DNA of 64,000 nt, from the NCBI RefSeq assembly GCF_031081985.1, contig NZ_JARWSK010000007.1:1-64000 (forward strand). Reading direction: 5' to 3'. The DNA comes from Komagataeibacter xylinus (GTDB taxonomy: Bacteria > Pseudomonadota > Alphaproteobacteria > Acetobacterales > Acetobacteraceae). Position 1 is the stretch's first letter; the number at the start of each line of letters is the position of its first letter. The notes under the pieces are model-generated. The model saw nothing but the letters and a program-made list of their open reading frames with translations, was not told where the DNA came from and searched no databases. The position numbers and the translations under genes were made by a program. This document shows, in pieces, positions 1 through 64,000 of the stretch.

Positions 1-119
1 TTGAGCTGCTCGACCGAGAGGTTGCGCATGTCGTGCGGCCACTGCACCCGGTCAAGCTGGGCGTAGCGCCCAAGGGTCGGAATCGCGGGTTTGGTCTGAT
101 CCATGATGTTCGCGTCCAT
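1..119 (-). CDS. dxs: 1-deoxy-D-xylulose-5-phosphate synthase, N-terminal fragment
   Basis: Only the first 39 codons lie in the window; the gene continues past the left edge. Dxs condenses pyruvate and glyceraldehyde 3-phosphate to DXP, the first step of the MEP isoprenoid pathway, using thiamine diphosphate. The visible peptide contains the string GRYAQLDRVQWPHDMRNL followed by SVEQL, which matches the family's conserved N-terminal pattern of LLDRI..P.DLR.L....L. Two in-frame ATGs are possible, at 119 and 104; neither has a clear ribosome binding site. It is divergent from hpnH, a hopanoid gene, and dxs is often found in hopanoid clusters of acetic acid bacteria because it feeds the same pathway. 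The call rests on a short peptide plus context. Confidence 0.75.
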   Translation of the reverse strand, partial: MDANIMDQTKPAIPTLGRYAQLDRVQWPHDMRNLSVEQL

Positions 120-351
120 TGTTCTGTGTCGGCCCTTGCCCATATGGGAGGAACCGACCCGGTTTTCGGTTAGGCCCCACGCCCCGGAAAAGGGCCGGGC
201 AGGGCTGCCCCGGCGGCGATGAATGGCGGCTCATGGCAAAAAGACCATGGCGACCTTAGCGTAATCGCGATGTGTTACTCCGGTTAGGCATGCAAATACA
301 GTCTCTAATTCCCCGACTGTTGTTAATTGGCCACACTGAAGGCAATAGCAA

Positions 352-381
352 TTGAATACAGGATGGTTTCTGTCCTATACC
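352..381 (+). promoter_or_regulatory. possible sigma-70 promoter in the dxs-hpnH intergenic region
   Basis: The 430-base stretch 120-549 between the divergent dxs and hpnH genes has no credible gene. Within it, TTGAAT at 352-357 and TATACC at 376-381 are separated by 18 bp, pointing toward hpnH about 170 bases upstream of its start. This is a consensus-like match only. I see nothing else recognisable in the stretch. Confidence 0.3.
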
Positions 382-549
382 CTCGCGAAAGGCTTCATGT
401 GTCGTACAAGTTCGCATTCTCGGCATGCTCTGTGTGCACGGCTGGGTGATGTTGGGCTTGTTTTCTTGTAGGTGGATGTGTCCATAGTCCGACCTACCAG
501 ACTTGAAATATGAGACCGGCGGTTGGGCCGGTGCAGGAGCAGAGGTTTC

Positions 550-1731
550 ATGGCCGTTCCTATTATGCAGGCAGTCCGCGTCGGCGCCTATGTTGTCAAG
601 CAGCATGTCACGCGGCGTAAACGTTATCCGCTCGTGCTTATGCTCGAGCCCTTGTTCCGCTGTAACCTGGCCTGCGCCGGGTGCGGCAAGATTGATTACC
701 CCGCGCAGATCCTCAACCAGCGCCTGAGCGTGCAGGAATGCCTTGATGCGGATACCGAGGCCGGTGCGCCCGTTATCGCCGTGGCCGGTGGCGAGCCGCT
801 GCTGCACAAGGAAATGCCCGAGATCATCCGCGGACTGATCGCGCGCAAGAAGTACGTATATCTGTGCACGAACGCCCTTCTCCTTGAAAAGAAGATGGAC
901 GATTACGAGCCGAATCCGTTCTTCTCGTGGGATGTGCATCTTGATGGCGACCCGCAGATGCACGATGCCTCCGTCTGCCAGGACGGTGTGTACGAGCGCG
1001 CCGTGTCCGCGATCAAGAAGGCGAAGGCGCGCGGCTTCCGCGTGTCGATCAACTGCACCCTGTTCGATGGGGCCGACCCCAAGCGCGTCGCCACCTTCTT
1101 TGATGAAGTGATGGCCATGGGCGTGGACGGCATCATGACCGCGCCGGGCTATGCCTATGAGCGTGCGCCTGATCAGGAGCACTTCCTCAACCGGCAGAAG
1201 ACCAAGCAGCTCTTCCGCGACATCTTCCGCCTTGGCAAGGGCAAGAAGTGGCGCTTCACGCAGTCGCCGCTGTTCCTGAACTTCCTGGCGGGCAACGAGC
1301 AGTATCACTGCACGCCGTGGGGCAAGCCGCTGCGCAACCCGTTTGGCTGGCAGCGCCCGTGCTACCTGCTGGGTGAAGGCTACGCCAAGAGCTTCAACGA
1401 GCTCATGACTGATACCGACTGGGATGCCTACGGCACCGGCAATTACGAAAAATGCGCCGACTGCATGGTCCATTCGGGCTACGAGTCGACCGCGGTGATG
1501 GATGCGGTCCGCAGGCCGTGGCACATTGCCAAGGTTGCCCTGTTCGGGCCCGAGACGGAAAAGCCGATGGCGCCGGAAATCCCGCTCGACCACCAGCGCC
1601 CGGCGGAATACGTGTTTACCCAGCACGTCGATGCCAAGATGGCCGAGCTGGCCGCGCGCAAGAAGCCTGCGGCCCCGCCGCGCGTGAAGAAGGTCGCGGC
1701 CCCGGCCGAGACGGCAGACGCCGCCGACTGA
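550..1731 (+). CDS. hpnH: adenosyl-hopene transferase HpnH (radical SAM)
   Basis: Radical SAM enzyme of 393 aa that adds a 5'-deoxyadenosyl group to diploptene, the first step in making C35 extended hopanoids (membrane pentacyclic lipids). The CX3CX2C cluster-binding motif is at residues 38-45 (CNLACAGC), followed by the GGEPLL motif. A cysteine-containing C-terminal segment (CADCMVHSGYE) resembles the family's C-terminal region. The ATG at 550 is chosen because GCAGGAGCAGAGG lies just upstream and the protein then starts MAVPIMQ, as in other HpnH proteins; an ATG at 523 would add nine unconserved residues. The C-terminal tail is rich in Lys, Ala and Pro. It is divergent from dxs and ends with a strong terminator. 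Confidence 0.95.
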   Translation: MAVPIMQAVRVGAYVVKQHVTRRKRYPLVLMLEPLFRCNLACAGCGKIDYPAQILNQRLSVQECLDADTEAGAPVIAVAGGEPLLHKEMPEIIRGLIARKKYVYLCTNALLLEKKMDDYEPNPFFSWDVHLDGDPQMHDASVCQDGVYERAVSAIKKAKARGFRVSINCTLFDGADPKRVATFFDEVMAMGVDGIMTAPGYAYERAPDQEHFLNRQKTKQLFRDIFRLGKGKKWRFTQSPLFLNFLAGNEQYHCTPWGKPLRNPFGWQRPCYLLGEGYAKSFNELMTDTDWDAYGTGNYEKCADCMVHSGYESTAVMDAVRRPWHIAKVALFGPETEKPMAPEIPLDHQRPAEYVFTQHVDAKMAELAARKKPAAPPRVKKVAAPAETADAAD

Positions 1732-1770
1732 TTACGCAGTCCGGCATCATATCGACCGGATGGTTAAGGG

Positions 1771-1800
1771 AAGGCGGGGCATTTGCTCCGCCTTTTCTTT
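1771..1800 (+). terminator. rho-independent terminator of hpnH
   Basis: AAGGCGGGGC pairs with GCTCCGCCTT (10 bp with one G-T wobble) around a short loop, followed directly by a T-rich run. It lies 39 bases after the hpnH stop. Confidence 0.8.
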
Positions 1801-1862
1801 TGCGCGCGGGCCGAGGGCAAAATATGCCCGCCTGAGTGAATATGCTGTAAGAGCGTGGGATC

Positions 1863-3152
1863 ATGCTTGTCTCCCTGATTGTCATATTGTGCCTCGTTCT
1901 GCTCAACGGGCTTTTTGCCATGGGCGAACTGGCGCTGATTTCCGCCCGCCGGGCGCGGCTTGCCATTCTTGCGCGTGATGGCACCAAGGGGGCGGACCGC
2001 GCGCTGAAACTGGCAGGCGACCCGCAGAGTTTTCTGCCCACCGTCCAGATCGGCATGACGCTGGTCTCGATTCTCGAGGGCACGTTTGGCGGCAACAGCA
2101 TCGAGGCCGGAGTCAGCCGGTGGCTTTCGCACATTGCGGCCCTGCGTTCGATTGCCGATGAACTGGCCATGTTCCTTGTGGTCAGCGCCATTACGGCGGT
2201 CATGCTGGTGCTGGGCGAACTGGTGCCCAAGCAGATCGCGCTGCGCCAGCCGGAACTGATTGCCGCCCGCCTGTCGCTGCTGCTGGAGTGGATGGCGTGG
2301 CTCACGCGCCCTATCGTCTGGCTGCTTGGCCGTTCATCGGAACTGGTGCTCAGGATGATGGGCATTGGCAATGCCATCCGCCAGTCGGTCTCGGTGGAGG
2401 AACTGCGCGCCTATATTGCCGAGGGCGCGCAGGCGGGCGTGCTGGAGCAGGAGGAGCGCGACATGATCGAGCGCCTGCTGCGCCTGGCCGAGCGCCCGGT
2501 CCGCGCCATCATGACGCCGCGCACCGAACTGTGCTGGGTGGAGCGCCATGTGCCGCGCGCGCAACTGCTGCAGGTGCTGCGCTCGACCACCTATTCGCGC
2601 ATCGTGGTGTGTGAAGGCGGCGTGGATAACCCGGTGGGCGTGATTCTGGCCAAGGACATGCTCGACCGGTTCCTTGATGGAAAGAGCCCCTCGGTCGAGA
2701 TCGGGCTGCGCCACCCCATCTCGGTGCCAGATACGCTCTCCGCCTTTGACATGCTCGAGCGCATGCGGGCTTCCCCGCTGGGCATGGCGCTGGTGCTTGA
2801 TGAATATGGCTCGTTTGAGGGAATCGTCACTTCATCCGACCTGTTTGGCGCGATCGTGGGCGAGCAGCACGAACCGGGCAGTACCCCGCCGCAGCGCCTG
2901 GCGCATGACAATGTGCTGGTGCTTGATGGCGCCATGCCCGCCGATGAGGTCAAGGACCGGCTTGGCCTGTCCGACCTGCCAGCCGAGGGCAGCTACCACA
3001 CGCTGGCAGGCCTTGTGCTGGCGCTATTGCGCCGCGTGCCCGCCAAGGGGGACAAGGTGGTGTTCTCGGGCTGGCTGTTCGAGGTGCTGGAAATGGAAGG
3101 CCGCCGCGTCGTGCGCGTGCAGGCCAGCCGCCAGCTTCTGGCTGAGAACTGA
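1863..3152 (+). CDS. CNNM/CBS-domain membrane protein (hemolysin C/CorC-YtfL family)
   Basis: Protein of 429 aa with the architecture of the CorC/HlyC/CNNM family, implicated in Mg2+/Co2+ efflux or metal tolerance. The N-terminal CNNM membrane domain (about residues 1-190) has the GELVPK motif at about 119-124. Two CBS domains follow; the first starts near IMTPRTEL (about 214) and the second covers the SPLGMALVLDEYGSFEG region. A C-terminal CorC_HlyC domain ends with the typical GDKVVFSGWLFEVLEME segment. The ATG at 1863 gives a hydrophobic N-terminus. It is probably a single-gene unit, convergent with the lytic transglycosylase gene. The older hemolysin label is historical and not supported as a function. 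Confidence 0.88.
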   Translation: MLVSLIVILCLVLLNGLFAMGELALISARRARLAILARDGTKGADRALKLAGDPQSFLPTVQIGMTLVSILEGTFGGNSIEAGVSRWLSHIAALRSIADELAMFLVVSAITAVMLVLGELVPKQIALRQPELIAARLSLLLEWMAWLTRPIVWLLGRSSELVLRMMGIGNAIRQSVSVEELRAYIAEGAQAGVLEQEERDMIERLLRLAERPVRAIMTPRTELCWVERHVPRAQLLQVLRSTTYSRIVVCEGGVDNPVGVILAKDMLDRFLDGKSPSVEIGLRHPISVPDTLSAFDMLERMRASPLGMALVLDEYGSFEGIVTSSDLFGAIVGEQHEPGSTPPQRLAHDNVLVLDGAMPADEVKDRLGLSDLPAEGSYHTLAGLVLALLRRVPAKGDKVVFSGWLFEVLEMEGRRVVRVQASRQLLAEN

Positions 3153-3177
3153 TGCAGCCTGCCTGAACATAAAGGCG

Positions 3178-3240
3178 TTTCTGGGTGCCGCCTTTTTTCA
3201 AAAAGGCGGCCTTCTTTGAAGCTTTTTGAAAAAAGCTTCA
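3178..3240 (+). repeat. nested-palindrome intergenic element, copy A
   Basis: Left end GTTTCTGGGTG, then hairpin 1 (GCCGCCTTTTTT / AAAAAGGCGGC, 3187-3210) and hairpin 2 (GAAGCTTTTT / AAAAAGCTTC, 3218-3239). The right inverted end present in full copies is missing here. It lies 25 bases after the stop of the CNNM gene, between convergent genes, and probably acts as a bidirectional terminator. Confidence 0.85.
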
Positions 3241-3312
3241 TGATTGCTGCGTGTTTCCCGGGCTGACTTTTCAAACATTCTCCGAGAGGGCACCCTGAAA
3301 CTCTTATCCTGA

Positions 3313-3348
3313 AGCAATTCCACTGAACCCTGACGCAGTGCAATTGCT
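3313..3348. repeat. imperfect palindrome, unrelated to the nested element
   Basis: AGCAATTCCACTG (3313-3325) pairs with CAGTGCAATTGCT (3336-3348) with one mismatch around a 10-base loop. It resembles palindromes containing AGAGCAATT that are scattered between genes of many alphaproteobacteria. I cannot tell whether other copies exist outside the window; I see no second copy in it. Confidence 0.6.
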
Positions 3349-3375
3349 CTAACTCATTGTTTATCGGGCATCGTT

Positions 3376-3403
3376 ACCAGTTCGAATGTATCCATTCAAA
3401 CTG
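3376..3403 (-). terminator. hairpin 3' of slt
   Basis: CCAGTTCGAATG and CATTCAAACTGG pair with one mismatch around a TATC loop, 8 bases after the slt stop on the minus strand. There is no T run, so termination is uncertain; it could also protect the mRNA 3' end. Confidence 0.4.
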
Positions 3404-3411
3404 GATCTGGC

Positions 3412-5388
3412 TTAGTGGATGGTGTGGCCCGCCATGGCGATCTCGGCGCCAAAGCCGGGCCATTCATCGTGTGCCAGCGTCTCGAGCGAGGGGGTCGCAA
3501 GGCCCAGCCGGTCGGCATAGATCCACAGATAGGTGAAGGCCCGGCGCACATACTCGCGTGTTTCGCCATTGGGCAGGCTCTCGATATAGAGCAGCGGATC
3601 GTCATCCTCATTCATCATGGCACTATGGCGCGAGATGGCGACCGGACCGGCATTATAGCTGGCCAGCACGCGGATCATGTCGCCACCGGCAGGCACATGC
3701 GACCCGCCTGCCTGGGCGGAAATCTGGGCGAGATAAAGCACGAAGCGCTGCCCGATATCGAGGTTGGTGGCGGGATCATGCAGGTCGGCGGGGTGGCGGA
3801 TGAAGCGGTCCTTTTCATGGGCGATGAAACCGGCAGTCATCGGCATAAGCTGCATCAGCCCGTGCGCTCCGGAGCCGGAAACGATATTGGGGTCGAAATT
3901 CGATTCCAGCCGGGTCAGCGCATAAACGAGTGCCGGGTCCATGCGGAAGCCATGCTCGGGGTGGAGAGGTGGCAGCGGGTAGCGGGCCGCATGGGTGTTG
4001 TGCTCGCTCTCGTTGGTGTCGATGAGCATGAGCATCTGCGATGCCAGTTCCTTGAGGCCCATGGCGTCGGCCACCATCTGGGTGGAGTGGCACAGGGCGG
4101 CATCGTTCTGGATATCGGGCCACAGCCTGCGCAGCGCGGCTTCCGCACGTTCGCGCTCACCCACCTGCATCAGGGCAAACGCCCTGCGCCCGGCAGGGGT
4201 GGCGGCCACCGCCTCGATATCGATTTCACCCAATACCGGGCTGCCTGCATGGATGGTCTGCTGGGCTGCCGCCAGCGTCATGTCGGCATCGCTGCTGATG
4301 GTGTCGGGCGTGCGGGCCGACCGGCTGGCCGGTGCGGCCCGCAGGCCCAGGATCTGTGAGGCCAGAAGGCCATAGAACGTATGCGGCGCCGCCGCGGCCC
4401 GGTGCAGCCACGGCTGATAGGCCGCGACATCGCCCGTTGCCTGGTGCGCGCGGGCAGCCCAGTAGGCCGCGCCCGCGCGGATGCTGCCCGGTGTCAGGCT
4501 GGCGCGTGATGCCGCCTCGAACAGGGGTTTGGCCATGTCGGCGCGGCCCTGCCGCCAGGCGGCAAGACCGGCCACATAGCCTGCGAAGCCAAGCCGCTGG
4601 CCGGATTTTTCAAATGCATCGCGCGCAATCGACATGGCCAGCCGGTTTTCGCCGCTGCTGAACAGCGTCATGGCAATTTCGGCATGCAGATGAGCGGCAT
4701 ACAGGTCGTTTATGCCCGGCGTCGTGGCAATCAGGTGAAGGGCGCTGCGGGCCCCCTTCACGCCCTGGGCGGTACGCTCGCGCACGGCGCGGTCAAGCAT
4801 GGCGCTGCGCGTGAACACCCGCAGGGAGGGGTCATCCTCCTCCGGCAGGTGGATGTGCTGCGGCGAGCGGCTGCTGTCGAGCATGTCATGGCTGGGCGCG
4901 GGGGGAAGTGGCCCCCCACGGACCGGCGCGGGCATGGCGGCCAGCATGGAATAGATGGCGGGTGAATCCGCAAGGCCCGAGAAGGTGCGCAGCCACAGCC
5001 GCAACTGCCCCGCATTGGGGTGATAGGCCGGGTTGAGGTAGCGGGCGGCCAGGATGTCGCCCAGCAGGGTGTCATCATGGATGGCGGCAGTCTCGCGGAT
5101 GGCGGCATCGAACTTGCCATCGGCCTGCAGGCGCAGCACCCGGCGGATGTGGCTTACATCCTCGGGCGAGAGCGGGCGCGGCATCCCGGCGTTACCGTGC
5201 GCGTGCAGGCGCGGAAGGGCAAGCGCCGTTTCCTCGTTATGGTCGCCATGGCTGGCTGGATCATCGTCCAGCCGGCCTGGCGCCACTGTTTGGGCACGCA
5301 ACGGCGCAAACGCCGCTCCTGCCAGAAATGCGGCGCCAGCCAGAAAGGCTGCCACCGCGTGATGGGGGGTATTGATTGTCCCTCGCAT
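3412..5388 (-). CDS. soluble lytic murein transglycosylase (Slt type)
   Basis: Exported 658-aa enzyme predicted to cleave the MurNAc-GlcNAc bond of peptidoglycan in the periplasm, forming 1,6-anhydro ends. It starts with a Sec signal peptide (alanine-rich hydrophobic stretch ending near residue 32, LRAQ). A long alpha-superhelical region rich in TPR-like repeats follows. The C-terminal SLT domain begins around residue 485: catalytic Glu495 lies in TRLESNF, followed by GLMQLMP and the substrate-groove motif SYNAGP. Length and layout match Slt70. The start at 5388 gives an intact signal peptide, although no clear Shine-Dalgarno is visible. It is flanked by a glycosylase gene transcribed the same way and is convergent with the CNNM gene. 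Confidence 0.9.
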   Translation of the reverse strand: MRGTINTPHHAVAAFLAGAAFLAGAAFAPLRAQTVAPGRLDDDPASHGDHNEETALALPRLHAHGNAGMPRPLSPEDVSHIRRVLRLQADGKFDAAIRETAAIHDDTLLGDILAARYLNPAYHPNAGQLRLWLRTFSGLADSPAIYSMLAAMPAPVRGGPLPPAPSHDMLDSSRSPQHIHLPEEDDPSLRVFTRSAMLDRAVRERTAQGVKGARSALHLIATTPGINDLYAAHLHAEIAMTLFSSGENRLAMSIARDAFEKSGQRLGFAGYVAGLAAWRQGRADMAKPLFEAASRASLTPGSIRAGAAYWAARAHQATGDVAAYQPWLHRAAAAPHTFYGLLASQILGLRAAPASRSARTPDTISSDADMTLAAAQQTIHAGSPVLGEIDIEAVAATPAGRRAFALMQVGERERAEAALRRLWPDIQNDAALCHSTQMVADAMGLKELASQMLMLIDTNESEHNTHAARYPLPPLHPEHGFRMDPALVYALTRLESNFDPNIVSGSGAHGLMQLMPMTAGFIAHEKDRFIRHPADLHDPATNLDIGQRFVLYLAQISAQAGGSHVPAGGDMIRVLASYNAGPVAISRHSAMMNEDDDPLLYIESLPNGETREYVRRAFTYLWIYADRLGLATPSLETLAHDEWPGFGAEIAMAGHTIH

Positions 5389-5569
5389 GGCGAAGCGGAT
5401 GTAAGCCGTGCCTGCAAGGAAAGCAATAGCTAACGCAGATCAGGCCAGTAAATAAGTTTTCAGAACAGAACGGGGGAACTTATGTAAACACCGTGAAACA
5501 TATGCGCAAACTGGAATGAATAGCTGCTTTGCACAGGCTAATATGCCGGAATGATTATGTTAATACCCT

Positions 5570-6424
5570 TTATGATTTCAAGGGTATGTTTCCGATTGTT
5601 TCGCGTATGAGCAGCATGTCTTTCCATGCATCACGCCGCGCCGTGGCGCTGGCGCGCAACTGCAGCGGATGGCGCATGGCAAGGGCTGGCAGCGTGATGG
5701 CAGGCGCGCCATCGGGGCCGGTGGGCAGGGTGATGTCACGCCACCGGCCGCGCATGCGCGCCGCCGTGGTGTTCTGCCCCGTGATGAGGGAAACGGCGAG
5801 GTTGCCAAGCAGCACCACCCGCTCCGGCCGCGCAAGCACGATGGCGCGCTCGATGAAGGGCAGGCAGATCCGCGCTTCCGCCACCGAAGGCGGCCTGCCG
5901 CCGGGTGGCCGCCACGGAATGATGGGGGATGCGAGCAGCTCGGCGCGGTCGATGCCGATGCTGGCGAACATGGTCGTGACCAGCGCGCCGCCTTCCCCTG
6001 CGAAGGGGTGGCCGCTGCGGTCCTCATCCGCGTCCGGCGCCTCGCCAATCAGCATCAGCGGGGCCTGTTCGGGGCCTTCCACGCACACGCTGTGGGTGGC
6101 GGTGGCCCGCAGCCCGCATGGCTCGAAACCGCTTATGGCCGCCCGCAGCGCGGGCAGCGTATCCGCCGCCGCCGCTGCTGCGCAGGCGGCGGCTACCGCC
6201 TCGTCAATCAGCGTGGCGCGTGAGGGGGGGGCTGGCGGGCGGGGCCTGCGGGCGGGTTTTGGGTGTCCATTCCCCGCATCTGGCTGTATGGGGAGGGGCT
6301 GTGCCGCAAGGGCAGGGTTGCGTGGCGGCGTGGGAAGCGCAAGCCTGTCATGCGGGTCGGGGTCCAGCGCGTCATCCGCGCCCCACTCTACATAAAGGCG
6401 TAACAGGGACAGGGAATCAGTCAT
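5570..6424 (-). CDS. uracil-DNA glycosylase, family 4/5-like
   Basis: DNA-repair enzyme of 284 aa that removes uracil from DNA. The catalytic-site motif is GEAPDADEDRSGHPFAG, residues 127-143; the usual form is GEAPGADEDRxGxPFVG, so a Gly is replaced by Asp. The C-terminal HPLQL motif matches the HPxxL block of the family. The N-terminal 100 residues are a proline- and alanine-rich extension. The ATG at 6424 (MTDSLSLL) is preferred over an upstream in-frame start at 6511 because the upstream 29 residues look like non-coding sequence and would overlap the promoter region of the divergent TPR gene. Confidence 0.85.
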   Translation of the reverse strand: MTDSLSLLRLYVEWGADDALDPDPHDRLALPTPPRNPALAAQPLPIQPDAGNGHPKPARRPRPPAPPSRATLIDEAVAAACAAAAAADTLPALRAAISGFEPCGLRATATHSVCVEGPEQAPLMLIGEAPDADEDRSGHPFAGEGGALVTTMFASIGIDRAELLASPIIPWRPPGGRPPSVAEARICLPFIERAIVLARPERVVLLGNLAVSLITGQNTTAARMRGRWRDITLPTGPDGAPAITLPALAMRHPLQLRASATARRDAWKDMLLIRETIGNIPLKS

Positions 6425-6529
6425 CGGATGGATATACCCCGCACCGGCACGGGCCATGCAGCCGCGCGCCGTCCTGCCTCCCCGCTCAGGGTTTGGCAGC
6501 GGACGCCGCACGCGGTAGATTCTGGCGTC

Positions 6530-8359
6530 ATGCTCTTACCTCGTCTGTCACGCATGGTCGTGGCCTCCCTTGTTGTACCGCTCCTTGCCGGGATTCCCAA
6601 CCGTGAAATGCGGGCCGCCCCGCCGGTTGACCCCATCATCGCGGCGGGCAGGCAGGATCTGGCCACCAATCTGCTCGTTGGCAACGTGGCCGCGGCCGAG
6701 GGCGACAATGCCGAGGCCGCGCGGGCCTATGGCGTGGCGGCAGGGCTTGCACCCACCTTCCGGCTGTTTGGCGAGCGGGCGTTTTTCTACAGCATCCTCG
6801 CGGGCAGCCCGCAGGCTGCAGCCCTTGCCCACGCGCAGCCCTCCGGCGTGATGCCCGAACTGATCATGGGCAATGCCGCAGCCCTTGCGGGGCAGTGGGA
6901 TGAGGCGGCAACGCATTACCAGAACGCGCCCGCCGACCAGATCATGGGCCTGCTGCGCCCGCTGCTGCGCGGCTGGGCGCTGCAGGGCGCGGGCAAGACG
7001 GATGAGGCCCTCGCCGCCCTGGCGCCTGCCGAGGTCGATGCCCGGCTGGGCGGCTACTATACCCTGCACTCGGCCCTGATCGCCCAGCTTGGCGGTATGC
7101 AGATGCGTGCTGATACGCTGTTCCGCCAGGCGGCGGAAAAGGGCAGCGGCGACCTGTTCACCACCATCGTGATGGCGCGCTGGCTGGTCACCCAGGGGCA
7201 GGAGGCGGCGGCGCGCGACCTGATCAACCAGCGCATCGCGGCCATGCCGGTGCTGGAAACGGCACGCGGCAACATCATGGCCATGCTCCAGCACCCGGTG
7301 GTGAACCATGCCACCCAGGGGCTTGCACAGGCTTACGGGCTGGTGGCGCTGCTGATCGACCAGCAGCTTTATGCCCATGAGGGCGGGGATGAAGACCACG
7401 CGGGCGATGCCGCGATGGAAATCGGCACCCTGCGCGGCACCGAGCAGATGATGCTGCGCATGGCGCTCACCCTTGACCCTGCGGATTCGGAGGCGCGGCT
7501 GCTGCTCTCCTCCATGCTGCATGCCCGCAAGCAGGACCGGCAGGCGCGCGCCGCCTTTGATGGCGCCCCGGCCAGCGACCCGCTGCTGCCGGTCTACCGC
7601 GCCGAACAGGCTGATCTTGACGTGGTGCTCGGCCACAAGGAGCAGGCGGCGCAGGAACTGCGCGACCTGCTGCGCCAGGCCCCCGATGACCGCATGCTGT
7701 GGAGCAGCCTCGGCGATGCCCTGCTCGACCAGCAGAAATGGCCCGAAGCCCTTGATGCCTACCAGCATGCCACCGCACTGACCCCCCACCGGCTGGAAGG
7801 CGATGACTGGCGGCTGCTGTTTGGCCAGGCCATAGCGCAGGAGCGCCAGAACCACTGGCCGCAGGCGCGGGTGCTGTTGCAGCATGCCCTCCAGCTTGCG
7901 CCCAACGAGGCGGAACTGCTGAACTACCTTGGCTATTCCATGGTCGAGCACGGCGAAAACCCGGCCCTGGCCGAATCCTACCTGCGCCGCGCCCTCGCCC
8001 TTGCCCCGTCCGATAACCAGATCCGCGATAGCGTGGGCTGGGTGCTCATGCGGCTGGGCCATGTGGGGGAGGGCCTGCCGCTGCTTGAGCAGTCGGTCGA
8101 GCAGATGCCGCAGGACCCGGCTATCAATTATCACCTTGGCGTAGCGTACTGGATGGCGGGCCGCAGGCTGGAGGCGGTCAATGAATGGCAGAACGCCATC
8201 GCGTTCCAGCCCGACCCGATGGACCGCCGCAAGATCACGGCGGCGCTGGACTATGCCCATGCCTGGCAGGCCCACAGGCCCATGGCCGTGCCTGCCGACC
8301 TCAAACCGGTGGCAACGCCGCCTTCTTCCCCTTCCCAGCCAAATGGAACCCGTCACTGA
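6530..8359 (+). CDS. exported tetratricopeptide-repeat protein
   Basis: A 609-aa protein with an N-terminal signal-like segment (residues 1-25, hydrophobic VVASLVVPLLAG) and many TPR units. The clearest units are in the C-terminal half, for example LNYLGYSMVEHGENPALAE and INYHLGVAYWMAGRRLEA. TPR arrays mediate protein-protein contacts; the partner is unknown. The ATG at 6530 is chosen because it places the hydrophobic segment at the N-terminus; a start at 6428 would overlap the divergent glycosylase gene. Its stop overlaps the ispE start (TGATG), so the two are translationally coupled. A TPR gene directly before ispE is a common arrangement in alphaproteobacteria. Confidence 0.85.
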   Translation: MLLPRLSRMVVASLVVPLLAGIPNREMRAAPPVDPIIAAGRQDLATNLLVGNVAAAEGDNAEAARAYGVAAGLAPTFRLFGERAFFYSILAGSPQAAALAHAQPSGVMPELIMGNAAALAGQWDEAATHYQNAPADQIMGLLRPLLRGWALQGAGKTDEALAALAPAEVDARLGGYYTLHSALIAQLGGMQMRADTLFRQAAEKGSGDLFTTIVMARWLVTQGQEAAARDLINQRIAAMPVLETARGNIMAMLQHPVVNHATQGLAQAYGLVALLIDQQLYAHEGGDEDHAGDAAMEIGTLRGTEQMMLRMALTLDPADSEARLLLSSMLHARKQDRQARAAFDGAPASDPLLPVYRAEQADLDVVLGHKEQAAQELRDLLRQAPDDRMLWSSLGDALLDQQKWPEALDAYQHATALTPHRLEGDDWRLLFGQAIAQERQNHWPQARVLLQHALQLAPNEAELLNYLGYSMVEHGENPALAESYLRRALALAPSDNQIRDSVGWVLMRLGHVGEGLPLLEQSVEQMPQDPAINYHLGVAYWMAGRRLEAVNEWQNAIAFQPDPMDRRKITAALDYAHAWQAHRPMAVPADLKPVATPPSSPSQPNGTRH

Positions 8360-9288
8360 TGTCGTCGCTGCACGAACTGGCGCATGCCAAGATCAACCTG
8401 TACCTGCATGTCACGGGGCGGCGGCAGGCCGATGGCTATCACCTGCTTGACAGCCTTGCCGTATTCGCAGGTGCCGCGGACCGGCTGGACCTGACAGTGG
8501 GCAGCGGCCGGGGCGGGCATGTGGCGCTTGATATCAAGGGCCGATTTTCCGCAGGGCTGGGCGGCGAGGACTGTGCCGATAACCTGATCGTTCGCGCCGG
8601 GGCGATCCTGCGCGAAGTGGCAGGCGAGCAGGCCGCGCGTGACCTGTCGGATGTAGGGATTACACTGCACAAGGAACTGCCGGTGGCCTCGGGCATTGGC
8701 GGTGGCTCGGCCGACGCGGCGGCTGCCCTGCGGCTGCTGCTGGATGTGTGGAAGCTGTCGCTGCCGCCTGCCCGGCTCAATGCGGTGGCCACGCGGCTTG
8801 GCGCGGACGTGCCGGTCTGCCTTGAGCAGCGTGCCGCGCGCATGGAAGGAATCGGTGAGGTGCTTTCACCCGCGCCCCATCTGCCGCCCTGTGGCATGAT
8901 GCTGGTCAATTGCGGGCAGAGCGTCTCCACCCCGCAGGTGTTCAAGGCCCGCGCGCCGGTCTTCACCCCCCGCGCCACGCTGCCCCCCGCCTGGGCCACG
9001 CTGGCCGATATGGTGCGCGACCTTGCCGCCCAGACCAACGACCTGCAGGAGGCTGCCTGCGCCATCTGCCCGGAAATTCTGACCGTGCTCGATGCTTTGC
9101 AGGCCGCACCCGGCTGCCGCCTTGCGCGCATGAGTGGCTCGGGGGCGACGTGCTTTGCCCTGTTCGACAGCCCCGAGGCCGCCCGTGCGGCGCAGGCCGC
9201 CGTGCAGCAGGTGGGTGCGCACTGGTGGGTGTGGGCGGGTGACCTGTGCCGCAGTAGTGCGGATGTGCGAACGTCTATTCCCGCCTGA
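8359..9288 (+). CDS. ispE: 4-diphosphocytidyl-2-C-methyl-D-erythritol kinase
   Basis: GHMP-family kinase of 309 aa that phosphorylates CDP-ME with ATP, the fourth step of the MEP isoprenoid pathway that supplies hopanoids and quinones. The N-terminal AHAKINLYLHVTGRR (around Lys11) and the ATP-binding motif PVASGIGGGSADAA (about 108-121) are diagnostic. The C-terminal RMSGSGATCFALF is the third GHMP motif. The ATG at 8359 overlaps the TPR stop codon. With the partial dxs gene at the left edge, two MEP pathway genes lie within 9 kb. It is convergent with the next gene, and repeat copy B lies between them. Confidence 0.95.
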   Translation: MSSLHELAHAKINLYLHVTGRRQADGYHLLDSLAVFAGAADRLDLTVGSGRGGHVALDIKGRFSAGLGGEDCADNLIVRAGAILREVAGEQAARDLSDVGITLHKELPVASGIGGGSADAAAALRLLLDVWKLSLPPARLNAVATRLGADVPVCLEQRAARMEGIGEVLSPAPHLPPCGMMLVNCGQSVSTPQVFKARAPVFTPRATLPPAWATLADMVRDLAAQTNDLQEAACAICPEILTVLDALQAAPGCRLARMSGSGATCFALFDSPEAARAAQAAVQQVGAHWWVWAGDLCRSSADVRTSIPA

Positions 9289-9309
9289 ACAGGACGGGCG
9301 TTTTACAGA

Positions 9310-9391
9310 TAAAAGTTTCTGGGTGCCGCCTTTTTTCAAAAAGGCGGCGTCTTTAGAAGCTTTTTGGAAAAAAGCTTCACCAAAAATTTTT
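9310..9391 (+). repeat. nested-palindrome intergenic element, copy B (full length)
   Basis: The outer ends AAAAGTTTCTGGGTG and CACCAAAAATTTTT are near-complementary and enclose hairpin 1 (GCCGCCTTTTTT / AAAAAGGCGGC) and hairpin 2 (GAAGCTTTTT / AAAAAGCTTC). It begins 21 bases after the ispE stop and ends next to the stop of the convergent SDR-like gene. Confidence 0.9.
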
Positions 9392-9392
9392 G

Positions 9393-10379
9393 TCAGTTTT
9401 TCCTGCGGCGCAGGGCCAGCAGCACGATGCCCATCAGCCCCGTTACGGTGGCAAGCTGGGCATGGCGGCTGGTCAGCAGGAACGGCATGGCCTTGCGTGT
9501 GACCATGTCAAACCGGCCATGGGCGGCATAGGCGCCGGGCACGGTTTCATACAGGTCATCTGGCTCATTGCCTGCCACCGGAGTTTTTTCCAGTTGCTTC
9601 GCGTAGCCCTTGCCCGACAGCCAGCGGTCTGACAGGCCGGGCAGGAAGGTGGACAGCGCCCAGTTGCGCACACCCGACAGGCCCACCCAGATGTCACGCT
9701 CGCGCCCGAAGGCGGCGCGGCAGATGGCCTCGGCGGCGATTTCAGGCTCATAGACCGGCCCCATCGGCTTGAGGCGCTTGCCGGTGTGGTTGCGTGTCCA
9801 TGAAAAGCGCGGCGTGTTGATGGCGGGCAGGTGCACCAGCGCGATATGGATGCGGTCGCCATCATGCAGGATTTCGGGGCGGATGCTCTCGGAGAAGGCC
9901 CGCACGGCGGCGCGCGCCCCGTTTTCCACCGCTTGCAGCGGCGGCGGCCGCAGGCTGGCCAGCCGGTCGAGGTTGACGATGGTGCCGTGGCCCCGGCGGC
10001 GCATGCGCGTCAGCGCCGCGCGCGTGCCGTTGACGGTGCCAAGATAGGTCACCTCGGTCGCGCGGCGGATCTCATCGGCTTCAAGGGCCGCGACCTGCCC
10101 GGTTACGGTCGCGCCCGCGCAGTTGATCCACAGCGTGATGGGACCGAGCTTTTCCTCTATTTCCTCAGCCGCCTGTTCCACCGTCGCCGCATCCGCCACG
10201 TCGGCGCAGACGATATGGGTGCGCACCTTGAGTTCGCGCAGTTCGGCGGCGGCATCATTGAGCCGGTCGCGGTTGCGGCCAAGCAGGGCGACATCGCACC
10301 CGGCCCGGGCCAGTGTGCGGGCCGTGGCGCGGCCGATTCCCGCGCCCGCTCCGGTAATGACGGCAACCTGCTGCGGCAT
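9393..10379 (-). CDS. SDR-fold protein lacking the catalytic Ser-Tyr-Lys residues
   Basis: A 328-aa protein with a short-chain dehydrogenase/reductase fold. The cofactor motif TGAGAGIG (9-16) and the NCAGA motif (86-90) are intact, so NAD(P) binding is plausible. In the ungapped catalytic block starting at Asn136, the usual Ser is Arg139, the usual Tyr is Glu152 and the usual Lys is Arg156. It ends in a hydrophobic helix followed by RRRKN, suggesting membrane anchoring. The ATG at 10379 follows GGGAG at good spacing; a GTG at 10394 is the alternative. It is probably not a standard oxidoreductase; a binding or regulatory role, or recent loss of function, is possible. It lies downstream of the YqaA-like gene on the same strand. 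Confidence 0.8.
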   Translation of the reverse strand: MPQQVAVITGAGAGIGRATARTLARAGCDVALLGRNRDRLNDAAAELRELKVRTHIVCADVADAATVEQAAEEIEEKLGPITLWINCAGATVTGQVAALEADEIRRATEVTYLGTVNGTRAALTRMRRRGHGTIVNLDRLASLRPPPLQAVENGARAAVRAFSESIRPEILHDGDRIHIALVHLPAINTPRFSWTRNHTGKRLKPMGPVYEPEIAAEAICRAAFGRERDIWVGLSGVRNWALSTFLPGLSDRWLSGKGYAKQLEKTPVAGNEPDDLYETVPGAYAAHGRFDMVTRKAMPFLLTSRHAQLATVTGLMGIVLLALRRRKN

Positions 10380-10506
10380 GAATGATGCTCCCACCCGTTG
10401 GTAACAAGAACCGCGCGGGCAACGCCGCGCGGGCTGAAAATCATGACCGGCACCCTATCACGGCCTGCAGCGGGCGAACACCATCACGCAGGCAGGGGCG
10501 CGCCCC

Positions 10507-11085
10507 TCAGATATATTTCAGCGCCACGATGCCGCCCACCAGCACGACGGCAAACAGCCCGGCCACCAGCGGCAGGCGCTTTTCGATAAAGCCCTCGATC
10601 GACGCGCCATAGCGGCGCAGCAGGGCGGCCAGCAGGAAGAAGCGCGCCCCCCGCGTCACCGCGCAGGCCAGCAGGAACGGTGCGAGCGACAGGTGCGCCG
10701 CCCCACTGGCAATGGTAACGAATTTGAACGGGATGGGCGTCAGGCCCTTGATAAGGATGATCCACACCCCCCATTCGCGGAAGCGGTCCTGCAGGGCCTG
10801 TAATGTGTGCTCGGCATGATAGAAATGCACGATTGGCATGGCCGCATATTCCAGCAGGAACGAGCCGATGCACCAGCCCAGCACGGCCCCCGCCACGGAG
10901 GCAATGGTGCAGATGGCGGCGAGCCGGAAGGCCCGCTCGCGCTGTGTCAGCACCATGGGCAGCAGCATGATGTCGGGCGGCAGCGGAAACACGCTGGCCT
11001 CGGCAAAAGCGATCACTGCCAGCCATAAAACGGCATGCCGGCTGGCGGCGAGGGCAGTGATGCGGGCATACAGGCGATCAAGCAT
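10507..11085 (-). CDS. YqaA/DedA-like (SNARE-associated) inner-membrane protein
   Basis: A 192-aa polytopic protein of the DedA/VTT superfamily, YqaA branch. Visible signatures are the early FAEASVFPLPPDIMLLPMV segment and the GLTPIPFKFVTIASG re-entrant-loop motif, followed by a cluster of charged residues and a C-terminal hydrophobic helix. DedA proteins are linked to lipid carrier translocation and membrane homeostasis; the YqaA branch has no assigned substrate. It sits between an OsmC-like gene and the SDR-like gene, all on the minus strand with short gaps. The start at 11085 lacks a strong Shine-Dalgarno. Confidence 0.8.
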   Translation of the reverse strand: MLDRLYARITALAASRHAVLWLAVIAFAEASVFPLPPDIMLLPMVLTQRERAFRLAAICTIASVAGAVLGWCIGSFLLEYAAMPIVHFYHAEHTLQALQDRFREWGVWIILIKGLTPIPFKFVTIASGAAHLSLAPFLLACAVTRGARFFLLAALLRRYGASIEGFIEKRLPLVAGLFAVVLVGGIVALKYI

Positions 11086-11125
11086 TATCGGGCAATGCCA
11101 TTAACCGCCTGCTGGCGGCAAGGAC

Positions 11126-11605
11126 TTATTGCGCGCTGGTTACGCGTGGCTCGCACGTCACGGGAAAGCGTACCGAGCGCGCGATGCAGCTACGCATGGC
11201 GGCATCGTTGTGCAGGTCGATCACCTGCTGCACGTCATGCGCGGTGGAAAGGGCGGCGTGGGGCCGCAGGATGACCTGCGTGAAGGAAAATGACCCGTCC
11301 TCGAACTCCTCCAGAATGCCCTCGGCATGGTCGGCATAGGACAGGATGCCGATTCCCATTGCCGTGCACAGATGGATGAACCAGAGCTGGTGGTCCGCGC
11401 ACAGCGCGCCGAGCAGCAGTTTCTCGGGGTTCCATTTCTGGGAGTCGCCGCGAAAGGCGGGGGAGGCCGAGCCGTCAATGACCGGCCGGCCCGTGCAGTG
11501 CAGTTCGTAGCTGCGTTGATGATGGGCCTGCCGGGAAGCCCCGTCATGTTCGCCGCTTCCGGTCCATAAAAGGGAGACCTGATAACGGTGTGTTCTATCC
11601 GGCAT
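11126..11605 (-). CDS. OsmC-like protein with shifted cysteine
   Basis: A 159-aa member of the OsmC/Ohr superfamily, many of whose members reduce organic hydroperoxides with two cysteines. The core WNPEKLLLGALCADHQLWF (58-76) followed by IHLC aligns with NPEELL.AALSSCHMLWFLHLC. Cys80 (HLC) is conserved, but the usual SSC cysteine position holds Asp71, and a cysteine appears two residues earlier (Cys69). The peroxidase function is therefore uncertain. The ATG at 11605 has AGGAT about 11 bases upstream. It lies just downstream of the sensor kinase gene and may be cotranscribed with the YqaA-like gene. Confidence 0.8.
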   Translation of the reverse strand: MPDRTHRYQVSLLWTGSGEHDGASRQAHHQRSYELHCTGRPVIDGSASPAFRGDSQKWNPEKLLLGALCADHQLWFIHLCTAMGIGILSYADHAEGILEEFEDGSFSFTQVILRPHAALSTAHDVQQVIDLHNDAAMRSCIARSVRFPVTCEPRVTSAQ

Positions 11606-11645
11606 CGAGCGCTATATCCTGAATTGTCCGTACTGGAATCGGACC

Positions 11646-13223
11646 TTAGCAGACAAGTGTGACCGTCACACGTAATCCATGCGGGTGCCGGTTGCCTAGC
11701 CGGATATCGCCGCCAAGCCCCCAGATAATATTGCGCGATATGGACAGGCCAAGCCCCGTGCCACCGGTTTCGCGGTTGCGGCTCTGTTCGGCGCGCACGA
11801 AGGGGTCGAACATGCGCTCGAGGTCCTCGGTAGGCAGGCCGGGGCCATCATCCTCGATCAGGATGGTCACGGTGGATTCCGCGCCGTTTTCACCCGCGCC
11901 CTGATGGGGCGGCAGCAGCACGATCCGCACGCCGCCGCCATATTTTATGGCGTTGGTGACAAAGTTGCTCAATGCGCGCTTGAGCGCCATGGGCCGCGCG
12001 CGCACCAGCACGTCGGGCATTTCCGATGAAAATGCGATGTTGTCAGCCGCATCGAGATAGGTTTCCGCGGCTTCATCGGCAATGGTCTGGAGGAGGGCCG
12101 TCAGGTTGACCTGCCCCATCGGCTCGCGCTGCGAGGCGTCGCGGCCAAAGGCCAGGGTGGCGGCCACCATGGCCTCGAGTTCATCAAGGTCGCCGAGCAT
12201 CTTGGCCCGCATCTCGTCATCCACGATGAATTCGGCGCGCAGCTTCAGGCGCGTGATCGGCGTGCGCAGGTCATGGCCGATGGCGGTCAGCATCAGCGTG
12301 CGGTCGGTCAGGTAGCGGCGGATGCGGTGCGCCATGGTGTTGAAGGCATGGGCGGCGCGCGCCACCTCGCTGGGTCCATCCTCGGGCATGGGGGGCGCGT
12401 TGACGTTGCGGCCAAGTTCCTCGGCGGCGGCGCCAAGCGTGCTGACGGGCGCGATCAGCCTGCGCACGCCCCACAGGATCAGGACGCCGCCCGCGAAGGT
12501 CATGATGAGGAAGGCGATGGGGAAGGTGGGCGAGCGGAACGGGCTGGGCCGGGGCAGGATGTAATGGATCGTGACCCACCGCCGCTCATCGGGCAGCAGG
12601 AAGGCGACAGCCCGCCTGCGCCCCGATGTGGGCGTGATCAGCACCTGCTCGGGGCGCATCGATTGCGGCAGCGGCCCCATGCCGGGGTCGTTTTCGGGGC
12701 CGAATCCATGCGGGCCGCCGGGGCTGTCGGGGCCAAAGGGGCCACCCGGCCCGTGCGGGCCGCCGTGGCTGAAGGGCACCGGGCCCACGTCATCGGACAT
12801 GTGGACGCCATTCCACTCACCCGGCGGCATGTGGTGCTGGGGGTGGGGCGGCAGCGCCATGGCGTTGATCATGTCCGGCTCGGGGCCGGGGGTCAGCGTG
12901 ATGTGCACGCTCTCGGGCAGGTGCAGGGCCGCAAGCTCGCGGTCACGGTCCGAGGGCGCGGTCTCCACGATGGCGCGGTAATAGGTGAACATCTTGCTGC
13001 GCGCGCGCTCATAGATCATGCGCTGGTCGAAATCGAACCGGTCGAGCGCGTGGATGGTCAGCCCGATGATCTGGATGATGCCCAGGCCGCCGATCAGCAG
13101 CAGCGTGGTGCGCGCGGCCAGTGACTGCGGCAGGAGGCGACGCCACAGGCGCGGCCACGCGCCCGGCGGTTTTTCCGCCGGTGGGGGCGCTGACAGGAAG
13201 GAGGAACCGGGGTGCGGCTGCAT
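11646..13223 (-). CDS. EnvZ-type sensor histidine kinase with Gly/Pro/His-rich sensor domain
   Basis: A 525-aa inner-membrane kinase. TM1 is at about 39-58 and TM2 at about 233-253, bounding a periplasmic domain of about 175 residues. A HAMP domain follows (about 254-305), then the phospho-acceptor His317 in AIGHDLRTP. The ATPase domain contains NAIKYGGG, DDGPGLP and GTGLGLSI. The periplasmic domain carries an unusual low-complexity stretch at about 147-184, rich in Gly, Pro, His and Phe (for example HGGPHGPGGPFGP), possibly metal-binding or a flexible linker. It starts 8 bases after the response regulator stop, so the pair is one operon. The signal sensed is unknown. Confidence 0.9.
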   Translation of the reverse strand: MQPHPGSSFLSAPPPAEKPPGAWPRLWRRLLPQSLAARTTLLLIGGLGIIQIIGLTIHALDRFDFDQRMIYERARSKMFTYYRAIVETAPSDRDRELAALHLPESVHITLTPGPEPDMINAMALPPHPQHHMPPGEWNGVHMSDDVGPVPFSHGGPHGPGGPFGPDSPGGPHGFGPENDPGMGPLPQSMRPEQVLITPTSGRRRAVAFLLPDERRWVTIHYILPRPSPFRSPTFPIAFLIMTFAGGVLILWGVRRLIAPVSTLGAAAEELGRNVNAPPMPEDGPSEVARAAHAFNTMAHRIRRYLTDRTLMLTAIGHDLRTPITRLKLRAEFIVDDEMRAKMLGDLDELEAMVAATLAFGRDASQREPMGQVNLTALLQTIADEAAETYLDAADNIAFSSEMPDVLVRARPMALKRALSNFVTNAIKYGGGVRIVLLPPHQGAGENGAESTVTILIEDDGPGLPTEDLERMFDPFVRAEQSRNRETGGTGLGLSISRNIIWGLGGDIRLGNRHPHGLRVTVTLVC

Positions 13224-13231
13224 GGGGCGGG

Positions 13232-13951
13232 TCAGGTGCGCTCGACCTCGGCCGCGAGCACGTAGCCCCCGCCGCGCACCGTCTTGATCAGTTGCGCGTT
13301 GCGGCCGTTATCTTCAAGCTTGCGGCGCAGGCGGCTGATGGCCACGTCGATGGCGCGGTCGAACGGGCCGGCCTGCCGCCCGCGCAGCAGGTCGAACAGC
13401 ATGTCGCGAGTCATGACCCGGTTGGCGCGGTCGAGCAGGGCGAGCAACAGGTCGTATTCGCCGCCGGTCAGCGGCACTTCCACCCCTTCGGGGTTGTGCA
13501 GCCGCCGCCGCCCGGTATCGAGCGACCAGCCCGCAAAGCGCAGCGTGTGCAGCACCGGCACGCTGCGCGGGTCGGGCGTGTCGCTTGCGCGGCGCAGCAC
13601 GGCGCGGATGCGCGCCAGCAGTTCACGCGGGTTGAAGGGCTTGGGCACGTAGTCATCCGCGCCAAGTTCAAGGCCGATGATGCGGTCGGTATCATCGCCC
13701 ATGGCGGTCAGCATCACGATGGGCACGTTGGCCTGCGTGCGCAGCCAGCGCGAGATGTCCAGCCCGCTCTCGCCTGGCAGCATGAGGTCGAGGATGACGA
13801 GCTGGTAATGCCCTTCCCCCCACCGGCGGCGGGCTTCCTGCCCGTCACGCGCGGTGGTGACGCGCAGTTCGTTGCGTTCGAGGAAGCGTGCCAGCAGGTC
13901 ACGGATCTCGCGGTCATCATCGATGATGAGGATATGCGGCAGCGGGTTCAT
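13232..13951 (-). CDS. OmpR-family response regulator
   Basis: A 239-aa DNA-binding response regulator. The receiver domain (about 5-118) has the acidic pocket DDD at 11-13, phospho-acceptor Asp55 in LVILDLMLPG and Lys in the YVPKPF motif. The C-terminal winged-helix domain (about 140-235) contains LTGGEYDLLLALL and ISRLRRKLE, and ends with IKTVRGGGYVL, as in OmpR. It is the cognate partner of the sensor kinase gene directly downstream. Target genes cannot be read from the sequence; nearby candidates are the gene block downstream and the OprB porin at 31-32 kb. Confidence 0.93.
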   Translation of the reverse strand: MNPLPHILIIDDDREIRDLLARFLERNELRVTTARDGQEARRRWGEGHYQLVILDLMLPGESGLDISRWLRTQANVPIVMLTAMGDDTDRIIGLELGADDYVPKPFNPRELLARIRAVLRRASDTPDPRSVPVLHTLRFAGWSLDTGRRRLHNPEGVEVPLTGGEYDLLLALLDRANRVMTRDMLFDLLRGRQAGPFDRAIDVAISRLRRKLEDNGRNAQLIKTVRGGGYVLAAEVERT

Positions 13952-14028
13952 GCGCTGATCCTACACCATGGCGCAGCGGCCCGCATCCGGTGTTTCACTC
14001 CGTTTCAATGGCCGTGACAGCAGGGTGT

Positions 14029-15051
14029 TCAGGCCAGCCAGGATGGCACGGGCAGGTTTTTGCCGCGCAGGAATTCCGGGTTGAACAGCTTGGACTGGTA
14101 GCGCGCGCCCCCATCGCACAGGATGGTGACAATGCGGTGCCCCGGCCCCATGGCGCGGGCCACGCGGATGGCGGCGGCGATGTTGATGCCCGCCGACCCG
14201 CCAACCGAAAGCCCTTCATGGATCAGCAGGCTGTAGATCTGCTCCAGCGCCTCGGGGTCGGGGATGCGCACGGCATCATCGAAATGCAGCCCCTCGAGGT
14301 TGCCGGTCACGCGGGACTGGCCGATGCCTTCGGTCACGGAAGACCCGCTGACCGAAAGGTCACCCGACTTCACCCAGCCATACAGGCCCGAGCCTTCGGG
14401 GTCGGCCAGCACGATGCGCGGGCGCGCGACACCGGCCTTGCGGGCTTCATCCTCCAGCCCCAGCGTCACCCCCGCCAGCGTGCCGCCGGTGCCGCATGAG
14501 CAGGTGAAGGCATCGAGTTTTCCGCCCATCTGCTGCCAGATCTCGGGGGCGGTGGTGTGGCGGTGGCCTTCGCGGTTGGCGGTATTGTCGAACTGGTTGG
14601 CCCATACGCCGCCGGTTTCCTCGGCCAGGCGGCGCGACACATGCACGTAATTGCCCGGATCACGGAAGGGTTTGGCGGGCACGAGGCGCAGGTCGGCGCC
14701 GATCATGCGCAGGAAGTCGATCTTCTCGCGGCTCTGGGTCTCGGGCATGACGATGATGGAGCGGTAGCCGCGCGCATTGGCCACGAGGGTGAGGCCAATG
14801 CCGGTATTGCCGGCCGTGCCCTCGACAATCGTGCCGCCGGGCCTGAGCGTGCCGCGGCGTTCGGCATCATCAATGATGGCCAGCGCCGCGCGGTCCTTGA
14901 CCGAGCCGCCGGGGTTCATGAACTCCGCCTTGCCGTAGATCTCGCACCCCGTGATGTCCGACGCATGGCGCAGGCGGATCAGCGGCGTATGGCCGATGGC
15001 TGCGGGCATGTCAGCACTAGGGGAGGAGACGGGATTTGCACTTTCGGCCAT
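14029..15051 (-). CDS. cysteine synthase-type PLP enzyme
   Basis: A 340-aa fold-type II PLP enzyme that makes cysteine from O-acetylserine and sulfide, or a close relative. The PLP lysine is Lys52 in NPGGSVKDRA; EGTAGNTGIG is the substrate-loop motif and CGTGGTLAG the phosphate-binding loop. The C-terminal SVGGSAGIN is also typical. The ATG at 15051 (MAESAN) is chosen because GAAGGTG lies about 10 bases upstream; a start at 15114 would add 21 unconserved residues. It is divergent from the rhodanese gene, which also handles sulfur, and lies 77 bp upstream of the response regulator on the same strand. Confidence 0.88.
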   Translation of the reverse strand: MAESANPVSSPSADMPAAIGHTPLIRLRHASDITGCEIYGKAEFMNPGGSVKDRAALAIIDDAERRGTLRPGGTIVEGTAGNTGIGLTLVANARGYRSIIVMPETQSREKIDFLRMIGADLRLVPAKPFRDPGNYVHVSRRLAEETGGVWANQFDNTANREGHRHTTAPEIWQQMGGKLDAFTCSCGTGGTLAGVTLGLEDEARKAGVARPRIVLADPEGSGLYGWVKSGDLSVSGSSVTEGIGQSRVTGNLEGLHFDDAVRIPDPEALEQIYSLLIHEGLSVGGSAGINIAAAIRVARAMGPGHRIVTILCDGGARYQSKLFNPEFLRGKNLPVPSWLA

Positions 15052-15202
15052 AAGGCAGCACCTTCGCTTGATCTGGGTCGTACCATGCGGCACGGCAGGC
15101 CGGGTGGTGGCCATGCAGTGCCTGTTGCATCCTTACTATCAGGAATGGGGCAGGGCTGGCATATCCCCGCCGCACAGGTTTTTCCAGCCGAAAGGAAACA
15201 TG

Positions 15203-15613
15203 ATGATTGACGATATCTCGCCCGCCGCCGCGTGGGCTGCGGTCAGTGGCCGCCCCAACGCCCATCTGGTGGATGTACGTACCCCCATGGAATGGGAACA
15301 TATTGGCGTGCCTGACCTTTCGGGTACTGGGCGCGAACTGGTGCGCGATAGCTGGCAGCTCCCGCCCGCGGGCCAGGTCAACCCGGACTTCCTGACCACG
15401 CTGGAAAAGGCCGGGATCGGCAAGACCGACGAGATCTATTTCATCTGCCGCTCCGGCGCGCGCAGCATGGCTGCTGCCCATGCGGCGTATGACGCGGGCT
15501 ATCACAATGTTTTTAACGTAGCCGACGGATTCGAGGGGCCGGAAGACGCCACTGGCAGCCGTGGCCGCCTTGCGGGCTGGCAGGCATCCGAACTGCCATG
15601 GACGCGCGGCTGA
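15203..15613 (+). CDS. rhodanese-like domain protein
   Basis: A single-domain 136-aa rhodanese, predicted sulfurtransferase. The active-site loop ICRSGARS places catalytic Cys82, and the N-terminal HLVDVRTPMEWEHIGVPD is the canonical rhodanese entry motif. The last 35 residues (GFEGPEDATGSRG onward) match the GFEG extension common in alphaproteobacterial versions. There are two adjacent ATGs, at 15200 and 15203; the second is better spaced from AAAGGA. It is divergent from the cysteine synthase gene, suggesting a sulfur-metabolism pair. Confidence 0.88.
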   Translation: MIDDISPAAAWAAVSGRPNAHLVDVRTPMEWEHIGVPDLSGTGRELVRDSWQLPPAGQVNPDFLTTLEKAGIGKTDEIYFICRSGARSMAAAHAAYDAGYHNVFNVADGFEGPEDATGSRGRLAGWQASELPWTRG

Positions 15614-15632
15614 GTGACCGGGCTCCATTTAT

Positions 15633-15714
15633 AAAAGTTGTTGGATGCCGCCTTTTTGCAAAAAGGCGGCGTTCTTTTTGAAGCTTTTTGAAAAAAGCCT
15701 CACCAAAAACTTTT
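15633..15714 (+). repeat. nested-palindrome intergenic element, copy C (full length)
   Basis: The ends AAAAGTTGTTGG and CACCAAAAACTTTT enclose GCCGCCTTTTTG / AAAAAGGCGGC and GAAGCTTTTT / AAAAAGCCTC. It lies between the convergent rhodanese and DUF2272 genes, 20 and 17 bases from their stop codons. Confidence 0.9.
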
Positions 15715-15731
15715 ACAGTTGAAAGCCTGCC

Positions 15732-16625
15732 TTACTGGTCGGCCTGCGGCTCGCGGTCCGCATCGTAATGCACCTGCAGCACCACGCACCAAGGGTAGCG
15801 GGAGTCGAGGCTCTGGCCATGACTGTCGGTCAGGCGGCCATTGGGGCCTACGGGCACATGGGTCAGGGCCACGGCGTCATCGATATTGCCGCCAATGATG
15901 CTGATTTCGTGGCCAAAGGGGGCATCATCATGCGGTCCGGCCACCACGATGCCGCAATGCGCGGGAAAGCCCTGCGGTGTGGGCAGGTCACGAAAGCGCA
16001 CCGACTTGCTCGCCCCGCGCCCCACGCAGATCAGGTCACCCATCCTGGGCGCATAACGGGCGGGATTGCGGGCCTTGACGCCCTTTTCCTGCCCTGATGC
16101 GGCGGCGTTGATATAGGTGGCGTGGTTGGGCGAATAGGCGAAGCGGTCATTCGCACCCGCCACCCGCATCACATACGATATGAACGCTGCCGACCACGCA
16201 TAATAGCCATCATGCACGAAATCGGTGATGTGGCCGTTCGCATCATGCTTGCCATCCCATGAGGATTCGGTCTCGGCGGGGTCCTGGCCAATCCACCAGT
16301 ATTCGCCCACGCGCTGCCACAATCCGGCCGTGCGTTCGGGCTTGACCACCGGGGTGGTCGGCTCGGGGCGCTGCAGCGGGTCGTCATCACTGACCGGCTG
16401 GCCGAACAGCCGCCATTCGCGCAGCGCAATCGCCACCACGTCCTGCCGGTTGAAGGGCTCGTAGTTGCGCGTGGCGAAATCGGGCACATGGGTGTTGACC
16501 GCCAGCGGCCCGGCCCCGTTGGCATACTGCGCGACCGGGGTGGTGGCCCGATGGGCCTGATTGGCCGGAGTATGCGCGCACGCAGCCAGCACGAGCAGGG
16601 GGGCGAGCAGGACTGTCTTGCGCAA
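15732..16625 (-). CDS. DUF2272-type lipoprotein
   Basis: A 297-aa protein with a lipoprotein signal (MRKTVLLAPLLVLAAC, lipobox Cys16). The rest resembles the DUF2272 family: WSAAFISYVMRVAG, then YSPNHATYINAA, then MGDLICVGRG and FPAHCGIVV. The Cys and His residues in AHCGIVV, with WSAAFISYV, resemble the CHAP/NlpC-like peptidase layout, so an envelope amidase-like role is possible but unproven. It is convergent with the rhodanese gene across repeat C. Upstream, 249 bp separate it from the divergent aldo/keto reductase gene. Confidence 0.75.
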   Translation of the reverse strand: MRKTVLLAPLLVLAACAHTPANQAHRATTPVAQYANGAGPLAVNTHVPDFATRNYEPFNRQDVVAIALREWRLFGQPVSDDDPLQRPEPTTPVVKPERTAGLWQRVGEYWWIGQDPAETESSWDGKHDANGHITDFVHDGYYAWSAAFISYVMRVAGANDRFAYSPNHATYINAAASGQEKGVKARNPARYAPRMGDLICVGRGASKSVRFRDLPTPQGFPAHCGIVVAGPHDDAPFGHEISIIGGNIDDAVALTHVPVGPNGRLTDSHGQSLDSRYPWCVVLQVHYDADREPQADQ

Positions 16626-16874
16626 GGGGCACTCCGTAACAGGTCATATGCCTTTACCCATACGGCGCGGACCGGCCTTGCGGAAGGGGTGCGCCCCTTT
16701 CCAGCCCGAAAAAGAACGCAACGCCGCCACGCGCCGGGTGTTGTGCAGGGCACGCGGGCATGCATGCCGCCGCTTCGTGGGGGTGGGTAACGCCGCGTGT
16801 CGTGTCGTGGCACACTCTTCAGTCTGGCGGTCACGCCATCGCCACGACCGTTTTACTTCAAGGGAGAGCACTTC

Positions 16875-17873
16875 ATGACGCAGGCGCCTGTTACGGAAAC
16901 CATCCAGATCCGGGGGCTCAGGCAGCCCGTCTCGCGCATTGCGCTGGGCACATGGGCCATTGGCGGGTGGATGTGGGGCGGCCCGGATGACCGCAATGCC
17001 ATCGCCACCATCCACGAAGCCCTCGATGTAGGCATAACGCTGGTTGATACCGCGCCCGTGTATGGTTTTGGCCATTCGGAAGAGATCGTGGGCCAGGCCC
17101 TGGTTGGGCGGCGCGACAAGGTGGCCATCGCCACCAAGGTGGGGCTTGACTGGAAGGATGACCACAAGCCCTTCCGCAATTCATCACCCGCGCGCATCCG
17201 CAAGGAAATCGAGGATTCGCTGCGCCGCCTGCGCACTGACTACATCGACCTCTATCAGGTGCACTGGCCCGATTCTTCGGTGCCGATGGAAGAAACCGCC
17301 CGCACGCTCGAGGCCCTGGTGCGCGAAGGCAAGGTGCTGGCGCTGGGGGTGAGCAATTTCTCCATTGCCCAGATGGAGGCATTCAGGCAGTTCGCGCCGC
17401 TCTGTGCCGTGCAGCCGCCCTACAACCTGTTCGAGCGCGCGATGGAGCACGACATCCTGCCCTATGCCCGCCAGCACGATCTGGCCATTCTCGCCTATGG
17501 CCCGCTGTGCCGTGGACTGCTGTCAGGCAAGATGACGGCACAGACGAAATTCGGCGCCGATGACCTGCGCAGCGCCGACCCCAAATTCCAGCCGCCCCGT
17601 TTTGCCCATTACCTGCAGGCCGTGCGCGAGTTGCAGGACTTCGCCCGTGAAAAGCATGGGAAGTCGCTGCTCGCGCTGGCCATACGCTGGGTGCTGGACC
17701 AGGGGCCGACCATTGCCCTGTGGGGCGCGCGCCGCCCCGACCAGATCGCCGCCGTGGCCGATGCAATGGGCTGGCACCTGAGCGCTGATGACCGGCGCGA
17801 GATCGATGCGATCCTGGCGCGCTGCATTCCCGACCCGGTTGGCCCCGGCTTCATGGCGCCTCCGGGCGCCTGA
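16875..17873 (+). CDS. aldo/keto reductase
   Basis: NAD(P)H-dependent TIM-barrel oxidoreductase of 332 aa. The full catalytic tetrad is visible: Asp58 and Tyr63 (VDTAPVYG), Lys88 (ATKVG) and His130 (YQVHWPD). The KVLALGVSNFS motif and a C-terminal nucleotide-binding segment (IALWGARRPDQI) are also present. The substrate is unknown. The ATG at 16875 is preceded by AGGGAGA at good spacing, whereas a longer frame from 16797 has no such site. It is probably monocistronic and is followed by a hairpin shared with the convergent small gene. Confidence 0.9.
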   Translation: MTQAPVTETIQIRGLRQPVSRIALGTWAIGGWMWGGPDDRNAIATIHEALDVGITLVDTAPVYGFGHSEEIVGQALVGRRDKVAIATKVGLDWKDDHKPFRNSSPARIRKEIEDSLRRLRTDYIDLYQVHWPDSSVPMEETARTLEALVREGKVLALGVSNFSIAQMEAFRQFAPLCAVQPPYNLFERAMEHDILPYARQHDLAILAYGPLCRGLLSGKMTAQTKFGADDLRSADPKFQPPRFAHYLQAVRELQDFAREKHGKSLLALAIRWVLDQGPTIALWGARRPDQIAAVADAMGWHLSADDRREIDAILARCIPDPVGPGFMAPPGA

Positions 17874-17888
17874 CGGGCGCTGCCCCGT

Positions 17889-17912
17889 GCCCTGCTGCGC
17901 TGACGGCAGGGC
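17889..17912. terminator. hairpin between convergent genes
   Basis: GCCCTGC and GCAGGGC pair around a 10-base loop directly between the stops of the aldo/keto reductase gene and the leftward small gene. There is no T run on either side, so terminator function is tentative. Confidence 0.35.
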
Positions 17913-18272
17913 TCAGGGGTCGACCGATGCCCCCACGTTGGTGCTGTAGCGGGTTTTCCATGCCCCGGCCTCGACCATGCATTCGGCGTAAAAGCCCATA
18001 TGCCCCGACCCGACCCATGTCTGGGCGGAGCCGCTGTTCCCGCTAGCGGCGGCTCCAACGCCAGCCTTGCTCTGGCATCGCTGCGACGCCGCGACGTAAA
18101 GGGGGTCCTTTTCGCTGACGGCAGGAATGAAACCGCTGATATCGCCATAGGGCGAGTTACCGTGCGGGTGGTGTTCGCGCACGTTGAAGTGGTGCGAGCG
18201 GGCCTGTGCGCCCGCCACCCCGACGGTGCCGAGGCACAGGCAGGCCAGCAGGATACGGATACGCAGCAGCAT
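17913..18272 (-). CDS. small exported protein of unknown function
   Basis: A 119-aa protein with a clear signal peptide (RIRILLACLCLGTVGVAGAQA, residues 4-24). The mature part of about 95 residues begins with a His-rich segment (HHFNVREHHPHG) and has two cysteines (RCQSK and AECMV) that could form a disulfide. I do not recognise a family. It lies 55 bases downstream of the CPA1 antiporter gene on the same strand and could be cotranscribed with it. The signal peptide and codon pattern support a real gene. Confidence 0.65.
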   Translation of the reverse strand: MLLRIRILLACLCLGTVGVAGAQARSHHFNVREHHPHGNSPYGDISGFIPAVSEKDPLYVAASQRCQSKAGVGAAASGNSGSAQTWVGSGHMGFYAECMVEAGAWKTRYSTNVGASVDP

Positions 18273-18327
18273 GGGGCGGTTCCTCTTGCAGTTTCGGTCT
18301 GTCGGGGGCGGGGTAGAGGCTCTTTTA

Positions 18328-20097
18328 TCAGTCTGTCAGGGCGGGTGTCATGCATCCCGTTTCAGGCAGGGCTGCGCCATCATGGGTGCTGGCATGCGGC
18401 AGGCCATCGGGGCGGGGCAGGGAGCGGGCCTCGATCTGGAGTTCCTGCTCGATGAAATCAAGCTCCTGATTGATGGTCAGCTCGGTCTCGTCATTGATGA
18501 GTTTCTGCACCACGCGCATGTGCAGGCGTTCGCGCATGTGGCGGATGAGGCGGAAGCGCAGCGCGAGTTCGGTCCGCTTTTCACGGATGGCGGTGGCGCG
18601 GATGCTGGCTTCCGCCGCGCGGGAATTGTCCAGCCTGCGCAGCGTGTCCTGGTATTCGTGCAGCAGGCGGCCAATGGCTTCCTGCTTGAGATCCACGCTT
18701 TCCGAGCCATCGGGCATGGTGTCGAGTTCCTGCTGCGCCAGCACGGCCTGCTCGGCATGCAGGGCCTCGATGGCGGTCTGCGCCAGTTCTATGCGCATCA
18801 TGTCCAGTTCGTGCAGGCTGGGGTCGTCCTCATCGGTGCTCATGCCGTGCAGCAGCGGCGGAATGGCCACGCTTGCCAGTACCAGCGAGCAGATGATCAC
18901 GCCCGCCGCCAGTGTTACCAGCAGGTCGCGGCCCGGAAAGCCCGGTCCCGCCAGCGTTGCCACCGGCAGCGACAGCACGGCCGCCAGCGTAATGGCCCCG
19001 CGCGTGCCCGCCACGGTCATGAGCAGCACGTTGCGCGCGGACGGGATGACCGTGTTGCGGTGGCGCAGATGGGCGAACAGCCGCCGGGCGGAAATGGAAA
19101 TCCAGATCCATGCGAAGCGGATCAGGCTCATCATGAGCTGGATGCCCACGATGGCCAGGATCAGGAACCATGGCGAGATGCCGCCCGCGCGCGCAATGGC
19201 GGCGCCCCCGCTCACCAGATCAGGCAGTTGCAGCCCCAGCAGCAGGAAGATCACGGCATTGAACGTGAAGTTCACCATGTCCCACACCGTGGTGGCCTTG
19301 AGGCGGGTTTCGGTGCGGGCCTCGTTCATCACGCCGGTGAACTTGACCGTCATGCCGCCGGCCACGGCGGCGAGGATGCCCGAGCACTGCACCGCATCGG
19401 CCAGCAGGTAGATGCCAAAGGGCAGCATCATGGCCAGCGTGATGTGGGTGGGCGGGTCGTCATAGCCGCGCACCAGCAGCATGTGCTCCGCCCGGCATGC
19501 CGCCCACGCCACCACGATGCCGATCACGATGCCGCCCGTCGCCATGAAGATGAAGCTGCCCAGCGCCTGCTGGAACGAGAACAGCCCCGTCATGGCCGCC
19601 GCCACCGCGAACTTGAAGCATACCAACCCCGAGGCATCGTTGAGCAGCGCCTCGCCATGCAGGATGTGCACCACGCGCGCGGGCGCGCGCCCGCCCTCGA
19701 TCATGCTGCCCACCGAGACCGCATCGGTGGGCGACATGACGGCGGCGAGCGCGAAGGCCGCGGGCAGCATGATGGGCGGAATGAGCCAGTGGATGAAGTA
19801 GCCGCACGCCAGCGTGGTGAACACCACAAGCCCCAGCGCCATCATGACGATGATGTTGCGCAGCTCGCCAAACTCGCGCATCGGCATGCGGTAGGCATCG
19901 GCATAGAGCAGTGGCGGAATGAACAGCAGCAGGAACATGTCGGGGTCGAAGCCGATATTCAGTCCCGCAAGGGCCGCTATGGCCCCCACTGCAATCTGGA
20001 TCAGGGGCAGGGGCACGGGAATGCGCCCCACGCGCGAAATCAGGCTGCTGATCCCGGTAACGGTCAGTAATGCAAGGGTGATGAAAACGGCATGCAT
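18328..20097 (-). CDS. CPA1-family Na+/H+ (monovalent cation/proton) antiporter
   Basis: A 589-aa inner-membrane antiporter with about 12 membrane segments in residues 1-410. The conserved MSPTDAVSVGSM motif in TM5 carries the transport Asp, followed by HGEALLNDASGLV, both typical of NhaP/YjcE-like CPA1 proteins. A cytoplasmic tail of about 170 residues is helical and charged, as in YjcE-type proteins. It exchanges Na+ or K+ for protons across the inner membrane, useful to an acid-producing organism. The ATG at 20097 gives a hydrophobic first helix. It is divergent from cbpA across an AT-rich 279-bp region. Confidence 0.9.
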   Translation of the reverse strand: MHAVFITLALLTVTGISSLISRVGRIPVPLPLIQIAVGAIAALAGLNIGFDPDMFLLLFIPPLLYADAYRMPMREFGELRNIIVMMALGLVVFTTLACGYFIHWLIPPIMLPAAFALAAVMSPTDAVSVGSMIEGGRAPARVVHILHGEALLNDASGLVCFKFAVAAAMTGLFSFQQALGSFIFMATGGIVIGIVVAWAACRAEHMLLVRGYDDPPTHITLAMMLPFGIYLLADAVQCSGILAAVAGGMTVKFTGVMNEARTETRLKATTVWDMVNFTFNAVIFLLLGLQLPDLVSGGAAIARAGGISPWFLILAIVGIQLMMSLIRFAWIWISISARRLFAHLRHRNTVIPSARNVLLMTVAGTRGAITLAAVLSLPVATLAGPGFPGRDLLVTLAAGVIICSLVLASVAIPPLLHGMSTDEDDPSLHELDMMRIELAQTAIEALHAEQAVLAQQELDTMPDGSESVDLKQEAIGRLLHEYQDTLRRLDNSRAAEASIRATAIREKRTELALRFRLIRHMRERLHMRVVQKLINDETELTINQELDFIEQELQIEARSLPRPDGLPHASTHDGAALPETGCMTPALTD

Positions 20098-20376
20098 CTG
20101 GCGTGGTCTTTTTTATAGTTCTATTGCATTGTGGAAATACTTCATTTTTGCATGAATTAAAAATACAAAAGATGTTATTTTGAAGTTCCTGTTGTGTTAT
20201 TTTCTTCTGCCAGCCATGCGTGGATCGAAGATTTCCTCACCCTTCATTGACCCTGCCTGCCCCACTTCCCATTATTGAAGCATGAAGGGCCGCAAGGCTG
20301 TATTGATGGTGTTCAGGGGGCAGGGGCGTGGCGCATGGCCGGGCTGGCCCATTCCTGACGGAGGGATGATTTTTAA

Positions 20377-21303
20377 GTGAGCAAGGATCCATACGAAGTA
20401 CTCGGCCTGACGCGCACGGCCAGCCAGGATGATATCCGCAAGGCCTACCGCAAGCTGGCCAAGAAGTACCACCCTGACCTCAACCCCGGCGACAAGGTGG
20501 CCGAGGAACGCTTCAAGGCCATCGGGGCGGCCAACGCCCTGCTGTCCGATGAGGCGCAGCGCGCGCGCTATGACCGCGGCGAGATTGATGAAACCGGGCA
20601 GGAAAAAGGCTTCGGCTTTGGCGGTGGCGGCGGTTACCGCGACCATGCCGAAGGGCCGCAGGGCTTCCATTACGGTGGCGGCCAGTTCTCGGAAGAGGAT
20701 CTTGGCGACATCTTCGGCATGTTCGGTGGTGGCGGCGGTGGCTTCCGCCGCAGGCCGCAGGGGCCGATGAAGGGGGCGGACCGGCAGTATGCCCTGACCG
20801 TAAGCTTCCTTGCATCCGTCAATGGCGGCACGGAGCGGATTACGCTGCCCGGCGGCACGCAGCTTGACGTGAAGATCCCCCCCGGCATTACCGATGGCCA
20901 GGTCATGCGCCTGCGCGGCAAGGGTGATCCGGGGCAGCAGGGCGGCCCTGCGGGCGATGCGCTGATTACCATCACCGTGGCGCCCGACAGCACCTACACG
21001 CGTGATGGCAATGACATCCGCATGTCGCTGCCGGTGGACCTGAAAACGGCGGTTCTTGGCGGCAGCATCACCATCCCCACGCCCGCGGGGTCGGTGAAGA
21101 TGAACGTGCCCGCCCATTCCGACAGCGGTAGCGTGCTGCGCCTGCGCGGGCGCGGGGTCAAGGCGCATGGCAAGACCGAGGCGGGCAACCTGTATGTCAA
21201 GCTGGTCGTGACACTGGGCAAGATTGACCCGGCGCTGGAGGAATTCCTGCGCAATGACACGGCAGCCGGGAAGGCGGAGCCTGCGGAGGACAAGAAAGCA
21301 TGA
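20377..21303 (+). CDS. cbpA: DnaJ-class curved-DNA-binding co-chaperone CbpA
   Basis: A 308-aa Hsp40. The J domain (about 4-68) has the HPD motif in KKYHPDLNPG. A Gly/Phe-rich linker (about 75-125) follows, then two C-terminal substrate-binding beta domains without a zinc-finger region, which distinguishes CbpA from DnaJ. It starts at GTG 20377, with GGAGGGA about 11 bases upstream. Its stop overlaps the start of cbpM (ATGA). CbpA stimulates DnaK ATPase under stress and can bind DNA. The AT-rich 20098-20376 leader separates it from the divergent antiporter and presumably holds both promoters; I see no clear boxes there. Confidence 0.92.
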   Translation: MSKDPYEVLGLTRTASQDDIRKAYRKLAKKYHPDLNPGDKVAEERFKAIGAANALLSDEAQRARYDRGEIDETGQEKGFGFGGGGGYRDHAEGPQGFHYGGGQFSEEDLGDIFGMFGGGGGGFRRRPQGPMKGADRQYALTVSFLASVNGGTERITLPGGTQLDVKIPPGITDGQVMRLRGKGDPGQQGGPAGDALITITVAPDSTYTRDGNDIRMSLPVDLKTAVLGGSITIPTPAGSVKMNVPAHSDSGSVLRLRGRGVKAHGKTEAGNLYVKLVVTLGKIDPALEEFLRNDTAAGKAEPAEDKKA

Positions 21304-21629
21304 TTACGATCGAGACCCTGTGCCTGCGCATCGGCAACGTGCCGCAGCAGGACGTGCAGGCATGGATCGACAGCGACTGGCTGCGGCCCGAGGGCGCGCC
21401 GGGGCATTATCTGTTCCGCGAGATTGACGAGGCGCGGGCTCGGCTGATCATCGAACTGCGCGATGACATGGGCATAAATGACGAAGGCATGCCGGTGGTG
21501 CTCTCGCTGCTAGACCAGCTTTACGCCGCCCGCCGCCAGATGCTGCGCCTGCGCGAGGCGATCAGCATCCCGCGTGAAAACGAACTGCGTTCACGCCTGC
21601 GCGGCCTGCTGACCAGCGCGCAGGACTGA
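21300..21629 (+). CDS. cbpM: chaperone modulator CbpM
   Basis: A 109-aa MerR-like helical protein that inhibits CbpA by binding its J domain. The N-terminus (ITIETLCLRIG onward) and the central LIIELRDDMGINDEGMPVVLSLLDQLY segment match the CbpM family: the L..DL..DMG.N..G..V.L.L.D pattern. It overlaps cbpA by 4 bases, giving the standard co-chaperone/modulator operon. A strong terminator follows. Confidence 0.88.
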   Translation: MITIETLCLRIGNVPQQDVQAWIDSDWLRPEGAPGHYLFREIDEARARLIIELRDDMGINDEGMPVVLSLLDQLYAARRQMLRLREAISIPRENELRSRLRGLLTSAQD

Positions 21630-21638
21630 CACCACCAG

Positions 21639-21673
21639 CCCCCGTGAGCGCATCCGGCCACGGGGGTTTTTTT
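21639..21673 (+). terminator. rho-independent terminator of cbpAM
   Basis: CCCCCGTG (21639-21646) pairs with CACGGGGG (21659-21666), followed by seven T residues. It lies 10 bases after the cbpM stop, between convergent genes. Confidence 0.9.
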
Positions 21674-21678
21674 CTGGC

Positions 21679-22086
21679 TCAGTCCGCGCGGCTGAGCGGC
21701 AGGTCCAGCTTCTGGCCCGGCTTGGCGCCCTGCATCTGCAGGTCGGCGGCATTGGGCGAGGTCAGGCGGAAGACGGTGCGCGGGTCGTCATTGACCGAGC
21801 GCAGCGAGGTATCATCCTGCACCTTCAGTTCGATGGTGCGGCCCGTCAGCCCCGTGATCTTGCCCAGCGAATTCGGCAGCTTCAGGTAAAGCCGCGCCGC
21901 AGGTCCAAGCGCCTTGTTGGCGGTGATGGTGACGGGCTGGAGGCCAAGCGCCGTCCACTCGCCCGTATAGGCGCCGGGGCCATAGGGGGGCTTGGGGTCG
22001 GGCTGGTCAGCGCGGGCTATGCCAGCACCCGCGAGCACGCCGGTCAGGCCCAGGGCTGCAATCGCCATGTGGAGGGGTTTCATCAT
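21679..22086 (-). CDS. exported protein of unknown function
   Basis: A 135-aa protein with a signal peptide (MMKPLHMAIAALGLTGVLAG through ARA, cleavage near residue 25). The mature domain of about 110 residues is beta-rich and polar, with the segments YTGEWTALGLQPVTITANKAL and RTIELKVQDDTSLRSVNDDP. I do not recognise a family. The ATG at 22086 has AGGAT about 8 bases upstream; an ORF start at 22152 would place unlikely residues before the signal. It is divergent from budA and convergent with cbpM. Confidence 0.7.
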   Translation of the reverse strand: MMKPLHMAIAALGLTGVLAGAGIARADQPDPKPPYGPGAYTGEWTALGLQPVTITANKALGPAARLYLKLPNSLGKITGLTGRTIELKVQDDTSLRSVNDDPRTVFRLTSPNAADLQMQGAKPGQKLDLPLSRAD

Positions 22087-22193
22087 CGGGTCATCCTGCC
22101 TGTTCATTGACCGTTCACAATGCAGGCGGGGCGCGGGCAGGGCAAGCCGCAAGCCCCGTGGGGCGGCCCTGCAACCCGTGCCGTGCCATATAT

Positions 22194-22223
22194 TTTACAT
22201 ATGGAAATACCCTTGAATATATA
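22194..22223 (+). promoter_or_regulatory. candidate budA promoter with adjacent palindrome
   Basis: TTTACA (22194-22199) and TATATA (22218-22223) are 18 bp apart, about 105 bases upstream of budA. CCATAT and ATATGG flank the -35 box (22187-22204) as a short inverted repeat that a regulator could use. No acetoin regulator gene is adjacent. Confidence 0.4.
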
Positions 22224-22328
22224 TTGGACGTACTGAACGGCGTGCCGCACCATCATCGTGCCATCTACACATGATCGGGAAGCAGGCCGTGCTACTGCGC
22301 CGCCGCCCCGTTGCAGGAGACCCAGGTC

Positions 22329-23114
22329 TTGAAGCTGAAATGCTACTCGGTAGGCGATATCGATACCCGCTCCAGCGCCGCTGACGCGACGGGTGTGCGT
22401 CCGCGCATGAACCGCCTGTACCAGACCTCCACCATGGCCGCGCTGCTCGATGCCGTCTATGATGGGGAAACCACGCTTGACGAACTGCTGCAGCACGGCA
22501 ATTTCGGCCTTGGCACGTTCAACGCGCTCGATGGCGAGATGATCGTCAATGACAGCGTCATCCACCAGTTCCGCGCCGACGGGCAGGCCGGCCGCGTGCC
22601 CGGCGACCTCAAGACCCCGTTCGCCTGCGTCACCTTCTTCAACCCGGAGAAGGAGTACATGATCGACACGGCCCAGGACAAGGAAGGCTTCGAGGCGATT
22701 GTCGACCGTCTGGTCAACAACCCCAACCTGTTTGCCGCCGTGCGCTTTACCGGCCTGTTCGAGCGCGTCGAGACCCGCACCGTGTTCTGCCAGTGCCACC
22801 CGTACCCGCCCATGCTCGAGGTGGTCAGCCGCCAGCCGACCATGCAGCTTGGCGCGGCCACCGGCACCATGCTCGGCTTCCGCACGCCGGGCTACATGCA
22901 GGGCGTGAACGTGGCGGGCTATCACCTGCACTTCCTGACCGAAGACGGGCGCCGTGGCGGCCACCTGACCGATTACGCCGTGCTCAAGGGCAGGCTGGAG
23001 GTGGGCATCATCTCCGATGTCGAGATCCAGTTGCCCCGCACCGAGCAGTTCGCGAAGGCCAATCTTTCACCCGAGAACATTCACGAGGCCATTCGCGTGG
23101 CCGAGGGCGGTTGA
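22329..23114 (+). CDS. budA: alpha-acetolactate decarboxylase
   Basis: A 261-aa zinc enzyme that decarboxylates (S)-alpha-acetolactate to (R)-acetoin in the cytoplasm. The metal-binding histidines are in YHLHFLTEDGRRGGH, and the RLYQTSTMAALLDAVYDGE and FNALDGEM segments are typical. A TTG at 22329 is the likely start because AGGAGA sits 8 bases upstream; a TTG at 22311 is inside that region. It is followed 76 bp later by acetolactate synthase, so the pair forms the classical acetoin branch. Start assignment is less certain than function. Confidence 0.93.
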   Translation: MKLKCYSVGDIDTRSSAADATGVRPRMNRLYQTSTMAALLDAVYDGETTLDELLQHGNFGLGTFNALDGEMIVNDSVIHQFRADGQAGRVPGDLKTPFACVTFFNPEKEYMIDTAQDKEGFEAIVDRLVNNPNLFAAVRFTGLFERVETRTVFCQCHPYPPMLEVVSRQPTMQLGAATGTMLGFRTPGYMQGVNVAGYHLHFLTEDGRRGGHLTDYAVLKGRLEVGIISDVEIQLPRTEQFAKANLSPENIHEAIRVAEGG

Positions 23115-23190
23115 GGGGGCAGCCCCTCCCGTCACTTCCCTGCCCGGCGGCCAAGGCTGCGGCACATAATCTTTCAGGATAGCTGGAACA

Positions 23191-24882
23191 ATGACTGACA
23201 AGACCCAATCGGCCGCGCCTGAGTGCGGGGCGGACATGATCGTGCGCAACCTCGTGGCGCACGGCACGACCCACGTATTCGGCATTCCCGGTGCCAAGGT
23301 GGACCGCCTGTTCGACGCGCTGGTTGACAGCCCGATCGAGACGGTGGTGACCCGCCATGAGCAGAATGCCGCCTTCATTGCCGGTGGCATTGGCCGTCTG
23401 ACCAGCAAGGCGGGCGTTGCCATCGCAACATCCGGCCCCGGCGCCTCGAACTTCGTGACCGGCCTCGCCACCGCCAACTCCGAAGGCGACCCGGTGCTGG
23501 CCATTGGTGGCGCGGTGAAGCTGGCTGACCGCCTCAAGCTGACCCACCAGAGCATGGATACGGTGGCCCTGTTCCAGCCTATTACCAAATACAGCGCGGA
23601 AATCACCTCGCCTGCCGCCGTGTCGGAATCCATCGCCAACGCGCTGCGCTTTGCCGAGAGCGGCCGCCCTGGCGCCGCCTTTGTCAGCACGCCGATGGAT
23701 ATCCTGTCCATGCCGGCGGAAGGCAAGGTGCTGGCCGGGCGCGAACTGCCCAAAAATGGCGCGGCCCCGGCCGAGGCCATCAACGAGGCACTCGGTCTGA
23801 TCCGCAAGGCGCAGCGCCCGGTCATCCTGCTCGGCCTGTTGGCCAGCCGTCCCGACGTGTCCGATGCGGTGCGCGCGCTGGTGGCGACTACGGGCGTGCC
23901 GGTCATTGGCACCTATCAGGCTGCCGGTGCGGTATCGCAGGAACTGTCCGACCGCTTTGGCGGCCGCGTGGGCCTGTTCCGCAACCAGCCGGGCGACCAG
24001 TTGCTGCATGAGGCCGATCTCGTGATCTCGATCGGCTACAACCCGATCGAATATGATCCGTGGCTATGGAATGTCGATAACGGCCGCAAGATCGTGCATG
24101 TCGATGTCGTCGCCGCCGAGCTTGACACGCATTATGACCCGGCTGTCGAGCTGATTGGCGATATCGCAGCGTCGATCAAGGCGCTGGCGGCACAGGCTGG
24201 CAAGCTTGCGCGCGCGCCGCAGCTTGAAGAGATCCTGAGCCAGTATCACGCCACCCGTCTTGCCGCGCTGTCGGGCGCGCGCAGCACGTCCAACACCGCC
24301 GTCCACCCGCTGCAGATCGTGCGTGAGCTTGAGCAGTTCGTGACCCCGGACGTGACGATGTGCCTCGACATGGGCACCTTCCACATCTGGCTGGCGCGTT
24401 ACCTGCTGTCCTTCCGCGCGCGCCAGATGCTGATCAGCAACGGCCAGCAGACCATGGGCGTGGGCCTGCCGTGGGGCATTGCCGCAAGCCTGGTCAATCC
24501 GGGGCAGAAGGTCATCTCGATCTCGGGCGATGGCGGGTTCATGATGTCGTGCATGGAGCTGGAAACGGCGGTGCGGCTGAAGTGCAACCTCATCCACATG
24601 GTCTGGGTCGATCAGGCCTACAACATGGTCGAGATGCAGGAGAAGAAGAAGTACGGTCGCGGCTCTGGCGTGGATTTCGGGCCGATCGACTTCGCCATGT
24701 TCGCCCGCTCGTGCGGCGCGCACGGCATTGCCGTCCATTCCGCCGATGGCGTGGCGGGCGCCCTGCGCGAGGCCATGGACATTGAAGGCCCGGTCGTGAT
24801 TTCGGTGCCGGTGGATTACTCGCAGAACCATCTGCTCATGAAGCCGCTGGCAACCCTTGGCGAGACCTCGGCCGCGGCGTAA
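23191..24882 (+). CDS. alsS: catabolic acetolactate synthase
   Basis: A 563-aa thiamine-diphosphate enzyme condensing two pyruvates to acetolactate and CO2. The catalytic Glu57 is in VVTRHEQNAAF. SGPGASNFVTGLATAN and the TPP-Mg motif GDGGFMMSCMELETAVRL through VWVDQAYNM identify an AlsS/BudB-type enzyme. It is a catabolic form: no small regulatory subunit follows and its partner is budA upstream. A terminator-like hairpin lies after the stop. Together with budA it provides a neutral, NADH-independent sink for pyruvate. Confidence 0.93.
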   Translation: MTDKTQSAAPECGADMIVRNLVAHGTTHVFGIPGAKVDRLFDALVDSPIETVVTRHEQNAAFIAGGIGRLTSKAGVAIATSGPGASNFVTGLATANSEGDPVLAIGGAVKLADRLKLTHQSMDTVALFQPITKYSAEITSPAAVSESIANALRFAESGRPGAAFVSTPMDILSMPAEGKVLAGRELPKNGAAPAEAINEALGLIRKAQRPVILLGLLASRPDVSDAVRALVATTGVPVIGTYQAAGAVSQELSDRFGGRVGLFRNQPGDQLLHEADLVISIGYNPIEYDPWLWNVDNGRKIVHVDVVAAELDTHYDPAVELIGDIAASIKALAAQAGKLARAPQLEEILSQYHATRLAALSGARSTSNTAVHPLQIVRELEQFVTPDVTMCLDMGTFHIWLARYLLSFRARQMLISNGQQTMGVGLPWGIAASLVNPGQKVISISGDGGFMMSCMELETAVRLKCNLIHMVWVDQAYNMVEMQEKKKYGRGSGVDFGPIDFAMFARSCGAHGIAVHSADGVAGALREAMDIEGPVVISVPVDYSQNHLLMKPLATLGETSAAA

Positions 24883-24906
24883 AACCCGGCCCGGCGTATT
24901 TCAAAC

Positions 24907-24947
24907 CGGCCCGCCACGCCCTGACCGGCGGGCGGGCCGTTCTGTTT
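24907..24947 (+). terminator. probable terminator of budA-alsS
   Basis: CGGCCCGCC (24907-24915) pairs with GGCGGGCCG (24931-24939), followed by TTCTGTTT. It is 24 bases after the alsS stop. Confidence 0.55.
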
Positions 24948-25082
24948 GGGCATGCGACATCAGCATTTTATGCGCACGTCGCCCGATGCGGAACATGCCA
25001 GACTACAAAACATCATTTCACGAATGCCCCCAGGCCGTGACAGGCATGCGGGCGTGAGGGAATGCACCGAGGAAAAGTAAAA

Positions 25083-26816
25083 ATGCTGAAAGCGGCACAG
25101 GACATGGCATCCACAACGGGCGCGCAACTGGTTACGGAACTCCAGCAGATCGTGGGCAACCACCATGTGCTGACCGAGGATGGGGCGACCCTTCCTTACA
25201 GGCGGGGGTTCCGTTTTGGTGAGGGGCGCGCTCTTGCGGTCGTCATGCCCGGCTCGCTCGTGGAGCAGTGGCGCGTGTTGCAGGCCTGCGTGAAGGCAGG
25301 CGTGATCGTGATCATGCAGGCGGCCAATACCGGGCTGACCGGCGGCTCCACGCCCGATGGCAACACCTATGACCGTGATATCGTGATCGTGCACAGCATG
25401 CGCATGCGCACGATTCACCTCATTGGTGGCGGCAAGCAGGTGGTGTGCCTGCCCGGTGCCACGCTTGACCAGCTCGAGACCATGCTCAAGCCCATCGGGC
25501 GCGAGCCGCATTCGGTCATTGGCTCATCATGCATCGGCGCTTCGGTGTTTGGCGGGGTCAGCAACAATTCGGGTGGCGCGCTGGTGCGCCGTGGCCCGGC
25601 CTATACCGACATGGCGCTGTTCGCCCAGGTCTCGCCGCAGGGTGAGCTGCAACTCGTCAACCACCTTGGCATCGAACTCGGCGCCGACCCCGAGGAAATT
25701 CTCAAACGCGCGGAGGAAGGCAACTTCCCCGATGCCAGCATCAACTGGCAGGCTGGCCGCGGACATGATGATGGCTACGCCACCCATGTGCGCGACGTGA
25801 ACGCCGATACGCCCGCCCGCTTCAACGCCGACCTGCAGCGCCTGCACGAAGGGGCAGGCTGTGCGGGCAAGCTCGGCCTGTTTGCCGTGCGGCTTGACAC
25901 GTTCGAGGCGGAAAAGGACCCGGTCGTCTTCTACATGGGCACCAACCAGACCGATGTGCTTGAAGATGTGCGCCGGCATATCCTGTCGGAATTCAAGGAA
26001 CTGCCGATCGCAGGCGAATACCTGCACCGCGATGCGTTCAACGTTGCCGAGAAATACGGCAAGGACACCTTCGTCATCATCCGCATGATCGGCACCAGCC
26101 GCCTGCCCGCCATGTTCGCCATGAAAAATGCGTTCGACCGACTGGCCGATAAAATCGGGTTCCTGCCCAAGCATTTCAGCGACCGGTTCATGCAGTTCAT
26201 GAGCAACTTCTTTCCGCAGCACCTGCCCGCGCGCATGCGGGACTATCGCGACCGCTTCGAGCATCATCTCATGCTCAAGGTCAGCGCCTCGGGCGCGCAG
26301 GAGGCGCGTGACTTCCTCAAAAGCCATTTCGCCACGCATGAAGGCGAATTCTTCGAATGCACGCCCGATGAAGGGGCCAAGGCCTTCCTGCACCGCTTTG
26401 CAGCCGCGGGCGCTGCCGTGCGTTACCGCAATGTCCATACCGACACGACCGAAAACATCGTGGCGCTTGACGTGGCGCTGCGCCGTAACGACCGCGAGTG
26501 GTTCGAGGTGCTGCCCAAGGACATCGAGGACGAGATCATCGTCAAGCTGTACTACGGCCATTTCCTGTGCCACGTGATGCATCAGGATTACGTGGTGCGT
26601 AAGGGTTATGACTGTATCGCGCTCGAGCACCGCATGCTGCCTGGCCTGGACAGGCGCGGCGCGCGCTATCCGGCGGAGCATAATTTCGGTCATCTCTATC
26701 AGGCGCCCGAGGACGTGCTGGCCCATTACCGCCAGCTTGATCCGTGCAACTGTTTCAACCCCGGCATTGGTCAGGCGACCAAGCGCCGGAACTGGGTTGC
26801 CGAAAGCGTAGGGTAA
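25083..26816 (+). CDS. dld: quinone-dependent D-lactate dehydrogenase
   Basis: A 577-aa membrane-associated FAD enzyme oxidising D-lactate to pyruvate and passing electrons to ubiquinone. The FAD-binding part (about residues 30-260) contains QAANTGLTGGSTP and a GSSCIGASVFGGVSNNSGGA segment. A C-terminal lactate dehydrogenase membrane-binding domain follows, with HNFGHLYQAPEDVLAHYRQ and CNCFNPGIG. The ATG at 25083 is chosen because GAGGAAAAG lies about 9 bases upstream; the in-frame ATG at 25062 has no usable site. It directly precedes pdc, and its product pyruvate is the substrate of both pdc and alsS. Confidence 0.93.
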   Translation: MLKAAQDMASTTGAQLVTELQQIVGNHHVLTEDGATLPYRRGFRFGEGRALAVVMPGSLVEQWRVLQACVKAGVIVIMQAANTGLTGGSTPDGNTYDRDIVIVHSMRMRTIHLIGGGKQVVCLPGATLDQLETMLKPIGREPHSVIGSSCIGASVFGGVSNNSGGALVRRGPAYTDMALFAQVSPQGELQLVNHLGIELGADPEEILKRAEEGNFPDASINWQAGRGHDDGYATHVRDVNADTPARFNADLQRLHEGAGCAGKLGLFAVRLDTFEAEKDPVVFYMGTNQTDVLEDVRRHILSEFKELPIAGEYLHRDAFNVAEKYGKDTFVIIRMIGTSRLPAMFAMKNAFDRLADKIGFLPKHFSDRFMQFMSNFFPQHLPARMRDYRDRFEHHLMLKVSASGAQEARDFLKSHFATHEGEFFECTPDEGAKAFLHRFAAAGAAVRYRNVHTDTTENIVALDVALRRNDREWFEVLPKDIEDEIIVKLYYGHFLCHVMHQDYVVRKGYDCIALEHRMLPGLDRRGARYPAEHNFGHLYQAPEDVLAHYRQLDPCNCFNPGIGQATKRRNWVAESVG

Positions 26817-26945
26817 GGCGCGAACAGCCTTACCATGCTTTTGGCATGATGGCCCGGCTGCGGGCCATTCATGTGGATCCTCCCCCCGATGGGGGAGGGG
26901 CGCGGCCTGCCGCGCCCGCCACGCAAGGGAAGGAAAGTTGTCATA

Positions 26946-28640
26946 ATGACATATACAGTTGGCCATTACCTTGGTGAACGCCTGGCGCAGATCGGGCTCA
27001 AGGATCATTTCGCGGTTGCGGGTGACTACAACCTCGTCCTGCTCGACCAGCTTCTTGAAATCGAGGGTCTGCGCCAGGTCTATTGCTGTAACGAACTGAA
27101 CTGCGGCTTCAGCGCCGAAGGCTATGCCCGCGCCAATGGGGCGGGTGCTGCGGTTGTCACCTTCAGCGTGGGCGCTCTGTCAGCACTCAACGCCATTGGC
27201 GGCGCTTATGCGGAGAACCTGCCGGTCATCCTGATTTCGGGCGCGCCCAATTCAAACGACCACGGCAGCGGGCATATCCTGCACCACACCACCGGCACGC
27301 CGGATTATGGCTACCAGCTTGAAATTGCAAAGCGCCTGACCTGTGCGGCGGTGTCCATCACCGCGGCCGAGCATGCGCCGGTGCAGATCGACCACGCCAT
27401 CCGCACGGCGCTGCGCGAGAAGAAGCCCGCCTATATCGAGATTGCGTGTAACGTTGCCTCCCAGCCCTGCTCGCGCCCCGGCCCGGTCAGCGCCATCCTG
27501 GCCGATGTGCCGTCCGACCCCGCCACGTTGAAAGTGGCAGTTGATGCGCTGGCCCGTTTCCTTGATGCCCGCAAGAAGCCTATCATTCTGGTTGGCAGCC
27601 GCCTGCGGGCCGCGGGCTGCGAGGAAGCGGCCATCCGCCTGGCCGATGCGCTGGGCTGCGCCGTGGTGAGCATGGCGGCGGCCAAGAGCTTCTTCCACGA
27701 GGATCATCCGGCCTATGCCGGCACCTACTGGGGCGATGTGAGCAGCCCCGGCGCGCAGCAGATCTTTGACTGGGCGGATGGCGTGCTGTGCCTGACCCCG
27801 GTGTTCAATGACTACTCCACCGTTGGCTGGACCGCGTGGCCCAAGGGCGACAACGTGGCGCTGATGGAGGCGCGGCATATCGAGGCGGCAGGCACCACCT
27901 ATGATGGCGTGCATCTGCGCGACGTGATCGATGCGCTGATCGCCCGCATCAAGGGCCAGCCCAAAAAGGATGCGACGCTGGTTGAATACAACCGCATCAA
28001 GACCCCCGTGGCCCCGATGGTACCTGCCGCCCCCGATGCCCCGCTGGTGCGCGCCGAGATGGCGCGCCAGATCCAGGCGCTGCTGACATCGAACACCTCG
28101 GTCATCGCCGAGACGGGCGATTCGTGGTTCAACGCCATGCAGATGAAGCTGCCGCGTGGCGCGCGCGTGGAACTGGAGATGCAGTGGGGCCATATCGGCT
28201 GGTCCGTGCCCGCCACCTTCGGTTACGCCGTGGCCGAGCCGGAGCGGCGCATCATCGCCATGATCGGCGATGGTTCCTTCCAGTTGACCGCGCAGGAAGT
28301 GGCCCAGATGGTGCGGCTCAAGCTGCCGGTCATCATCTTCCTGGTCAATAACCGCGGCTACACCATCGAAGTCCAGATTCATGACGGCCCTTACAACAAC
28401 GTCAAGAACTGGGATTATGCCGGGCTGATGAAGGTGTTCAACGCCGAGGACGGCCACGGACTGGGCTTCCGCGCCACCACGGGTGCGGAGATGGAAAAGG
28501 CGATTGCCGCAGCCCTCGCCAACAAGGAAGGCCCGACCCTGATCGAATGCCAGATCGACCGTGATGACTGCACGAGCGACCTGATCTCGTGGGGGCGGCG
28601 CGTTGCGGCTGCCAATGCCCGGCCGCCTGCCGCGCGCTGA
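26946..28640 (+). CDS. pdc: pyruvate decarboxylase
   Basis: A 564-aa thiamine-diphosphate enzyme converting pyruvate to acetaldehyde and CO2. Catalytic Glu50 is in [18 protein letters not shown], the paired His113-His114 in HILHHTTG, and the TPP-Mg motif is [11 protein letters not shown] with VNNRGYTIE. Bacterial PDC is rare and characteristic of Zymomonas and acetic acid bacteria, where acetaldehyde is then oxidised to acetate. The ATG at 26946 matches the family N-terminus [20 protein letters not shown]. It is separated from dld by 129 bp and followed by a hairpin terminator. Confidence 0.95.
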
Positions 28641-28669
28641 AACATGCACGCCGTCATGGCCTGAAAGCG

Positions 28670-28696
28670 GGGGGTGCCTACGGGCGCCCCCTTGCT
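28670..28696 (+). terminator. hairpin terminator after pdc
   Basis: GGGGGTGCC (28670-28678) pairs with GGCGCCCCC (28683-28691) with one wobble, then TTGCT. The T run is weak. Confidence 0.45.
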
Positions 28697-28733
28697 GTAT
28701 GGGCCATGCATCAACTGCAAAAGGATGGCTGAC

Positions 28734-29165
28734 ATGACCGGACAGACCGGCCCGCGCGTGGGCTGTGGCGCTGCCATTATTGATGGGGAAGGGCGCATCC
28801 TGCTGCTCAGGCGCCTGCGTCCGCCGCAGGCGGGGTGCTGGGGCCTGCCCGGCGGCAAGGTGGATGCAAACGAGACGACCTGCCAGGCAATGGCCCGCGA
28901 AATTGAGGAGGAAGTGGGGTTGCGTGTAGAGGCCCCGGAATTTTTATGCCTGGTGGAGGAACGCGACACCACGGCGGGGCATTTCTGGGTTTCCCCGGTT
29001 TATCTGGTTACGTCCTGGCAGGGTGAGCCGCGGCTGATGGAGCCGGACAAACATGAGGGGCCGCGCTGGTTCGCGCGCGATGCCCTGCCGGAAAACCTGA
29101 CAACCCCCACCCGTTACGCGGTGGAGGAACTGGCACTTCGGGCAACCCTGAATTGTAAAAAATGA
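28734..29165 (+). CDS. Nudix hydrolase
   Basis: A 143-aa hydrolase of nucleoside diphosphates linked to another moiety. The Nudix box is perfect (GX5EX7REUXEEXGU): GGKVDANETTCQAMA followed by REIEEEVGL, with the metal-binding glutamates present. The preceding LLLRRLRPPQAGCWGLPGG matches MutT-like and ADP-sugar hydrolases; the substrate cannot be read. The ATG at 28734 has AAAGGA about 9 bases upstream; ATG 28725 is too close to it. It lies downstream of pdc and may be expressed separately. Confidence 0.88.
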   Translation: MTGQTGPRVGCGAAIIDGEGRILLLRRLRPPQAGCWGLPGGKVDANETTCQAMAREIEEEVGLRVEAPEFLCLVEERDTTAGHFWVSPVYLVTSWQGEPRLMEPDKHEGPRWFARDALPENLTTPTRYAVEELALRATLNCKK

Positions 29166-29223
29166 CAAAGTTTGATTTTTGTCGTGGTTGCCGGGCGCTA
29201 TTCGGTCTCAGATAGGCGAAGGA

Positions 29224-29409
29224 TCAGGACGGATCGGTTGCCGTGTCGAGCGTGCGGGCATAATCGAGCAGCGCGCGGCGGTGGCGGGCATGGATCATCC
29301 GTGTGGTCAGGGACCGGGTCGGGATTTCATCCGTGACTAACGGCAGGGCACCGGCTGCGATGGGCGAAGCTGCGGCAGACGGGGCGATCGTATCAACTGC
29401 AGGGGTCAT
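29224..29409 (-). CDS. small hypothetical protein
   Basis: A possible 61-aa protein beginning MTPAVDTIAP, with an Ala/Pro-rich first half and a basic, helical second half (RMIHARHRRALLDYARTLD). No family recognised. The start at 29409 has GGAAA upstream; a TTG at 29433 would lengthen it by eight codons. It is convergent with the Nudix gene. The support is only the open frame and plausible amino-acid composition. Confidence 0.45.
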   Translation of the reverse strand: MTPAVDTIAPSAAASPIAAGALPLVTDEIPTRSLTTRMIHARHRRALLDYARTLDTATDPS

Positions 29410-29755
29410 TGCTGTTTTTCCGTTATGTGCCAAGGACAGGACAAGCTCCGGTAAGTCGGATTATTAACCGAACGACACATTACCTAATTTTCATACATGT
29501 CAGAATTGAGGCATAAAAGACATACTGATCCGAAAAGCTCGTTTTTTCGTTCACATTTAATTTATCATATGAAACTCAGGAATAGGACCACGTTCCTCTG
29601 GAACCTTTCCGAAAAGTAATCTGGGCGCTTTATCGACCCGCAGGAATTAAAAAATTATCTAAATTTTGTCGTCTGGCCAAAAAAACGGGCAGTGCATCCT
29701 GATCCTCCGGGGCTGTTTGGAAAACCAGCCCGGAAAATATCTTAGGAATCATAAG
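29410..29755. other. AT-rich intergenic stretch
   Basis: About 345 bases of low-GC sequence with no convincing gene. It holds the promoter region of the small leftward gene, a short hairpin (GGGCTG / CAGCCC near 29710-29733) and then repeat copy D. Base composition contrasts with the GC-rich neighbours. Confidence 0.6.
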
Positions 29756-29814
29756 GAAGTTTTAGGTGAAGCTTTTTTCAAAAAGCGGGCACCCGGAAAC
29801 TTTTATCATTTTTA
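29756..29814 (-). repeat. nested-palindrome intergenic element, copy D (truncated, inverted)
   Basis: Reads GAAGTTTTAGGTGAAGCTTT onward and ends with CCCGGAAACTTTT. It keeps the hairpin 2 side and both outer ends but lacks hairpin 1. It lies 26 bases from the stop of the leftward phosphotransferase gene. Confidence 0.7.
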
Positions 29815-29839
29815 TCAATGCGTTGTTTCAAACTGTGTC

Positions 29840-30823
29840 TCAGCCGATATGGCGCAGGAGTCGCCCGTCCTTCCATGCCTGGCACAGGGCGAATGTGCGC
29901 CCGGTCCAGTCCCGGCCAAGGCTGCGTACCTGTTGGGTCTGGGCGTGGGTGCCGGTCCACGCCAGAAGCTGGATGCGGCGCTGGATGACGAGGGCTGGCA
30001 GAATATCGAGGTCAGCCTGCGTCAGCGCGCCCGTGGTGCCATAACCACTCAGCCAGTGGTCAACCCAGCGCGGGGCCTGCGGATGGTCTTCGTAAAAACT
30101 CAGCGCTGCCGCCAGGTCCTGCATGAACCAACTGATGCCGCAGTCATCAAAATCAATCAGGCGGGTATGCGTGCCGCTGATCAGCAGGTTGGCCAGCCGC
30201 AGGTCGGCATGGATCAGCCCGAATCGTGCAGGCCCGGTGCCATACTCCGCCAGTTGCGCCGCAACCGTGCGCAGGCAGCCTGCAATCAGGTCGCGCCCGG
30301 CATCGGTCATGCCCGGCGCGTCGGGCCACCGGCCCCACAGGGCATCGGGGCCGGTCATGGTGGCAGGGGTCCAGACCTTGCGGGTGAAGCCGGGCGGGCG
30401 CTGCCACTGTCGGCTATGGGCATGCAGGCGGGCCGTTACGCCCCCCAGCCGGGCGAAGGCGGCGGGATCGACATCGGTGGTGGGTTCGGTGCCCTCCATC
30501 CAGTCAAACAGCACGGCATGGCGGGATATGCCATCAGCACCACAAAGGGTGCGGATGCGCCCGCCATCACGGCCGGGCCGGGGCCGGGGTACGTCCAGCC
30601 CGGTTGCATGCAGGGCATCGAGCCAGGCCAGTTCGCTGCCAATCTCGGCGGCGGTATGATAGCCGGGCCGGTGCAGGCGCAGCACATGGCGCGGGCCGGA
30701 TGGGGTGTCGATGCGAAAGACGACGTTTTCTGAAATGGAAAGCAGGCTGGGCTGCGCATCACGCAGCGGGTACTCGGCCAGCGCTGCGTGGGCCAGCCGG
30801 TAAAGGGGGGCGGGATCGGTCAT
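29840..30823 (-). CDS. aminoglycoside phosphotransferase/ThrB-like kinase
   Basis: A 327-aa member of the APH/choline kinase/SrkA fold family. Kinase signatures are HADLRLANLLI (catalytic loop, HxDxxxxN) and LIDFDDCG (metal-binding Asp). The N-terminal ENVVFRIDTPSGPRHVLRLHRPGYHT segment carries the nucleotide-binding strand. The substrate is unknown: family members phosphorylate homoserine, choline, methylthioribose or protein Ser/Thr. It lies 45 bp downstream of the OprB porin gene on the same strand, so readthrough is possible. Confidence 0.82.
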   Translation of the reverse strand: MTDPAPLYRLAHAALAEYPLRDAQPSLLSISENVVFRIDTPSGPRHVLRLHRPGYHTAAEIGSELAWLDALHATGLDVPRPRPGRDGGRIRTLCGADGISRHAVLFDWMEGTEPTTDVDPAAFARLGGVTARLHAHSRQWQRPPGFTRKVWTPATMTGPDALWGRWPDAPGMTDAGRDLIAGCLRTVAAQLAEYGTGPARFGLIHADLRLANLLISGTHTRLIDFDDCGISWFMQDLAAALSFYEDHPQAPRWVDHWLSGYGTTGALTQADLDILPALVIQRRIQLLAWTGTHAQTQQVRSLGRDWTGRTFALCQAWKDGRLLRHIG

Positions 30824-30868
30824 GATCCCTCCCCCATACCGCCTGGGCGCGTATTGATGAAGGCCGGG

Positions 30869-32350
30869 TTAGAGAATGCAGTTGAACTGCAGGCCCATCA
30901 CCGCCGCATCATGATAGGTGGTGGTGCCGCCGGGGCGGTTGATATACTGGAAATCCGGCTGGAAGCTCATGCCGCGCGCGGTATGGATGTTGTAGAAAAC
31001 TTCATACACATCCTCATGCGTCTGGATGCCCCAGGTCTTGCCCCACTGGTTGGTCAGGTAAGGCGTGCCCGCCAGCACCGAGGACTCCTGCTGCAGCACC
31101 GAGGCGCGGCTCATCTCGAAATAATGGAACATGGCGCCCACCGTATCGAGCGGGCGGCCCCATGCGGCGCCCGTTTCCACCATGCCGGCCCAGGCGTGGT
31201 ATTTCATCGCCGAGACCTTGCCCGATGTATACATGAAGCCCGAAAGCGCGATCAGGCCGTTGGTCGGGCCCTTGCCGTTGCGGATGAACATCTGGTCGGC
31301 CTGGAACCACGCGGTGCTGACGCCTGACTGCTTGCGGAAGGGCTGGCCCGTCAGCACGGCGGAGTTGCCGTTGATGTCGGAATACAGGTCGTTGTACTGC
31401 GAGTTGTCATAGCCATAGCCCGCCTTGTAGTGACCGGCGAGGTGATTTTTGCCGAATTCCGGCAGCCAGCCGAATTCCACCGGGGTGGAGAACTTGCCCA
31501 GCCCGCTCTGCGCCCAGGCCCAGCCCGAGATGCCACCGTTATAGGAATGTGGGGACACGGCAAACATCGAGGCCATGATGTAGGTATCGACCGTGGGCAT
31601 GACGCGCATCACCACGCCAAGGTTGCCCGATGGCCAGTCGCGCCCGCCCGGCACGTATTTGCCCGGCGCGGGATTGCCGCAGATCGACACGTTCATGAAG
31701 TCACAGAACAGGGGGGAGGCGGCAAAGAAGCTGCCCACCGGAATCCAGCCCGCGCTGATGTCGAGCCGGTTATGGAACAGTGACTGTTCGGCATACATGT
31801 ACACAAGGTGGGCAACCACGTTACCACGCGCACCGTAGATCTGCTGCACGCCACCAAGCGAATCGTGGATGTTGTCCGTGCTTTCGTTCCGGCCATGACC
31901 ATTCACGATCATGGTATGGGTCCAGAAATTCTTGGGCGCGCCAGCCAGCTTGTGCCAGTCGATATCGATTTCCACGCCGACCTGGCCCGCATCGGTCACG
32001 CCTTTCTGCGCGCCACCGTGAAAGTTGCCTGCCAGTTCCTCATGCACGTCGGCCTCGATATGCACGCCGTGCTTCTGCAGATAGGGCTGAATCCCGGCCC
32101 AGTCGCCAAAAAAATGCTGGTTGCCGTAGGGTGCGCTGTAGAATAGCCCCGGATCCTGCACCGTCGCATTACGGCGCGCGTTGATGTTGAGGCTCGGCTG
32201 TGCGCCAACCACGCCCTGGCCTTCCCCCGGAATGGCCTGTGCCCAGGCACCGCCTTCGCCACAGGTGAAAAAAGCAAGAAGAAACAGGGGGAGCAGCGCA
32301 AAAGAGCGGATAAATGTTCGGGTCATTCGCATATCGGTAGCATATTTCAT
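30869..32350 (-). CDS. OprB-family carbohydrate porin
   Basis: A 493-aa outer-membrane beta-barrel of the OprB family, which lets sugars cross the outer membrane. It has a signal sequence (FALLPLFLLAFF, cleavage near AWAQA). The mature protein starts with a long polar segment and then family-typical strands such as GDWAGIQPYLQKHGVHIEAD and NIHTARGMSFQPDFQYI. It ends with hydrophobic LQFNCIL rather than a terminal Phe. Several in-frame ATGs exist (32401, 32350, 32332, 32326); 32350 is a compromise with AAGG upstream. Its AT-rich promoter region contains the palindrome at 32467-32497. Confidence 0.88.
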   Translation of the reverse strand: MKYATDMRMTRTFIRSFALLPLFLLAFFTCGEGGAWAQAIPGEGQGVVGAQPSLNINARRNATVQDPGLFYSAPYGNQHFFGDWAGIQPYLQKHGVHIEADVHEELAGNFHGGAQKGVTDAGQVGVEIDIDWHKLAGAPKNFWTHTMIVNGHGRNESTDNIHDSLGGVQQIYGARGNVVAHLVYMYAEQSLFHNRLDISAGWIPVGSFFAASPLFCDFMNVSICGNPAPGKYVPGGRDWPSGNLGVVMRVMPTVDTYIMASMFAVSPHSYNGGISGWAWAQSGLGKFSTPVEFGWLPEFGKNHLAGHYKAGYGYDNSQYNDLYSDINGNSAVLTGQPFRKQSGVSTAWFQADQMFIRNGKGPTNGLIALSGFMYTSGKVSAMKYHAWAGMVETGAAWGRPLDTVGAMFHYFEMSRASVLQQESSVLAGTPYLTNQWGKTWGIQTHEDVYEVFYNIHTARGMSFQPDFQYINRPGGTTTYHDAAVMGLQFNCIL

Positions 32351-32466
32351 GCCGAATTTAAACCTTGGCAGGGGAATTGTATAAGAACTAATGTTTTGCA
32401 AAATATTGGTAAAGATATTTTTTTTGTTATATCAATAGATTTATATAAAATGTTACTATTCCTGAC

Positions 32467-32497
32467 GATGTTTTTTTGTGCAATGCACAAATACATC
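32467..32497. promoter_or_regulatory. palindrome in the oprB-moaB promoter region
   Basis: TTTGTGCA-A-TGCACAAA (32475-32491) is a perfect 17-base palindrome, and outer GATGT/ACATC arms extend it. It lies about 120 bases upstream of the porin start and about 120 bases upstream of the divergent moaB start, so it is a candidate operator for either gene, or a hairpin in the porin leader. Confidence 0.5.
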
Positions 32498-32611
32498 AGA
32501 TTTTTGTGTTTGTTCTCACATATTACTCATTTGCCCTGCCCGGGCCAATGATAGCGTACTCCGCCCGGCCGCCCGTTGACGCAACCCCGTTGGAATGCTG
32601 AACATGGCCCC

Positions 32612-33163
32612 ATGTCACGCCTTGATATGAAAAAACCTTTCCTGCCCGTTCGCATCGCCGTGCTCACGGTATCCGATACCCGCACGCCTCAAACCGACAG
32701 GTCGGGCGATATACTGGCAACCCGCATTGCCACGGCGGGCCATGAAGTGGCCGCGCGCGCCATCGTGCCCGATGATGCGGACCAGCTTGCGGCTACGCTG
32801 TCGGGCTGGATTGCCGACCCGCAGGTCGATGTCGTCATCTCCACCGGGGGCACGGGCGTTACCGGGCGTGACGTTACGCCGGAAGCCTTTGAGCGGGTGA
32901 TCGACAAGCGCATCGAAGGGTTTGGCGAACTGTTCCGCATGCTGTCGTACCAGAAGATCGGCACATCCACCATCCAGTCCCGCGCCCTCGCAGGCGTTGC
33001 GGGGGGCACCTACCTGTTCGCCCTGCCCGGGTCGACCGGCGCGGTGAAGGACGGGTGGGATGACATTCTGGTCTGGCAACTCGATAGCCGTCATGTGCCC
33101 TGCAATTTTGTTGAGCTCATGCCCCGCCTGCGTGAGCATCTGCCCCCCGGCGATGAGGACTGA
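32612..33163 (+). CDS. moaB: molybdenum cofactor biosynthesis protein B
   Basis: A 183-aa MoaB/MogA-type protein that adenylylates molybdopterin before molybdenum insertion. Diagnostic motifs are [17 protein letters not shown], the [16 protein letters not shown] loop and the [15 protein letters not shown] segment near the C-terminus. The ATG at 32612 is chosen by family length; ribosome-binding evidence is weak, and ATG 32627 is possible. It is divergent from the porin gene. Molybdenum enzymes are common in acetic acid bacteria, but none is encoded in this window. Confidence 0.9.
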
Positions 33164-33252
33164 GGCGAAGTAAAAGGATAACGGTTTGTAAGCGTCGCCT
33201 CCGTGCACGAAGGCGGCATCAATCACGGTGAAGCAGGTCAGGGAGAACAGGC

Positions 33253-33834
33253 ATGACAGGCACGAAAAGACTGCTGTTGCTGGCAGGTGACTATATCGAG
33301 GATTACGAGATCATGGTGCCCTACCAGGCCCTGACCATGCTCGGCTACACGGTCGACACGGTCTGCCCCGGCAAGAAAAAGGGCGACTACGTGCTGACCG
33401 CCATCCATGATTTCGAGGGTGCGCAGACCTATAGCGAGAAGCCGGGCCACCGCTTCGTGCTTAATGCTGATTTTGAGTCCATCAACCACGCCGACTACGC
33501 AGGCCTGATCCTGCCCGGTGGTCGCGCGCCGGAATATCTGCGACTCGATGCGCGGGTGATAACACTCGTCCGCGCCTTTGCCGATCGCCCTCTGGCCGCG
33601 ATCTGCCATGCCGCCCAGCTTCTGGCTGCGGCCCGTGTCATTTCAGGCAGGCGGGTTTCCGCCTATCCCGCCTGCCGCCCCGATGTGGAACTGGCGGGCG
33701 GCGTTTATGCCGATATTGCCATAGATGCTGCCGTGACCGATGGGATGCTGGTCACCGCACCCGCATGGCCCGCGCACCCGGCGTGGCTTGCGCAGTTCAT
33801 TGCCGTGCTGGGCGCGAAGGTTACGCTTGGCTAA
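33253..33834 (+). CDS. DJ-1/PfpI-family protein
   Basis: A 193-aa class I glutamine amidotransferase-like protein. The nucleophile elbow [10 protein letters not shown] places the reactive Cys118, preceded by [14 protein letters not shown], which supplies the conserved acidic/backbone elements. Members act as glyoxalase III, deglycases or stress-related chaperones; the exact activity is not readable. It begins 89 bp after moaB with AGGGAGAA upstream of the ATG. It is convergent with folE across repeat copy E. Confidence 0.88.
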
Positions 33835-33842
33835 AAGCGGAT

Positions 33843-33923
33843 AGAAGTTTTTGGGCGCCGCCTTTTTTTTAAAGGCGGCGTTATTTTCAAAGCTTTTGAA
33901 AAAAGCTTCACCAAAAACTTTTC
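33843..33923 (+). repeat. nested-palindrome intergenic element, copy E (full length)
   Basis: The ends AGAAGTTTTTGGGCG and CACCAAAAACTTTT enclose GCCGCCTTTTT / AAAGGCGGC and AAAGCTTTTGA / AAAAAGCTT. It starts 8 bases after the DJ-1-family stop and ends 7 bases before the folE stop, filling the gap between two convergent genes. Confidence 0.9.
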
Positions 33924-33930
33924 ACTGTAT

Positions 33931-34536
33931 TCAGATTCCCGCGCTGCTCATGGCCGGGCGGTTGAGAATGGACAGGAATTCCCGCCGCGTGTCGGAGTTG
34001 GTGCGGAACGTGCCAAGCATGCGGCTGGTCACCATCGACACACCGGGGCGGTGCACGCCGCGTGTGGTCATGCACTGGTGCGCCGCCTCGATCACCACGC
34101 CCACGCCATAGGGCTGGAGTTCTTCATTGATGGTGTTGGCGATCTGTGCGGTCAGGCGTTCCTGGATCTGGAAGCGCCGCGCATAGGCATCGACCACGCG
34201 GGCCAGTTTGGAAATGCCAACCACCCGCTTGCGCGGCAGGTAGGCCACGTGGGCCACGCCAATGATGGGCACCATGTGGTGCTCGCAATGGCTCTCCACG
34301 CGGATATCGCGCAGCAGCACCATCTCGTCATAATCATCCACCTCGGAGAAGGTGCGGCGCAGCATGTCCACCGGGTCTTCGGCATAGCCTGCGAAGAATT
34401 CACCATAGGATTTGATCACGCGGGTTGGCGTGTCGCGCAGGCCTTCGCGGTCGGGGTCTTCGCCCGCCCAGCGCAGCAGGGTGCGCACGGCTTCTTCTGC
34501 TTCCGTGCGGGTGGGGCGGGAATCGATGGGGGTCAT
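33931..34536 (-). CDS. folE: GTP cyclohydrolase I
   Basis: A 201-aa enzyme that converts GTP to 7,8-dihydroneopterin triphosphate, the first step of tetrahydrofolate synthesis. Zinc-binding Cys84 and His87 are in [11 protein letters not shown], with the third ligand Cys in HQCMTTRGV. The [26 protein letters not shown] and [11 protein letters not shown] segments are hallmarks. It lies 58 bp downstream of apaG and is probably in one unit with metZ and apaG, linking folate-dependent one-carbon supply with methionine synthesis. Confidence 0.96.
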
Positions 34537-34594
34537 GCTGTGGGTTCTTGTTGCAGGGGACTGCCCGGCAGGGACAGGCCACGGAAGGAAAAAC

Positions 34595-35071
34595 TTAATG
34601 CAGGATGGTCGGGTGGTGCGGGCTGTCGAGGCTGAACACCGGGATGCTGATATCGAAATGCTCGCGGCTCGCAGGGCGGATCATGTGGTACTGCCCGCCC
34701 ATGAAGCCGGTTGGCGTTTCAAGCGCTGCGCCTGACATGTATTCAAAACTGGCGGCGGCGTCGATCAGGGGCTGCTCGCCCACAACACCTTCGCCTTCCA
34801 CCCGTTCGATCCGGCCCTGCCCGTCCACGATGCGCCAGCTACGGCGCAGGAGCTGCACCGCCGTGTCGCCATGGTTCTCGATCCGCACCCGGTAAGCCCA
34901 CACATAGCGGTGCTCATCGGGTTCGGACTGGTCATCGAGCCAGAAGGTCTGGACCACCACGCGCACCCTGTCGGTCGTCGCCTCGAAACACGGCGTATTG
35001 TCCAGTGTCTCGCCCAGTGCGGCGTCAGCACCTTCCCCGCCGGGGGGAAGGAAAGGCCGGTTCTTGCTCAT
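34595..35071 (-). CDS. apaG: ApaG domain protein
   Basis: A 158-aa protein with the ApaG/DUF525 beta-sandwich fold: [25 protein letters not shown] and [12 protein letters not shown] are the diagnostic segments. ApaG is linked to Mg2+/Co2+ resistance and diadenosine polyphosphate metabolism; its biochemical role is unclear. The ATG at 35071 has AGGAG about 10 bases upstream, and it adds an N-terminal extension of about 35 residues compared with the enterobacterial form. It starts 19 bp after the metZ stop, which suggests cotranscription. Confidence 0.88.
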
Positions 35072-35090
35072 GGTGGCGACGCTCCTGCGT

Positions 35091-36293
35091 TTACCGGTTG
35101 GCCAGCGCCGCGAGGCCGCGCTTGAGGTCATCGATCAGGTCATCGGCATCTTCCAGCCCGACCGAGAAGCGGATCGCGCCATCGGTAATGCCAAGGCGGG
35201 CACGCTCTTCAGGGGCCAGCTTCATGTGGGTGGTCGTGGCCGGATGCGTGACCAGCGAGCGGGCATCGCCAAGGTTGTTCGAGATCGAGATCAGCCGCAG
35301 CGCGTTCATGAAGGCAAACGCCCCCGCCTTGCCGCCCTCGACCTCGAACGCCACCAGCGTGGAACCCGCCGCCATCTGCTTCTTGGCCAGTTCGTATTGC
35401 GGGTGGTCCTTGCGGCCGGGGTAGAACACGCGGGCAATGCCGGGGGCTTCGGCTAGGAAGTCGGCCACTTTGGCCGCGTTCTGGGTCATGGCGTTCACGC
35501 GCAGGGCCAGGGTCTCGATGCTCTTGAGCATGACCCACGCATTGAACGGCGAGAGGCTGTTGCCGGTATTGCGCTGGAAGGGACGCAGCACCTCGTTGAT
35601 CCATTTTTCCGTGCCCAGCACGGCGCCGCCGAGCACGCGGCCCTGCCCGTCAATGTGCTTGGTGCATGAATACACCACCACGTCGGCCCCGAGTTCGAGC
35701 GGCTTCTGGTACAGCGGGGTGGCGAATACGTTATCGACCACCACCGTCGCCCCCACCTTGTGGGCAAGGTCGCAGATCATGCGGATATCGAGCACGTCGA
35801 GCATGGGGTTCGAGGGGCTTTCGAGCAGGACCGCGCGGGTGGGCTTGCTGAGTGCTTCCTTCCACGCCGCCATGTCGCCGCCATCGACGAATACCGTTTC
35901 CACGCCGTAGCGCGGCAGCAGTTCGGAGACGATCCAGTGGCACGAGCCGAACAGCGCGCGCGAGGCCACCACGCGGTCGCCCGCGCGCACCTGTGCCAGC
36001 AGCGCGGAGGAGACGGCCCCCATGCCGGTGGAGGTCAGGGCACAGGCCTCGGCACCCTCAAGGTCGCACAGGCGGCGCTCGAGATTGGCTACGGTGGGGT
36101 TGCCGAAGCGGGTGTACTGGTAGTGCGAGACATCGCCGGTAAAGGTGCCTTCGGCCTGCTCGGCGCTGTCATAGACAAAGCCGGAGGTCAGGAACATCGC
36201 CTCGCTGGTCTCGCCATAGGGCGTGCGCTCGAGGCCCGCATTGATCAGGCGCGTTGCGGGGCGGAAGGATTTGGGGTCGGGCTGGTCAGTCAT
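35091..36293 (-). CDS. metZ: O-succinylhomoserine sulfhydrylase
   Basis: A 400-aa Cys/Met-metabolism PLP enzyme (gamma family) making homocysteine from O-succinylhomoserine and sulfide. The PLP lysine is Lys212 in VVYSCTKHIDGQGRVLGG; YQYTRFGNPTVANLE and the C-terminal RFSVGLEDADDLIDDL are typical. The ATG at 36293 has AGGA 13 bases upstream and gives the family N-terminus. The frame stays open to an ATG at 36395, so a longer product cannot be excluded. A SAM-II riboswitch lies at 36428-36484, and metZ is a classical target of that class. Expression should fall when S-adenosylmethionine is abundant. Confidence 0.93.
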   Translation of the reverse strand: MTDQPDPKSFRPATRLINAGLERTPYGETSEAMFLTSGFVYDSAEQAEGTFTGDVSHYQYTRFGNPTVANLERRLCDLEGAEACALTSTGMGAVSSALLAQVRAGDRVVASRALFGSCHWIVSELLPRYGVETVFVDGGDMAAWKEALSKPTRAVLLESPSNPMLDVLDIRMICDLAHKVGATVVVDNVFATPLYQKPLELGADVVVYSCTKHIDGQGRVLGGAVLGTEKWINEVLRPFQRNTGNSLSPFNAWVMLKSIETLALRVNAMTQNAAKVADFLAEAPGIARVFYPGRKDHPQYELAKKQMAAGSTLVAFEVEGGKAGAFAFMNALRLISISNNLGDARSLVTHPATTTHMKLAPEERARLGITDGAIRFSVGLEDADDLIDDLKRGLAALANR

Positions 36294-36333
36294 GGTGGGT
36301 GGCAGTTCCTGCAAACAGGGTGGTGTGAAGGCA

Positions 36334-36365
36334 GGCCAGTTGCCGGTTGATGCCCGGCACTGGCC
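36334..36365 (-). promoter_or_regulatory. hairpin between SAM-II riboswitch and metZ
   Basis: GGCCAGTTGCCGG (36334-36346) pairs with CCGGCACTGGCC (36354-36365) with one bulged base. It is stable, with no T run, so it is not an obvious intrinsic terminator. Confidence 0.45.
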
Positions 36366-36427
36366 CGAAAGGCGGTGCACGACCGTGGAAACCATGATGC
36401 CCGCGCCCTGTCACCGGCGGGATCAGG

Positions 36428-36484
36428 CCTCTTTAGCGCGTATGTTTTACCTCGCCGCAAGCCGGCCGTATCAAATCACGAGGG
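36428..36484 (-). promoter_or_regulatory. SAM-II riboswitch upstream of metZ
   Basis: Read on the minus strand it contains, in order, the P1 arm CCTCG, the loop TGATTTGA, the core TTGC, the closing P1 arm CGAGG, TAAAA, and GCTAAAGAGG. This order and these sequences match the SAM-II (metA motif) class, an H-type pseudoknot that binds S-adenosylmethionine and represses methionine genes. It is 135 bases upstream of the chosen metZ start, longer than usual. Confidence 0.9.
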
Positions 36485-36571
36485 CCCGGACGCAACCTTG
36501 CCCGGACATGCATGCTTATTGCGGATCAGGGCCGGGTGCGTCAACTGCTGGCCTGACCTGTAAAGGGGTGA

Positions 36572-36600
36572 TTGCATCTGCCATGCTTGTGCAGTATAGA
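36572..36600 (+). promoter_or_regulatory. promoter of tRNA-Gly
   Basis: TTGCAT (36572-36577) and TATAGA (36595-36600) are separated by 17 bp, and the tRNA begins 11 bases after the -10 box. Position and spacing both fit a sigma-70 stable-RNA promoter. Confidence 0.75.
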
Positions 36601-36610
36601 GGGCGGGCCT

Positions 36611-36684
36611 GCGGGTGTAGTTCAATGGTAGAACGGCAGCTTCCCAAGCTGCATACGAGGGTTCGATTCCCTTCACCCGCTCCA
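36611..36684 (+). tRNA. tRNA-Gly(CCC)
   Basis: A complete 74-nt tRNA with encoded CCA. The 7-bp acceptor stem is GCGGGTG / CACCCGC. The D arm has stem GTTC / GAAC. The anticodon stem GCAGC / GCTGC encloses loop TTCCCAA, giving anticodon CCC. The T loop is TTCGATT. It decodes GGG glycine codons. A matching promoter lies just upstream, and a low-GC stretch follows it. Confidence 0.97.
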
Positions 36685-36699
36685 GCTTTCCCCCAAATC

Positions 36700-36971
36700 G
36701 TTATCCTGACTGTGGCCATCATGCTCTGGCTGTGCGCATGTCATTTTCAGGAATGATGACCGGACTGTAATAGCTGTTTTCAATAACGGGGCGGGAACTG
36801 TTCCAGACAATCATGAAAAATGTTATTGTCATCAGGGTATGTTTTAGGGAAATATTGGCATCTTGATGCAATAATATTTCACAATTGATGTATTTACATC
36901 ATTGAAATAAATTATCATATCAATAACAAGTAAAATAATAATGCCATTATTTGGTAATTGTTTGGAAAAGT
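36700..36971. other. AT-rich non-coding stretch downstream of tRNA-Gly
   Basis: About 270 bases with markedly lower GC than the neighbours and no credible gene. It contains a perfect short palindrome, TGATGTA-TT-TACATCA (36886-36901), and ends at repeat copy F. It could be leftover sequence from an integration next to the tRNA, but I see no integrase or repeated tRNA 3' end. Confidence 0.5.
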
Positions 36972-37050
36972 AAAAGTTTTTGGGTGCCGCCTTTTTTCAA
37001 AAAGGCGGCGTCTTTCAAAGCTTTTTGAAAAAAGCTTTACCAAAAACTTT
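36972..37050 (+). repeat. nested-palindrome intergenic element, copy F (full length)
   Basis: The best-preserved copy: outer ends AAAAGTTTTTGGGTG and ACCAAAAACTTTT, with hairpin 1 (GCCGCCTTTTTT / AAAAAGGCGGC) and hairpin 2 (AAAGCTTTTTG / AAAAAAGCTTT). It ends 15 bases before the stop of the leftward exported-protein gene. Confidence 0.92.
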
Positions 37051-37065
37051 TGTCTTTACTGCCTT

Positions 37066-37554
37066 TTATCGGGGCGGGGCAGGTTCGGCAGTAGCCTGCG
37101 TGTCGGTATAGGTCGTGCCGTTCCAGATCCACCGATCCGTGCCATCGACCAGCAGGTCATGCATGCCCTCATGCAGCTCGGGCGTGATAGTGATCGGACC
37201 GCTGATGGAATCAAGGATCTGTATCCATTTACGCCCGTCCGGCAGGTAAACGGAGGTGGAACACCCCGCCGAGCCGCACAGGCTGGCCGATTGCAACTGC
37301 ACGAACAGCGCCGTGCGCGGCGGATCATCCGACAGGCGGCCCGAGCCGGTCAACAGCACCGGGCGTTCATTCTGCATGGCGGCATCATGCAGGTCGGGCG
37401 CGACCAGCAGCCGGGCCTGCCGGTCGAGTTCGGTGCCCGGATGCTGCGCCAGGATGACCGGCCCGCCTTCCGCCCATGCCGCATTCATGCCCGCCAGCCC
37501 CATGAGCGCGACAGGAAGCACGAAGGCACGCAGCAGGGAACGGATACACGGCAT
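37066..37554 (-). CDS. orphan exported protein with CGSAGC motif
   Basis: A 162-aa protein with a signal peptide (SLLRAFVLPVALMGLAG, cleavage near AAWA). The mature part of about 130 residues contains LCGSAGCSTSVYLPDG, a two-cysteine motif seen in several small secreted bacterial proteins of unknown function, followed by a beta-rich tail (ITITPELHEGMHDLLVDG). The ATG at 37554 has GGGAG 10 bases upstream. It stands alone, with repeat copies on both sides (F downstream, G and H upstream). Function unknown. Confidence 0.7.
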   Translation of the reverse strand: MPCIRSLLRAFVLPVALMGLAGMNAAWAEGGPVILAQHPGTELDRQARLLVAPDLHDAAMQNERPVLLTGSGRLSDDPPRTALFVQLQSASLCGSAGCSTSVYLPDGRKWIQILDSISGPITITPELHEGMHDLLVDGTDRWIWNGTTYTDTQATAEPAPPR

Positions 37555-37640
37555 GAAGGGCATACTCCCGCAATGACAAAACCATAGCGAACCCAATGCG
37601 TGGCACCCTTCAAGGTTCCGTGCCGTCTTCCTGCCCATGG

Positions 37641-37710
37641 CAAAAGCCGCGTTTTTCAAGCGGTCAGCATTTCCTGAAGTTTTTGGAAAAAGCTTCACCA
37701 AAAACGTTTT
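37641..37710 (+). repeat. nested-palindrome intergenic element, copy G (degenerate)
   Basis: Hairpin 1 is eroded to AAAAGCCGCGTTTTTCAAGCGG, hairpin 2 to GAAGTTTTTGGAAAAAGCTTC, and the right end CACCAAAAACGTTTT remains. It lies upstream of the exported-protein gene, not at a gene end. Confidence 0.65.
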
Positions 37711-37824
37711 GATATTACTGATGAGCTGAGAAAGTTACCGCTAACGGCCATCGTTAATACTACGGATCTGATCGCCAGAATGGACGCCCGAAAACGATCC
37801 ATGGTGAACCGGATTAAAACAGCT

Positions 37825-37902
37825 CAAAGTTTCTGGGTGCCGCCTTTTTTCAAAAAGGCGGCGTTCCTGAAAGCCTGCTGCAAACAGGCTTTACCCTAAA
37901 CA
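37825..37902 (+). repeat. nested-palindrome intergenic element, copy H (variant hairpin 2)
   Basis: Hairpin 1 is canonical (GCCGCCTTTTTT / AAAAAGGCGGC). Hairpin 2 is replaced by AAAGCCTG / CAGGCTTT around CTGCAAA, so both arms changed together. The right end is ACCCTAAACAGG. It lies 4 bases from the stop of the PqiC-like lipoprotein gene. Confidence 0.85.
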
Positions 37903-37906
37903 GGCC

Positions 37907-38581
37907 TCAGTTGCGTCCATGATGGCCAGTGCTGGTGGCAGGTTGCGCTGCCGTCGTGGGCCAGCTTGCCTCGATGCGGTCGCTGAGCTGGTTCAGCAGA
38001 CCCTCGGTCACCTTGGCAATGTTGTCATTGCTGCCAGTCGCCCCGCTGCCCAGAATGATGGTACGGTTGCGCTGGATGGGCTGGCGCGAATCCTGCGGAA
38101 TGATGGCCCAGTCCGCATTCAGCGCGGAGGAACCATCGCGGCTCACATCAAGGCGGCTGATATTGAGCTGCAGCCGCCAGGTGGGGCGGTCGGGCTGGGG
38201 CTGGTCGGTCACGAACAGGTTCGGCCATTTCTGTGCAAGCCGCGCCGTGATCAGGTCGGTTGCCCCCACGGAAAGGCGGCTGGCCCAGCGGCCGAGCCCG
38301 CTACGCTCGATCTCATGGCCATTGCGCACCATGATGTCCTGGCTGTCCAGGTAATCAGGCAGGCGGGTCCGCTCGACCTCGATGACCGGCGTGCTCTCGG
38401 TAATGGGGGTGGTGGAGGTGGTTTCCGCGCCGGTGGCGATGGCGGGCGCGCCCAGCGTGTAAAAGCGCACGGGGGCCGAGGAACAGGCCGACAGCACCAT
38501 GGCTGACAGCAGCAGGCCACCACCCGCCCGCAGGGCCGGATGCAGGCGCGAAAGGGAAAGGGCGGGCTGGCGCGTTTTCAT
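37907..38581 (-). CDS. PqiC-like ABC transport auxiliary lipoprotein
   Basis: A 224-aa outer-membrane lipoprotein with a lipobox at LSAC (Cys33) and a domain of the ABC-type transport auxiliary family (DUF330/PqiC): FYTLGAP near the N-terminus, then VIEVERTRLPDYLDSQDIMVR. Such proteins close the periplasmic end of MCE lipid transport systems. The start overlaps the MCE gene stop by 4 bases (ATGA). It is the last gene of a permease-ATPase-MCE-lipoprotein operon. Confidence 0.87.
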   Translation of the reverse strand: MKTRQPALSLSRLHPALRAGGGLLLSAMVLSACSSAPVRFYTLGAPAIATGAETTSTTPITESTPVIEVERTRLPDYLDSQDIMVRNGHEIERSGLGRWASRLSVGATDLITARLAQKWPNLFVTDQPQPDRPTWRLQLNISRLDVSRDGSSALNADWAIIPQDSRQPIQRNRTIILGSGATGSNDNIAKVTEGLLNQLSDRIEASWPTTAAQPATSTGHHGRN

Positions 38582-39531
38582 TGATTGCGTCCCATCAGCA
38601 GAAGTTGCGGATTACTTTCGACTTCATTGGCGAATCCGCGCAGCCCGTAGCCGGCTTCCATTACGTCACGCATCGTATCATTCAGGTTGAGCATGTCACG
38701 GGACTGCGGGTCGAGCAGGGCGCGCAGGCCAGCAAGGGTTTCACGCGATTGCGCCATGGTTTGCCTTGTGTTGGCAATGAGTGCGAGCAGTTCGGCACGG
38801 CGCCCCTCGAACTGGCGGGTATTGGTGGCAATCAACCGGTCCAGCTTGTTTATGGTCACGCTGGCCCGGTTTTGCGCGTCAATGACGGTGGCGCGGATCT
38901 GGCGCACCGCCATCTCGCTTCGCGCCGATGTGTCATGAATGCTGGTCATCATGCCCGGCACGGTGGCGTTCACGTCGGCCACAAGCTTATGCACGCTGGC
39001 CAGCGCGGTGGCGAGGTCATGGCGCAGCCCCGCCATGGAGGTGGAAATCATCATCGCCTCAAGCTGCTGCAGCGCGGTCTGGCCCATCGGTATTTCGGGC
39101 AGGTCGGTCAGGTTGGGGTGCAGGCGCACGGGCGTTTCAGGGTCGAGGTCAAGGTCGAGTTCGGTCTGGCCGGTGACCAGGCTGTGCAGCGTCATGTCGG
39201 CGCGCAGCCCGTTGGCCACGAGTTGCGGCAGCGGCGGCAGGTCGCCCCTCCCTGGCGCATGGGCCGGGTCGAACAGGATATAGACCGGCATGTAGGTGTG
39301 GTGATCGACCGGGTCCACCTTGACCGTGATCCGCTCGACCGCACCCACCGGCACCCCGCGGAAATTGACCGGCGAGCCGATATCCAGCCCGTTCGTGGGG
39401 CTTTCAAACACCACCACGGCCTCGCTGCTGCGACCGGGCAGGGGCAGGTCGCCTTTGACCGCCAGCACGACAAGCCCCAGGGCCGCCACCCCGAGCACGA
39501 CCGCGCCAATCAGTGTCTGCCTGCCGGGCAT
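38578..39531 (-). CDS. MCE (MlaD-type) lipid-binding protein
   Basis: A 317-aa inner-membrane-anchored protein with one N-terminal helix (about 7-25) and an MCE domain (about 38-115: FESPTNGLDIGSPVNFRGVPVGAVERI). A long helical C-terminal region (about 150-310) follows. MCE proteins form hexameric rings that carry phospholipids across the periplasm. The extended C-terminal helix suggests a needle-like form rather than the short E. coli MlaD. It is 5 bp downstream of the ATPase gene. Confidence 0.9.
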   Translation of the reverse strand: MPGRQTLIGAVVLGVAALGLVVLAVKGDLPLPGRSSEAVVVFESPTNGLDIGSPVNFRGVPVGAVERITVKVDPVDHHTYMPVYILFDPAHAPGRGDLPPLPQLVANGLRADMTLHSLVTGQTELDLDLDPETPVRLHPNLTDLPEIPMGQTALQQLEAMMISTSMAGLRHDLATALASVHKLVADVNATVPGMMTSIHDTSARSEMAVRQIRATVIDAQNRASVTINKLDRLIATNTRQFEGRRAELLALIANTRQTMAQSRETLAGLRALLDPQSRDMLNLNDTMRDVMEAGYGLRGFANEVESNPQLLLMGRNQ

Positions 39532-39536
39532 CCGCC

Positions 39537-40340
39537 TTACCCGTTTCCATGGGAGCTGGAACTGTCCAGCTGCTCACGGTGCATGAAGGCATGCACCGTG
39601 GGGTCGGTGCAGTGATCGCGCAGCCAGGTGGGCGAACCGTGGGCGATGGCGGTTTTCTGCTCGGCATCAAGAAAGATGCCATCATCGGCGATATGGAACA
39701 GGCTGGAAAGCTCGTGGCTGACGATGATGATCGTAGCTCCCAGTCCGTCGCGCAGGTTCAGGATCAGTTCATCCAGCCTGGCCGAGGTAATGGGGTCAAG
39801 ACCGGCAGAAGGCTCATCGAAGAACAGGATGTCAGGGTCGAGCGACATGGCGCGCGCCAGTCCCGCGCGTTTGCGCATGCCGCCGCTGAGCTCGGATGGA
39901 TACTGGTCAATGGCGTGCAGCATGCCCACGAGCCCGAGCTTGAGTTCCACAAGCTGGCGGATGACATGCGGTTCAAGCTTGGTGAACATCTGCATGGGCA
40001 GGGCCACGTTCTCGCCCACGGTCATCGAGCTCCACAGCGCCCCGCTCTGGAACAGCACGCCAAAGCGCCGCCCGATCCGCACGCGGCTGTCATCATCGCC
40101 AGCCCAGTAATTGTCCTTCTGCACCATGTAGGTGCCGTGGGTGGGGCGCAGCAGGCCGATCATGCTCTTGAGCAGCGTGCTCTTGCCGCAGCCCGAGCCG
40201 CCCATCACGGCAAAGATGCTGCCGCGCCGCACCTGGAACGAAACATCATGCTGGATCACGCGCGGGCCGAAGGCCAGCGTCACGTCATTCACGTCGATCA
40301 TGACGGGGCGGTCATCGGTGGAGGGCATCTGGTTATTCAT
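39537..40340 (-). CDS. MlaF-type ABC transporter ATPase
   Basis: A 267-aa ATP-binding subunit of the lipid transporter. Walker A is GGSGCGKSTLL, the signature is LSGGMRKRAGLARA, and Walker B is LFFDEPSAGLDP. The DEPSAGLDPITSARLDELI stretch and the MRKRAGLARA variant are typical of the Mla/Ttg2A subfamily. It is the partner of the permease gene 5 bp upstream. Confidence 0.93.
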   Translation of the reverse strand: MNNQMPSTDDRPVMIDVNDVTLAFGPRVIQHDVSFQVRRGSIFAVMGGSGCGKSTLLKSMIGLLRPTHGTYMVQKDNYWAGDDDSRVRIGRRFGVLFQSGALWSSMTVGENVALPMQMFTKLEPHVIRQLVELKLGLVGMLHAIDQYPSELSGGMRKRAGLARAMSLDPDILFFDEPSAGLDPITSARLDELILNLRDGLGATIIIVSHELSSLFHIADDGIFLDAEQKTAIAHGSPTWLRDHCTDPTVHAFMHREQLDSSSSHGNG

Positions 40341-40345
40341 GGCGA

Positions 40346-41563
40346 TCAGATCCCGATAACATTGGCAATAACCGCAAACACCGCATCGAGCGCGATCACG
40401 CCCACAATGCCCACCACCACGGCCTTGGTGGCCGCGATGCCCACATCGGCCGCACTTCGCCCGGCCTTGAGGCCGATGCGGCAGCTTGTCAGCCCGATGA
40501 AGGTGCCGAACACGAAGCTCTTGATGAAACCGAAGGTGAACTGGTCGAGTGGCAGCGCCTGCAGGGTTTCATGAAAATAACCCAGCGGCGAGACATCGAG
40601 CATGATGTAGGAGACGAAGAACCCGCCGAGCATGCCGATCAGGCAGCCATAGAGGTAAAGCAGCGGCATGGTGAAGGCGAGCGCCAGCACCGAGGGCAGG
40701 ATCAGGTAGCTTGAAACCGGAATGCCGAATACCTGCAGCGCGTCGATTTCCTCATTGGCCTGCATGGTAGAGATGCGCGCGGCATAGGCGCCACCGGTGC
40801 GGCCGGCCATGATGATGGCCGTCATCACCGCCGACATCTCTCGCACCATGGCAATGGCCACAAGGCTCGCCACATAGATGTCGGCTGCGAATTTATGCAG
40901 CTCCACCGACCCCACAAAGGCTAGGATCGCGCCGACAAGGAAGTTGACCACGCCCACGATCAGCAGCGCCGCAGGCCCCGCCGCACTCAGGTCGGACATG
41001 AGGTCCACGGTGCGCATCATGCCTCGACCCACCAGGGCGGCAAACCCGCCCTTGGCGGCGGCCGCCCCCATTTCGCTCACGCAGCCGACCTCGTTGAGCG
41101 TATCGAGCGTGAGCTGGCCCACGGCGGTAACAGGCTGGAATTTATGCGGTGGTGGTGGCGCGGGCGTGGGCGGAATTTCCGGCAGCAGGTCGAGCAGCTT
41201 GCGCGCGGATTCGGGCAGGGTATCGATGCGTAGCTGCACGTTGTCTTCACGTGCGGTGCGCTTGAGCTCCCACAGGAAGCTGATCAGCGAGGTATCCCAT
41301 TTGCCAAGCTGGTCGGTGCTGAATTCAACCGGTTCGCCGTGCGGCACATCCCTGAACCCGGATTCAGGAAAGTCCGGGAGATGGCCCTGCTGTGCAATCC
41401 AGTCCCCGGACAATGTAACAAGGGTCCGGTTCGCCTCGGGCTGCAGATGCCATTGCGGCGCACCATTGACGGACGTTTTCACCAGCCTCTCCAACCTCAG
41501 TGCCGCAACCTCGCCCACCCGGTTGCGGGGCGGCATGCACAAAACGATCCCCGTTCTCGTCAT
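40346..41563 (-). CDS. MlaE-type permease with N-terminal STAS-like domain
   Basis: A 405-aa inner-membrane permease. The C-terminal 240 residues form the MlaE domain: AIAMVREMSAVMTAIIMAGR, ARISTMQANEEIDAL and the final KSFVFGTFIGLTSCRIGLKA. The N-terminal 125 residues resemble a STAS domain (LVTLSGDWIA, then FSTDQLGKWDTSLISFL), a fused counterpart of MlaB. Start candidates are ATG 41563 and ATG 41536; neither has an ideal ribosome binding site. It heads the four-gene MCE operon. A separate MlaC shuttle is not encoded here. Confidence 0.88.
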   Translation of the reverse strand: MTRTGIVLCMPPRNRVGEVAALRLERLVKTSVNGAPQWHLQPEANRTLVTLSGDWIAQQGHLPDFPESGFRDVPHGEPVEFSTDQLGKWDTSLISFLWELKRTAREDNVQLRIDTLPESARKLLDLLPEIPPTPAPPPPHKFQPVTAVGQLTLDTLNEVGCVSEMGAAAAKGGFAALVGRGMMRTVDLMSDLSAAGPAALLIVGVVNFLVGAILAFVGSVELHKFAADIYVASLVAIAMVREMSAVMTAIIMAGRTGGAYAARISTMQANEEIDALQVFGIPVSSYLILPSVLALAFTMPLLYLYGCLIGMLGGFFVSYIMLDVSPLGYFHETLQALPLDQFTFGFIKSFVFGTFIGLTSCRIGLKAGRSAADVGIAATKAVVVGIVGVIALDAVFAVIANVIGI

Positions 41564-41696
41564 CCGCCTGTTGTGAGCAGGCAGGTGGCGGGTCTCTCAC
41601 GGTGTTCTGTTTTCCATACCAGATGACCCGCCCGGCACAAGCCCCGCTGCCGTGAAGGCTCCGCGATGGGAGCGCATGGCTTTGGCCCGCCCGCGC

Positions 41697-42755
41697 TCAG
41701 GGCGGCGCGTGGGCGGGAGAGATTTCCACCGCCGGGTCGTCCACATGGCCGGTCGTGATGGCGGTGGTGATGATGGCCATGATGCGCCTGGCCACGGGCT
41801 GGCGGTAATGGAGCGGATCCCAGAAATTATCCCGGTTTCCGGTCAGGGCGGTGTCCTGGTTGAAGTCGAGCACGAGCGTGTCGTGGCGGGGCGCTGTAAT
41901 CTGGCGCACGCCCAGGCGGCAGGCCGCAAGCCGCGCATCGGCCACGCTGCCCGGCGTGCCGTGCAGGAAGGTGGAGGCAGGCGGAAACCACACGACGCGC
42001 CGCGTGGTGGCAGGCATGCGAGCCAGCATGCCGGCCAGCAGGTCCATGCCCGCAGGCGGGGTGTCGGCCATGCCGGGCGGGGCGGGGGTGTTGTCCGCCG
42101 GTGCCCAGCGGCTGAAGATGGCCTGCACGCGGGCGGGGTCGTACTGGCTGTCAGGCGGCACGAAGCTGGTATAGCCATCACTGCCAAAGCGCTGGGCCTT
42201 GCGGCCTGCCAGCCACAGGAATTCATTGGCCGCCTCCTGCAGGGCATACAGGCTGGCCATGTGCAGGTAACCCGTCCATGCGGGGTGGCCGTACATCCAT
42301 TCCGGCCAGGGGCGGTTGGGGCCGCTCAGGCTGCCGGGGCGGGGGTGGCACCAGGCGGCATCGATGCCGATCAGGACAATGCGCGGGGCCGGGTGCGCGT
42401 GCAGGAAAGCGTCGAGTTCGCGCGACTGCTCCCACGGGCTGGCGCTGTTCATGGCCATGTTGAGAAAATGCGCGCCCAGCGGCGGCCCCAGCACGGCAGG
42501 CTGCATGAGGCGGCTGGTCGAGGTGCCGATGATGACGGAGTCAAACTGCGGCGCGCGCGCCAGCGCGGGCATGGTGTAGCGCGCGTTGGAGGTAACGGGT
42601 ATGCGCGCAAGAGGCGGCGAGAAGGGCAGGATGTTCCACGGGTCAACGGTTACGATGAACAGGTAGAGCCCGCCGCCCGTCACCGCCATCGCCAGCCCGG
42701 CCAGCAGGGCAAAGCGCCGCCACGGCCCTGCCTGCCCACACCCGGCCTGCGTCAT
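41697..42755 (-). CDS. SGNH-hydrolase-like membrane-anchored protein
   Basis: A 352-aa protein with an N-terminal membrane helix (about 15-37). The rest has SGNH-like blocks: IIGTSTSR (residues 75-82, Ser block I), NMAMNSASPWEQ (Asn103 region, block II/III) and NFWDPLHYRQPVARRI (Asp313 and His316, block V). This resembles AlgX/DltD-type membrane-tethered acyl-transfer or esterase proteins, but the substrate is unknown. It overlaps the preceding dioxygenase gene by 4 bases (ATGA) and is the last of three coupled genes. Confidence 0.7.
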   Translation of the reverse strand: MTQAGCGQAGPWRRFALLAGLAMAVTGGGLYLFIVTVDPWNILPFSPPLARIPVTSNARYTMPALARAPQFDSVIIGTSTSRLMQPAVLGPPLGAHFLNMAMNSASPWEQSRELDAFLHAHPAPRIVLIGIDAAWCHPRPGSLSGPNRPWPEWMYGHPAWTGYLHMASLYALQEAANEFLWLAGRKAQRFGSDGYTSFVPPDSQYDPARVQAIFSRWAPADNTPAPPGMADTPPAGMDLLAGMLARMPATTRRVVWFPPASTFLHGTPGSVADARLAACRLGVRQITAPRHDTLVLDFNQDTALTGNRDNFWDPLHYRQPVARRIMAIITTAITTGHVDDPAVEISPAHAPP

Positions 42756-43486
42756 TGATGGCGGAATGTCACGACCAGAACATCCCGGTAGGCCGGGCGG
42801 GTGGGGTCGAGGGGGCGCACCGCCGTCACGCCATGATAGACGCGGTTGTCATTGACCACTGCCGTATCAAGCGGCTGGTCGAGCATGAAGCCGCCAAGCA
42901 GTGTGCGTTGCAGGTCATGGATGGAGGTCTCGCCCGACATGACGTTCTCGCGCCGCACCATGATCACCATCACCCAGTCCACGCCATCGCGGTGCAGGCC
43001 CTCGGGCGTGGGCTGGCCGGGGCTGTTCTCCAGCGCCTCGATGCGGAACTGGTGCACCTCGGTATGCCACACGTCGGGCTGGCTTGCCGGCTCGCTCAGG
43101 TCGGTCACGATGCGGTGCATGAGCTGCAGGATGGCCAGCAGGGCGGGGTGGTTGCCCATCTCGGGCTCGATGGCGCGGAACCAGCGCTCGATGCCGCCAT
43201 TGAGCTCGTTATAGTCGCGGCTCTGGTAGTGGGGCTGGTGCTTCTTGCGCCTTATGCCCTCGGCGCTGATGGCGAAGGTGGCATGGCGGCGGCGGCGGTA
43301 GCGACCGCCATCGGCCATGTAGCGGTCCAGCCCCAGCCGGTTCCAGCTTGCAGCAAAGCTGGCCCAGTCCGCCACGGCCTGCTGGCCCAGCAGGGCGCGC
43401 ATGGCCCCCGCGGGCACGAAGGCAAAGCCATCCGCGCGCAGGGGGGCCTCAAGATGGGCCAGTACGTCCGCTGTATCCTCAGCCAT
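42752..43486 (-). CDS. 2-oxoglutarate/Fe(II) dioxygenase (2OG-Fe_Oxy_2/BsmA-IDO-like)
   Basis: A 244-aa oxygenase that probably hydroxylates a small molecule such as an amino acid. The iron ligands are His165 and Asp167 in GLHRDGVDW and His218 in RVYHGV, with a downstream Arg for 2-oxoglutarate. The overall pattern matches the family that includes the biofilm/stress protein BsmA and isoleucine dioxygenase. The ATG at 43486 overlaps the stop of the MscS-like gene by 8 bases (ATGGCTGA), implying coupled translation. The substrate is not readable. Confidence 0.82.
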   Translation of the reverse strand: MAEDTADVLAHLEAPLRADGFAFVPAGAMRALLGQQAVADWASFAASWNRLGLDRYMADGGRYRRRRHATFAISAEGIRRKKHQPHYQSRDYNELNGGIERWFRAIEPEMGNHPALLAILQLMHRIVTDLSEPASQPDVWHTEVHQFRIEALENSPGQPTPEGLHRDGVDWVMVIMVRRENVMSGETSIHDLQRTLLGGFMLDQPLDTAVVNDNRVYHGVTAVRPLDPTRPAYRDVLVVTFRHQ

Positions 43487-46076
43487 GGGTGGAGTCACTT
43501 CCCTTTGGCGCAGGGTTGGCCTTGGGGGCGGCGTCCTTTGCGCCTTCAGCCTTGGGTGCATCAGGTGCGTCATTCCCGGCTTCAGGCTGCGCGGGCTTCT
43601 CGAGGGCGGCGCGGGGGAAGTTCTCCTCCATGTTCATGCGCAGCGTGCCAGTCGGGCCATTGGCCAGCAGGTTGAGCGAGGTGGGGGTGGGGAACTTGAC
43701 CTGCTCCTTCACCATGCGCGCGCTCAGGCGGCTGTAATACTCGCGGTAGACCTTCCACTTCGACCCCGGCGCGGTGCGGATGGAGCCAAGGAACTTGGAG
43801 CCATTGCCATCGGCCTGCTCCAGCCCGAGGAAGGAGAAATCCGACTTGATGAGCGGGCCATAGACATGGTCCTTGCGCAGGATCGCCAGTTCATCCTGCA
43901 AGATGGCGGCCACCCGGTGCGGGTCTTCCGACAGGTCGAGCATGAAGCTGACCACCACGAGGTTGTAATCGCGCGAGGTATTGGCAATCGAGGTGACCGA
44001 CGAGAACGGGATGATGTGCAGGTCGCCATTGACCGCGCGCAGCCGCAGCGTGCGGATGGACAGGTGCTCCACCGTGCCCGACACGGCGCCCGCCGTAACC
44101 CAGTCCCCCACCTGCATGGCGTTTTCAACCAGCATGAAGAAGCCGGTGATGAAGTCCTTGACCAGGCTCTGGGAACCGAACGCGATGGCCGCACCCATGA
44201 TGCCCGCACCCGTCAGCAGCGGGGCCACGTTGATGCCGATCTGCGACAGCGTGGTCACGGTCACGATGATGATGATGAAGGTGAGCAGCACCGTGCGGAT
44301 GATGGGCAGCACCGTGCGCAGCCGTGTGGCGCGGGAAGCCTGGTCCGATGTCTCGAAGCGGGTGATCTGGTTCTGCAGGGTGGCGTTGGCCACTTCCCAC
44401 ACCACGATGGCGATGGTGTAGGCGATCATGATCGTCAGCATCGCGCCCACGATCTTGGTGCCCAGCGAGCCATGCACGAAGAAGCGGATGGCCGGCAGCC
44501 CCCAGGACTGGAGCAGCAGCACGACCGTGAAGAACACCAGCAGCACCGACAGCGTGCGCCGCGCCATGGGGTAGTAGTAGTCCACGCGGGCCTGCAGGCC
44601 GGGATAGCGCTTCTCGGTCGCCTCGGGCACGTGGAAGATCTTGTTCTGCACGCTGAAGGCCAGCACCGACAGCAGCCGTGCGCCCAGAATGACCACGATG
44701 GTCAGCGACAGGGTGCGCAGGATCCAGGCATAGCCGCCCTGGATCTGGGTGGCCCAGACCAGCCACAGCGCGAAGTCGAAGAACATGGCCGGGATCCACC
44801 AGAAGCGGACCATCTTGCCCACGAACATCCAGAACGGCTTCTCGCGCAGGCGGCCCGAGGGCTGGAGTGCGGCACCCACATGGTGGCGGATGCGCCAGAT
44901 GAAGATGGCGATCAGCATATGCTCGATCAGCACCACGGCGCGGATGATGGCCTCGGTGCCACGGGCGGGCATGTGGAACACGCCGCCAAGCGTGGACAGG
45001 CAGACCACGATGGACGGTGCGGCCACCAGGAAGTTCCACCACCGCGTGACCATGAGCGCTGTCGCGTCGGATGCGCTGCACAGGCGGATGGTGGGCGAGT
45101 GCGGCACGAACACGGTCTCGAGCAGCAGGTAGATCACGCGCGCGATGACATAGGCGTTGGTGAGCGTGATGGTGACCATCGCCGCCTGGTTGGTGGTGGT
45201 GAACAGGGCGGAGGCACCATAGCCCAGCCCGAAGAACAGCGCGACCGGCAGCAGCTTGATGAGGAAATGCAGCAGCGAAAAGGGAATGCGCGTGATGATG
45301 CGCAGCGTTTCATGCTGCTGGCGGTCATCCTGCTCGCGGGTCTGCTCGGTCTGCTGCTCGGCCTGGGCATCGGCGGCGGTGGCGGGCGGGGGGGCGGGCT
45401 GGTTGGCATCCGCCGCATCCTCCCGCGCGAGGCGCTGGTTGAGGCGCTGCTCGGTGGCCACGGCGCGCGCGGTCACGCTGGCCAGCGGCTTGCGCAGCAC
45501 GATGGACAGGCCACGCTCGGCCACGAGCGCGAGGATGAAGATGATGCCCGCGCGGCCCATCGCATCAAGCAGGATCTGGCGCGAATCCGCATTGGACAGG
45601 ATGGAGTGAACCCACCTTCCCACAAAGGCCAGATCAGCAAACAGCGCCATGAAGTTCTGGCCCTGCTTGAGCGCTACATCGCGGATATGGCCCAGCTCGT
45701 TCATGGTTTCGCTGCTGATGCTGCCGGGTTCGACTTCCACGTCGGAATTGGCGGCGGCGGCCTTCTTGGCGGGGGCAGGGGCGGGTGCCGCGGCAGGGGT
45801 GGTCGGCGCGGGCAGGCCCTTGGCGATGGCATCAAGGGTTTTGGTGAATTCCTCGCGCTTCTGCGGGTCGTTCATCACCGAGAGCACCTGCTGGGCCTGC
45901 TGGGCGGTGATGGTCTGCCCCGTGGCCTGGGCGGCGGCGGTGCCGGGATCGGCAGCATGGGCGTGGGGAATGCAGGGCAGGAGGGCGAGCAGGAAAGCCG
46001 CCAGCACTGTCAGGATGCCGCCCCGTCGGGACTGTCTGGATACGGGATGGGCGTGCGTCGTGAAATGGGCGGACAT
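43479..46076 (-). CDS. large MscS-family mechanosensitive channel
   Basis: An 865-aa channel with a signal peptide (residues about 20-42), a periplasmic Ala/Pro-rich region and many membrane helices (about 170-610). The MscS pore and beta domain starts near 614: GINVAPLLTGAGIMGAAIAF, then GSQSLVKDFITGFFMLVEN and GDWV. It is larger than MscS and resembles the YbiO/MscM-like class. It would release solutes on osmotic downshift. The C-terminus has a Pro/Ala/Lys tail. It leads a three-gene coupled set with a dioxygenase and an SGNH-like protein. Confidence 0.9.
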   Translation of the reverse strand: MSAHFTTHAHPVSRQSRRGGILTVLAAFLLALLPCIPHAHAADPGTAAAQATGQTITAQQAQQVLSVMNDPQKREEFTKTLDAIAKGLPAPTTPAAAPAPAPAKKAAAANSDVEVEPGSISSETMNELGHIRDVALKQGQNFMALFADLAFVGRWVHSILSNADSRQILLDAMGRAGIIFILALVAERGLSIVLRKPLASVTARAVATEQRLNQRLAREDAADANQPAPPPATAADAQAEQQTEQTREQDDRQQHETLRIITRIPFSLLHFLIKLLPVALFFGLGYGASALFTTTNQAAMVTITLTNAYVIARVIYLLLETVFVPHSPTIRLCSASDATALMVTRWWNFLVAAPSIVVCLSTLGGVFHMPARGTEAIIRAVVLIEHMLIAIFIWRIRHHVGAALQPSGRLREKPFWMFVGKMVRFWWIPAMFFDFALWLVWATQIQGGYAWILRTLSLTIVVILGARLLSVLAFSVQNKIFHVPEATEKRYPGLQARVDYYYPMARRTLSVLLVFFTVVLLLQSWGLPAIRFFVHGSLGTKIVGAMLTIMIAYTIAIVVWEVANATLQNQITRFETSDQASRATRLRTVLPIIRTVLLTFIIIIVTVTTLSQIGINVAPLLTGAGIMGAAIAFGSQSLVKDFITGFFMLVENAMQVGDWVTAGAVSGTVEHLSIRTLRLRAVNGDLHIIPFSSVTSIANTSRDYNLVVVSFMLDLSEDPHRVAAILQDELAILRKDHVYGPLIKSDFSFLGLEQADGNGSKFLGSIRTAPGSKWKVYREYYSRLSARMVKEQVKFPTPTSLNLLANGPTGTLRMNMEENFPRAALEKPAQPEAGNDAPDAPKAEGAKDAAPKANPAPKGSDSTHG

Positions 46077-46270
46077 GCCGATTGTTCACCTCCTTGAAAA
46101 TATAAAACCCCGCCGCAGCGGGTTCAGGCTCCCCTGTCGAATGACACAGCACCCCCGCCCGTGCGTGGGCGCGGGGTGTGCCATCCTACCGCCTGAAAGC
46201 ATGCAATATCAGGACAAAAGATTGCCAAAGCCTGCATGGTTGCATTCTTGGCATGCCTTTTTTGCGTTTT

Positions 46271-46873
46271 TCAGCCCCACTGGGGCGGCTGCGGGGCCAG
46301 GGCGCGGGCCTCGCGCCGGATCACGCAGGTGCCTGCCAGAATGTCGTGCAGCGCCTGCTTGCGCTGTGTCCACATGACCATGAGGAAGCCAATGCCAAGC
46401 AGCAGCGCCGAGAGGTATTTGCCAAAATAACGCCCCGCGGCCCGCAGCGGCGTGATCCGGTTGCCATAAAGGTCGGTCACGCGCATCTGGCAGGCCAGCT
46501 TGCCCGGCGTCGCCTGGAAGCGCGAGGATTCAAACATGATGAAATAGAGCGCTGGCAGCAGGATCGACGCCAGCTCGAACAGCCCGTTCCCGTTCCAGTG
46601 CAGGTGGGGCATGCTCGAGACGATGGTGTAGTCGGCCTGCGTGTAGCCTGCGGGTTCGATGTAGGAGATGCGGTAGTCACCACCGCTGCCGCCCGTCGAT
46701 TGCGGATCGAATATCGATACTGAAAGGCTCGGCGGCACCAGCAGCAGGCCCATGAGCCCCAGCACCGCCCACAGGATGATGCCATCGATTACATGGGCGA
46801 CCACGCGCATCCAGAACCCGGCATAGGTCCAGATCTCGGTGGGGGAGGCAGGGCGGGAAAACGGGTTCGTCAT
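46271..46873 (-). CDS. RDD-domain membrane protein
   Basis: A 200-aa protein with a three- to four-helix RDD domain: WMRVVAHVIDGIILWAVLG carries the Arg and Asp of the name, followed by ATPGKLACQMRVTDLYG and DILAGTCVIRR. RDD proteins are small inner-membrane proteins, possibly ion transporters. The ATG at 46873 (MTNPFSR) has AGGA 9 bases upstream; a start at 46966 would add unlikely residues. It lies upstream of the MscS-like gene across 194 bp that I see as non-coding apart from GC-rich hairpins. Confidence 0.8.
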   Translation of the reverse strand: MTNPFSRPASPTEIWTYAGFWMRVVAHVIDGIILWAVLGLMGLLLVPPSLSVSIFDPQSTGGSGGDYRISYIEPAGYTQADYTIVSSMPHLHWNGNGLFELASILLPALYFIMFESSRFQATPGKLACQMRVTDLYGNRITPLRAAGRYFGKYLSALLLGIGFLMVMWTQRKQALHDILAGTCVIRREARALAPQPPQWG

Positions 46874-46995
46874 GCAGGGCATTCCTGTCTTGCTGCCAAG
46901 GAGTTCACCCGTACAGCAATGCCACTGCCCGGTGCGAAGCGGAAGCGGGAAAAAAGCGCCGTCCATCAGGCAGGGCGACTGTATAAAAACAGAAG

Positions 46996-47078
46996 AAAGT
47001 TTTTGGTGAGGCTTTTTTTCAAAAAGCGTCGAAAGGAACGCGGCCTTTTTGAAAAAAGGCCGCGCCCGGAAACTTTTG
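46996..47078 (-). repeat. nested-palindrome intergenic element, copy I (inverted, variant hairpin 1)
   Basis: On the minus strand it has the outer ends AAAAGTTTCCGGGCG and CACCAAAAACTTT. Hairpin 1 is GCGGCCTTTTTT / AAAAAGGCCGC, so the usual GCCGCC/GGCGGC stem changed on both arms. Hairpin 2 is degraded. It lies just after the argJ stop and upstream of the RDD gene. Confidence 0.85.
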
Positions 47079-47095
47079 TTTTTTATCAGTAATTG

Positions 47096-48331
47096 TTAGC
47101 TGCGATAGGAGCCGTTGATGTCGATATAGCCATGCGTGAGGTCGCAGCCCCATGCCTGCGCCGTACCGTTGGCCAGGCCAAGGTCGATCGTGATCTCGAT
47201 TTCCTTGCCCTTCATGTGGGCGACGACCGGGGTTTCGTCATAGTCGGGCACCACGGTGCCCCCTTCGGCGATCCATGTGCCGCCAATCCCGACGGAGAGC
47301 GTATCGCGGTTGGCAGGCTCGCCGCACTTGCCCACCGCCATGACCACGCGGCCCCAGTTGGCGTCCTCGCCCGCAACGGCGGTCTTGACCAGCGGCGAGT
47401 TGGCCACGGCCATGGCAACCTTGTGGGCCGATTCATCGGAGGTGGCGCCCGTTACGACAACATGCATCATCTTCGTCACCCCCTCGCCATCGCGGATCAC
47501 GAGCAGGGCCAGTTCCAGCAGCAGCGAATCAAGGGCCGCGCGGAAATGGGCCAGCGCGGGTGATGCGGGGTCGGTGATCTCGGCATTGCCGGCCTGGCCT
47601 GTGGCAAACAGCAGCACCATGTCGGAGGTGGAGGTATCCGAATCCACCGTGATGCAGTTGAAGCTGCGGTTCACGCCCTCGGTCAGGAAGGACTGGAGCA
47701 CGCTGGCAGGCAGCTTCGCGTCGGTTGCGACAAAGGAGAGCATGGTGGCCATGTCGGGGGCGACCATGCCGCTGCCCTTGGCAATGCCCTGTATGCGCAC
47801 CGTGGTCTCACCAATCTTCGCCGTGCGGGTCGCGGCCTTGGGGAAGGTGTCGGTGGTCATGATGCCACGCGCGGCATCCGCCCAGCCATCAGCCGAGAGG
47901 GTTGCGTACAGGCCGGGCAGGGCGGCCGAAATCTTCTGGTAGGGCAGGACCTCGCCAATCACGCCGGTGGAGGCGAGGAACACCTCGCTGGCAGCGCAGT
48001 TGACCAGGCGGGCGGCATCGGCCGCGTTGGCCTGCGTCGCTTCAAACCCGGCCCGGCCGGTAAAGACATTGGCATTGCCCGCATTGACCACCAGCGCGCG
48101 GGCGCGGCCATCGGCCATGGCGGCGCGGCACCAGTCCACCGGGGCGCCGGGGCATTTGCTTTTGGTATAGACGCCCGCCACCGTGGTGCCCGGCGCGAAT
48201 TCAGCCATGACCAGATCGGTGCGCCCCGTGTAGCGGATGCCGGCCTCGGTTGCGCCAAAACGCACGCCAGCCAGCGGCGGCAGTTCGGGCAGGGGCTGGG
48301 CAAGGGGGGAGACGGGCAGGGCTTTGGCCAT
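47096..48331 (-). CDS. argJ: bifunctional ornithine acetyltransferase/N-acetylglutamate synthase
   Basis: A 411-aa Ntn-type enzyme that recycles the acetyl group from acetylornithine to glutamate in arginine synthesis. The autocleavage site is in KGSGMVAPDMATML, with nucleophile Thr196 generating alpha and beta subunits. The FLASTGVIGE oxyanion region and the C-terminal HGYIDINGSYRS are typical. The ATG at 48331 (MAKALPVS) is preferred over 48388, which would add 19 unconserved residues. It lies 83 bp downstream of the parvulin gene; this order, divergent from secA, is common in alphaproteobacteria. Confidence 0.95.
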   Translation of the reverse strand: MAKALPVSPLAQPLPELPPLAGVRFGATEAGIRYTGRTDLVMAEFAPGTTVAGVYTKSKCPGAPVDWCRAAMADGRARALVVNAGNANVFTGRAGFEATQANAADAARLVNCAASEVFLASTGVIGEVLPYQKISAALPGLYATLSADGWADAARGIMTTDTFPKAATRTAKIGETTVRIQGIAKGSGMVAPDMATMLSFVATDAKLPASVLQSFLTEGVNRSFNCITVDSDTSTSDMVLLFATGQAGNAEITDPASPALAHFRAALDSLLLELALLVIRDGEGVTKMMHVVVTGATSDESAHKVAMAVANSPLVKTAVAGEDANWGRVVMAVGKCGEPANRDTLSVGIGGTWIAEGGTVVPDYDETPVVAHMKGKEIEITIDLGLANGTAQAWGCDLTHGYIDINGSYRS

Positions 48332-48414
48332 GGTCGGTCGGCTTCCGGTGCAGGGACGGGGAAAAACTCGGATGGCGCGGCAGGGCATGGGCCCCGCCGC
48401 GCGGCAGGCCGCCT

Positions 48415-49314
48415 TTAGTGGGCGGGCTGGTTTTCAGGCAGGGGCTTGCCGTCGGGGCCGTAGCGCACGACCTTGACCTGCGCCAGCGCGTTGGCAACCG
48501 CCTTCTGCACGCCGTCCTGGATCAGCTTCTGGCGGATCTGGTCGCGCGTTGCGTCAAGCGTGGGGGTGGGGGCGGTGCGCTTGCCCAGCACCTGGATCAC
48601 GTGCCAGCCATACTGGGTGTGCACCGGGGTCTGGCTGAAGCTGTTGGGCTGCATGGCCGATGCCGCATCCCAGAAGGTCGGCAGCATGTCGCCCTTCTTG
48701 AACCAGCCCAGGTCGCCGCCATTCTGCTTGGCCGAGCCGGGATCCTTCGACAGCTTGGTGGCCAGCTGCCCGAAATCGGCGCCGCCCTTGAGCTGCTTGA
48801 TCACGTCGTTGGCCTCGGCCTCGGTCTGGACCAGGATGTGGCGGGCATGGATTTCTTCTGCACCCGGCTTGTTGGCGTAGTTCTTGTCGTAATACGCCTT
48901 GACCGCATCATCGGTCAGGGTGGGCGCGACCTGGGCCGACAGGTAGGCATTCTGCAGCGCACCCTGCGAGGCCTGCTGCATCTGCTGCTGCACGTCGGGC
49001 TGCTTGTCGAGCCCGGACTTGGTGGCGGCAAGCTGGATGGCGCGCTGGTCAACGAGCTGGTTGAGCAGGATCGGCACGATGATGTTGTCGGGCAGCTTGC
49101 GCAGCTGCTCGGGCATCGTGGCCATGGCCTGCCGCACGTCATTGAGGCGGATGTCCTGCCCGTTCACGCTGGCGAGCAGCGGATTCTGGTCCGCCGTGGC
49201 CGGGGCGGCGGGCGCCGCCGGCGCGGGGGAGGCCGCCATTGCAGGAGGAATGATGAAAGAGGAAGCAAGCAGGGCCATCGTTGCGACAGCCTTTGCCGGA
49301 CTGATAGTCCGCAT
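48415..49314 (-). CDS. periplasmic parvulin-type peptidyl-prolyl isomerase
   Basis: A 299-aa exported foldase. The signal peptide runs from about 8 to 29 (ending AMA); a Pro/Ala-rich segment, an N-terminal SurA-like helical region and the PpiC domain (about 155-250) follow. The domain motifs are [44 protein letters not shown] and [12 protein letters not shown]. It would fold outer-membrane or periplasmic proteins delivered by Sec. The ATG at 49314 has AGGG about 10 bases upstream. It is divergent from secA, matching its role. Confidence 0.9.
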
Positions 49315-49562
49315 GTGCAAAAAACCCTAGTTATGAACGCGTTCGGCGGGCATCATGGCGAAGGGCGGCCCGCCCTGCAAGGGCCGTATGGCGGATGGCC
49401 GTTTTCCCCCGCTTTTTCCATGCCGCCGCGCGCCATCGGTTGACCCGTGGCGGCGTGGGTCCTATCTCATGTCTCCGCGCGAGAATTTTATCCGCACGCC
49501 TGCCCCGTCCCCGCCAGTTATTGTGTGCGGGCGTGCGGGAATGTCATTCCGGGAAGGTCTTC

Positions 49563-52304
<2,742 letters not shown>

Positions 52305-52369
52305 ACGGCCAGCCCCACCCGGGCCGATACACAAGACAGTAACAAGAACAGCACGATCAGGGACGAACG

Positions 52370-53119
52370 ATGGCAGGTCATTCCCAATTCAAGAACATCA
52401 TGCACCGCAAGGGCGCGCAGGACGCCAAGCGGGCCAAGCAGTTTGCCAAGGTCATCCGTGAAATTACCGTGGCCACGCGCGAAGGCATGCCCGATCCGGC
52501 CATGAACCCGCGCCTGCGCGCCGCCATCTCGGCCGCGCGTGAAGTCAACATGCCCAAGGATACGGTCGAGCGCGCGATCAAGAAGGCCAGCGGCGCGGGT
52601 GGCGGCGATGACTACACCGAGGTCCGCTACGAAGGCTACGGCCCGGCAGGCGTTGCCGTGATCGTGGAAGGACTGACCGACAACCGCAACCGCACGGCAT
52701 CCGATGTGCGGGCTGCGTTTTCCAAGCATGGCGGTTCGCTGGGCGAGACGAATTCGGTCTCCTTCATGTTCACCCGCCTGGGCGTGATCAGCTACCCGCT
52801 CGATGCCGCGAGCGAGGACGACCTGATCGAGGCCGGGCTTGAAGCCGGGGCCGAGAATGTCGAGACCGTGGACGGCATGCATGAAGTGACCTGCCCGGTC
52901 GAATCCTTCTTTGCCGTGCGTGACGCGCTGGAAACCCGTTTTGGTGAACCGGCTTCCGCCAAGCTGGACTGGCGGCCGTCCAACACCGTCGAACTCGATG
53001 AGGACAAGGCGCGCAGCGTGTTCAAGCTGATCGATACGCTTGAAGACCATGATGACGTGCAGGCCGTTTACGCCAATTTTGACGTGCCGGACGACGTGGC
53101 CGAAAAGCTCTCGGCCTGA
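52370..53119 (+). CDS. yebC: YebC/PmpR-family protein
   Basis: A 249-aa protein of the TACO1/YebC family, described as a transcriptional regulator of ruv or quorum-sensing genes and more recently as a factor aiding translation of proline stretches. The N-terminus [20 protein letters not shown] and the [20 protein letters not shown] segment are diagnostic. The ATG at 52370 is preceded by AGGGACG. It starts the yebC-ruvC-ruvA-ruvB group, the standard arrangement, with 8 bp to ruvC. Confidence 0.95.
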
Positions 53120-53127
53120 CCCGGCCT

Positions 53128-53634
53128 GTGGTCCGCATCCTGGGCATCGACCCCGGCCTGCGCTTTACGGGCTGGGGGGTGATTACGGCGCAGGGCAACC
53201 GGCTGAGCCATGTGGCTGATGGCGTGATCGCGACCGATTCGGCGCTGTCGGTGCCCGAGCGGCTGCGCCACCTGCATGATGCGCTGCTTGAACTGGCGCG
53301 CAATTTCGCCCCCGATGAAGCGGCGGTGGAAGAAACCTATGTCAACCGCAATGGCGCCGCCACGCTCAAGCTGGGCTATGCCCGTGGCGTGGGGCTGCTG
53401 GTGCCCATGCTGCTCGACATTCCCGTGGCCGAATACGGCGCCAAGACGGTCAAGCGCGCGGTGGTGGGCACGGGTGCCGCCACCAAGGAGCAGGTCAGCA
53501 TGATGGTCCGCCGTATCCTGCCCACCGCCCTGCTCAAGCGCGCCGATGCGGCGGATGCGCTGGCGGTGGCCATCTGCCACGCGCATCACCGTGCCTCCGC
53601 CATCCATCTCGCCAATGCCACGAGGATGGCATGA
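53128..53634 (+). CDS. ruvC: Holliday junction endonuclease RuvC
   Basis: A 168-aa dimeric resolvase cutting four-way junctions in recombination. Catalytic Asp8 is in LGIDPGLRFTGWG, and the second acidic residue is in AAVEETYVNRN. The C-terminal acidic pair is in RADAADALAVAICHAHH. The start is a GTG at 53128. The stop overlaps the ruvA ATG by 4 bases, so ruvC and ruvA are coupled. Confidence 0.96.
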   Translation: MVRILGIDPGLRFTGWGVITAQGNRLSHVADGVIATDSALSVPERLRHLHDALLELARNFAPDEAAVEETYVNRNGAATLKLGYARGVGLLVPMLLDIPVAEYGAKTVKRAVVGTGAATKEQVSMMVRRILPTALLKRADAADALAVAICHAHHRASAIHLANATRMA

Positions 53635-54251
53635 TCGCGCAGTTGCGCGGCCTGCTGGCGCAGGTCGAGGCTGATCGCTGCGTGATTGATGTCAGCGGCG
53701 TGGGCTACCTCGTGCAGGCCTCGAGCCGCACGCTCGCAGCCCTGCCGCAGCCGCCGGAACTCGCCCTCGTGCTGGTCGAGACCGTGGTGCGCGAGGATGC
53801 GATCCTGCTCTATGGCTTTGCCGAAGCCTCGGAGCGTTCGTGGTTCCGCCTGCTTACCACCGTGCAGGGCGTTGGGGCCAAGGTGGCGCTGGCCATCCTG
53901 TCGGTGCTGCCGCCGCCGGAACTGATGGTGGCCATTGGCAGTGGTGACAAGACCATGCTCACCCGCGCGGGCGGCGTGGGCGCGCGGCTGGCCCAGCGCA
54001 TCGTGACCGAACTGCGCGACAAGTGCGAGGGTATGCCCACGGGTGCGCCTGCGGCTGGCGGCGTGCCGGGCGTGACCATTACAATGCCCACGCCGCGCAG
54101 CATTGCGGCGGATGCCGTGCTGGCGCTATCCGGCCTTGGCTTCCGGCGGGCGGAGGCGCAGCCTGTGGTCGAGCGCGTGATTGACCGCTTCGAGGGGGAT
54201 GTGAACCTTGACGTGGTGATCCGTGACGCGCTGAAGGAACTGGCCCGATGA
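53631..54251 (+). CDS. ruvA: Holliday junction helicase subunit RuvA
   Basis: A 206-aa junction-binding subunit. The N-terminal OB domain has [27 protein letters not shown]. Two helix-hairpin-helix motifs follow ([16 protein letters not shown] and [20 protein letters not shown]), then the flexible linker and the C-terminal domain that contacts RuvB. It overlaps ruvC upstream and ruvB downstream by 4 bases each. Confidence 0.96.
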
Positions 54252-55309
54252 GTGAGCACCCCGAGCGCGAGATCGACGCCCGCCGGGCGGAGGAAGACGG
54301 CAACGAAGGTAGCCTGCGCCCGCAGACGCTTGATGACTTCACCGGCCAGAAGGCCAGCCGCGAGAACCTTGCCATCTTCATCGCTGCCGCCCGCCAGCGC
54401 GGCGATGCGCTGGACCACGTGCTGCTGCACGGCCCCCCGGGCCTGGGCAAGACCACGCTGGCGCAGATCGTGGCGCGGGAACTTGGCGTGGGCTTCAGGG
54501 CCACGTCGGGGCCGGTCATCCAGCGCGCGGGCGACCTGGCCGCCATCCTGACCAATCTCCAGCCGCGTGACGTGCTGTTCATTGATGAAATCCACCGCCT
54601 GCATCCTTCCATCGAGGAAGTGCTGTATCCGGCGATGGAGGACTTCCAGCTTGACCTGATCATTGGCGAGGGGCCAGCGGCGCGGTCCGTGCGCATCGAT
54701 CTCTCGCCGTTCACGCTGGTCGCCGCCACCACGCGGGCGGGCCTGCTGGCAACGCCGCTGCGCGACCGCTTCGGCATTCCGCTGCGGCTGGTGTTCTACA
54801 CGCCCGAAGAGCTGTGCCAGATTGTGGTGCGCGGGGCGCGCAAGCTGGAATTTGACCTCACCCCGGAAGGGGCGGAGGAAATCGCCCGCCGCTCGCGTGG
54901 CACGCCGCGCATTGCAGGCCGCCTGCTGCGCCGGGTGCGCGACTTTGCCGCCGTGGCCCGGGCGGGCAGGGGGCCGGTGGACCGCGCGCTGGCCGATGCG
55001 GCGCTCTCCCGCCTCGAGGTTGATTCGATGGGGCTTGATGGCATGGACCGGCGCTACCTGCGCCGCATTGCCGAATACCATCACGGCGGCCCGGTGGGCG
55101 TCGAGACGCTAGCCGCGGCCCTGGCCGAGGCGCGTGACACGCTCGAAGACGTGATCGAGCCCTACCTCATCCAGGAGGGGCTTGTGCTACGCACCAGCCG
55201 CGGCCGCATGCTGGGCGAGCGGGGCTGGCGGCATCTTGGCCTGCAGCCCCCCGCGCGCGTGCCCGGCCAGGGCGACCTGCTCGGAGAGGGGACTGATGGT
55301 TCAGCATAA
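54248..55309 (+). CDS. ruvB: Holliday junction helicase motor RuvB
   Basis: A 353-aa AAA+ motor for branch migration. Walker A is [15 protein letters not shown], Walker B FIDEIHRL, sensor AATTRAGLL, and the arginine-finger region [10 protein letters not shown]. The N-terminal [12 protein letters not shown] and the C-terminal winged-helix with [16 protein letters not shown] are typical. The gene overlaps ruvA upstream and the ybgC start by 14 bases downstream, linking DNA repair and Tol-Pal genes on one transcript. Confidence 0.97.
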
Positions 55310-55715
55310 TATCGATTTTCGCATCTATTACGAGGATACGGATGCGGGCGGCGTGGTCTATCACGCCCGCTACCTTGCCTTTGGCGAGCGCGCCCGCACA
55401 GAGGCCATCCGCGCGCAGGGGCATTCGGCTGCCGACCTGCTGGGTGATTTCGGGCTGGCTTTCGTGGTGCGCCATGCCGCCATGGATTATCGTGCCCCCC
55501 TGCGGCTCGATGACATCGTGTGCGTTACGACTCGCCTGACAGAACTGGGTGCCGCAAGCTGCAGGCTGCTCCAGACCTTCCACCGGGCGGGCACGGCTGA
55601 AAAACTCGATTGCGGCACGCTGGACGTGCGGCTGGCCTGCGTGCGGGCAGCCGATGGGCGCGCGGCCCGATTTCCGCCGTTATGGCGTGATCTGTTGCGC
55701 GGGCTGGTCGGCTGA
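55296..55715 (+). CDS. ybgC: acyl-CoA thioesterase YbgC
   Basis: A 139-aa hotdog-fold thioesterase of the Tol-Pal operon. The motif [26 protein letters not shown] contains the catalytic Asp in YEDTDAGG. The ATG at 55296 is preceded by GGAGAGGG and lies inside the 3' end of ruvB. YbgC hydrolyses short acyl-CoA or acyl-ACP and is thought to connect lipid metabolism with the Tol system. A gap of 147 bp precedes tolQ; I see no other gene there. Confidence 0.93.
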
Positions 55716-55862
55716 GCGCAACAGAGCCATGCAAGGCGTGTGTTCTTTTTGTGTCATGGGTTGACCATGATGCAGGGCTGTGCGGAAAGCAGGTTGGCCG
55801 TGGCTTGCCAAACGGGCAATCTTCGTGTTTGAGCGAACGGCCAAGGTGGGCAGGAGGCGTAT

Positions 55863-56582
55863 TTGGACCAAGCGGTTAACGCAGCAAATCTCGGGGCTGC
55901 AGCGGGTGATCTTTCGATGTGGGCGCTGTTCATGCACGCCTCGATCGTGGTCAAGCTCGTCATGATCGGGCTGGTGACCAGCAGTGTAATTGTCTGGGCC
56001 ATCATTTTTGATAAATTCACCACCATCCGCCGGGTCAACCGGCAGGCCAACGATTTCGAGGAGCGCTTCTGGGCTGGTGGCAGCCTTGAGGATCTGTACG
56101 AATCCGATGGCGCCAAGCCTGTGCACCCGATGGCTGCCGTCTTTGGCGCGGCCATGGGCGAATGGCGGCGTTCCTCGCGCATTTCGGGCATCGACCTGGT
56201 GCATGGCGGCGTGCAGGACCGCGTCAACCGCGCCATGGCTATTACCATTACGCGCGAGATGGACCGGCTGAACCGCTGGATCATCTTCCTCGCCACCATC
56301 GGGCCGGTGGCGCCCTTCATCGGCCTGTTCGGCACGGTTTGGGGCATCATGCACGCGTTCGGCTCGATCGCGGCCATGCACAACACCAATCTCTCGGTTG
56401 TGGCGCCGGGCATTTCCGAGGCGCTGTTCGCCACCGCCATCGGCCTGGTCACGGCCATTCCCGCCGTGATCGCCTATAACGTGGTCAGCAACAGCATGGG
56501 CGTGTTCGAGGACCGGCTGGATGCGTTCGGCACCGAGTTCGCCGCCATCCTGTCGCGCCAGTCGGAAGAAAGGGGCGCGTAA
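55863..56582 (+). CDS. tolQ: Tol-Pal inner-membrane motor protein TolQ
   Basis: A 239-aa MotA/ExbB-family protein with three membrane helices; it forms the proton-driven motor with TolR that energises TolA for outer-membrane constriction. The C-terminal pore motif is IGLFGTVWGIMHAFGSIAA, followed by APGISEALFATAIGLVTAIPAV. The start is TTG at 55863 with AGGAGG six bases upstream. It is followed by tolR after 1 base. Confidence 0.95.
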   Translation: MDQAVNAANLGAAAGDLSMWALFMHASIVVKLVMIGLVTSSVIVWAIIFDKFTTIRRVNRQANDFEERFWAGGSLEDLYESDGAKPVHPMAAVFGAAMGEWRRSSRISGIDLVHGGVQDRVNRAMAITITREMDRLNRWIIFLATIGPVAPFIGLFGTVWGIMHAFGSIAAMHNTNLSVVAPGISEALFATAIGLVTAIPAVIAYNVVSNSMGVFEDRLDAFGTEFAAILSRQSEERGA

Positions 56583-56583
56583 T

Positions 56584-57015
56584 ATGGGGGCAAGCCTGGG
56601 CGACCTGCGGGGGCGGCGGCGCAAGCGGCGCCCCATGGCCGAGATCAACGTCACGCCCCTGGTGGATGTGATGCTGGTGCTGCTCATCATCTTCATGGTG
56701 ACAGCCCCCATGATGACCAGCGGCGTGAACGTGGACCTGCCCAAGACGGATGCGGCCCCGGTCAATACCGACACCAAGCCCATCACGGTGTCGATCCGCT
56801 CCAATGGTGACCTGTATCTGGGCGATGAACCCGTATCGCAGGACCAGCTGGTGGACCAGCTCAGGGCGGCGGCGCAGAATGACAGCGAACACCGTATTTT
56901 CGTGCGCGGCGACCAGCATATCGATTATGGCCGTGTCATGCAGATCATGGGGCAGATCACGTCGGGTGGCTTTACGCATGTGGCCCTGCTGGCCCAGCAG
57001 CCGCCTGGTCACTAA
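56584..57015 (+). CDS. tolR: Tol-Pal protein TolR
   Basis: A 143-aa ExbD-family partner of TolQ with a single N-terminal membrane helix. The proton-relay Asp lies in MAEINVTPLVDVMLVLLIIF. The periplasmic domain contains DLPKTDAAPV and FVRGDQHIDYGRVMQIMGQI. The ATG at 56584 is preceded by a short gap from tolQ. It has a basic N-terminus (RGRRRKRRPM). Confidence 0.95.
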   Translation: MGASLGDLRGRRRKRRPMAEINVTPLVDVMLVLLIIFMVTAPMMTSGVNVDLPKTDAAPVNTDTKPITVSIRSNGDLYLGDEPVSQDQLVDQLRAAAQNDSEHRIFVRGDQHIDYGRVMQIMGQITSGGFTHVALLAQQPPGH

Positions 57016-57045
57016 ACAGAATCTGATGCCAGGAGCCGTCTGATC

Positions 57046-58038
57046 GTGGTCCCACCGCGTCGTTCCGAACGCATCCTCATGCGGCGTTCCATCCTGGTTT
57101 CGGGCGGGCTTCATTTTGCCCTTCTGGTGGCCGTGCTGCTCAAGCTGCCCGTGCCGGTGCCCAAGGAGCCGCCGCCACCACCCACAATCGAGATGGAATT
57201 CGCGGCCGATACGGGCACGGCAACGCCCCACAAGGGCGACAAGCCTGCCCCCAAGCCCGCGCCTGCGCCAGCGCCGGTCAGGCAGGAGGCGCCGCCTTCG
57301 CCCACGCCGCCTGAAAAGGAACCCAACGAGGAGGCGGCCCCACCGCCACCGCCGCCTCCCCCCATGCCGCCGCCGCAGCAGGTGTCAAAACCCGTGCCGG
57401 ATGCGCCAACCCCGCCGCGTGAGCAGACGCCCTCGCCCGATGCGGTCAAGCTGCCGCCCACGCCGCCCAAGGCGGCCCCCGCGCAGGCGCATGCGCCCGT
57501 GCCGCCCTCGGCCCAGCCGGACCCCACGGCAGCGCCCAAGGTGCAGGAGCAGTCGCGCACCACGCAGCCCAACGAGGCCAAGAAGCATGTGCCTGATACG
57601 CACTCGCTGCTGGCAACGCTCGATGCCTTCCGCGCGGACCAGAAGCAGACCCACCCGCCCAAGGCCCGGCCCAACCCGCAGCAGGGTGGTGCACCCGATG
57701 GCGGTGGCACGCCTGATGGCGACATAACGAGTTCCATGACCGCCACCGAGCAGAAGGCGATCGGCAATTCCGTGCGGCGCTGCTACTCGGAAGATACGGC
57801 GGCCCGTAATTATGCCCAGTTCGTGGCGCATCTGGTCGTGACCGTGGATGGCACCGGCACGGCGCGCATGGTGGACTTCGCGCCGCAGACACAGGCGCAG
57901 ATGGAGGCCGACCCGTCCTACCGCGCGTTGGCCGAACGCGCGCGTGATGCGGTGCTCAGCCCGACCTGTGCCAAGCTGCCCATTCCGCAGAACCTGCTGG
58001 GCCAGACCCGGCAACTGAAATTCGTATTCCGTCCCTGA
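57046..58038 (+). CDS. tolA: Tol-Pal protein TolA, proline-rich form
   Basis: A 330-aa energy-transducing protein with a single membrane helix (residues 15-34). The central domain II (about 38-200) is rich in Pro, Ala, Lys and Glu, including a run of eight prolines, so it is TonB-like rather than the long Ala/Lys helix of E. coli TolA. The C-terminal domain III (about 230-330) contains VRRCYSEDTAARNYAQ and ends LKFVFRP. It is the link between TolQR and TolB-Pal. The start is GTG 57046 with AGGAG 10 bases upstream; ATG 57079 is an alternative. Confidence 0.88.
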   Translation: MVPPRRSERILMRRSILVSGGLHFALLVAVLLKLPVPVPKEPPPPPTIEMEFAADTGTATPHKGDKPAPKPAPAPAPVRQEAPPSPTPPEKEPNEEAAPPPPPPPPMPPPQQVSKPVPDAPTPPREQTPSPDAVKLPPTPPKAAPAQAHAPVPPSAQPDPTAAPKVQEQSRTTQPNEAKKHVPDTHSLLATLDAFRADQKQTHPPKARPNPQQGGAPDGGGTPDGDITSSMTATEQKAIGNSVRRCYSEDTAARNYAQFVAHLVVTVDGTGTARMVDFAPQTQAQMEADPSYRALAERARDAVLSPTCAKLPIPQNLLGQTRQLKFVFRP

Positions 58039-58071
58039 TACAAAGCGGACGAAGGCGAGGAGAGGAAAAAG

Positions 58072-59436
58072 ATGTCAAGCGTAAAGCCATTGATCCCGGA
58101 TGATGATGCCGCACGGCTGGCATCGGCCTTCAGCCGGCGTGGGTTCATGGGCGCGGGTGTGGCGGGCGGCCTCATGGCCACGCCGCTATTCGCCGCAGGT
58201 GCGGCCCATGCGCAGGATGCCGGGGCCGCCGAAATCACGGTTGACCAGGCCCGTACCGCCCCTATTCCCATTGTCCTGCCGTCGCTTGGCAGTGGCGTGG
58301 CCCAGCAGATCACCGATGTGATCTCGGCTGACCTGGGTAATTGCGGCCTGTTCCGCCCCATCAGCGCCAGCATGCCGCAGGGCACGCCGCCGTTTGCCAC
58401 CTACAAGTCAATGGGCGCGCGCGCGGTCATGACCGGCAAGGTGGTCGAGCAGGGCAGCAGCCTGCGCGTCGAGTTCCGCCTGTGGGATGTGCTGACCGGC
58501 AAGCAGTTGCAGGGCACGGCCTATACGGCGGGCAGCCAGGACTGGCGCCGCATCGCGCATGTCATTGCCGATGTGATCTACAGCCGCCTGCTTGGCGAGC
58601 AGGGCTACTTCAACTCCCGCATCGCCTATATCGCGCGCTCCGGCCCGCGCGCGCGCCAGATCACGCGGCTTGCCATCATGGATCAGGATGGGGCAGACAG
58701 CCGCTACCTGACCAACGGCCAGTGGCTGACGCTTACGCCGCGCTTCAACCCGGCCAATAGTGAACTGGCATTCATGTCGTATGCCAACTACAGGCCGCGT
58801 GTTTACCTGTTCAACCTCAATACCGGGCAGCAGCGCCTGCTTGGTGACTTTACGGGTATTTCATTCGCCCCGCGCTTTGCGCCCAACGGGCAGTCGGTCA
58901 TCCTGTCGGTCACGCGCGGCAGCGGGTCGGACATCTTTGTGGTCGATCTGGCCACCATGGCGCGCCGGCAGATCACCTCGTCCGGGGCGATCGACACCAG
59001 CCCGTCCTACAGCCCCGATGGCTCGCAGATCGTGTTCAACTCCGACCGTGGTGGCTCGCAGCAGCTCTATATCATGAGTGCATCGGGCGGTGAGGCGAAG
59101 CGGATTTCCTATGGGCACGGGCGCTACGGCTCGCCCGTATGGTCGCCGCGGGGTGATCTGATCGCGTTCTCGCGCATTGCCAATGGCAGCTTCTCGCTTG
59201 GGGTGATGGCACCCGATGGCACGGGCGAGCGAATCCTGACCGAGGGCTTTACGGTGGAAAGCCCGACTTTCTGCCCCAACGGCCGCGTGCTGGCGTTCTG
59301 CCGCCAGAGTTCGGCCGGGGCAAATGGTGCCGGATTTGCAACAGGTATCAATACAATTGACATCACCGGCTTCCATGAACGCGCCCTGCCGGCGGGCAGT
59401 TCGTCTGACCCGGCATGGTCTGGCCTAAATAAGTAA
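58072..59436 (+). CDS. tolB: Tol-Pal periplasmic beta-propeller TolB with Tat-type signal
   Basis: A 454-aa periplasmic protein that binds Pal and TolA. The N-terminal domain (about 55-170) is followed by a six-bladed WD40-like propeller with repeats such as SPDGSQIVFNSDRGGSQQLY and SPTFCPNGRVLAFCR. The signal peptide has a twin-arginine motif (SRRGFM, Arg22-Arg23), then a moderately hydrophobic stretch and AHA, consistent with Tat export rather than Sec. The ATG at 58072 follows GAGGAGAGG. Confidence 0.95.
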   Translation: MSSVKPLIPDDDAARLASAFSRRGFMGAGVAGGLMATPLFAAGAAHAQDAGAAEITVDQARTAPIPIVLPSLGSGVAQQITDVISADLGNCGLFRPISASMPQGTPPFATYKSMGARAVMTGKVVEQGSSLRVEFRLWDVLTGKQLQGTAYTAGSQDWRRIAHVIADVIYSRLLGEQGYFNSRIAYIARSGPRARQITRLAIMDQDGADSRYLTNGQWLTLTPRFNPANSELAFMSYANYRPRVYLFNLNTGQQRLLGDFTGISFAPRFAPNGQSVILSVTRGSGSDIFVVDLATMARRQITSSGAIDTSPSYSPDGSQIVFNSDRGGSQQLYIMSASGGEAKRISYGHGRYGSPVWSPRGDLIAFSRIANGSFSLGVMAPDGTGERILTEGFTVESPTFCPNGRVLAFCRQSSAGANGAGFATGINTIDITGFHERALPAGSSSDPAWSGLNK

Positions 59437-59684
59437 TTCTTTTCAATGCGTTGGACAAACACTTCGCCAGAACCCACTCATTTGGCAAATGGCGGGTATG
59501 TGTTTGTTCCGCGTTGACTGAAGCCGGATTTGACAGCTATGCTTGTGGCGGTTTCCAGCGATCGCGAGTTTCTGTTTTACAATTTGTTTGGCAGGGCGCA
59601 ACGAGACTCGGGACCGTTCTATATTTAAATCCGGAAATTCAACAAATGGTTTCGAAACAAGAAACCGATCCAGGATCCAAAGTA

Positions 59685-60158
59685 ATGAAACTGAAGCTTT
59701 TTGGTGCCGCCGGTCTGGCTCTCTTCCTCGCGGCCTGTTCTGACCATGCGAACAAGAACGCGAACACCGGCGCTGCCATGCAGCAGCAGGTTGGCCCCGT
59801 TCCCGGCAGCGAGGCCGATCTGGTCGCGACCGCAGGTGACCGCGTGCTGTTCGCGCTGAACCAGAACACGCTGTCCAGCGATGCGAAGGCAACGCTCGAC
59901 AAGCAGGCCGCATGGCTGGCCAAGTACCCGCAGGTACATGTCCAGATCGCCGGTAACTGCGATGATCGCGGCACCGAGGAATACAACATCGCGCTGGGCG
60001 AGCGTCGTGCCAACGCAGCGCATGACTACCTGGTGGCCAAGGGTGTCGATGCATCGCGCATCACCACCATCTCCTATGGCAAGGATCGCCCCACCGCTGT
60101 TGGCGATGACGAGGCTTCCTGGGCGCAGAACCGTAACGCCATCACGGCGGTACAGTAA
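59685..60158 (+). CDS. pal: peptidoglycan-associated lipoprotein Pal
   Basis: A 157-aa lipoprotein. The signal ends in LFLAAC, with lipid-modified Cys18. The OmpA-like domain (about 45-155) has the peptidoglycan-binding motifs NCDDRGTEEYNIALGERRANA and RITTISYGKDRP. The ATG at 59685 starts MKLKLFGAAGLALFLAAC; the open frame upstream to 59451 would put a non-signal segment first. The 248-bp gap after tolB suggests an extra promoter, though I see no strong boxes; it contains a short CATTTG-G-CAAATG inverted repeat at 59479-59491. Confidence 0.95.
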   Translation: MKLKLFGAAGLALFLAACSDHANKNANTGAAMQQQVGPVPGSEADLVATAGDRVLFALNQNTLSSDAKATLDKQAAWLAKYPQVHVQIAGNCDDRGTEEYNIALGERRANAAHDYLVAKGVDASRITTISYGKDRPTAVGDDEASWAQNRNAITAVQ

Positions 60159-60195
60159 GTTTCTGCCAGCACTTCTACGGAATGTGGCAGTATGG

Positions 60196-60233
60196 AACCG
60201 GCCGGGCGCTTATCGCCCGGCCGGTTTTGTTTT
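60196..60233 (+). terminator. strong terminator between pal and cpoB
   Basis: AACCGGCCGGGCG (60196-60208) pairs perfectly with CGCCCGGCCGGTT (60214-60226), followed by TTGTTTT. The 13-bp stem marks the end of the Tol-Pal transcript or strongly attenuates it before cpoB. Confidence 0.92.
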
Positions 60234-60271
60234 AGGTAGACGTGCATCGTGTTGCTTGAAGGGTATGGTCC

Positions 60272-61027
60272 ATGCGGTCTGTTATGTCGTGTTTCCTTTC
60301 GGTTTCTGGCCGGCTTTCATTGTGGGGGCGGGCTGGCATGCTGGCAGGCGGCATATCGCTGGCCTCGCTGGGCTGCGCGCAGGCGGCTGACAGCAATAGC
60401 CTGACCCTGCAACTGCTTGATCGGGTCAATACGCTCGAAGAGCAGACGCGTGAGATGCGTGGGCAGATCGATCAGCTGACCAATCAGGTGCAGCAGCAGA
60501 ATGCCGCCATGAGCAAGCAGATCGATGACATGAATTTTGCCATGCAGCAGCATGGCCATGCCGCGCCTGCGGTTCCGGCCCCGGTCACGGCGGCAGGCGG
60601 CGTAACGCCTGCCGCAGCAGCCCCCGCCCCCGCCACGGCCAAGCGCAGCCTTGATGATGTGCTCAAGGCGGGTAACGATGCGCTGTTGCAGCATGATTAC
60701 GTCACGGCGCAGGCCGATGCGCAGCAGGTGCTCTCCGGCCCCAAATCCGCCAGGCAGATTGATGCGCAGTATCTGATGGCCCAGTCCCTTGCGGGGCAGA
60801 AGCAGTATCGTCAGTCCGCCCTTGCCTATTACGATACCTATAACCGCGCGCCGCACGGGCAGCGCGCGCCAAGTGCCCTGCTGGGTGTGGCGGCAACACT
60901 GGTGGCGCTGAACGACAAGGCTTCGGCCTGTCAGGCGCTGGACAAGCTGTCCAGTGAATTTCCTGCGCCTGCGCCGCGCATCAAATCCGCCGAGCAGGTT
61001 TACCGCAAGCGCGCCAAATGTAACTGA
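60272..61027 (+). CDS. cpoB: Tol-Pal accessory protein CpoB/YbgF
   Basis: A 251-aa periplasmic protein that coordinates peptidoglycan synthesis with Tol-Pal-driven constriction. After a signal peptide (cleavage near AQA, residue about 39) comes a coiled coil (about 45-92: LLDRVNTLEEQTREMRGQI). An Ala/Pro linker and TPR repeats (about 125-245, ending KRAKCN) follow. It starts 39 bases past a strong terminator, so it may have its own promoter, although it keeps its standard position after pal. Confidence 0.92.
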   Translation: MRSVMSCFLSVSGRLSLWGRAGMLAGGISLASLGCAQAADSNSLTLQLLDRVNTLEEQTREMRGQIDQLTNQVQQQNAAMSKQIDDMNFAMQQHGHAAPAVPAPVTAAGGVTPAAAAPAPATAKRSLDDVLKAGNDALLQHDYVTAQADAQQVLSGPKSARQIDAQYLMAQSLAGQKQYRQSALAYYDTYNRAPHGQRAPSALLGVAATLVALNDKASACQALDKLSSEFPAPAPRIKSAEQVYRKRAKCN

Positions 61028-61050
61028 CTGCCTGAGCGGGCGTAAGGCGC

Positions 61051-62328
61051 ATGCAGCCTTCCGAACCGGTCAGCCCGGCCCGTTTTGCCGCCCGCATGGC
61101 GGCCCTTGGTCCATGGCCGGGGCAGGGCACGCCCGTATGCGTTGCGGTGTCGGGCGGGGCGGACAGCATGGCGCTGGCTATTCTGGCGCGCGGCTGGCGG
61201 CGCGATGTGACAGGGCTGGTGGTGGACCACGGGCTGCGTGCCGAGTCGCGGCTTGAGGCAGAGCAGACGGTGGCCCGCCTGGCCCGGCTTGGCATGCCGG
61301 CCCGCCTGCTGGCCCTTGAAGGGCTGGCGCGCGGCCCCCGCATGGCCGAGCGTGCCCGCCGCATGCGCTACCAGGCCCTGTTAGCTGCCTGCCGCGACCT
61401 TGGCGCGCTTGACCTGCTTGTGGCCCATCATGCGGGCGACCAGGCGGAAACGGTGCTCATGCGTCAGCAGGCTGCAAGCGGGGATGACGGGTTGGCCGCC
61501 ATGGCGGTGGCGACGGACATGGCGGATGTGCGTCTTGTCCGCCCGCTGCTGGGTGTGGGCAAGGCCGCGCTTTATGCCACGGTGCGGGCAGCGGGGGTGG
61601 ACTGGGTGGAAGATCCCTCCAATTCCGACCTGCGCACCGCCCGTGCCCGCGCGCGGCATGCGCTGGCAGCGGATTCTTCCCTGGCAGGTACGCTGCTGGC
61701 CGATGCCGGGCAGGCCGGGCAGGCCCGCAAGGCGCGCGATATGCAGGATGCACACTGGCTGGCCGCCCATGCCCGCTTTCATCCCGGTGGCTGGGTGGTC
61801 CTGCCGCCTGGCCTTGCGCCACCACGATTGCTGTCGGCCCTGATCCGCGTGGTGGGAGGGCGGGATTATGCCCCGGCGCGCGAGGCGGTGGCAGCGCTTG
61901 CGGCCCGGCCCCGGGCCGCCACGCTGGCCGGGGTCGCCCTCATGCCCTGGCGCGAGGGGCAGTGGCTCGTGGCCCGTGAAGAAGCAGGGCTCGCCCTCCC
62001 CATGGCCGCGGCACCCGGGGCCATATGGGACCGGCGTTTTGTCCTGAGCGCGCCCCCCCTGCCGCCGGGCTGGTGCGTGGGTGCGGCGGGGCCGGTGGCG
62101 GCGTGGTGGCCGCAGGGCAGGGGGCGGTCATGCTGGCCTGCGCGATTATTGCGCACGCTGCCCGCGCTATGGCATGATGGGCAGGTCAAGGCCGTGCCCC
62201 ATATGGGCCTGCGCGCGCGGGAACCTTTTGCCGCCCATGCGGTTTTCATGAACCAGCCCCCCCATCCCGTGCTCGACTGCGCTGTATTTGGTGGCGCCGG
62301 ACACGACCAGGCGGCGAGGCTGGCATAA
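61051..62328 (+). CDS. tilS: tRNA(Ile)-lysidine synthetase TilS
   Basis: A 425-aa PP-loop ATPase that makes lysidine at position 34 of tRNA-Ile(CAU), changing its specificity from Met to Ile. The PP-loop SGGADS is at 34-39 in CVAVSGGADSMAL. VVDHGLRAES, LLVAHHAGDQAETVLMR and DPSNSD are the other catalytic motifs. The C-terminal part is more variable. It is 23 bp downstream of cpoB and 131 bp upstream of ftsH, a common tilS-ftsH arrangement. The ATG at 61051 is used. Confidence 0.93.
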   Translation: MQPSEPVSPARFAARMAALGPWPGQGTPVCVAVSGGADSMALAILARGWRRDVTGLVVDHGLRAESRLEAEQTVARLARLGMPARLLALEGLARGPRMAERARRMRYQALLAACRDLGALDLLVAHHAGDQAETVLMRQQAASGDDGLAAMAVATDMADVRLVRPLLGVGKAALYATVRAAGVDWVEDPSNSDLRTARARARHALAADSSLAGTLLADAGQAGQARKARDMQDAHWLAAHARFHPGGWVVLPPGLAPPRLLSALIRVVGGRDYAPAREAVAALAARPRAATLAGVALMPWREGQWLVAREEAGLALPMAAAPGAIWDRRFVLSAPPLPPGWCVGAAGPVAAWWPQGRGRSCWPARLLRTLPALWHDGQVKAVPHMGLRAREPFAAHAVFMNQPPHPVLDCAVFGGAGHDQAARLA

Positions 62329-62364
62329 AAGGTTGGCGGGTGGGGGTGTGAATATCCCCTGATC

Positions 62365-62383
62365 GTCCTATGTATGATAGGAC
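62365..62383. promoter_or_regulatory. inverted repeat in the ftsH leader
   Basis: GTCCTAT (62365-62371) and ATAGGAC (62377-62383) are a perfect 7-bp inverted repeat around GTATG. TATGAT at 62373-62378 could be a -10 box within it. It could be an operator or a leader hairpin. Confidence 0.4.
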
Positions 62384-62459
62384 GTAGTGAACGTGGCATC
62401 TGTTCGCCTGCCCGCTGTGGGGCAGGGGCGAGGGGCCAGCGGATGGAACAGTGGACAAG

Positions 62460-64000
62460 ATGAACAATTTCGGCCGGAACTTGCTCCTGTGGGTTATCAT
62501 CATCGTCCTGCTGCTGTTGCTGTTTAATGTCTTCCAGCCGGGAAGCGTGCAGCATGCATCGCAGCAGTTGGCGTATTCCGATTTCATCGGAGACGTGAAC
62601 AGCGGGCATGTTCGCTCTGTCGTGGTGCAGGAGCACAACATCACCGGCACGCTGACGGATGGCACGTCGTTCGATACCTATACCCCGCAGGACCCCACCC
62701 TGATTTCCCGCCTGACGGAAAAGGGCGTGGAGGTCGTGGCCAAGCCGCTCGAGGCGGATACCAACCCCATCCTGCGCTACCTCATCAACTATGCGCCGCT
62801 GCTGCTCATGGTGGGGGCGTGGATCTTCATCATGCGCCAGATGCAGTCGGGTGGTGGCCGTGCCATGGGCTTTGGCAAGTCGCGTGCCCGCATGCTGACC
62901 GAAAAGCAGGGCCGAGTGACGTTTGATGACGTGGCCGGCATTGATGAAGCCAAGGGCGAATTGCAGGAAATTGTCGACTTCCTGCGCGATCCGCAGAAGT
63001 TCACCCGCCTTGGCGGCAAGATCCCCAAGGGCGTGCTGCTCGTAGGCCCGCCCGGCACCGGCAAGACGCTGCTCGCCCGCGCCATTGCGGGTGAGGCGAA
63101 CGTGCCGTTCTTCACCATCTCGGGTTCCGACTTTGTGGAAATGTTCGTGGGCGTGGGCGCATCGCGCGTACGTGACATGTTCGAGCAGGGCAAGAAGGCC
63201 GCACCCTGCATTATCTTCATTGACGAAATCGACGCCGTGGGCCGCCACCGTGGCGCGGGCCTTGGCGGCGGCAATGACGAGCGTGAGCAGACACTTAACC
63301 AGATGCTTGTCGAGATGGATGGGTTTGACAGCAATGAAGGCGTGATCCTGATTGCGGCGACCAACCGCCCCGACGTGCTTGACCCTGCGCTGCTGCGCCC
63401 CGGCCGCTTCGACCGCCAGGTGGTGGTGCCCAACCCCGACGTGGCGGGCCGCGAGAAGATCCTGCGCGTGCACATGCGCAAGGTGCCGCTGGCCTCCGAT
63501 GTGGACCCCAAGGTCATTGCCCGTGGCACGCCCGGCTTCTCTGGTGCGGACCTTGCCAACCTGGTCAATGAGGCCGCTCTCATGGCCGCGCGCCTGGGCA
63601 AGCGCACGGTGGCGATGCTCGAGTTCGAGAACGCCAAGGACAAGGTGATGATGGGCGCCGAGCGCCGCTCCCTCGTCATGAGCGAGGACGAGAAGAAGAT
63701 GACCGCCTACCATGAGGGCGGGCATGCGCTGGTGGGCATTCTCACGCCGGGGTCCGACCCGGTGCACAAGGCCACCATCATTCCCCGTGGCCGGGCTTTG
63801 GGCATGGTGATGAGCCTGCCGGAGAAGGACCGCTACTCCGAAAGCCGCTCGTGGTGCATTGGCAAGCTGACGCTGGCCATGGGTGGCCGCGCGGCGGAGG
63901 AAATCATCTTCGGGGCGGACAATGTCTCGACCGGCGCTTCGGGCGACATCAAGATGGCGACCGACGTGGCCCGCCGCATGGTGACCGAATGGGGCATGAG
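62460..64000 (+). CDS. ftsH: ATP-dependent zinc metalloprotease FtsH (truncated by window end)
   Basis: The first 513 codons are present and the gene runs off the right edge. Two N-terminal membrane helices (about 7-25 and 112-126) bracket a periplasmic domain. The AAA module has Walker A GPPGTGKT (196-203), Walker [13 protein letters not shown], and the second region of homology around [21 protein letters not shown]. The protease motif is HEGGH at 418-422, where many family members have HEAGH; the metal ligands His, Glu and His are intact. FtsH degrades misfolded membrane and regulatory proteins. The ATG at 62460 gives the standard N-terminus MNNFGRN. Confidence 0.95.

Follow-up and report, generated by a model that had tools for sequence, protein, structure and literature searches.

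A MITE with IS5/IS1031-type marks in Komagataeibacter, probably domesticated as a bidirectional terminator at gene ends

The nine dispersed repeats of the window (the whole 64,000-nt stretch of Komagataeibacter xylinus DNA under analysis) are the ~80-bp folded core of a 162-bp MITE, a non-autonomous element of IS5/IS1031 type that has probably been domesticated as a bidirectional terminator. Sequence comparison found related sequence at 9/9 sites, and the nine copies listed in the preliminary description are all real, with coordinates correct to a few bases (Table 1). A covariance model trained on the six full copies, which it matches by construction, found 8 of the 9 at E <= 0.002 (those beginning at 3173, 9311, 15633, 29755, 33843, 36972, 37825 and 46995), the copy at 37641 being degenerate. 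Each of the six full copies consists of two hairpins and 12-bp closing arms. An Rfam scan of the window returned one tRNA and a SAM_alpha riboswitch only, with no match at the repeat copies.

Table 1. Repeat copies in the window and the features adjoining them.
Feature	Position	Strand	Context and evidence
Core copy without closing arms	3173..3252	+	convergent pair 3152+ / 3412-; covariance model E 9.4e-17
Remaining terminal repeat GAGAATGTTTGAAAA of the 3173 copy	3268..3282	-	1 mismatch
Full core	9311..9391	+	convergent pair 9288+ / 9393-, one base away from the stop codon of the - strand gene 9393; covariance model, gene calls
Full core	15633..15714	+	convergent pair 15613+ / 15732-; covariance model, gene calls
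Long MITE copy, 131-bp, both terminal repeats	29709..29839	-	terminal repeats at 29709-29723 and 29825-29839, 3 mismatches each; core at 29755-29804 with one hybrid hairpin; covariance model, end search
TCA, the TGA stop codon of APH-family gene 29840-30823 (-)	29840..29842	-	T-N-A site abutting the right terminal repeat of the 29709..29839 copy; Pfam
Full core	33843..33922	+	convergent pair 33834+ (DJ-1/PfpI) / 33931- (GTP cyclohydrolase I), 8 bp to the stop codon on either side
Full core, top score of all	36972..37051	+	14 bp downstream of - strand gene 37066-37554; covariance model
Decayed copy	37641..37710	+	covariance model E 0.065; nhmmer 27 bits
Full core, hairpin 2 altered on both sides	37825..37903	+	3 bp downstream of gene 37907-38581 (-); covariance model
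Full core	46995..47077	-	downstream of argJ-family gene 47096-48331 (-); both sides of hairpin 1 altered (GCGGCC/GGCCGC)

The complete unit of 162 bp is bounded on both sides by a 15-bp terminal repeat (GAGACTGTTTGAAAA), inside which lie arms of ~22 and ~30 bp and the core. The exact terminal repeat occurs 149 times in 18 of the 19 genomes of the genus (the reversed control gave 0), and 21 inward-facing pairs lie 161-165 bp apart, 16 of these at exactly 162 bp. The search for target-site duplications proposed in the preliminary description was positive: flanking triplets are identical in 18 of the 19 intact copies examined (in sister genomes), and T-N-A triplets are duplicated around 17/19. 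The gap 30823|30869 measures 209 bp in one genome (G014), where it holds a 164-bp insertion, and 39-45 bp, element-free, in all 18 other genomes; this dated insertion is flanked by TTG/TTA, i.e. by non-identical triplets. Inverted repeats at its termini, target duplications of 3 bp and the empty site all support the mobile, MITE-like origin suggested from the window. Copies of the element are also present on plasmids (6 of 72,556 records, five from Komagataeibacter and one from Novacetimonas), and a phage search gave no match to it.

The copies of the window are mostly devoid of transposon ends. Among 49 cores of the same genome, terminal repeats (<= 3 mismatches) are left at 6 of 98 ends, and for the 16 best of these cores at 1 of 32; it is the clean cores that lack ends and the poorer ones that have them. 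On either side of 177 full-length cores, some 10 bp of flanking sequence are AT-rich, resembling remnants of the inner arms. The complementary outer ends AAAAGTTTTTGG / CCAAAAACTTTT recognized initially are indeed present as closing arms in full copies but do not delimit the mobile unit; these 12-bp arms were rejected in that role, as the 162-bp unit extends ~40 bp beyond them in both directions.

The hallmarks of the IS1031 group are GAG ends and a 3-bp TNA duplication. Both are present in the MITE, whose GAGACTGTTTGAAAA ends and T-N-A duplications are, judging from sequence, marks of an IS5-family (IS1031-type) transposase; unlike members of the group, it contains no transposase gene. The genus also has full-length elements of IS5 type (L301, L306 and L309), whose ends are GAG and whose duplications are TTA or TCA. 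None of the IS elements found among the genomes searched has a terminal repeat identical to GAGACTGTTTGAAAA, the nearest being GAGCCTGTTTGAAAA at one end of an element of another genome (L286), which shares 14/15 bases with it and shows no further match to the MITE. Relatives of the L286-type transposase were not detected in the window's own genome at E 1e-60. Those IS5-type elements of that genome in which a repeat pair was found end differently from the MITE. G014:C52:11044-12089, the only inward-facing pair of exact ends 600-2500 bp apart in the end list, was rejected as an autonomous IS, since it consists of a MITE on either side of other genes. Allowing <= 3 mismatches, three pairs of ends fall in this range in the loci scanned, one of them again two MITEs (L075) and the others L116 and L107. 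We infer that the element is moved in trans by an IS1031-type transposase.

The predicted fold of the core is very stable on either strand, with z values of -4.0 to -6.3 in six foldings (three copies, both strands) and 0/200 shuffles as stable as the real core in each, so that the three-way folding claimed at the outset lies far from chance. The three-way fold has, moreover, been kept through compensatory changes in the cores of the window's genome: 33 two-sided changes are spread across 23 of 34 pairs (39 distinct copies), compared with means of 9.8 and 6.7 and maxima of 18 and 12 (of 200) in the shuffle controls. The asymmetry of G-U versus A-C, which would mark a working RNA strand, had no consistent direction (19/45 in the outer stem, 36/13 in hairpin 1 and 6/11 in hairpin 2).

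In the sampled 384 kb of this genome we found 49 cores, corresponding to an estimated 450 in total. A core is present in 30 of the 48 convergent gene pairs of the sample, 14 of 239 co-directional and 2 of 48 divergent ones (Fisher p 5e-19). None of the 49 overlaps a called gene by >25 bp, and most are located <=30 bp from a stop codon, the median distance to the nearest stop being 13 bp (47 cores with such a stop); the gene-end location originally reported is thereby upheld, with a stable predicted hairpin just past stop codons. The structure is indeed more elaborate than an ordinary terminator, as had been remarked, but where it lies and how it is constrained suggest that it is used like a terminator, and the core probably stops transcription from both sides. 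A consensus terminator scan of positions 28000-47990 placed a site inside one of the six copies there, and its overall yield (10 sites vs 15.8 in shuffles) was lower than chance; U-tracts are short or beyond the closing stem, and T-rich flanks lie outside it.

The proposed mechanism starts with a transposase that would act in trans, cutting at the GAG ends, inserting the unit at T-N-A and duplicating three bases. Because a T-N-A target covers TAA and TGA, the element is able to land at a stop codon, where the duplication would restore the stop and leave the gene unbroken. Individual cases of such landing, with the stop restored and the gene intact, are seen: several insertions sit exactly at a stop codon, including the G014 insertion (at the TAA that closes a 508-codon frame), the copy on plasmid pKNA07 (adjoining the stop codon of a gene annotated as aldo/keto reductase) and the copies L321, L324 and L329 (where open frames of 323, 434 and 312 codons end). 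A general preference for stop codons is suggestive only, as 5 of the 19 copies picked by terminal repeats alone are so placed vs 2.7 expected, and the stronger figure of 9/23 vs 3.3 (p 0.0009) is reached only with four non-blind copies added. The core is predicted to fold in RNA from either strand and would most likely terminate transcription in both directions where genes converge, or past a single gene; copies in useful places would then be retained while their ends are lost and the pairing persists.

Comparison with relatives revealed sites that vary both in occupancy and in orientation. The core at 9311 has the same orientation in 7/7 close-clade genomes (own included), whereas that at 15633 is inverted in G005 and that at 33843 in G014 and G018; in all, in-place inversions between close relatives were observed at 3 sites. 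In G007, G015, G018, G003 and G005, the 200 bp next to the same gene lack the 29709..29839 copy. The core at 46995 is missing from the orthologous gap in 11 more distant genomes (those readable), and this site looks like a gain within the close clade. Thus, the situation envisaged earlier as an argument against mobility, the same sites occupied in all relatives, is not what we see; presence varies and there are signs of mobility. In another genus (g79), several species share the core alone, lacking terminal repeats, at corresponding gene ends (three sites, in 4, 2 and 2 genomes), and one such core is inverted in place (L276 compared with L263, L266 and L273), no ends being seen there. The MITEs of A. 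musti are about 255-265 bp long vs 162 bp in Komagataeibacter, with core and ends in common and different arms.

An alternative is that the MITE is a tolerated parasite surviving where it does no harm, its fold a palindromic by-product of no use to the host. Convergent gaps tolerate insertions, and 9 of the 19 intact copies (L313-L332 without the orthologue L326) are located in called convergent gaps, so part of the bias is already there at landing; a convergent bias is expected of harmless parasites and, in the accessible part of one pneumococcal study, is reported for non-terminator repeats (PMC3049150). We nevertheless find this unlikely in view of the loss of ends (6/98 remaining) from cores that were kept, the compensatory changes among copies, and the bare cores found at orthologous gene ends of another genus. 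No more likely, in our judgement, is that the cores form an older bidirectional terminator family, spread by recombination or gene conversion, one lineage of which was captured between IS1031-type ends. Clean cores without ends, together with the in-place inversion in g79, would also suit a core that leads an independent life, and the shared core-only sites of g79, the flips at three sites in close relatives and the same core and ends combined with different arms in Komagataeibacter and A. musti agree with it. On the other hand, the AT-rich flanks of ~10 bp around the 177 full-length cores look like leftover inner arms, 46995 resembles a close-clade gain, and no mechanism of end-less dispersal is known here.

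A role of the core as an mRNA 3'-end stabilizer (a REP/BIME-like exonuclease barrier) or other structured 3' UTR signal would fit its stable fold on either strand and its location just past stop codons; it appears rather improbable given that the co-directional preference expected of stabilizers inside operons is missing (14/239 vs 30/48 convergent). As for a REP element moved by a REP-associated tyrosine transposase, the other origin considered in the preliminary description, the repeat is palindromic, extragenic and present in hundreds of copies, but the RAYT profile PF01797 had 0 matches in the own genome (the control was positive in 5/14 genomes), and a 162-bp unit with 15-bp IS-type terminal repeats and T-N-A duplications makes this reading extremely improbable. 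Beyond the domesticated MITE favored above, we tentatively suggest, as a somewhat less secure proposition, a terminator-delivering MITE that sheds its ends, keeps a core that flips in place, and may have built the default terminators of the genus, inserting flush at gene ends at no cost because T-N-A includes TAA and TGA and the duplication restores them.

Among known systems, SPRITE of Streptococcus pneumoniae is, in the accessible part of its description, a short intergenic repeat resembling a Rho-independent terminator, located near the 3' ends of genes, enriched between convergent ones and suggested by its authors to be co-opted as a terminator (PMC3049150). The element described here shares this location and enrichment. 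It differs in having a three-way core, 15-bp terminal repeats, a T-N-A duplication and an empty site, whereas SPRITE consists of an 18-bp stem ending in AAAA/TTTT, for which a target duplication could not be demonstrated, and in its abundance (an estimated 450 cores, with 30 of 48 convergent pairs, vs 30 copies in the SPRITE context table); the same source reports convergent enrichment for RUP and IS elements in pneumococcus. Paired DNA-uptake sequences of Neisseria and Pasteurellaceae, used as terminators and enriched in tail-to-tail gaps according to the available text of PMC1852404, are similar in that hundreds of near-identical hairpins of one repeat family serve as a general terminator, but they are 9-11 nt signals in inverted pairs, in contrast to a transposon. 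RUP, Correia/NEMIS, ERIC and MITEAba12 are bacterial MITEs as well, and in the portions of the literature examined stop-restoring insertion at stop codons is not described for them; MITEAba12, thought to be mobilized in trans by ISAba12, has 9-bp duplications and no predicted terminator, unlike the Komagataeibacter element (PMC6382973, accessible part). IS1031 is an element of Acetobacter xylinum (= Komagataeibacter), as cited in the part of PMC6528568 available. In openly accessible literature, searched by title and start of abstract, no description of the present element in acetic acid bacteria was found.

A mobile form with its duplication, an eroded form and, in another genus, a core-only form at shared sites are visible together, which makes the domestication of a MITE into a genome-wide termination signal testable. 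Landing at stop codons with their restoration would make a mobile element neatly harmless. The principal producers of bacterial cellulose belong to this genus, and the cores could serve as genetic-engineering parts. If the more tentative reading, of a MITE delivering terminators, is true, most convergent gene pairs (30/48 in the sampled genome) would be insulated by descendants of one MITE family.

All nine sites of the related sequences reported in the preliminary description are present in the window. The six full copies of this ~80-bp core combine a GGCGGC-type and a GAAGC-type hairpin with closing arms AAAAGTTTTTGG / CCAAAAACTTTT, and a covariance model (R1) built from them recovered eight of the nine copies in a window scan (E ≤ 0.002), the decayed copy at 37641 scoring E 0.065. 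The three-way fold claimed for the element was borne out by predicted RNA structure in three copies on both strands (z −4.0 to −6.3), with none of 200 shuffles reaching the native fold stability. Hybrid single hairpins, in which one half of hairpin 1 is joined to one half of hairpin 2, occur in the window (see table) and in a close genome (L122, G005); they look as if produced by deletions between shared TTTTT/AAAAA stretches.

Comparison of orthologous gaps revealed a 164-bp insertion in G014 (Komagataeibacter xylinus NBRC 15237; 133/133 60-mers in common), the gap measuring 39–45 bp in the 18 other genomes. The insertion begins with GAGACTGTTTGAAAA and closes with a decayed version of that repeat; the adjoining triplets differ (TTG on the left, TTA beside the decayed end). 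Searches for exact GAGACTGTTTGAAAA gave 149 hits, spread over 18 of the 19 genomes of the genus (reversed control, 0), including 21 inward-facing pairs spanning 161–165 bp, 16 of them exactly 162 bp, and CTGTTTGAAAA adjoins a core in 14 of 16 occurrences (1.29 Mb of sampled DNA). Identical triplets flank 18 of the 19 pairs with 200-bp flanks (TAA 11, TCA 3, TTA 3, TAT 1), the remaining one having TAA/CGA; L205 and L207 are one site in two genomes, a twentieth pair (L332) is flanked by TTA/TTA, and the only pair left out of the 21 sits at the edge of a contig. The complete unit is a MITE: its ends are defined, its target is duplicated and an empty site exists in relatives, in agreement with the mobile, MITE-like origin first proposed; the alternative of a REP-like origin was not supported, as no RAYT (PF01797) was found in the own genome (that containing the window). 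Two MITE copies bracket other DNA in L193 (G014:C52; outer ends 1.0 kb apart) and in L075 (Acetobacter musti; 1.3 kb), and use of the outer ends might let such pairs move together, as a compound unit.

GAG ends and T-N-A duplications, both seen in the MITE, typify the IS1031 group within the IS5 family. Such ends, together with duplications of TTA or TCA, are also shown by full-length IS5-type elements of the genus itself (L301, L306, L309). The nearest IS, judged by its ends, is GAGCCTGTTTGGAAAATC / GAGCCTGTTTGAAAAATC (L286; L262 and L285 are similar), and no close relative of the L286-type transposase was found in the own genome at E 1e-60. Another genome of the genus, G002 (5 contigs), has 39 matches to IS5-type transposases (E ≤ 1e-60), many equal-scoring, possibly reflecting a recent IS burst.

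An HMM search (E < 1e-5) of a 384-kb sample (11% of the 3.53-Mb own genome) gave 49 cores, of which 31 are nearly complete in length; this extrapolates to ~450 per genome if the sample is typical. R1 gave at least 40 matches (E ≤ 0.001) in each of the 19 genus genomes, own included, with no more than 76 being scored per genome and one copy able to score on both strands. A pattern scan of named genomes returned at least 108 stretches, and the hosts among the matches listed were all Komagataeibacter, Novacetimonas, Gluconacetobacter entanii or A. musti, the latter being the sole Acetobacter. By shared 60-mers, G007 is K. xylinus K2G30 (83/97), and genus g97 includes G. entanii, N. cocois and N. 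hansenii (10–11, short loci). Family-wide, matches at E ≤ 1e-8 were found in 54 of 397 genomes and 16 of 102 genera; 20 places were inspected in genera g97, g79 and g55, and weaker matches in the remaining genera may be chance hairpins. The MITE is also present on plasmids typed as conjugative in Novacetimonas hansenii and Komagataeibacter nataicola (L157, L158), a possible intergenus route. In A. musti (G060), ACTGTTTCAGAAG has 57 matches with at most one mismatch (control, 6), and three paired copies of about 255–265 bp end in GAGRCTGTTTCARAAG, one flanked by TTA/TTA and the others by TAA/TGA and TCA/TTA. This variant (L137–L139) has the same core, related ends, other arms and an inverted repeat near CATAAC...GTTATG.

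Cores show a strong tail-to-tail bias. Of the gene pairs in the own sample, those with a core number 30 of 48 when convergent, 14 of 239 when co-directional and 2 of 48 when divergent (convergent versus rest, Fisher p 5e-19), with genes called by a purpose-written codon-usage script rather than a standard program. Overlap with a called gene never exceeds 25 bp among the 49 cores, and is 1–4 bp in four of them; 47 are next to a stop, at a median of 13 bp, and 37 lie within 30 bp of it. Orientation is mixed in 15 co-directional cases (9 same, 6 opposite). Stop codons TAA and TGA are themselves cases of T-N-A. In G014 the insertion coincides with the stop of an open frame of 508 codons (TTA on the + strand); others lie at stops of open frames in L321 (323 codons), L324, the same site as L326 (434), and L329 (312), and at stops of shorter frames in L313 and L320. 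On a plasmid, the L158 copy directly adjoins the stop of a gene annotated as aldo/keto reductase. Insertion at a stop holds for 5 of 19 blind-chosen sites, versus 2.7 expected from how many T-N-A sites each gap contains; 9 of 23 versus 3.3 (p 0.0009) is reached only with non-blind L158, L115, L037 and L118 added.

Features of the window and sites compared among seven close genomes and wider sets (G, genomes; L, loci; + and −, core orientation; gaps named by flanking gene ends)
Feature	Coordinates or loci	Observation
Hybrid hairpin	29755-29804	
Long copy	29709-29839	Abuts TGA (TCA) of gene 29840-30823
Cores inverted in place between close relatives	3173-3252, 15633-15714, 33843-33922	L117-L122, L213-L218
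Gap	3152, 3412	+ (own), − (G018), weak − (G003, G005); G014 without core, yet terminal repeat remains
Gap	9288, 9393	Occupied, same orientation, 7/7
Gap	15613, 15732	Inverted in G005
Gap	33834, 33931	+ in own, G007; − in G014, G018; weak in G003; under threshold in G005 (hybrid hairpin); empty in G015. Wider set: full or partial copy in 13/18 readable genomes, none in 5/18 (G015, G001, G017, G002, G012)
Gap	46873, 47096	Core in own, G007, G003; absent in 11 more distant readable genomes; nearby match at edge of compared stretch in G014, G018, none in G005
g79 shared site one	L263, L266, L273, L276	Core inverted in L276; no terminal repeats seen
g79 shared site two	L267, L274	
g79 shared site three	L275, L277	
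SAM_alpha (Rfam), alphaproteobacterial SAM riboswitch	36412-36492 (−)	Upstream of Cys/Met metabolism PLP enzyme gene 35091-36293
tRNA (Rfam scan)	36611-36681	

The element may be a pure parasite, a reading favored by the 9 of 19 intact copies already lying in convergent gaps and by the same positional bias in other repeats, as described in PMC3049150. Against it, the ends are lost while the folds are kept. The terminal repeat (≤ 3 mismatches) survives at 6 of 98 ends of the 49 own cores (reversed control, 0), and at 1 of 32 ends of the 16 best. Core structure is kept: among 39 distinct copies, standard pairs fill 90.2% of pair cells (shuffled mean 87.4%, highest of 200, 88.3%), 33 cells are changed on both sides (9.8; 18) and 23 of 34 pairs have two-sided changes (6.7; 12). 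Mean identity is 85% between own paralogous cores (n = 26, 60 bits or more), 89% between same-orientation orthologous cores (57 comparisons, 45 bits or more) and 83% between non-orthologous cores of different species, flanks 20–60 bp away averaging 57%.

Core-only orthologues also speak against pure parasitism. Shared gene ends carry eight of the nine g79 cores inspected (five genomes), beside none of which was the terminal repeat found (best, 4–7 mismatches). Compared with the window's GCCGCC/GGCGGC, the g79 hairpins differ by a two-sided change of a single pair in TCCGCC/GGCGGA, and by one such change plus an A-C mismatch in GTCACC/GGCGAC. The core may alternatively predate the MITE, or spread and flip by a separate route of its own. 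Inversion in place may come about through recombination between the closing arms, through template switching or through one copy replacing another.

We infer that the core terminates transcription arriving from either side, and that it is kept for this reason. The nearest known system in working is SPRITE, as presented in PMC3049150, and a MITE review (PMC10969869) considers terminators from MITEs conceivable, citing SPRITE; the paired uptake sequences of Neisseria (PMC1852404) are a parallel but not a transposon. A term search of two Komagataeibacter genome papers (PMC13028821, PMC6528568) gave no mention of MITEs and, because no published description of the element was found in the literature searched, the MITE family is, within that literature, new. 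Its new aspect is its apparent domestication as a bidirectional terminator at most of the convergent gene pairs sampled.
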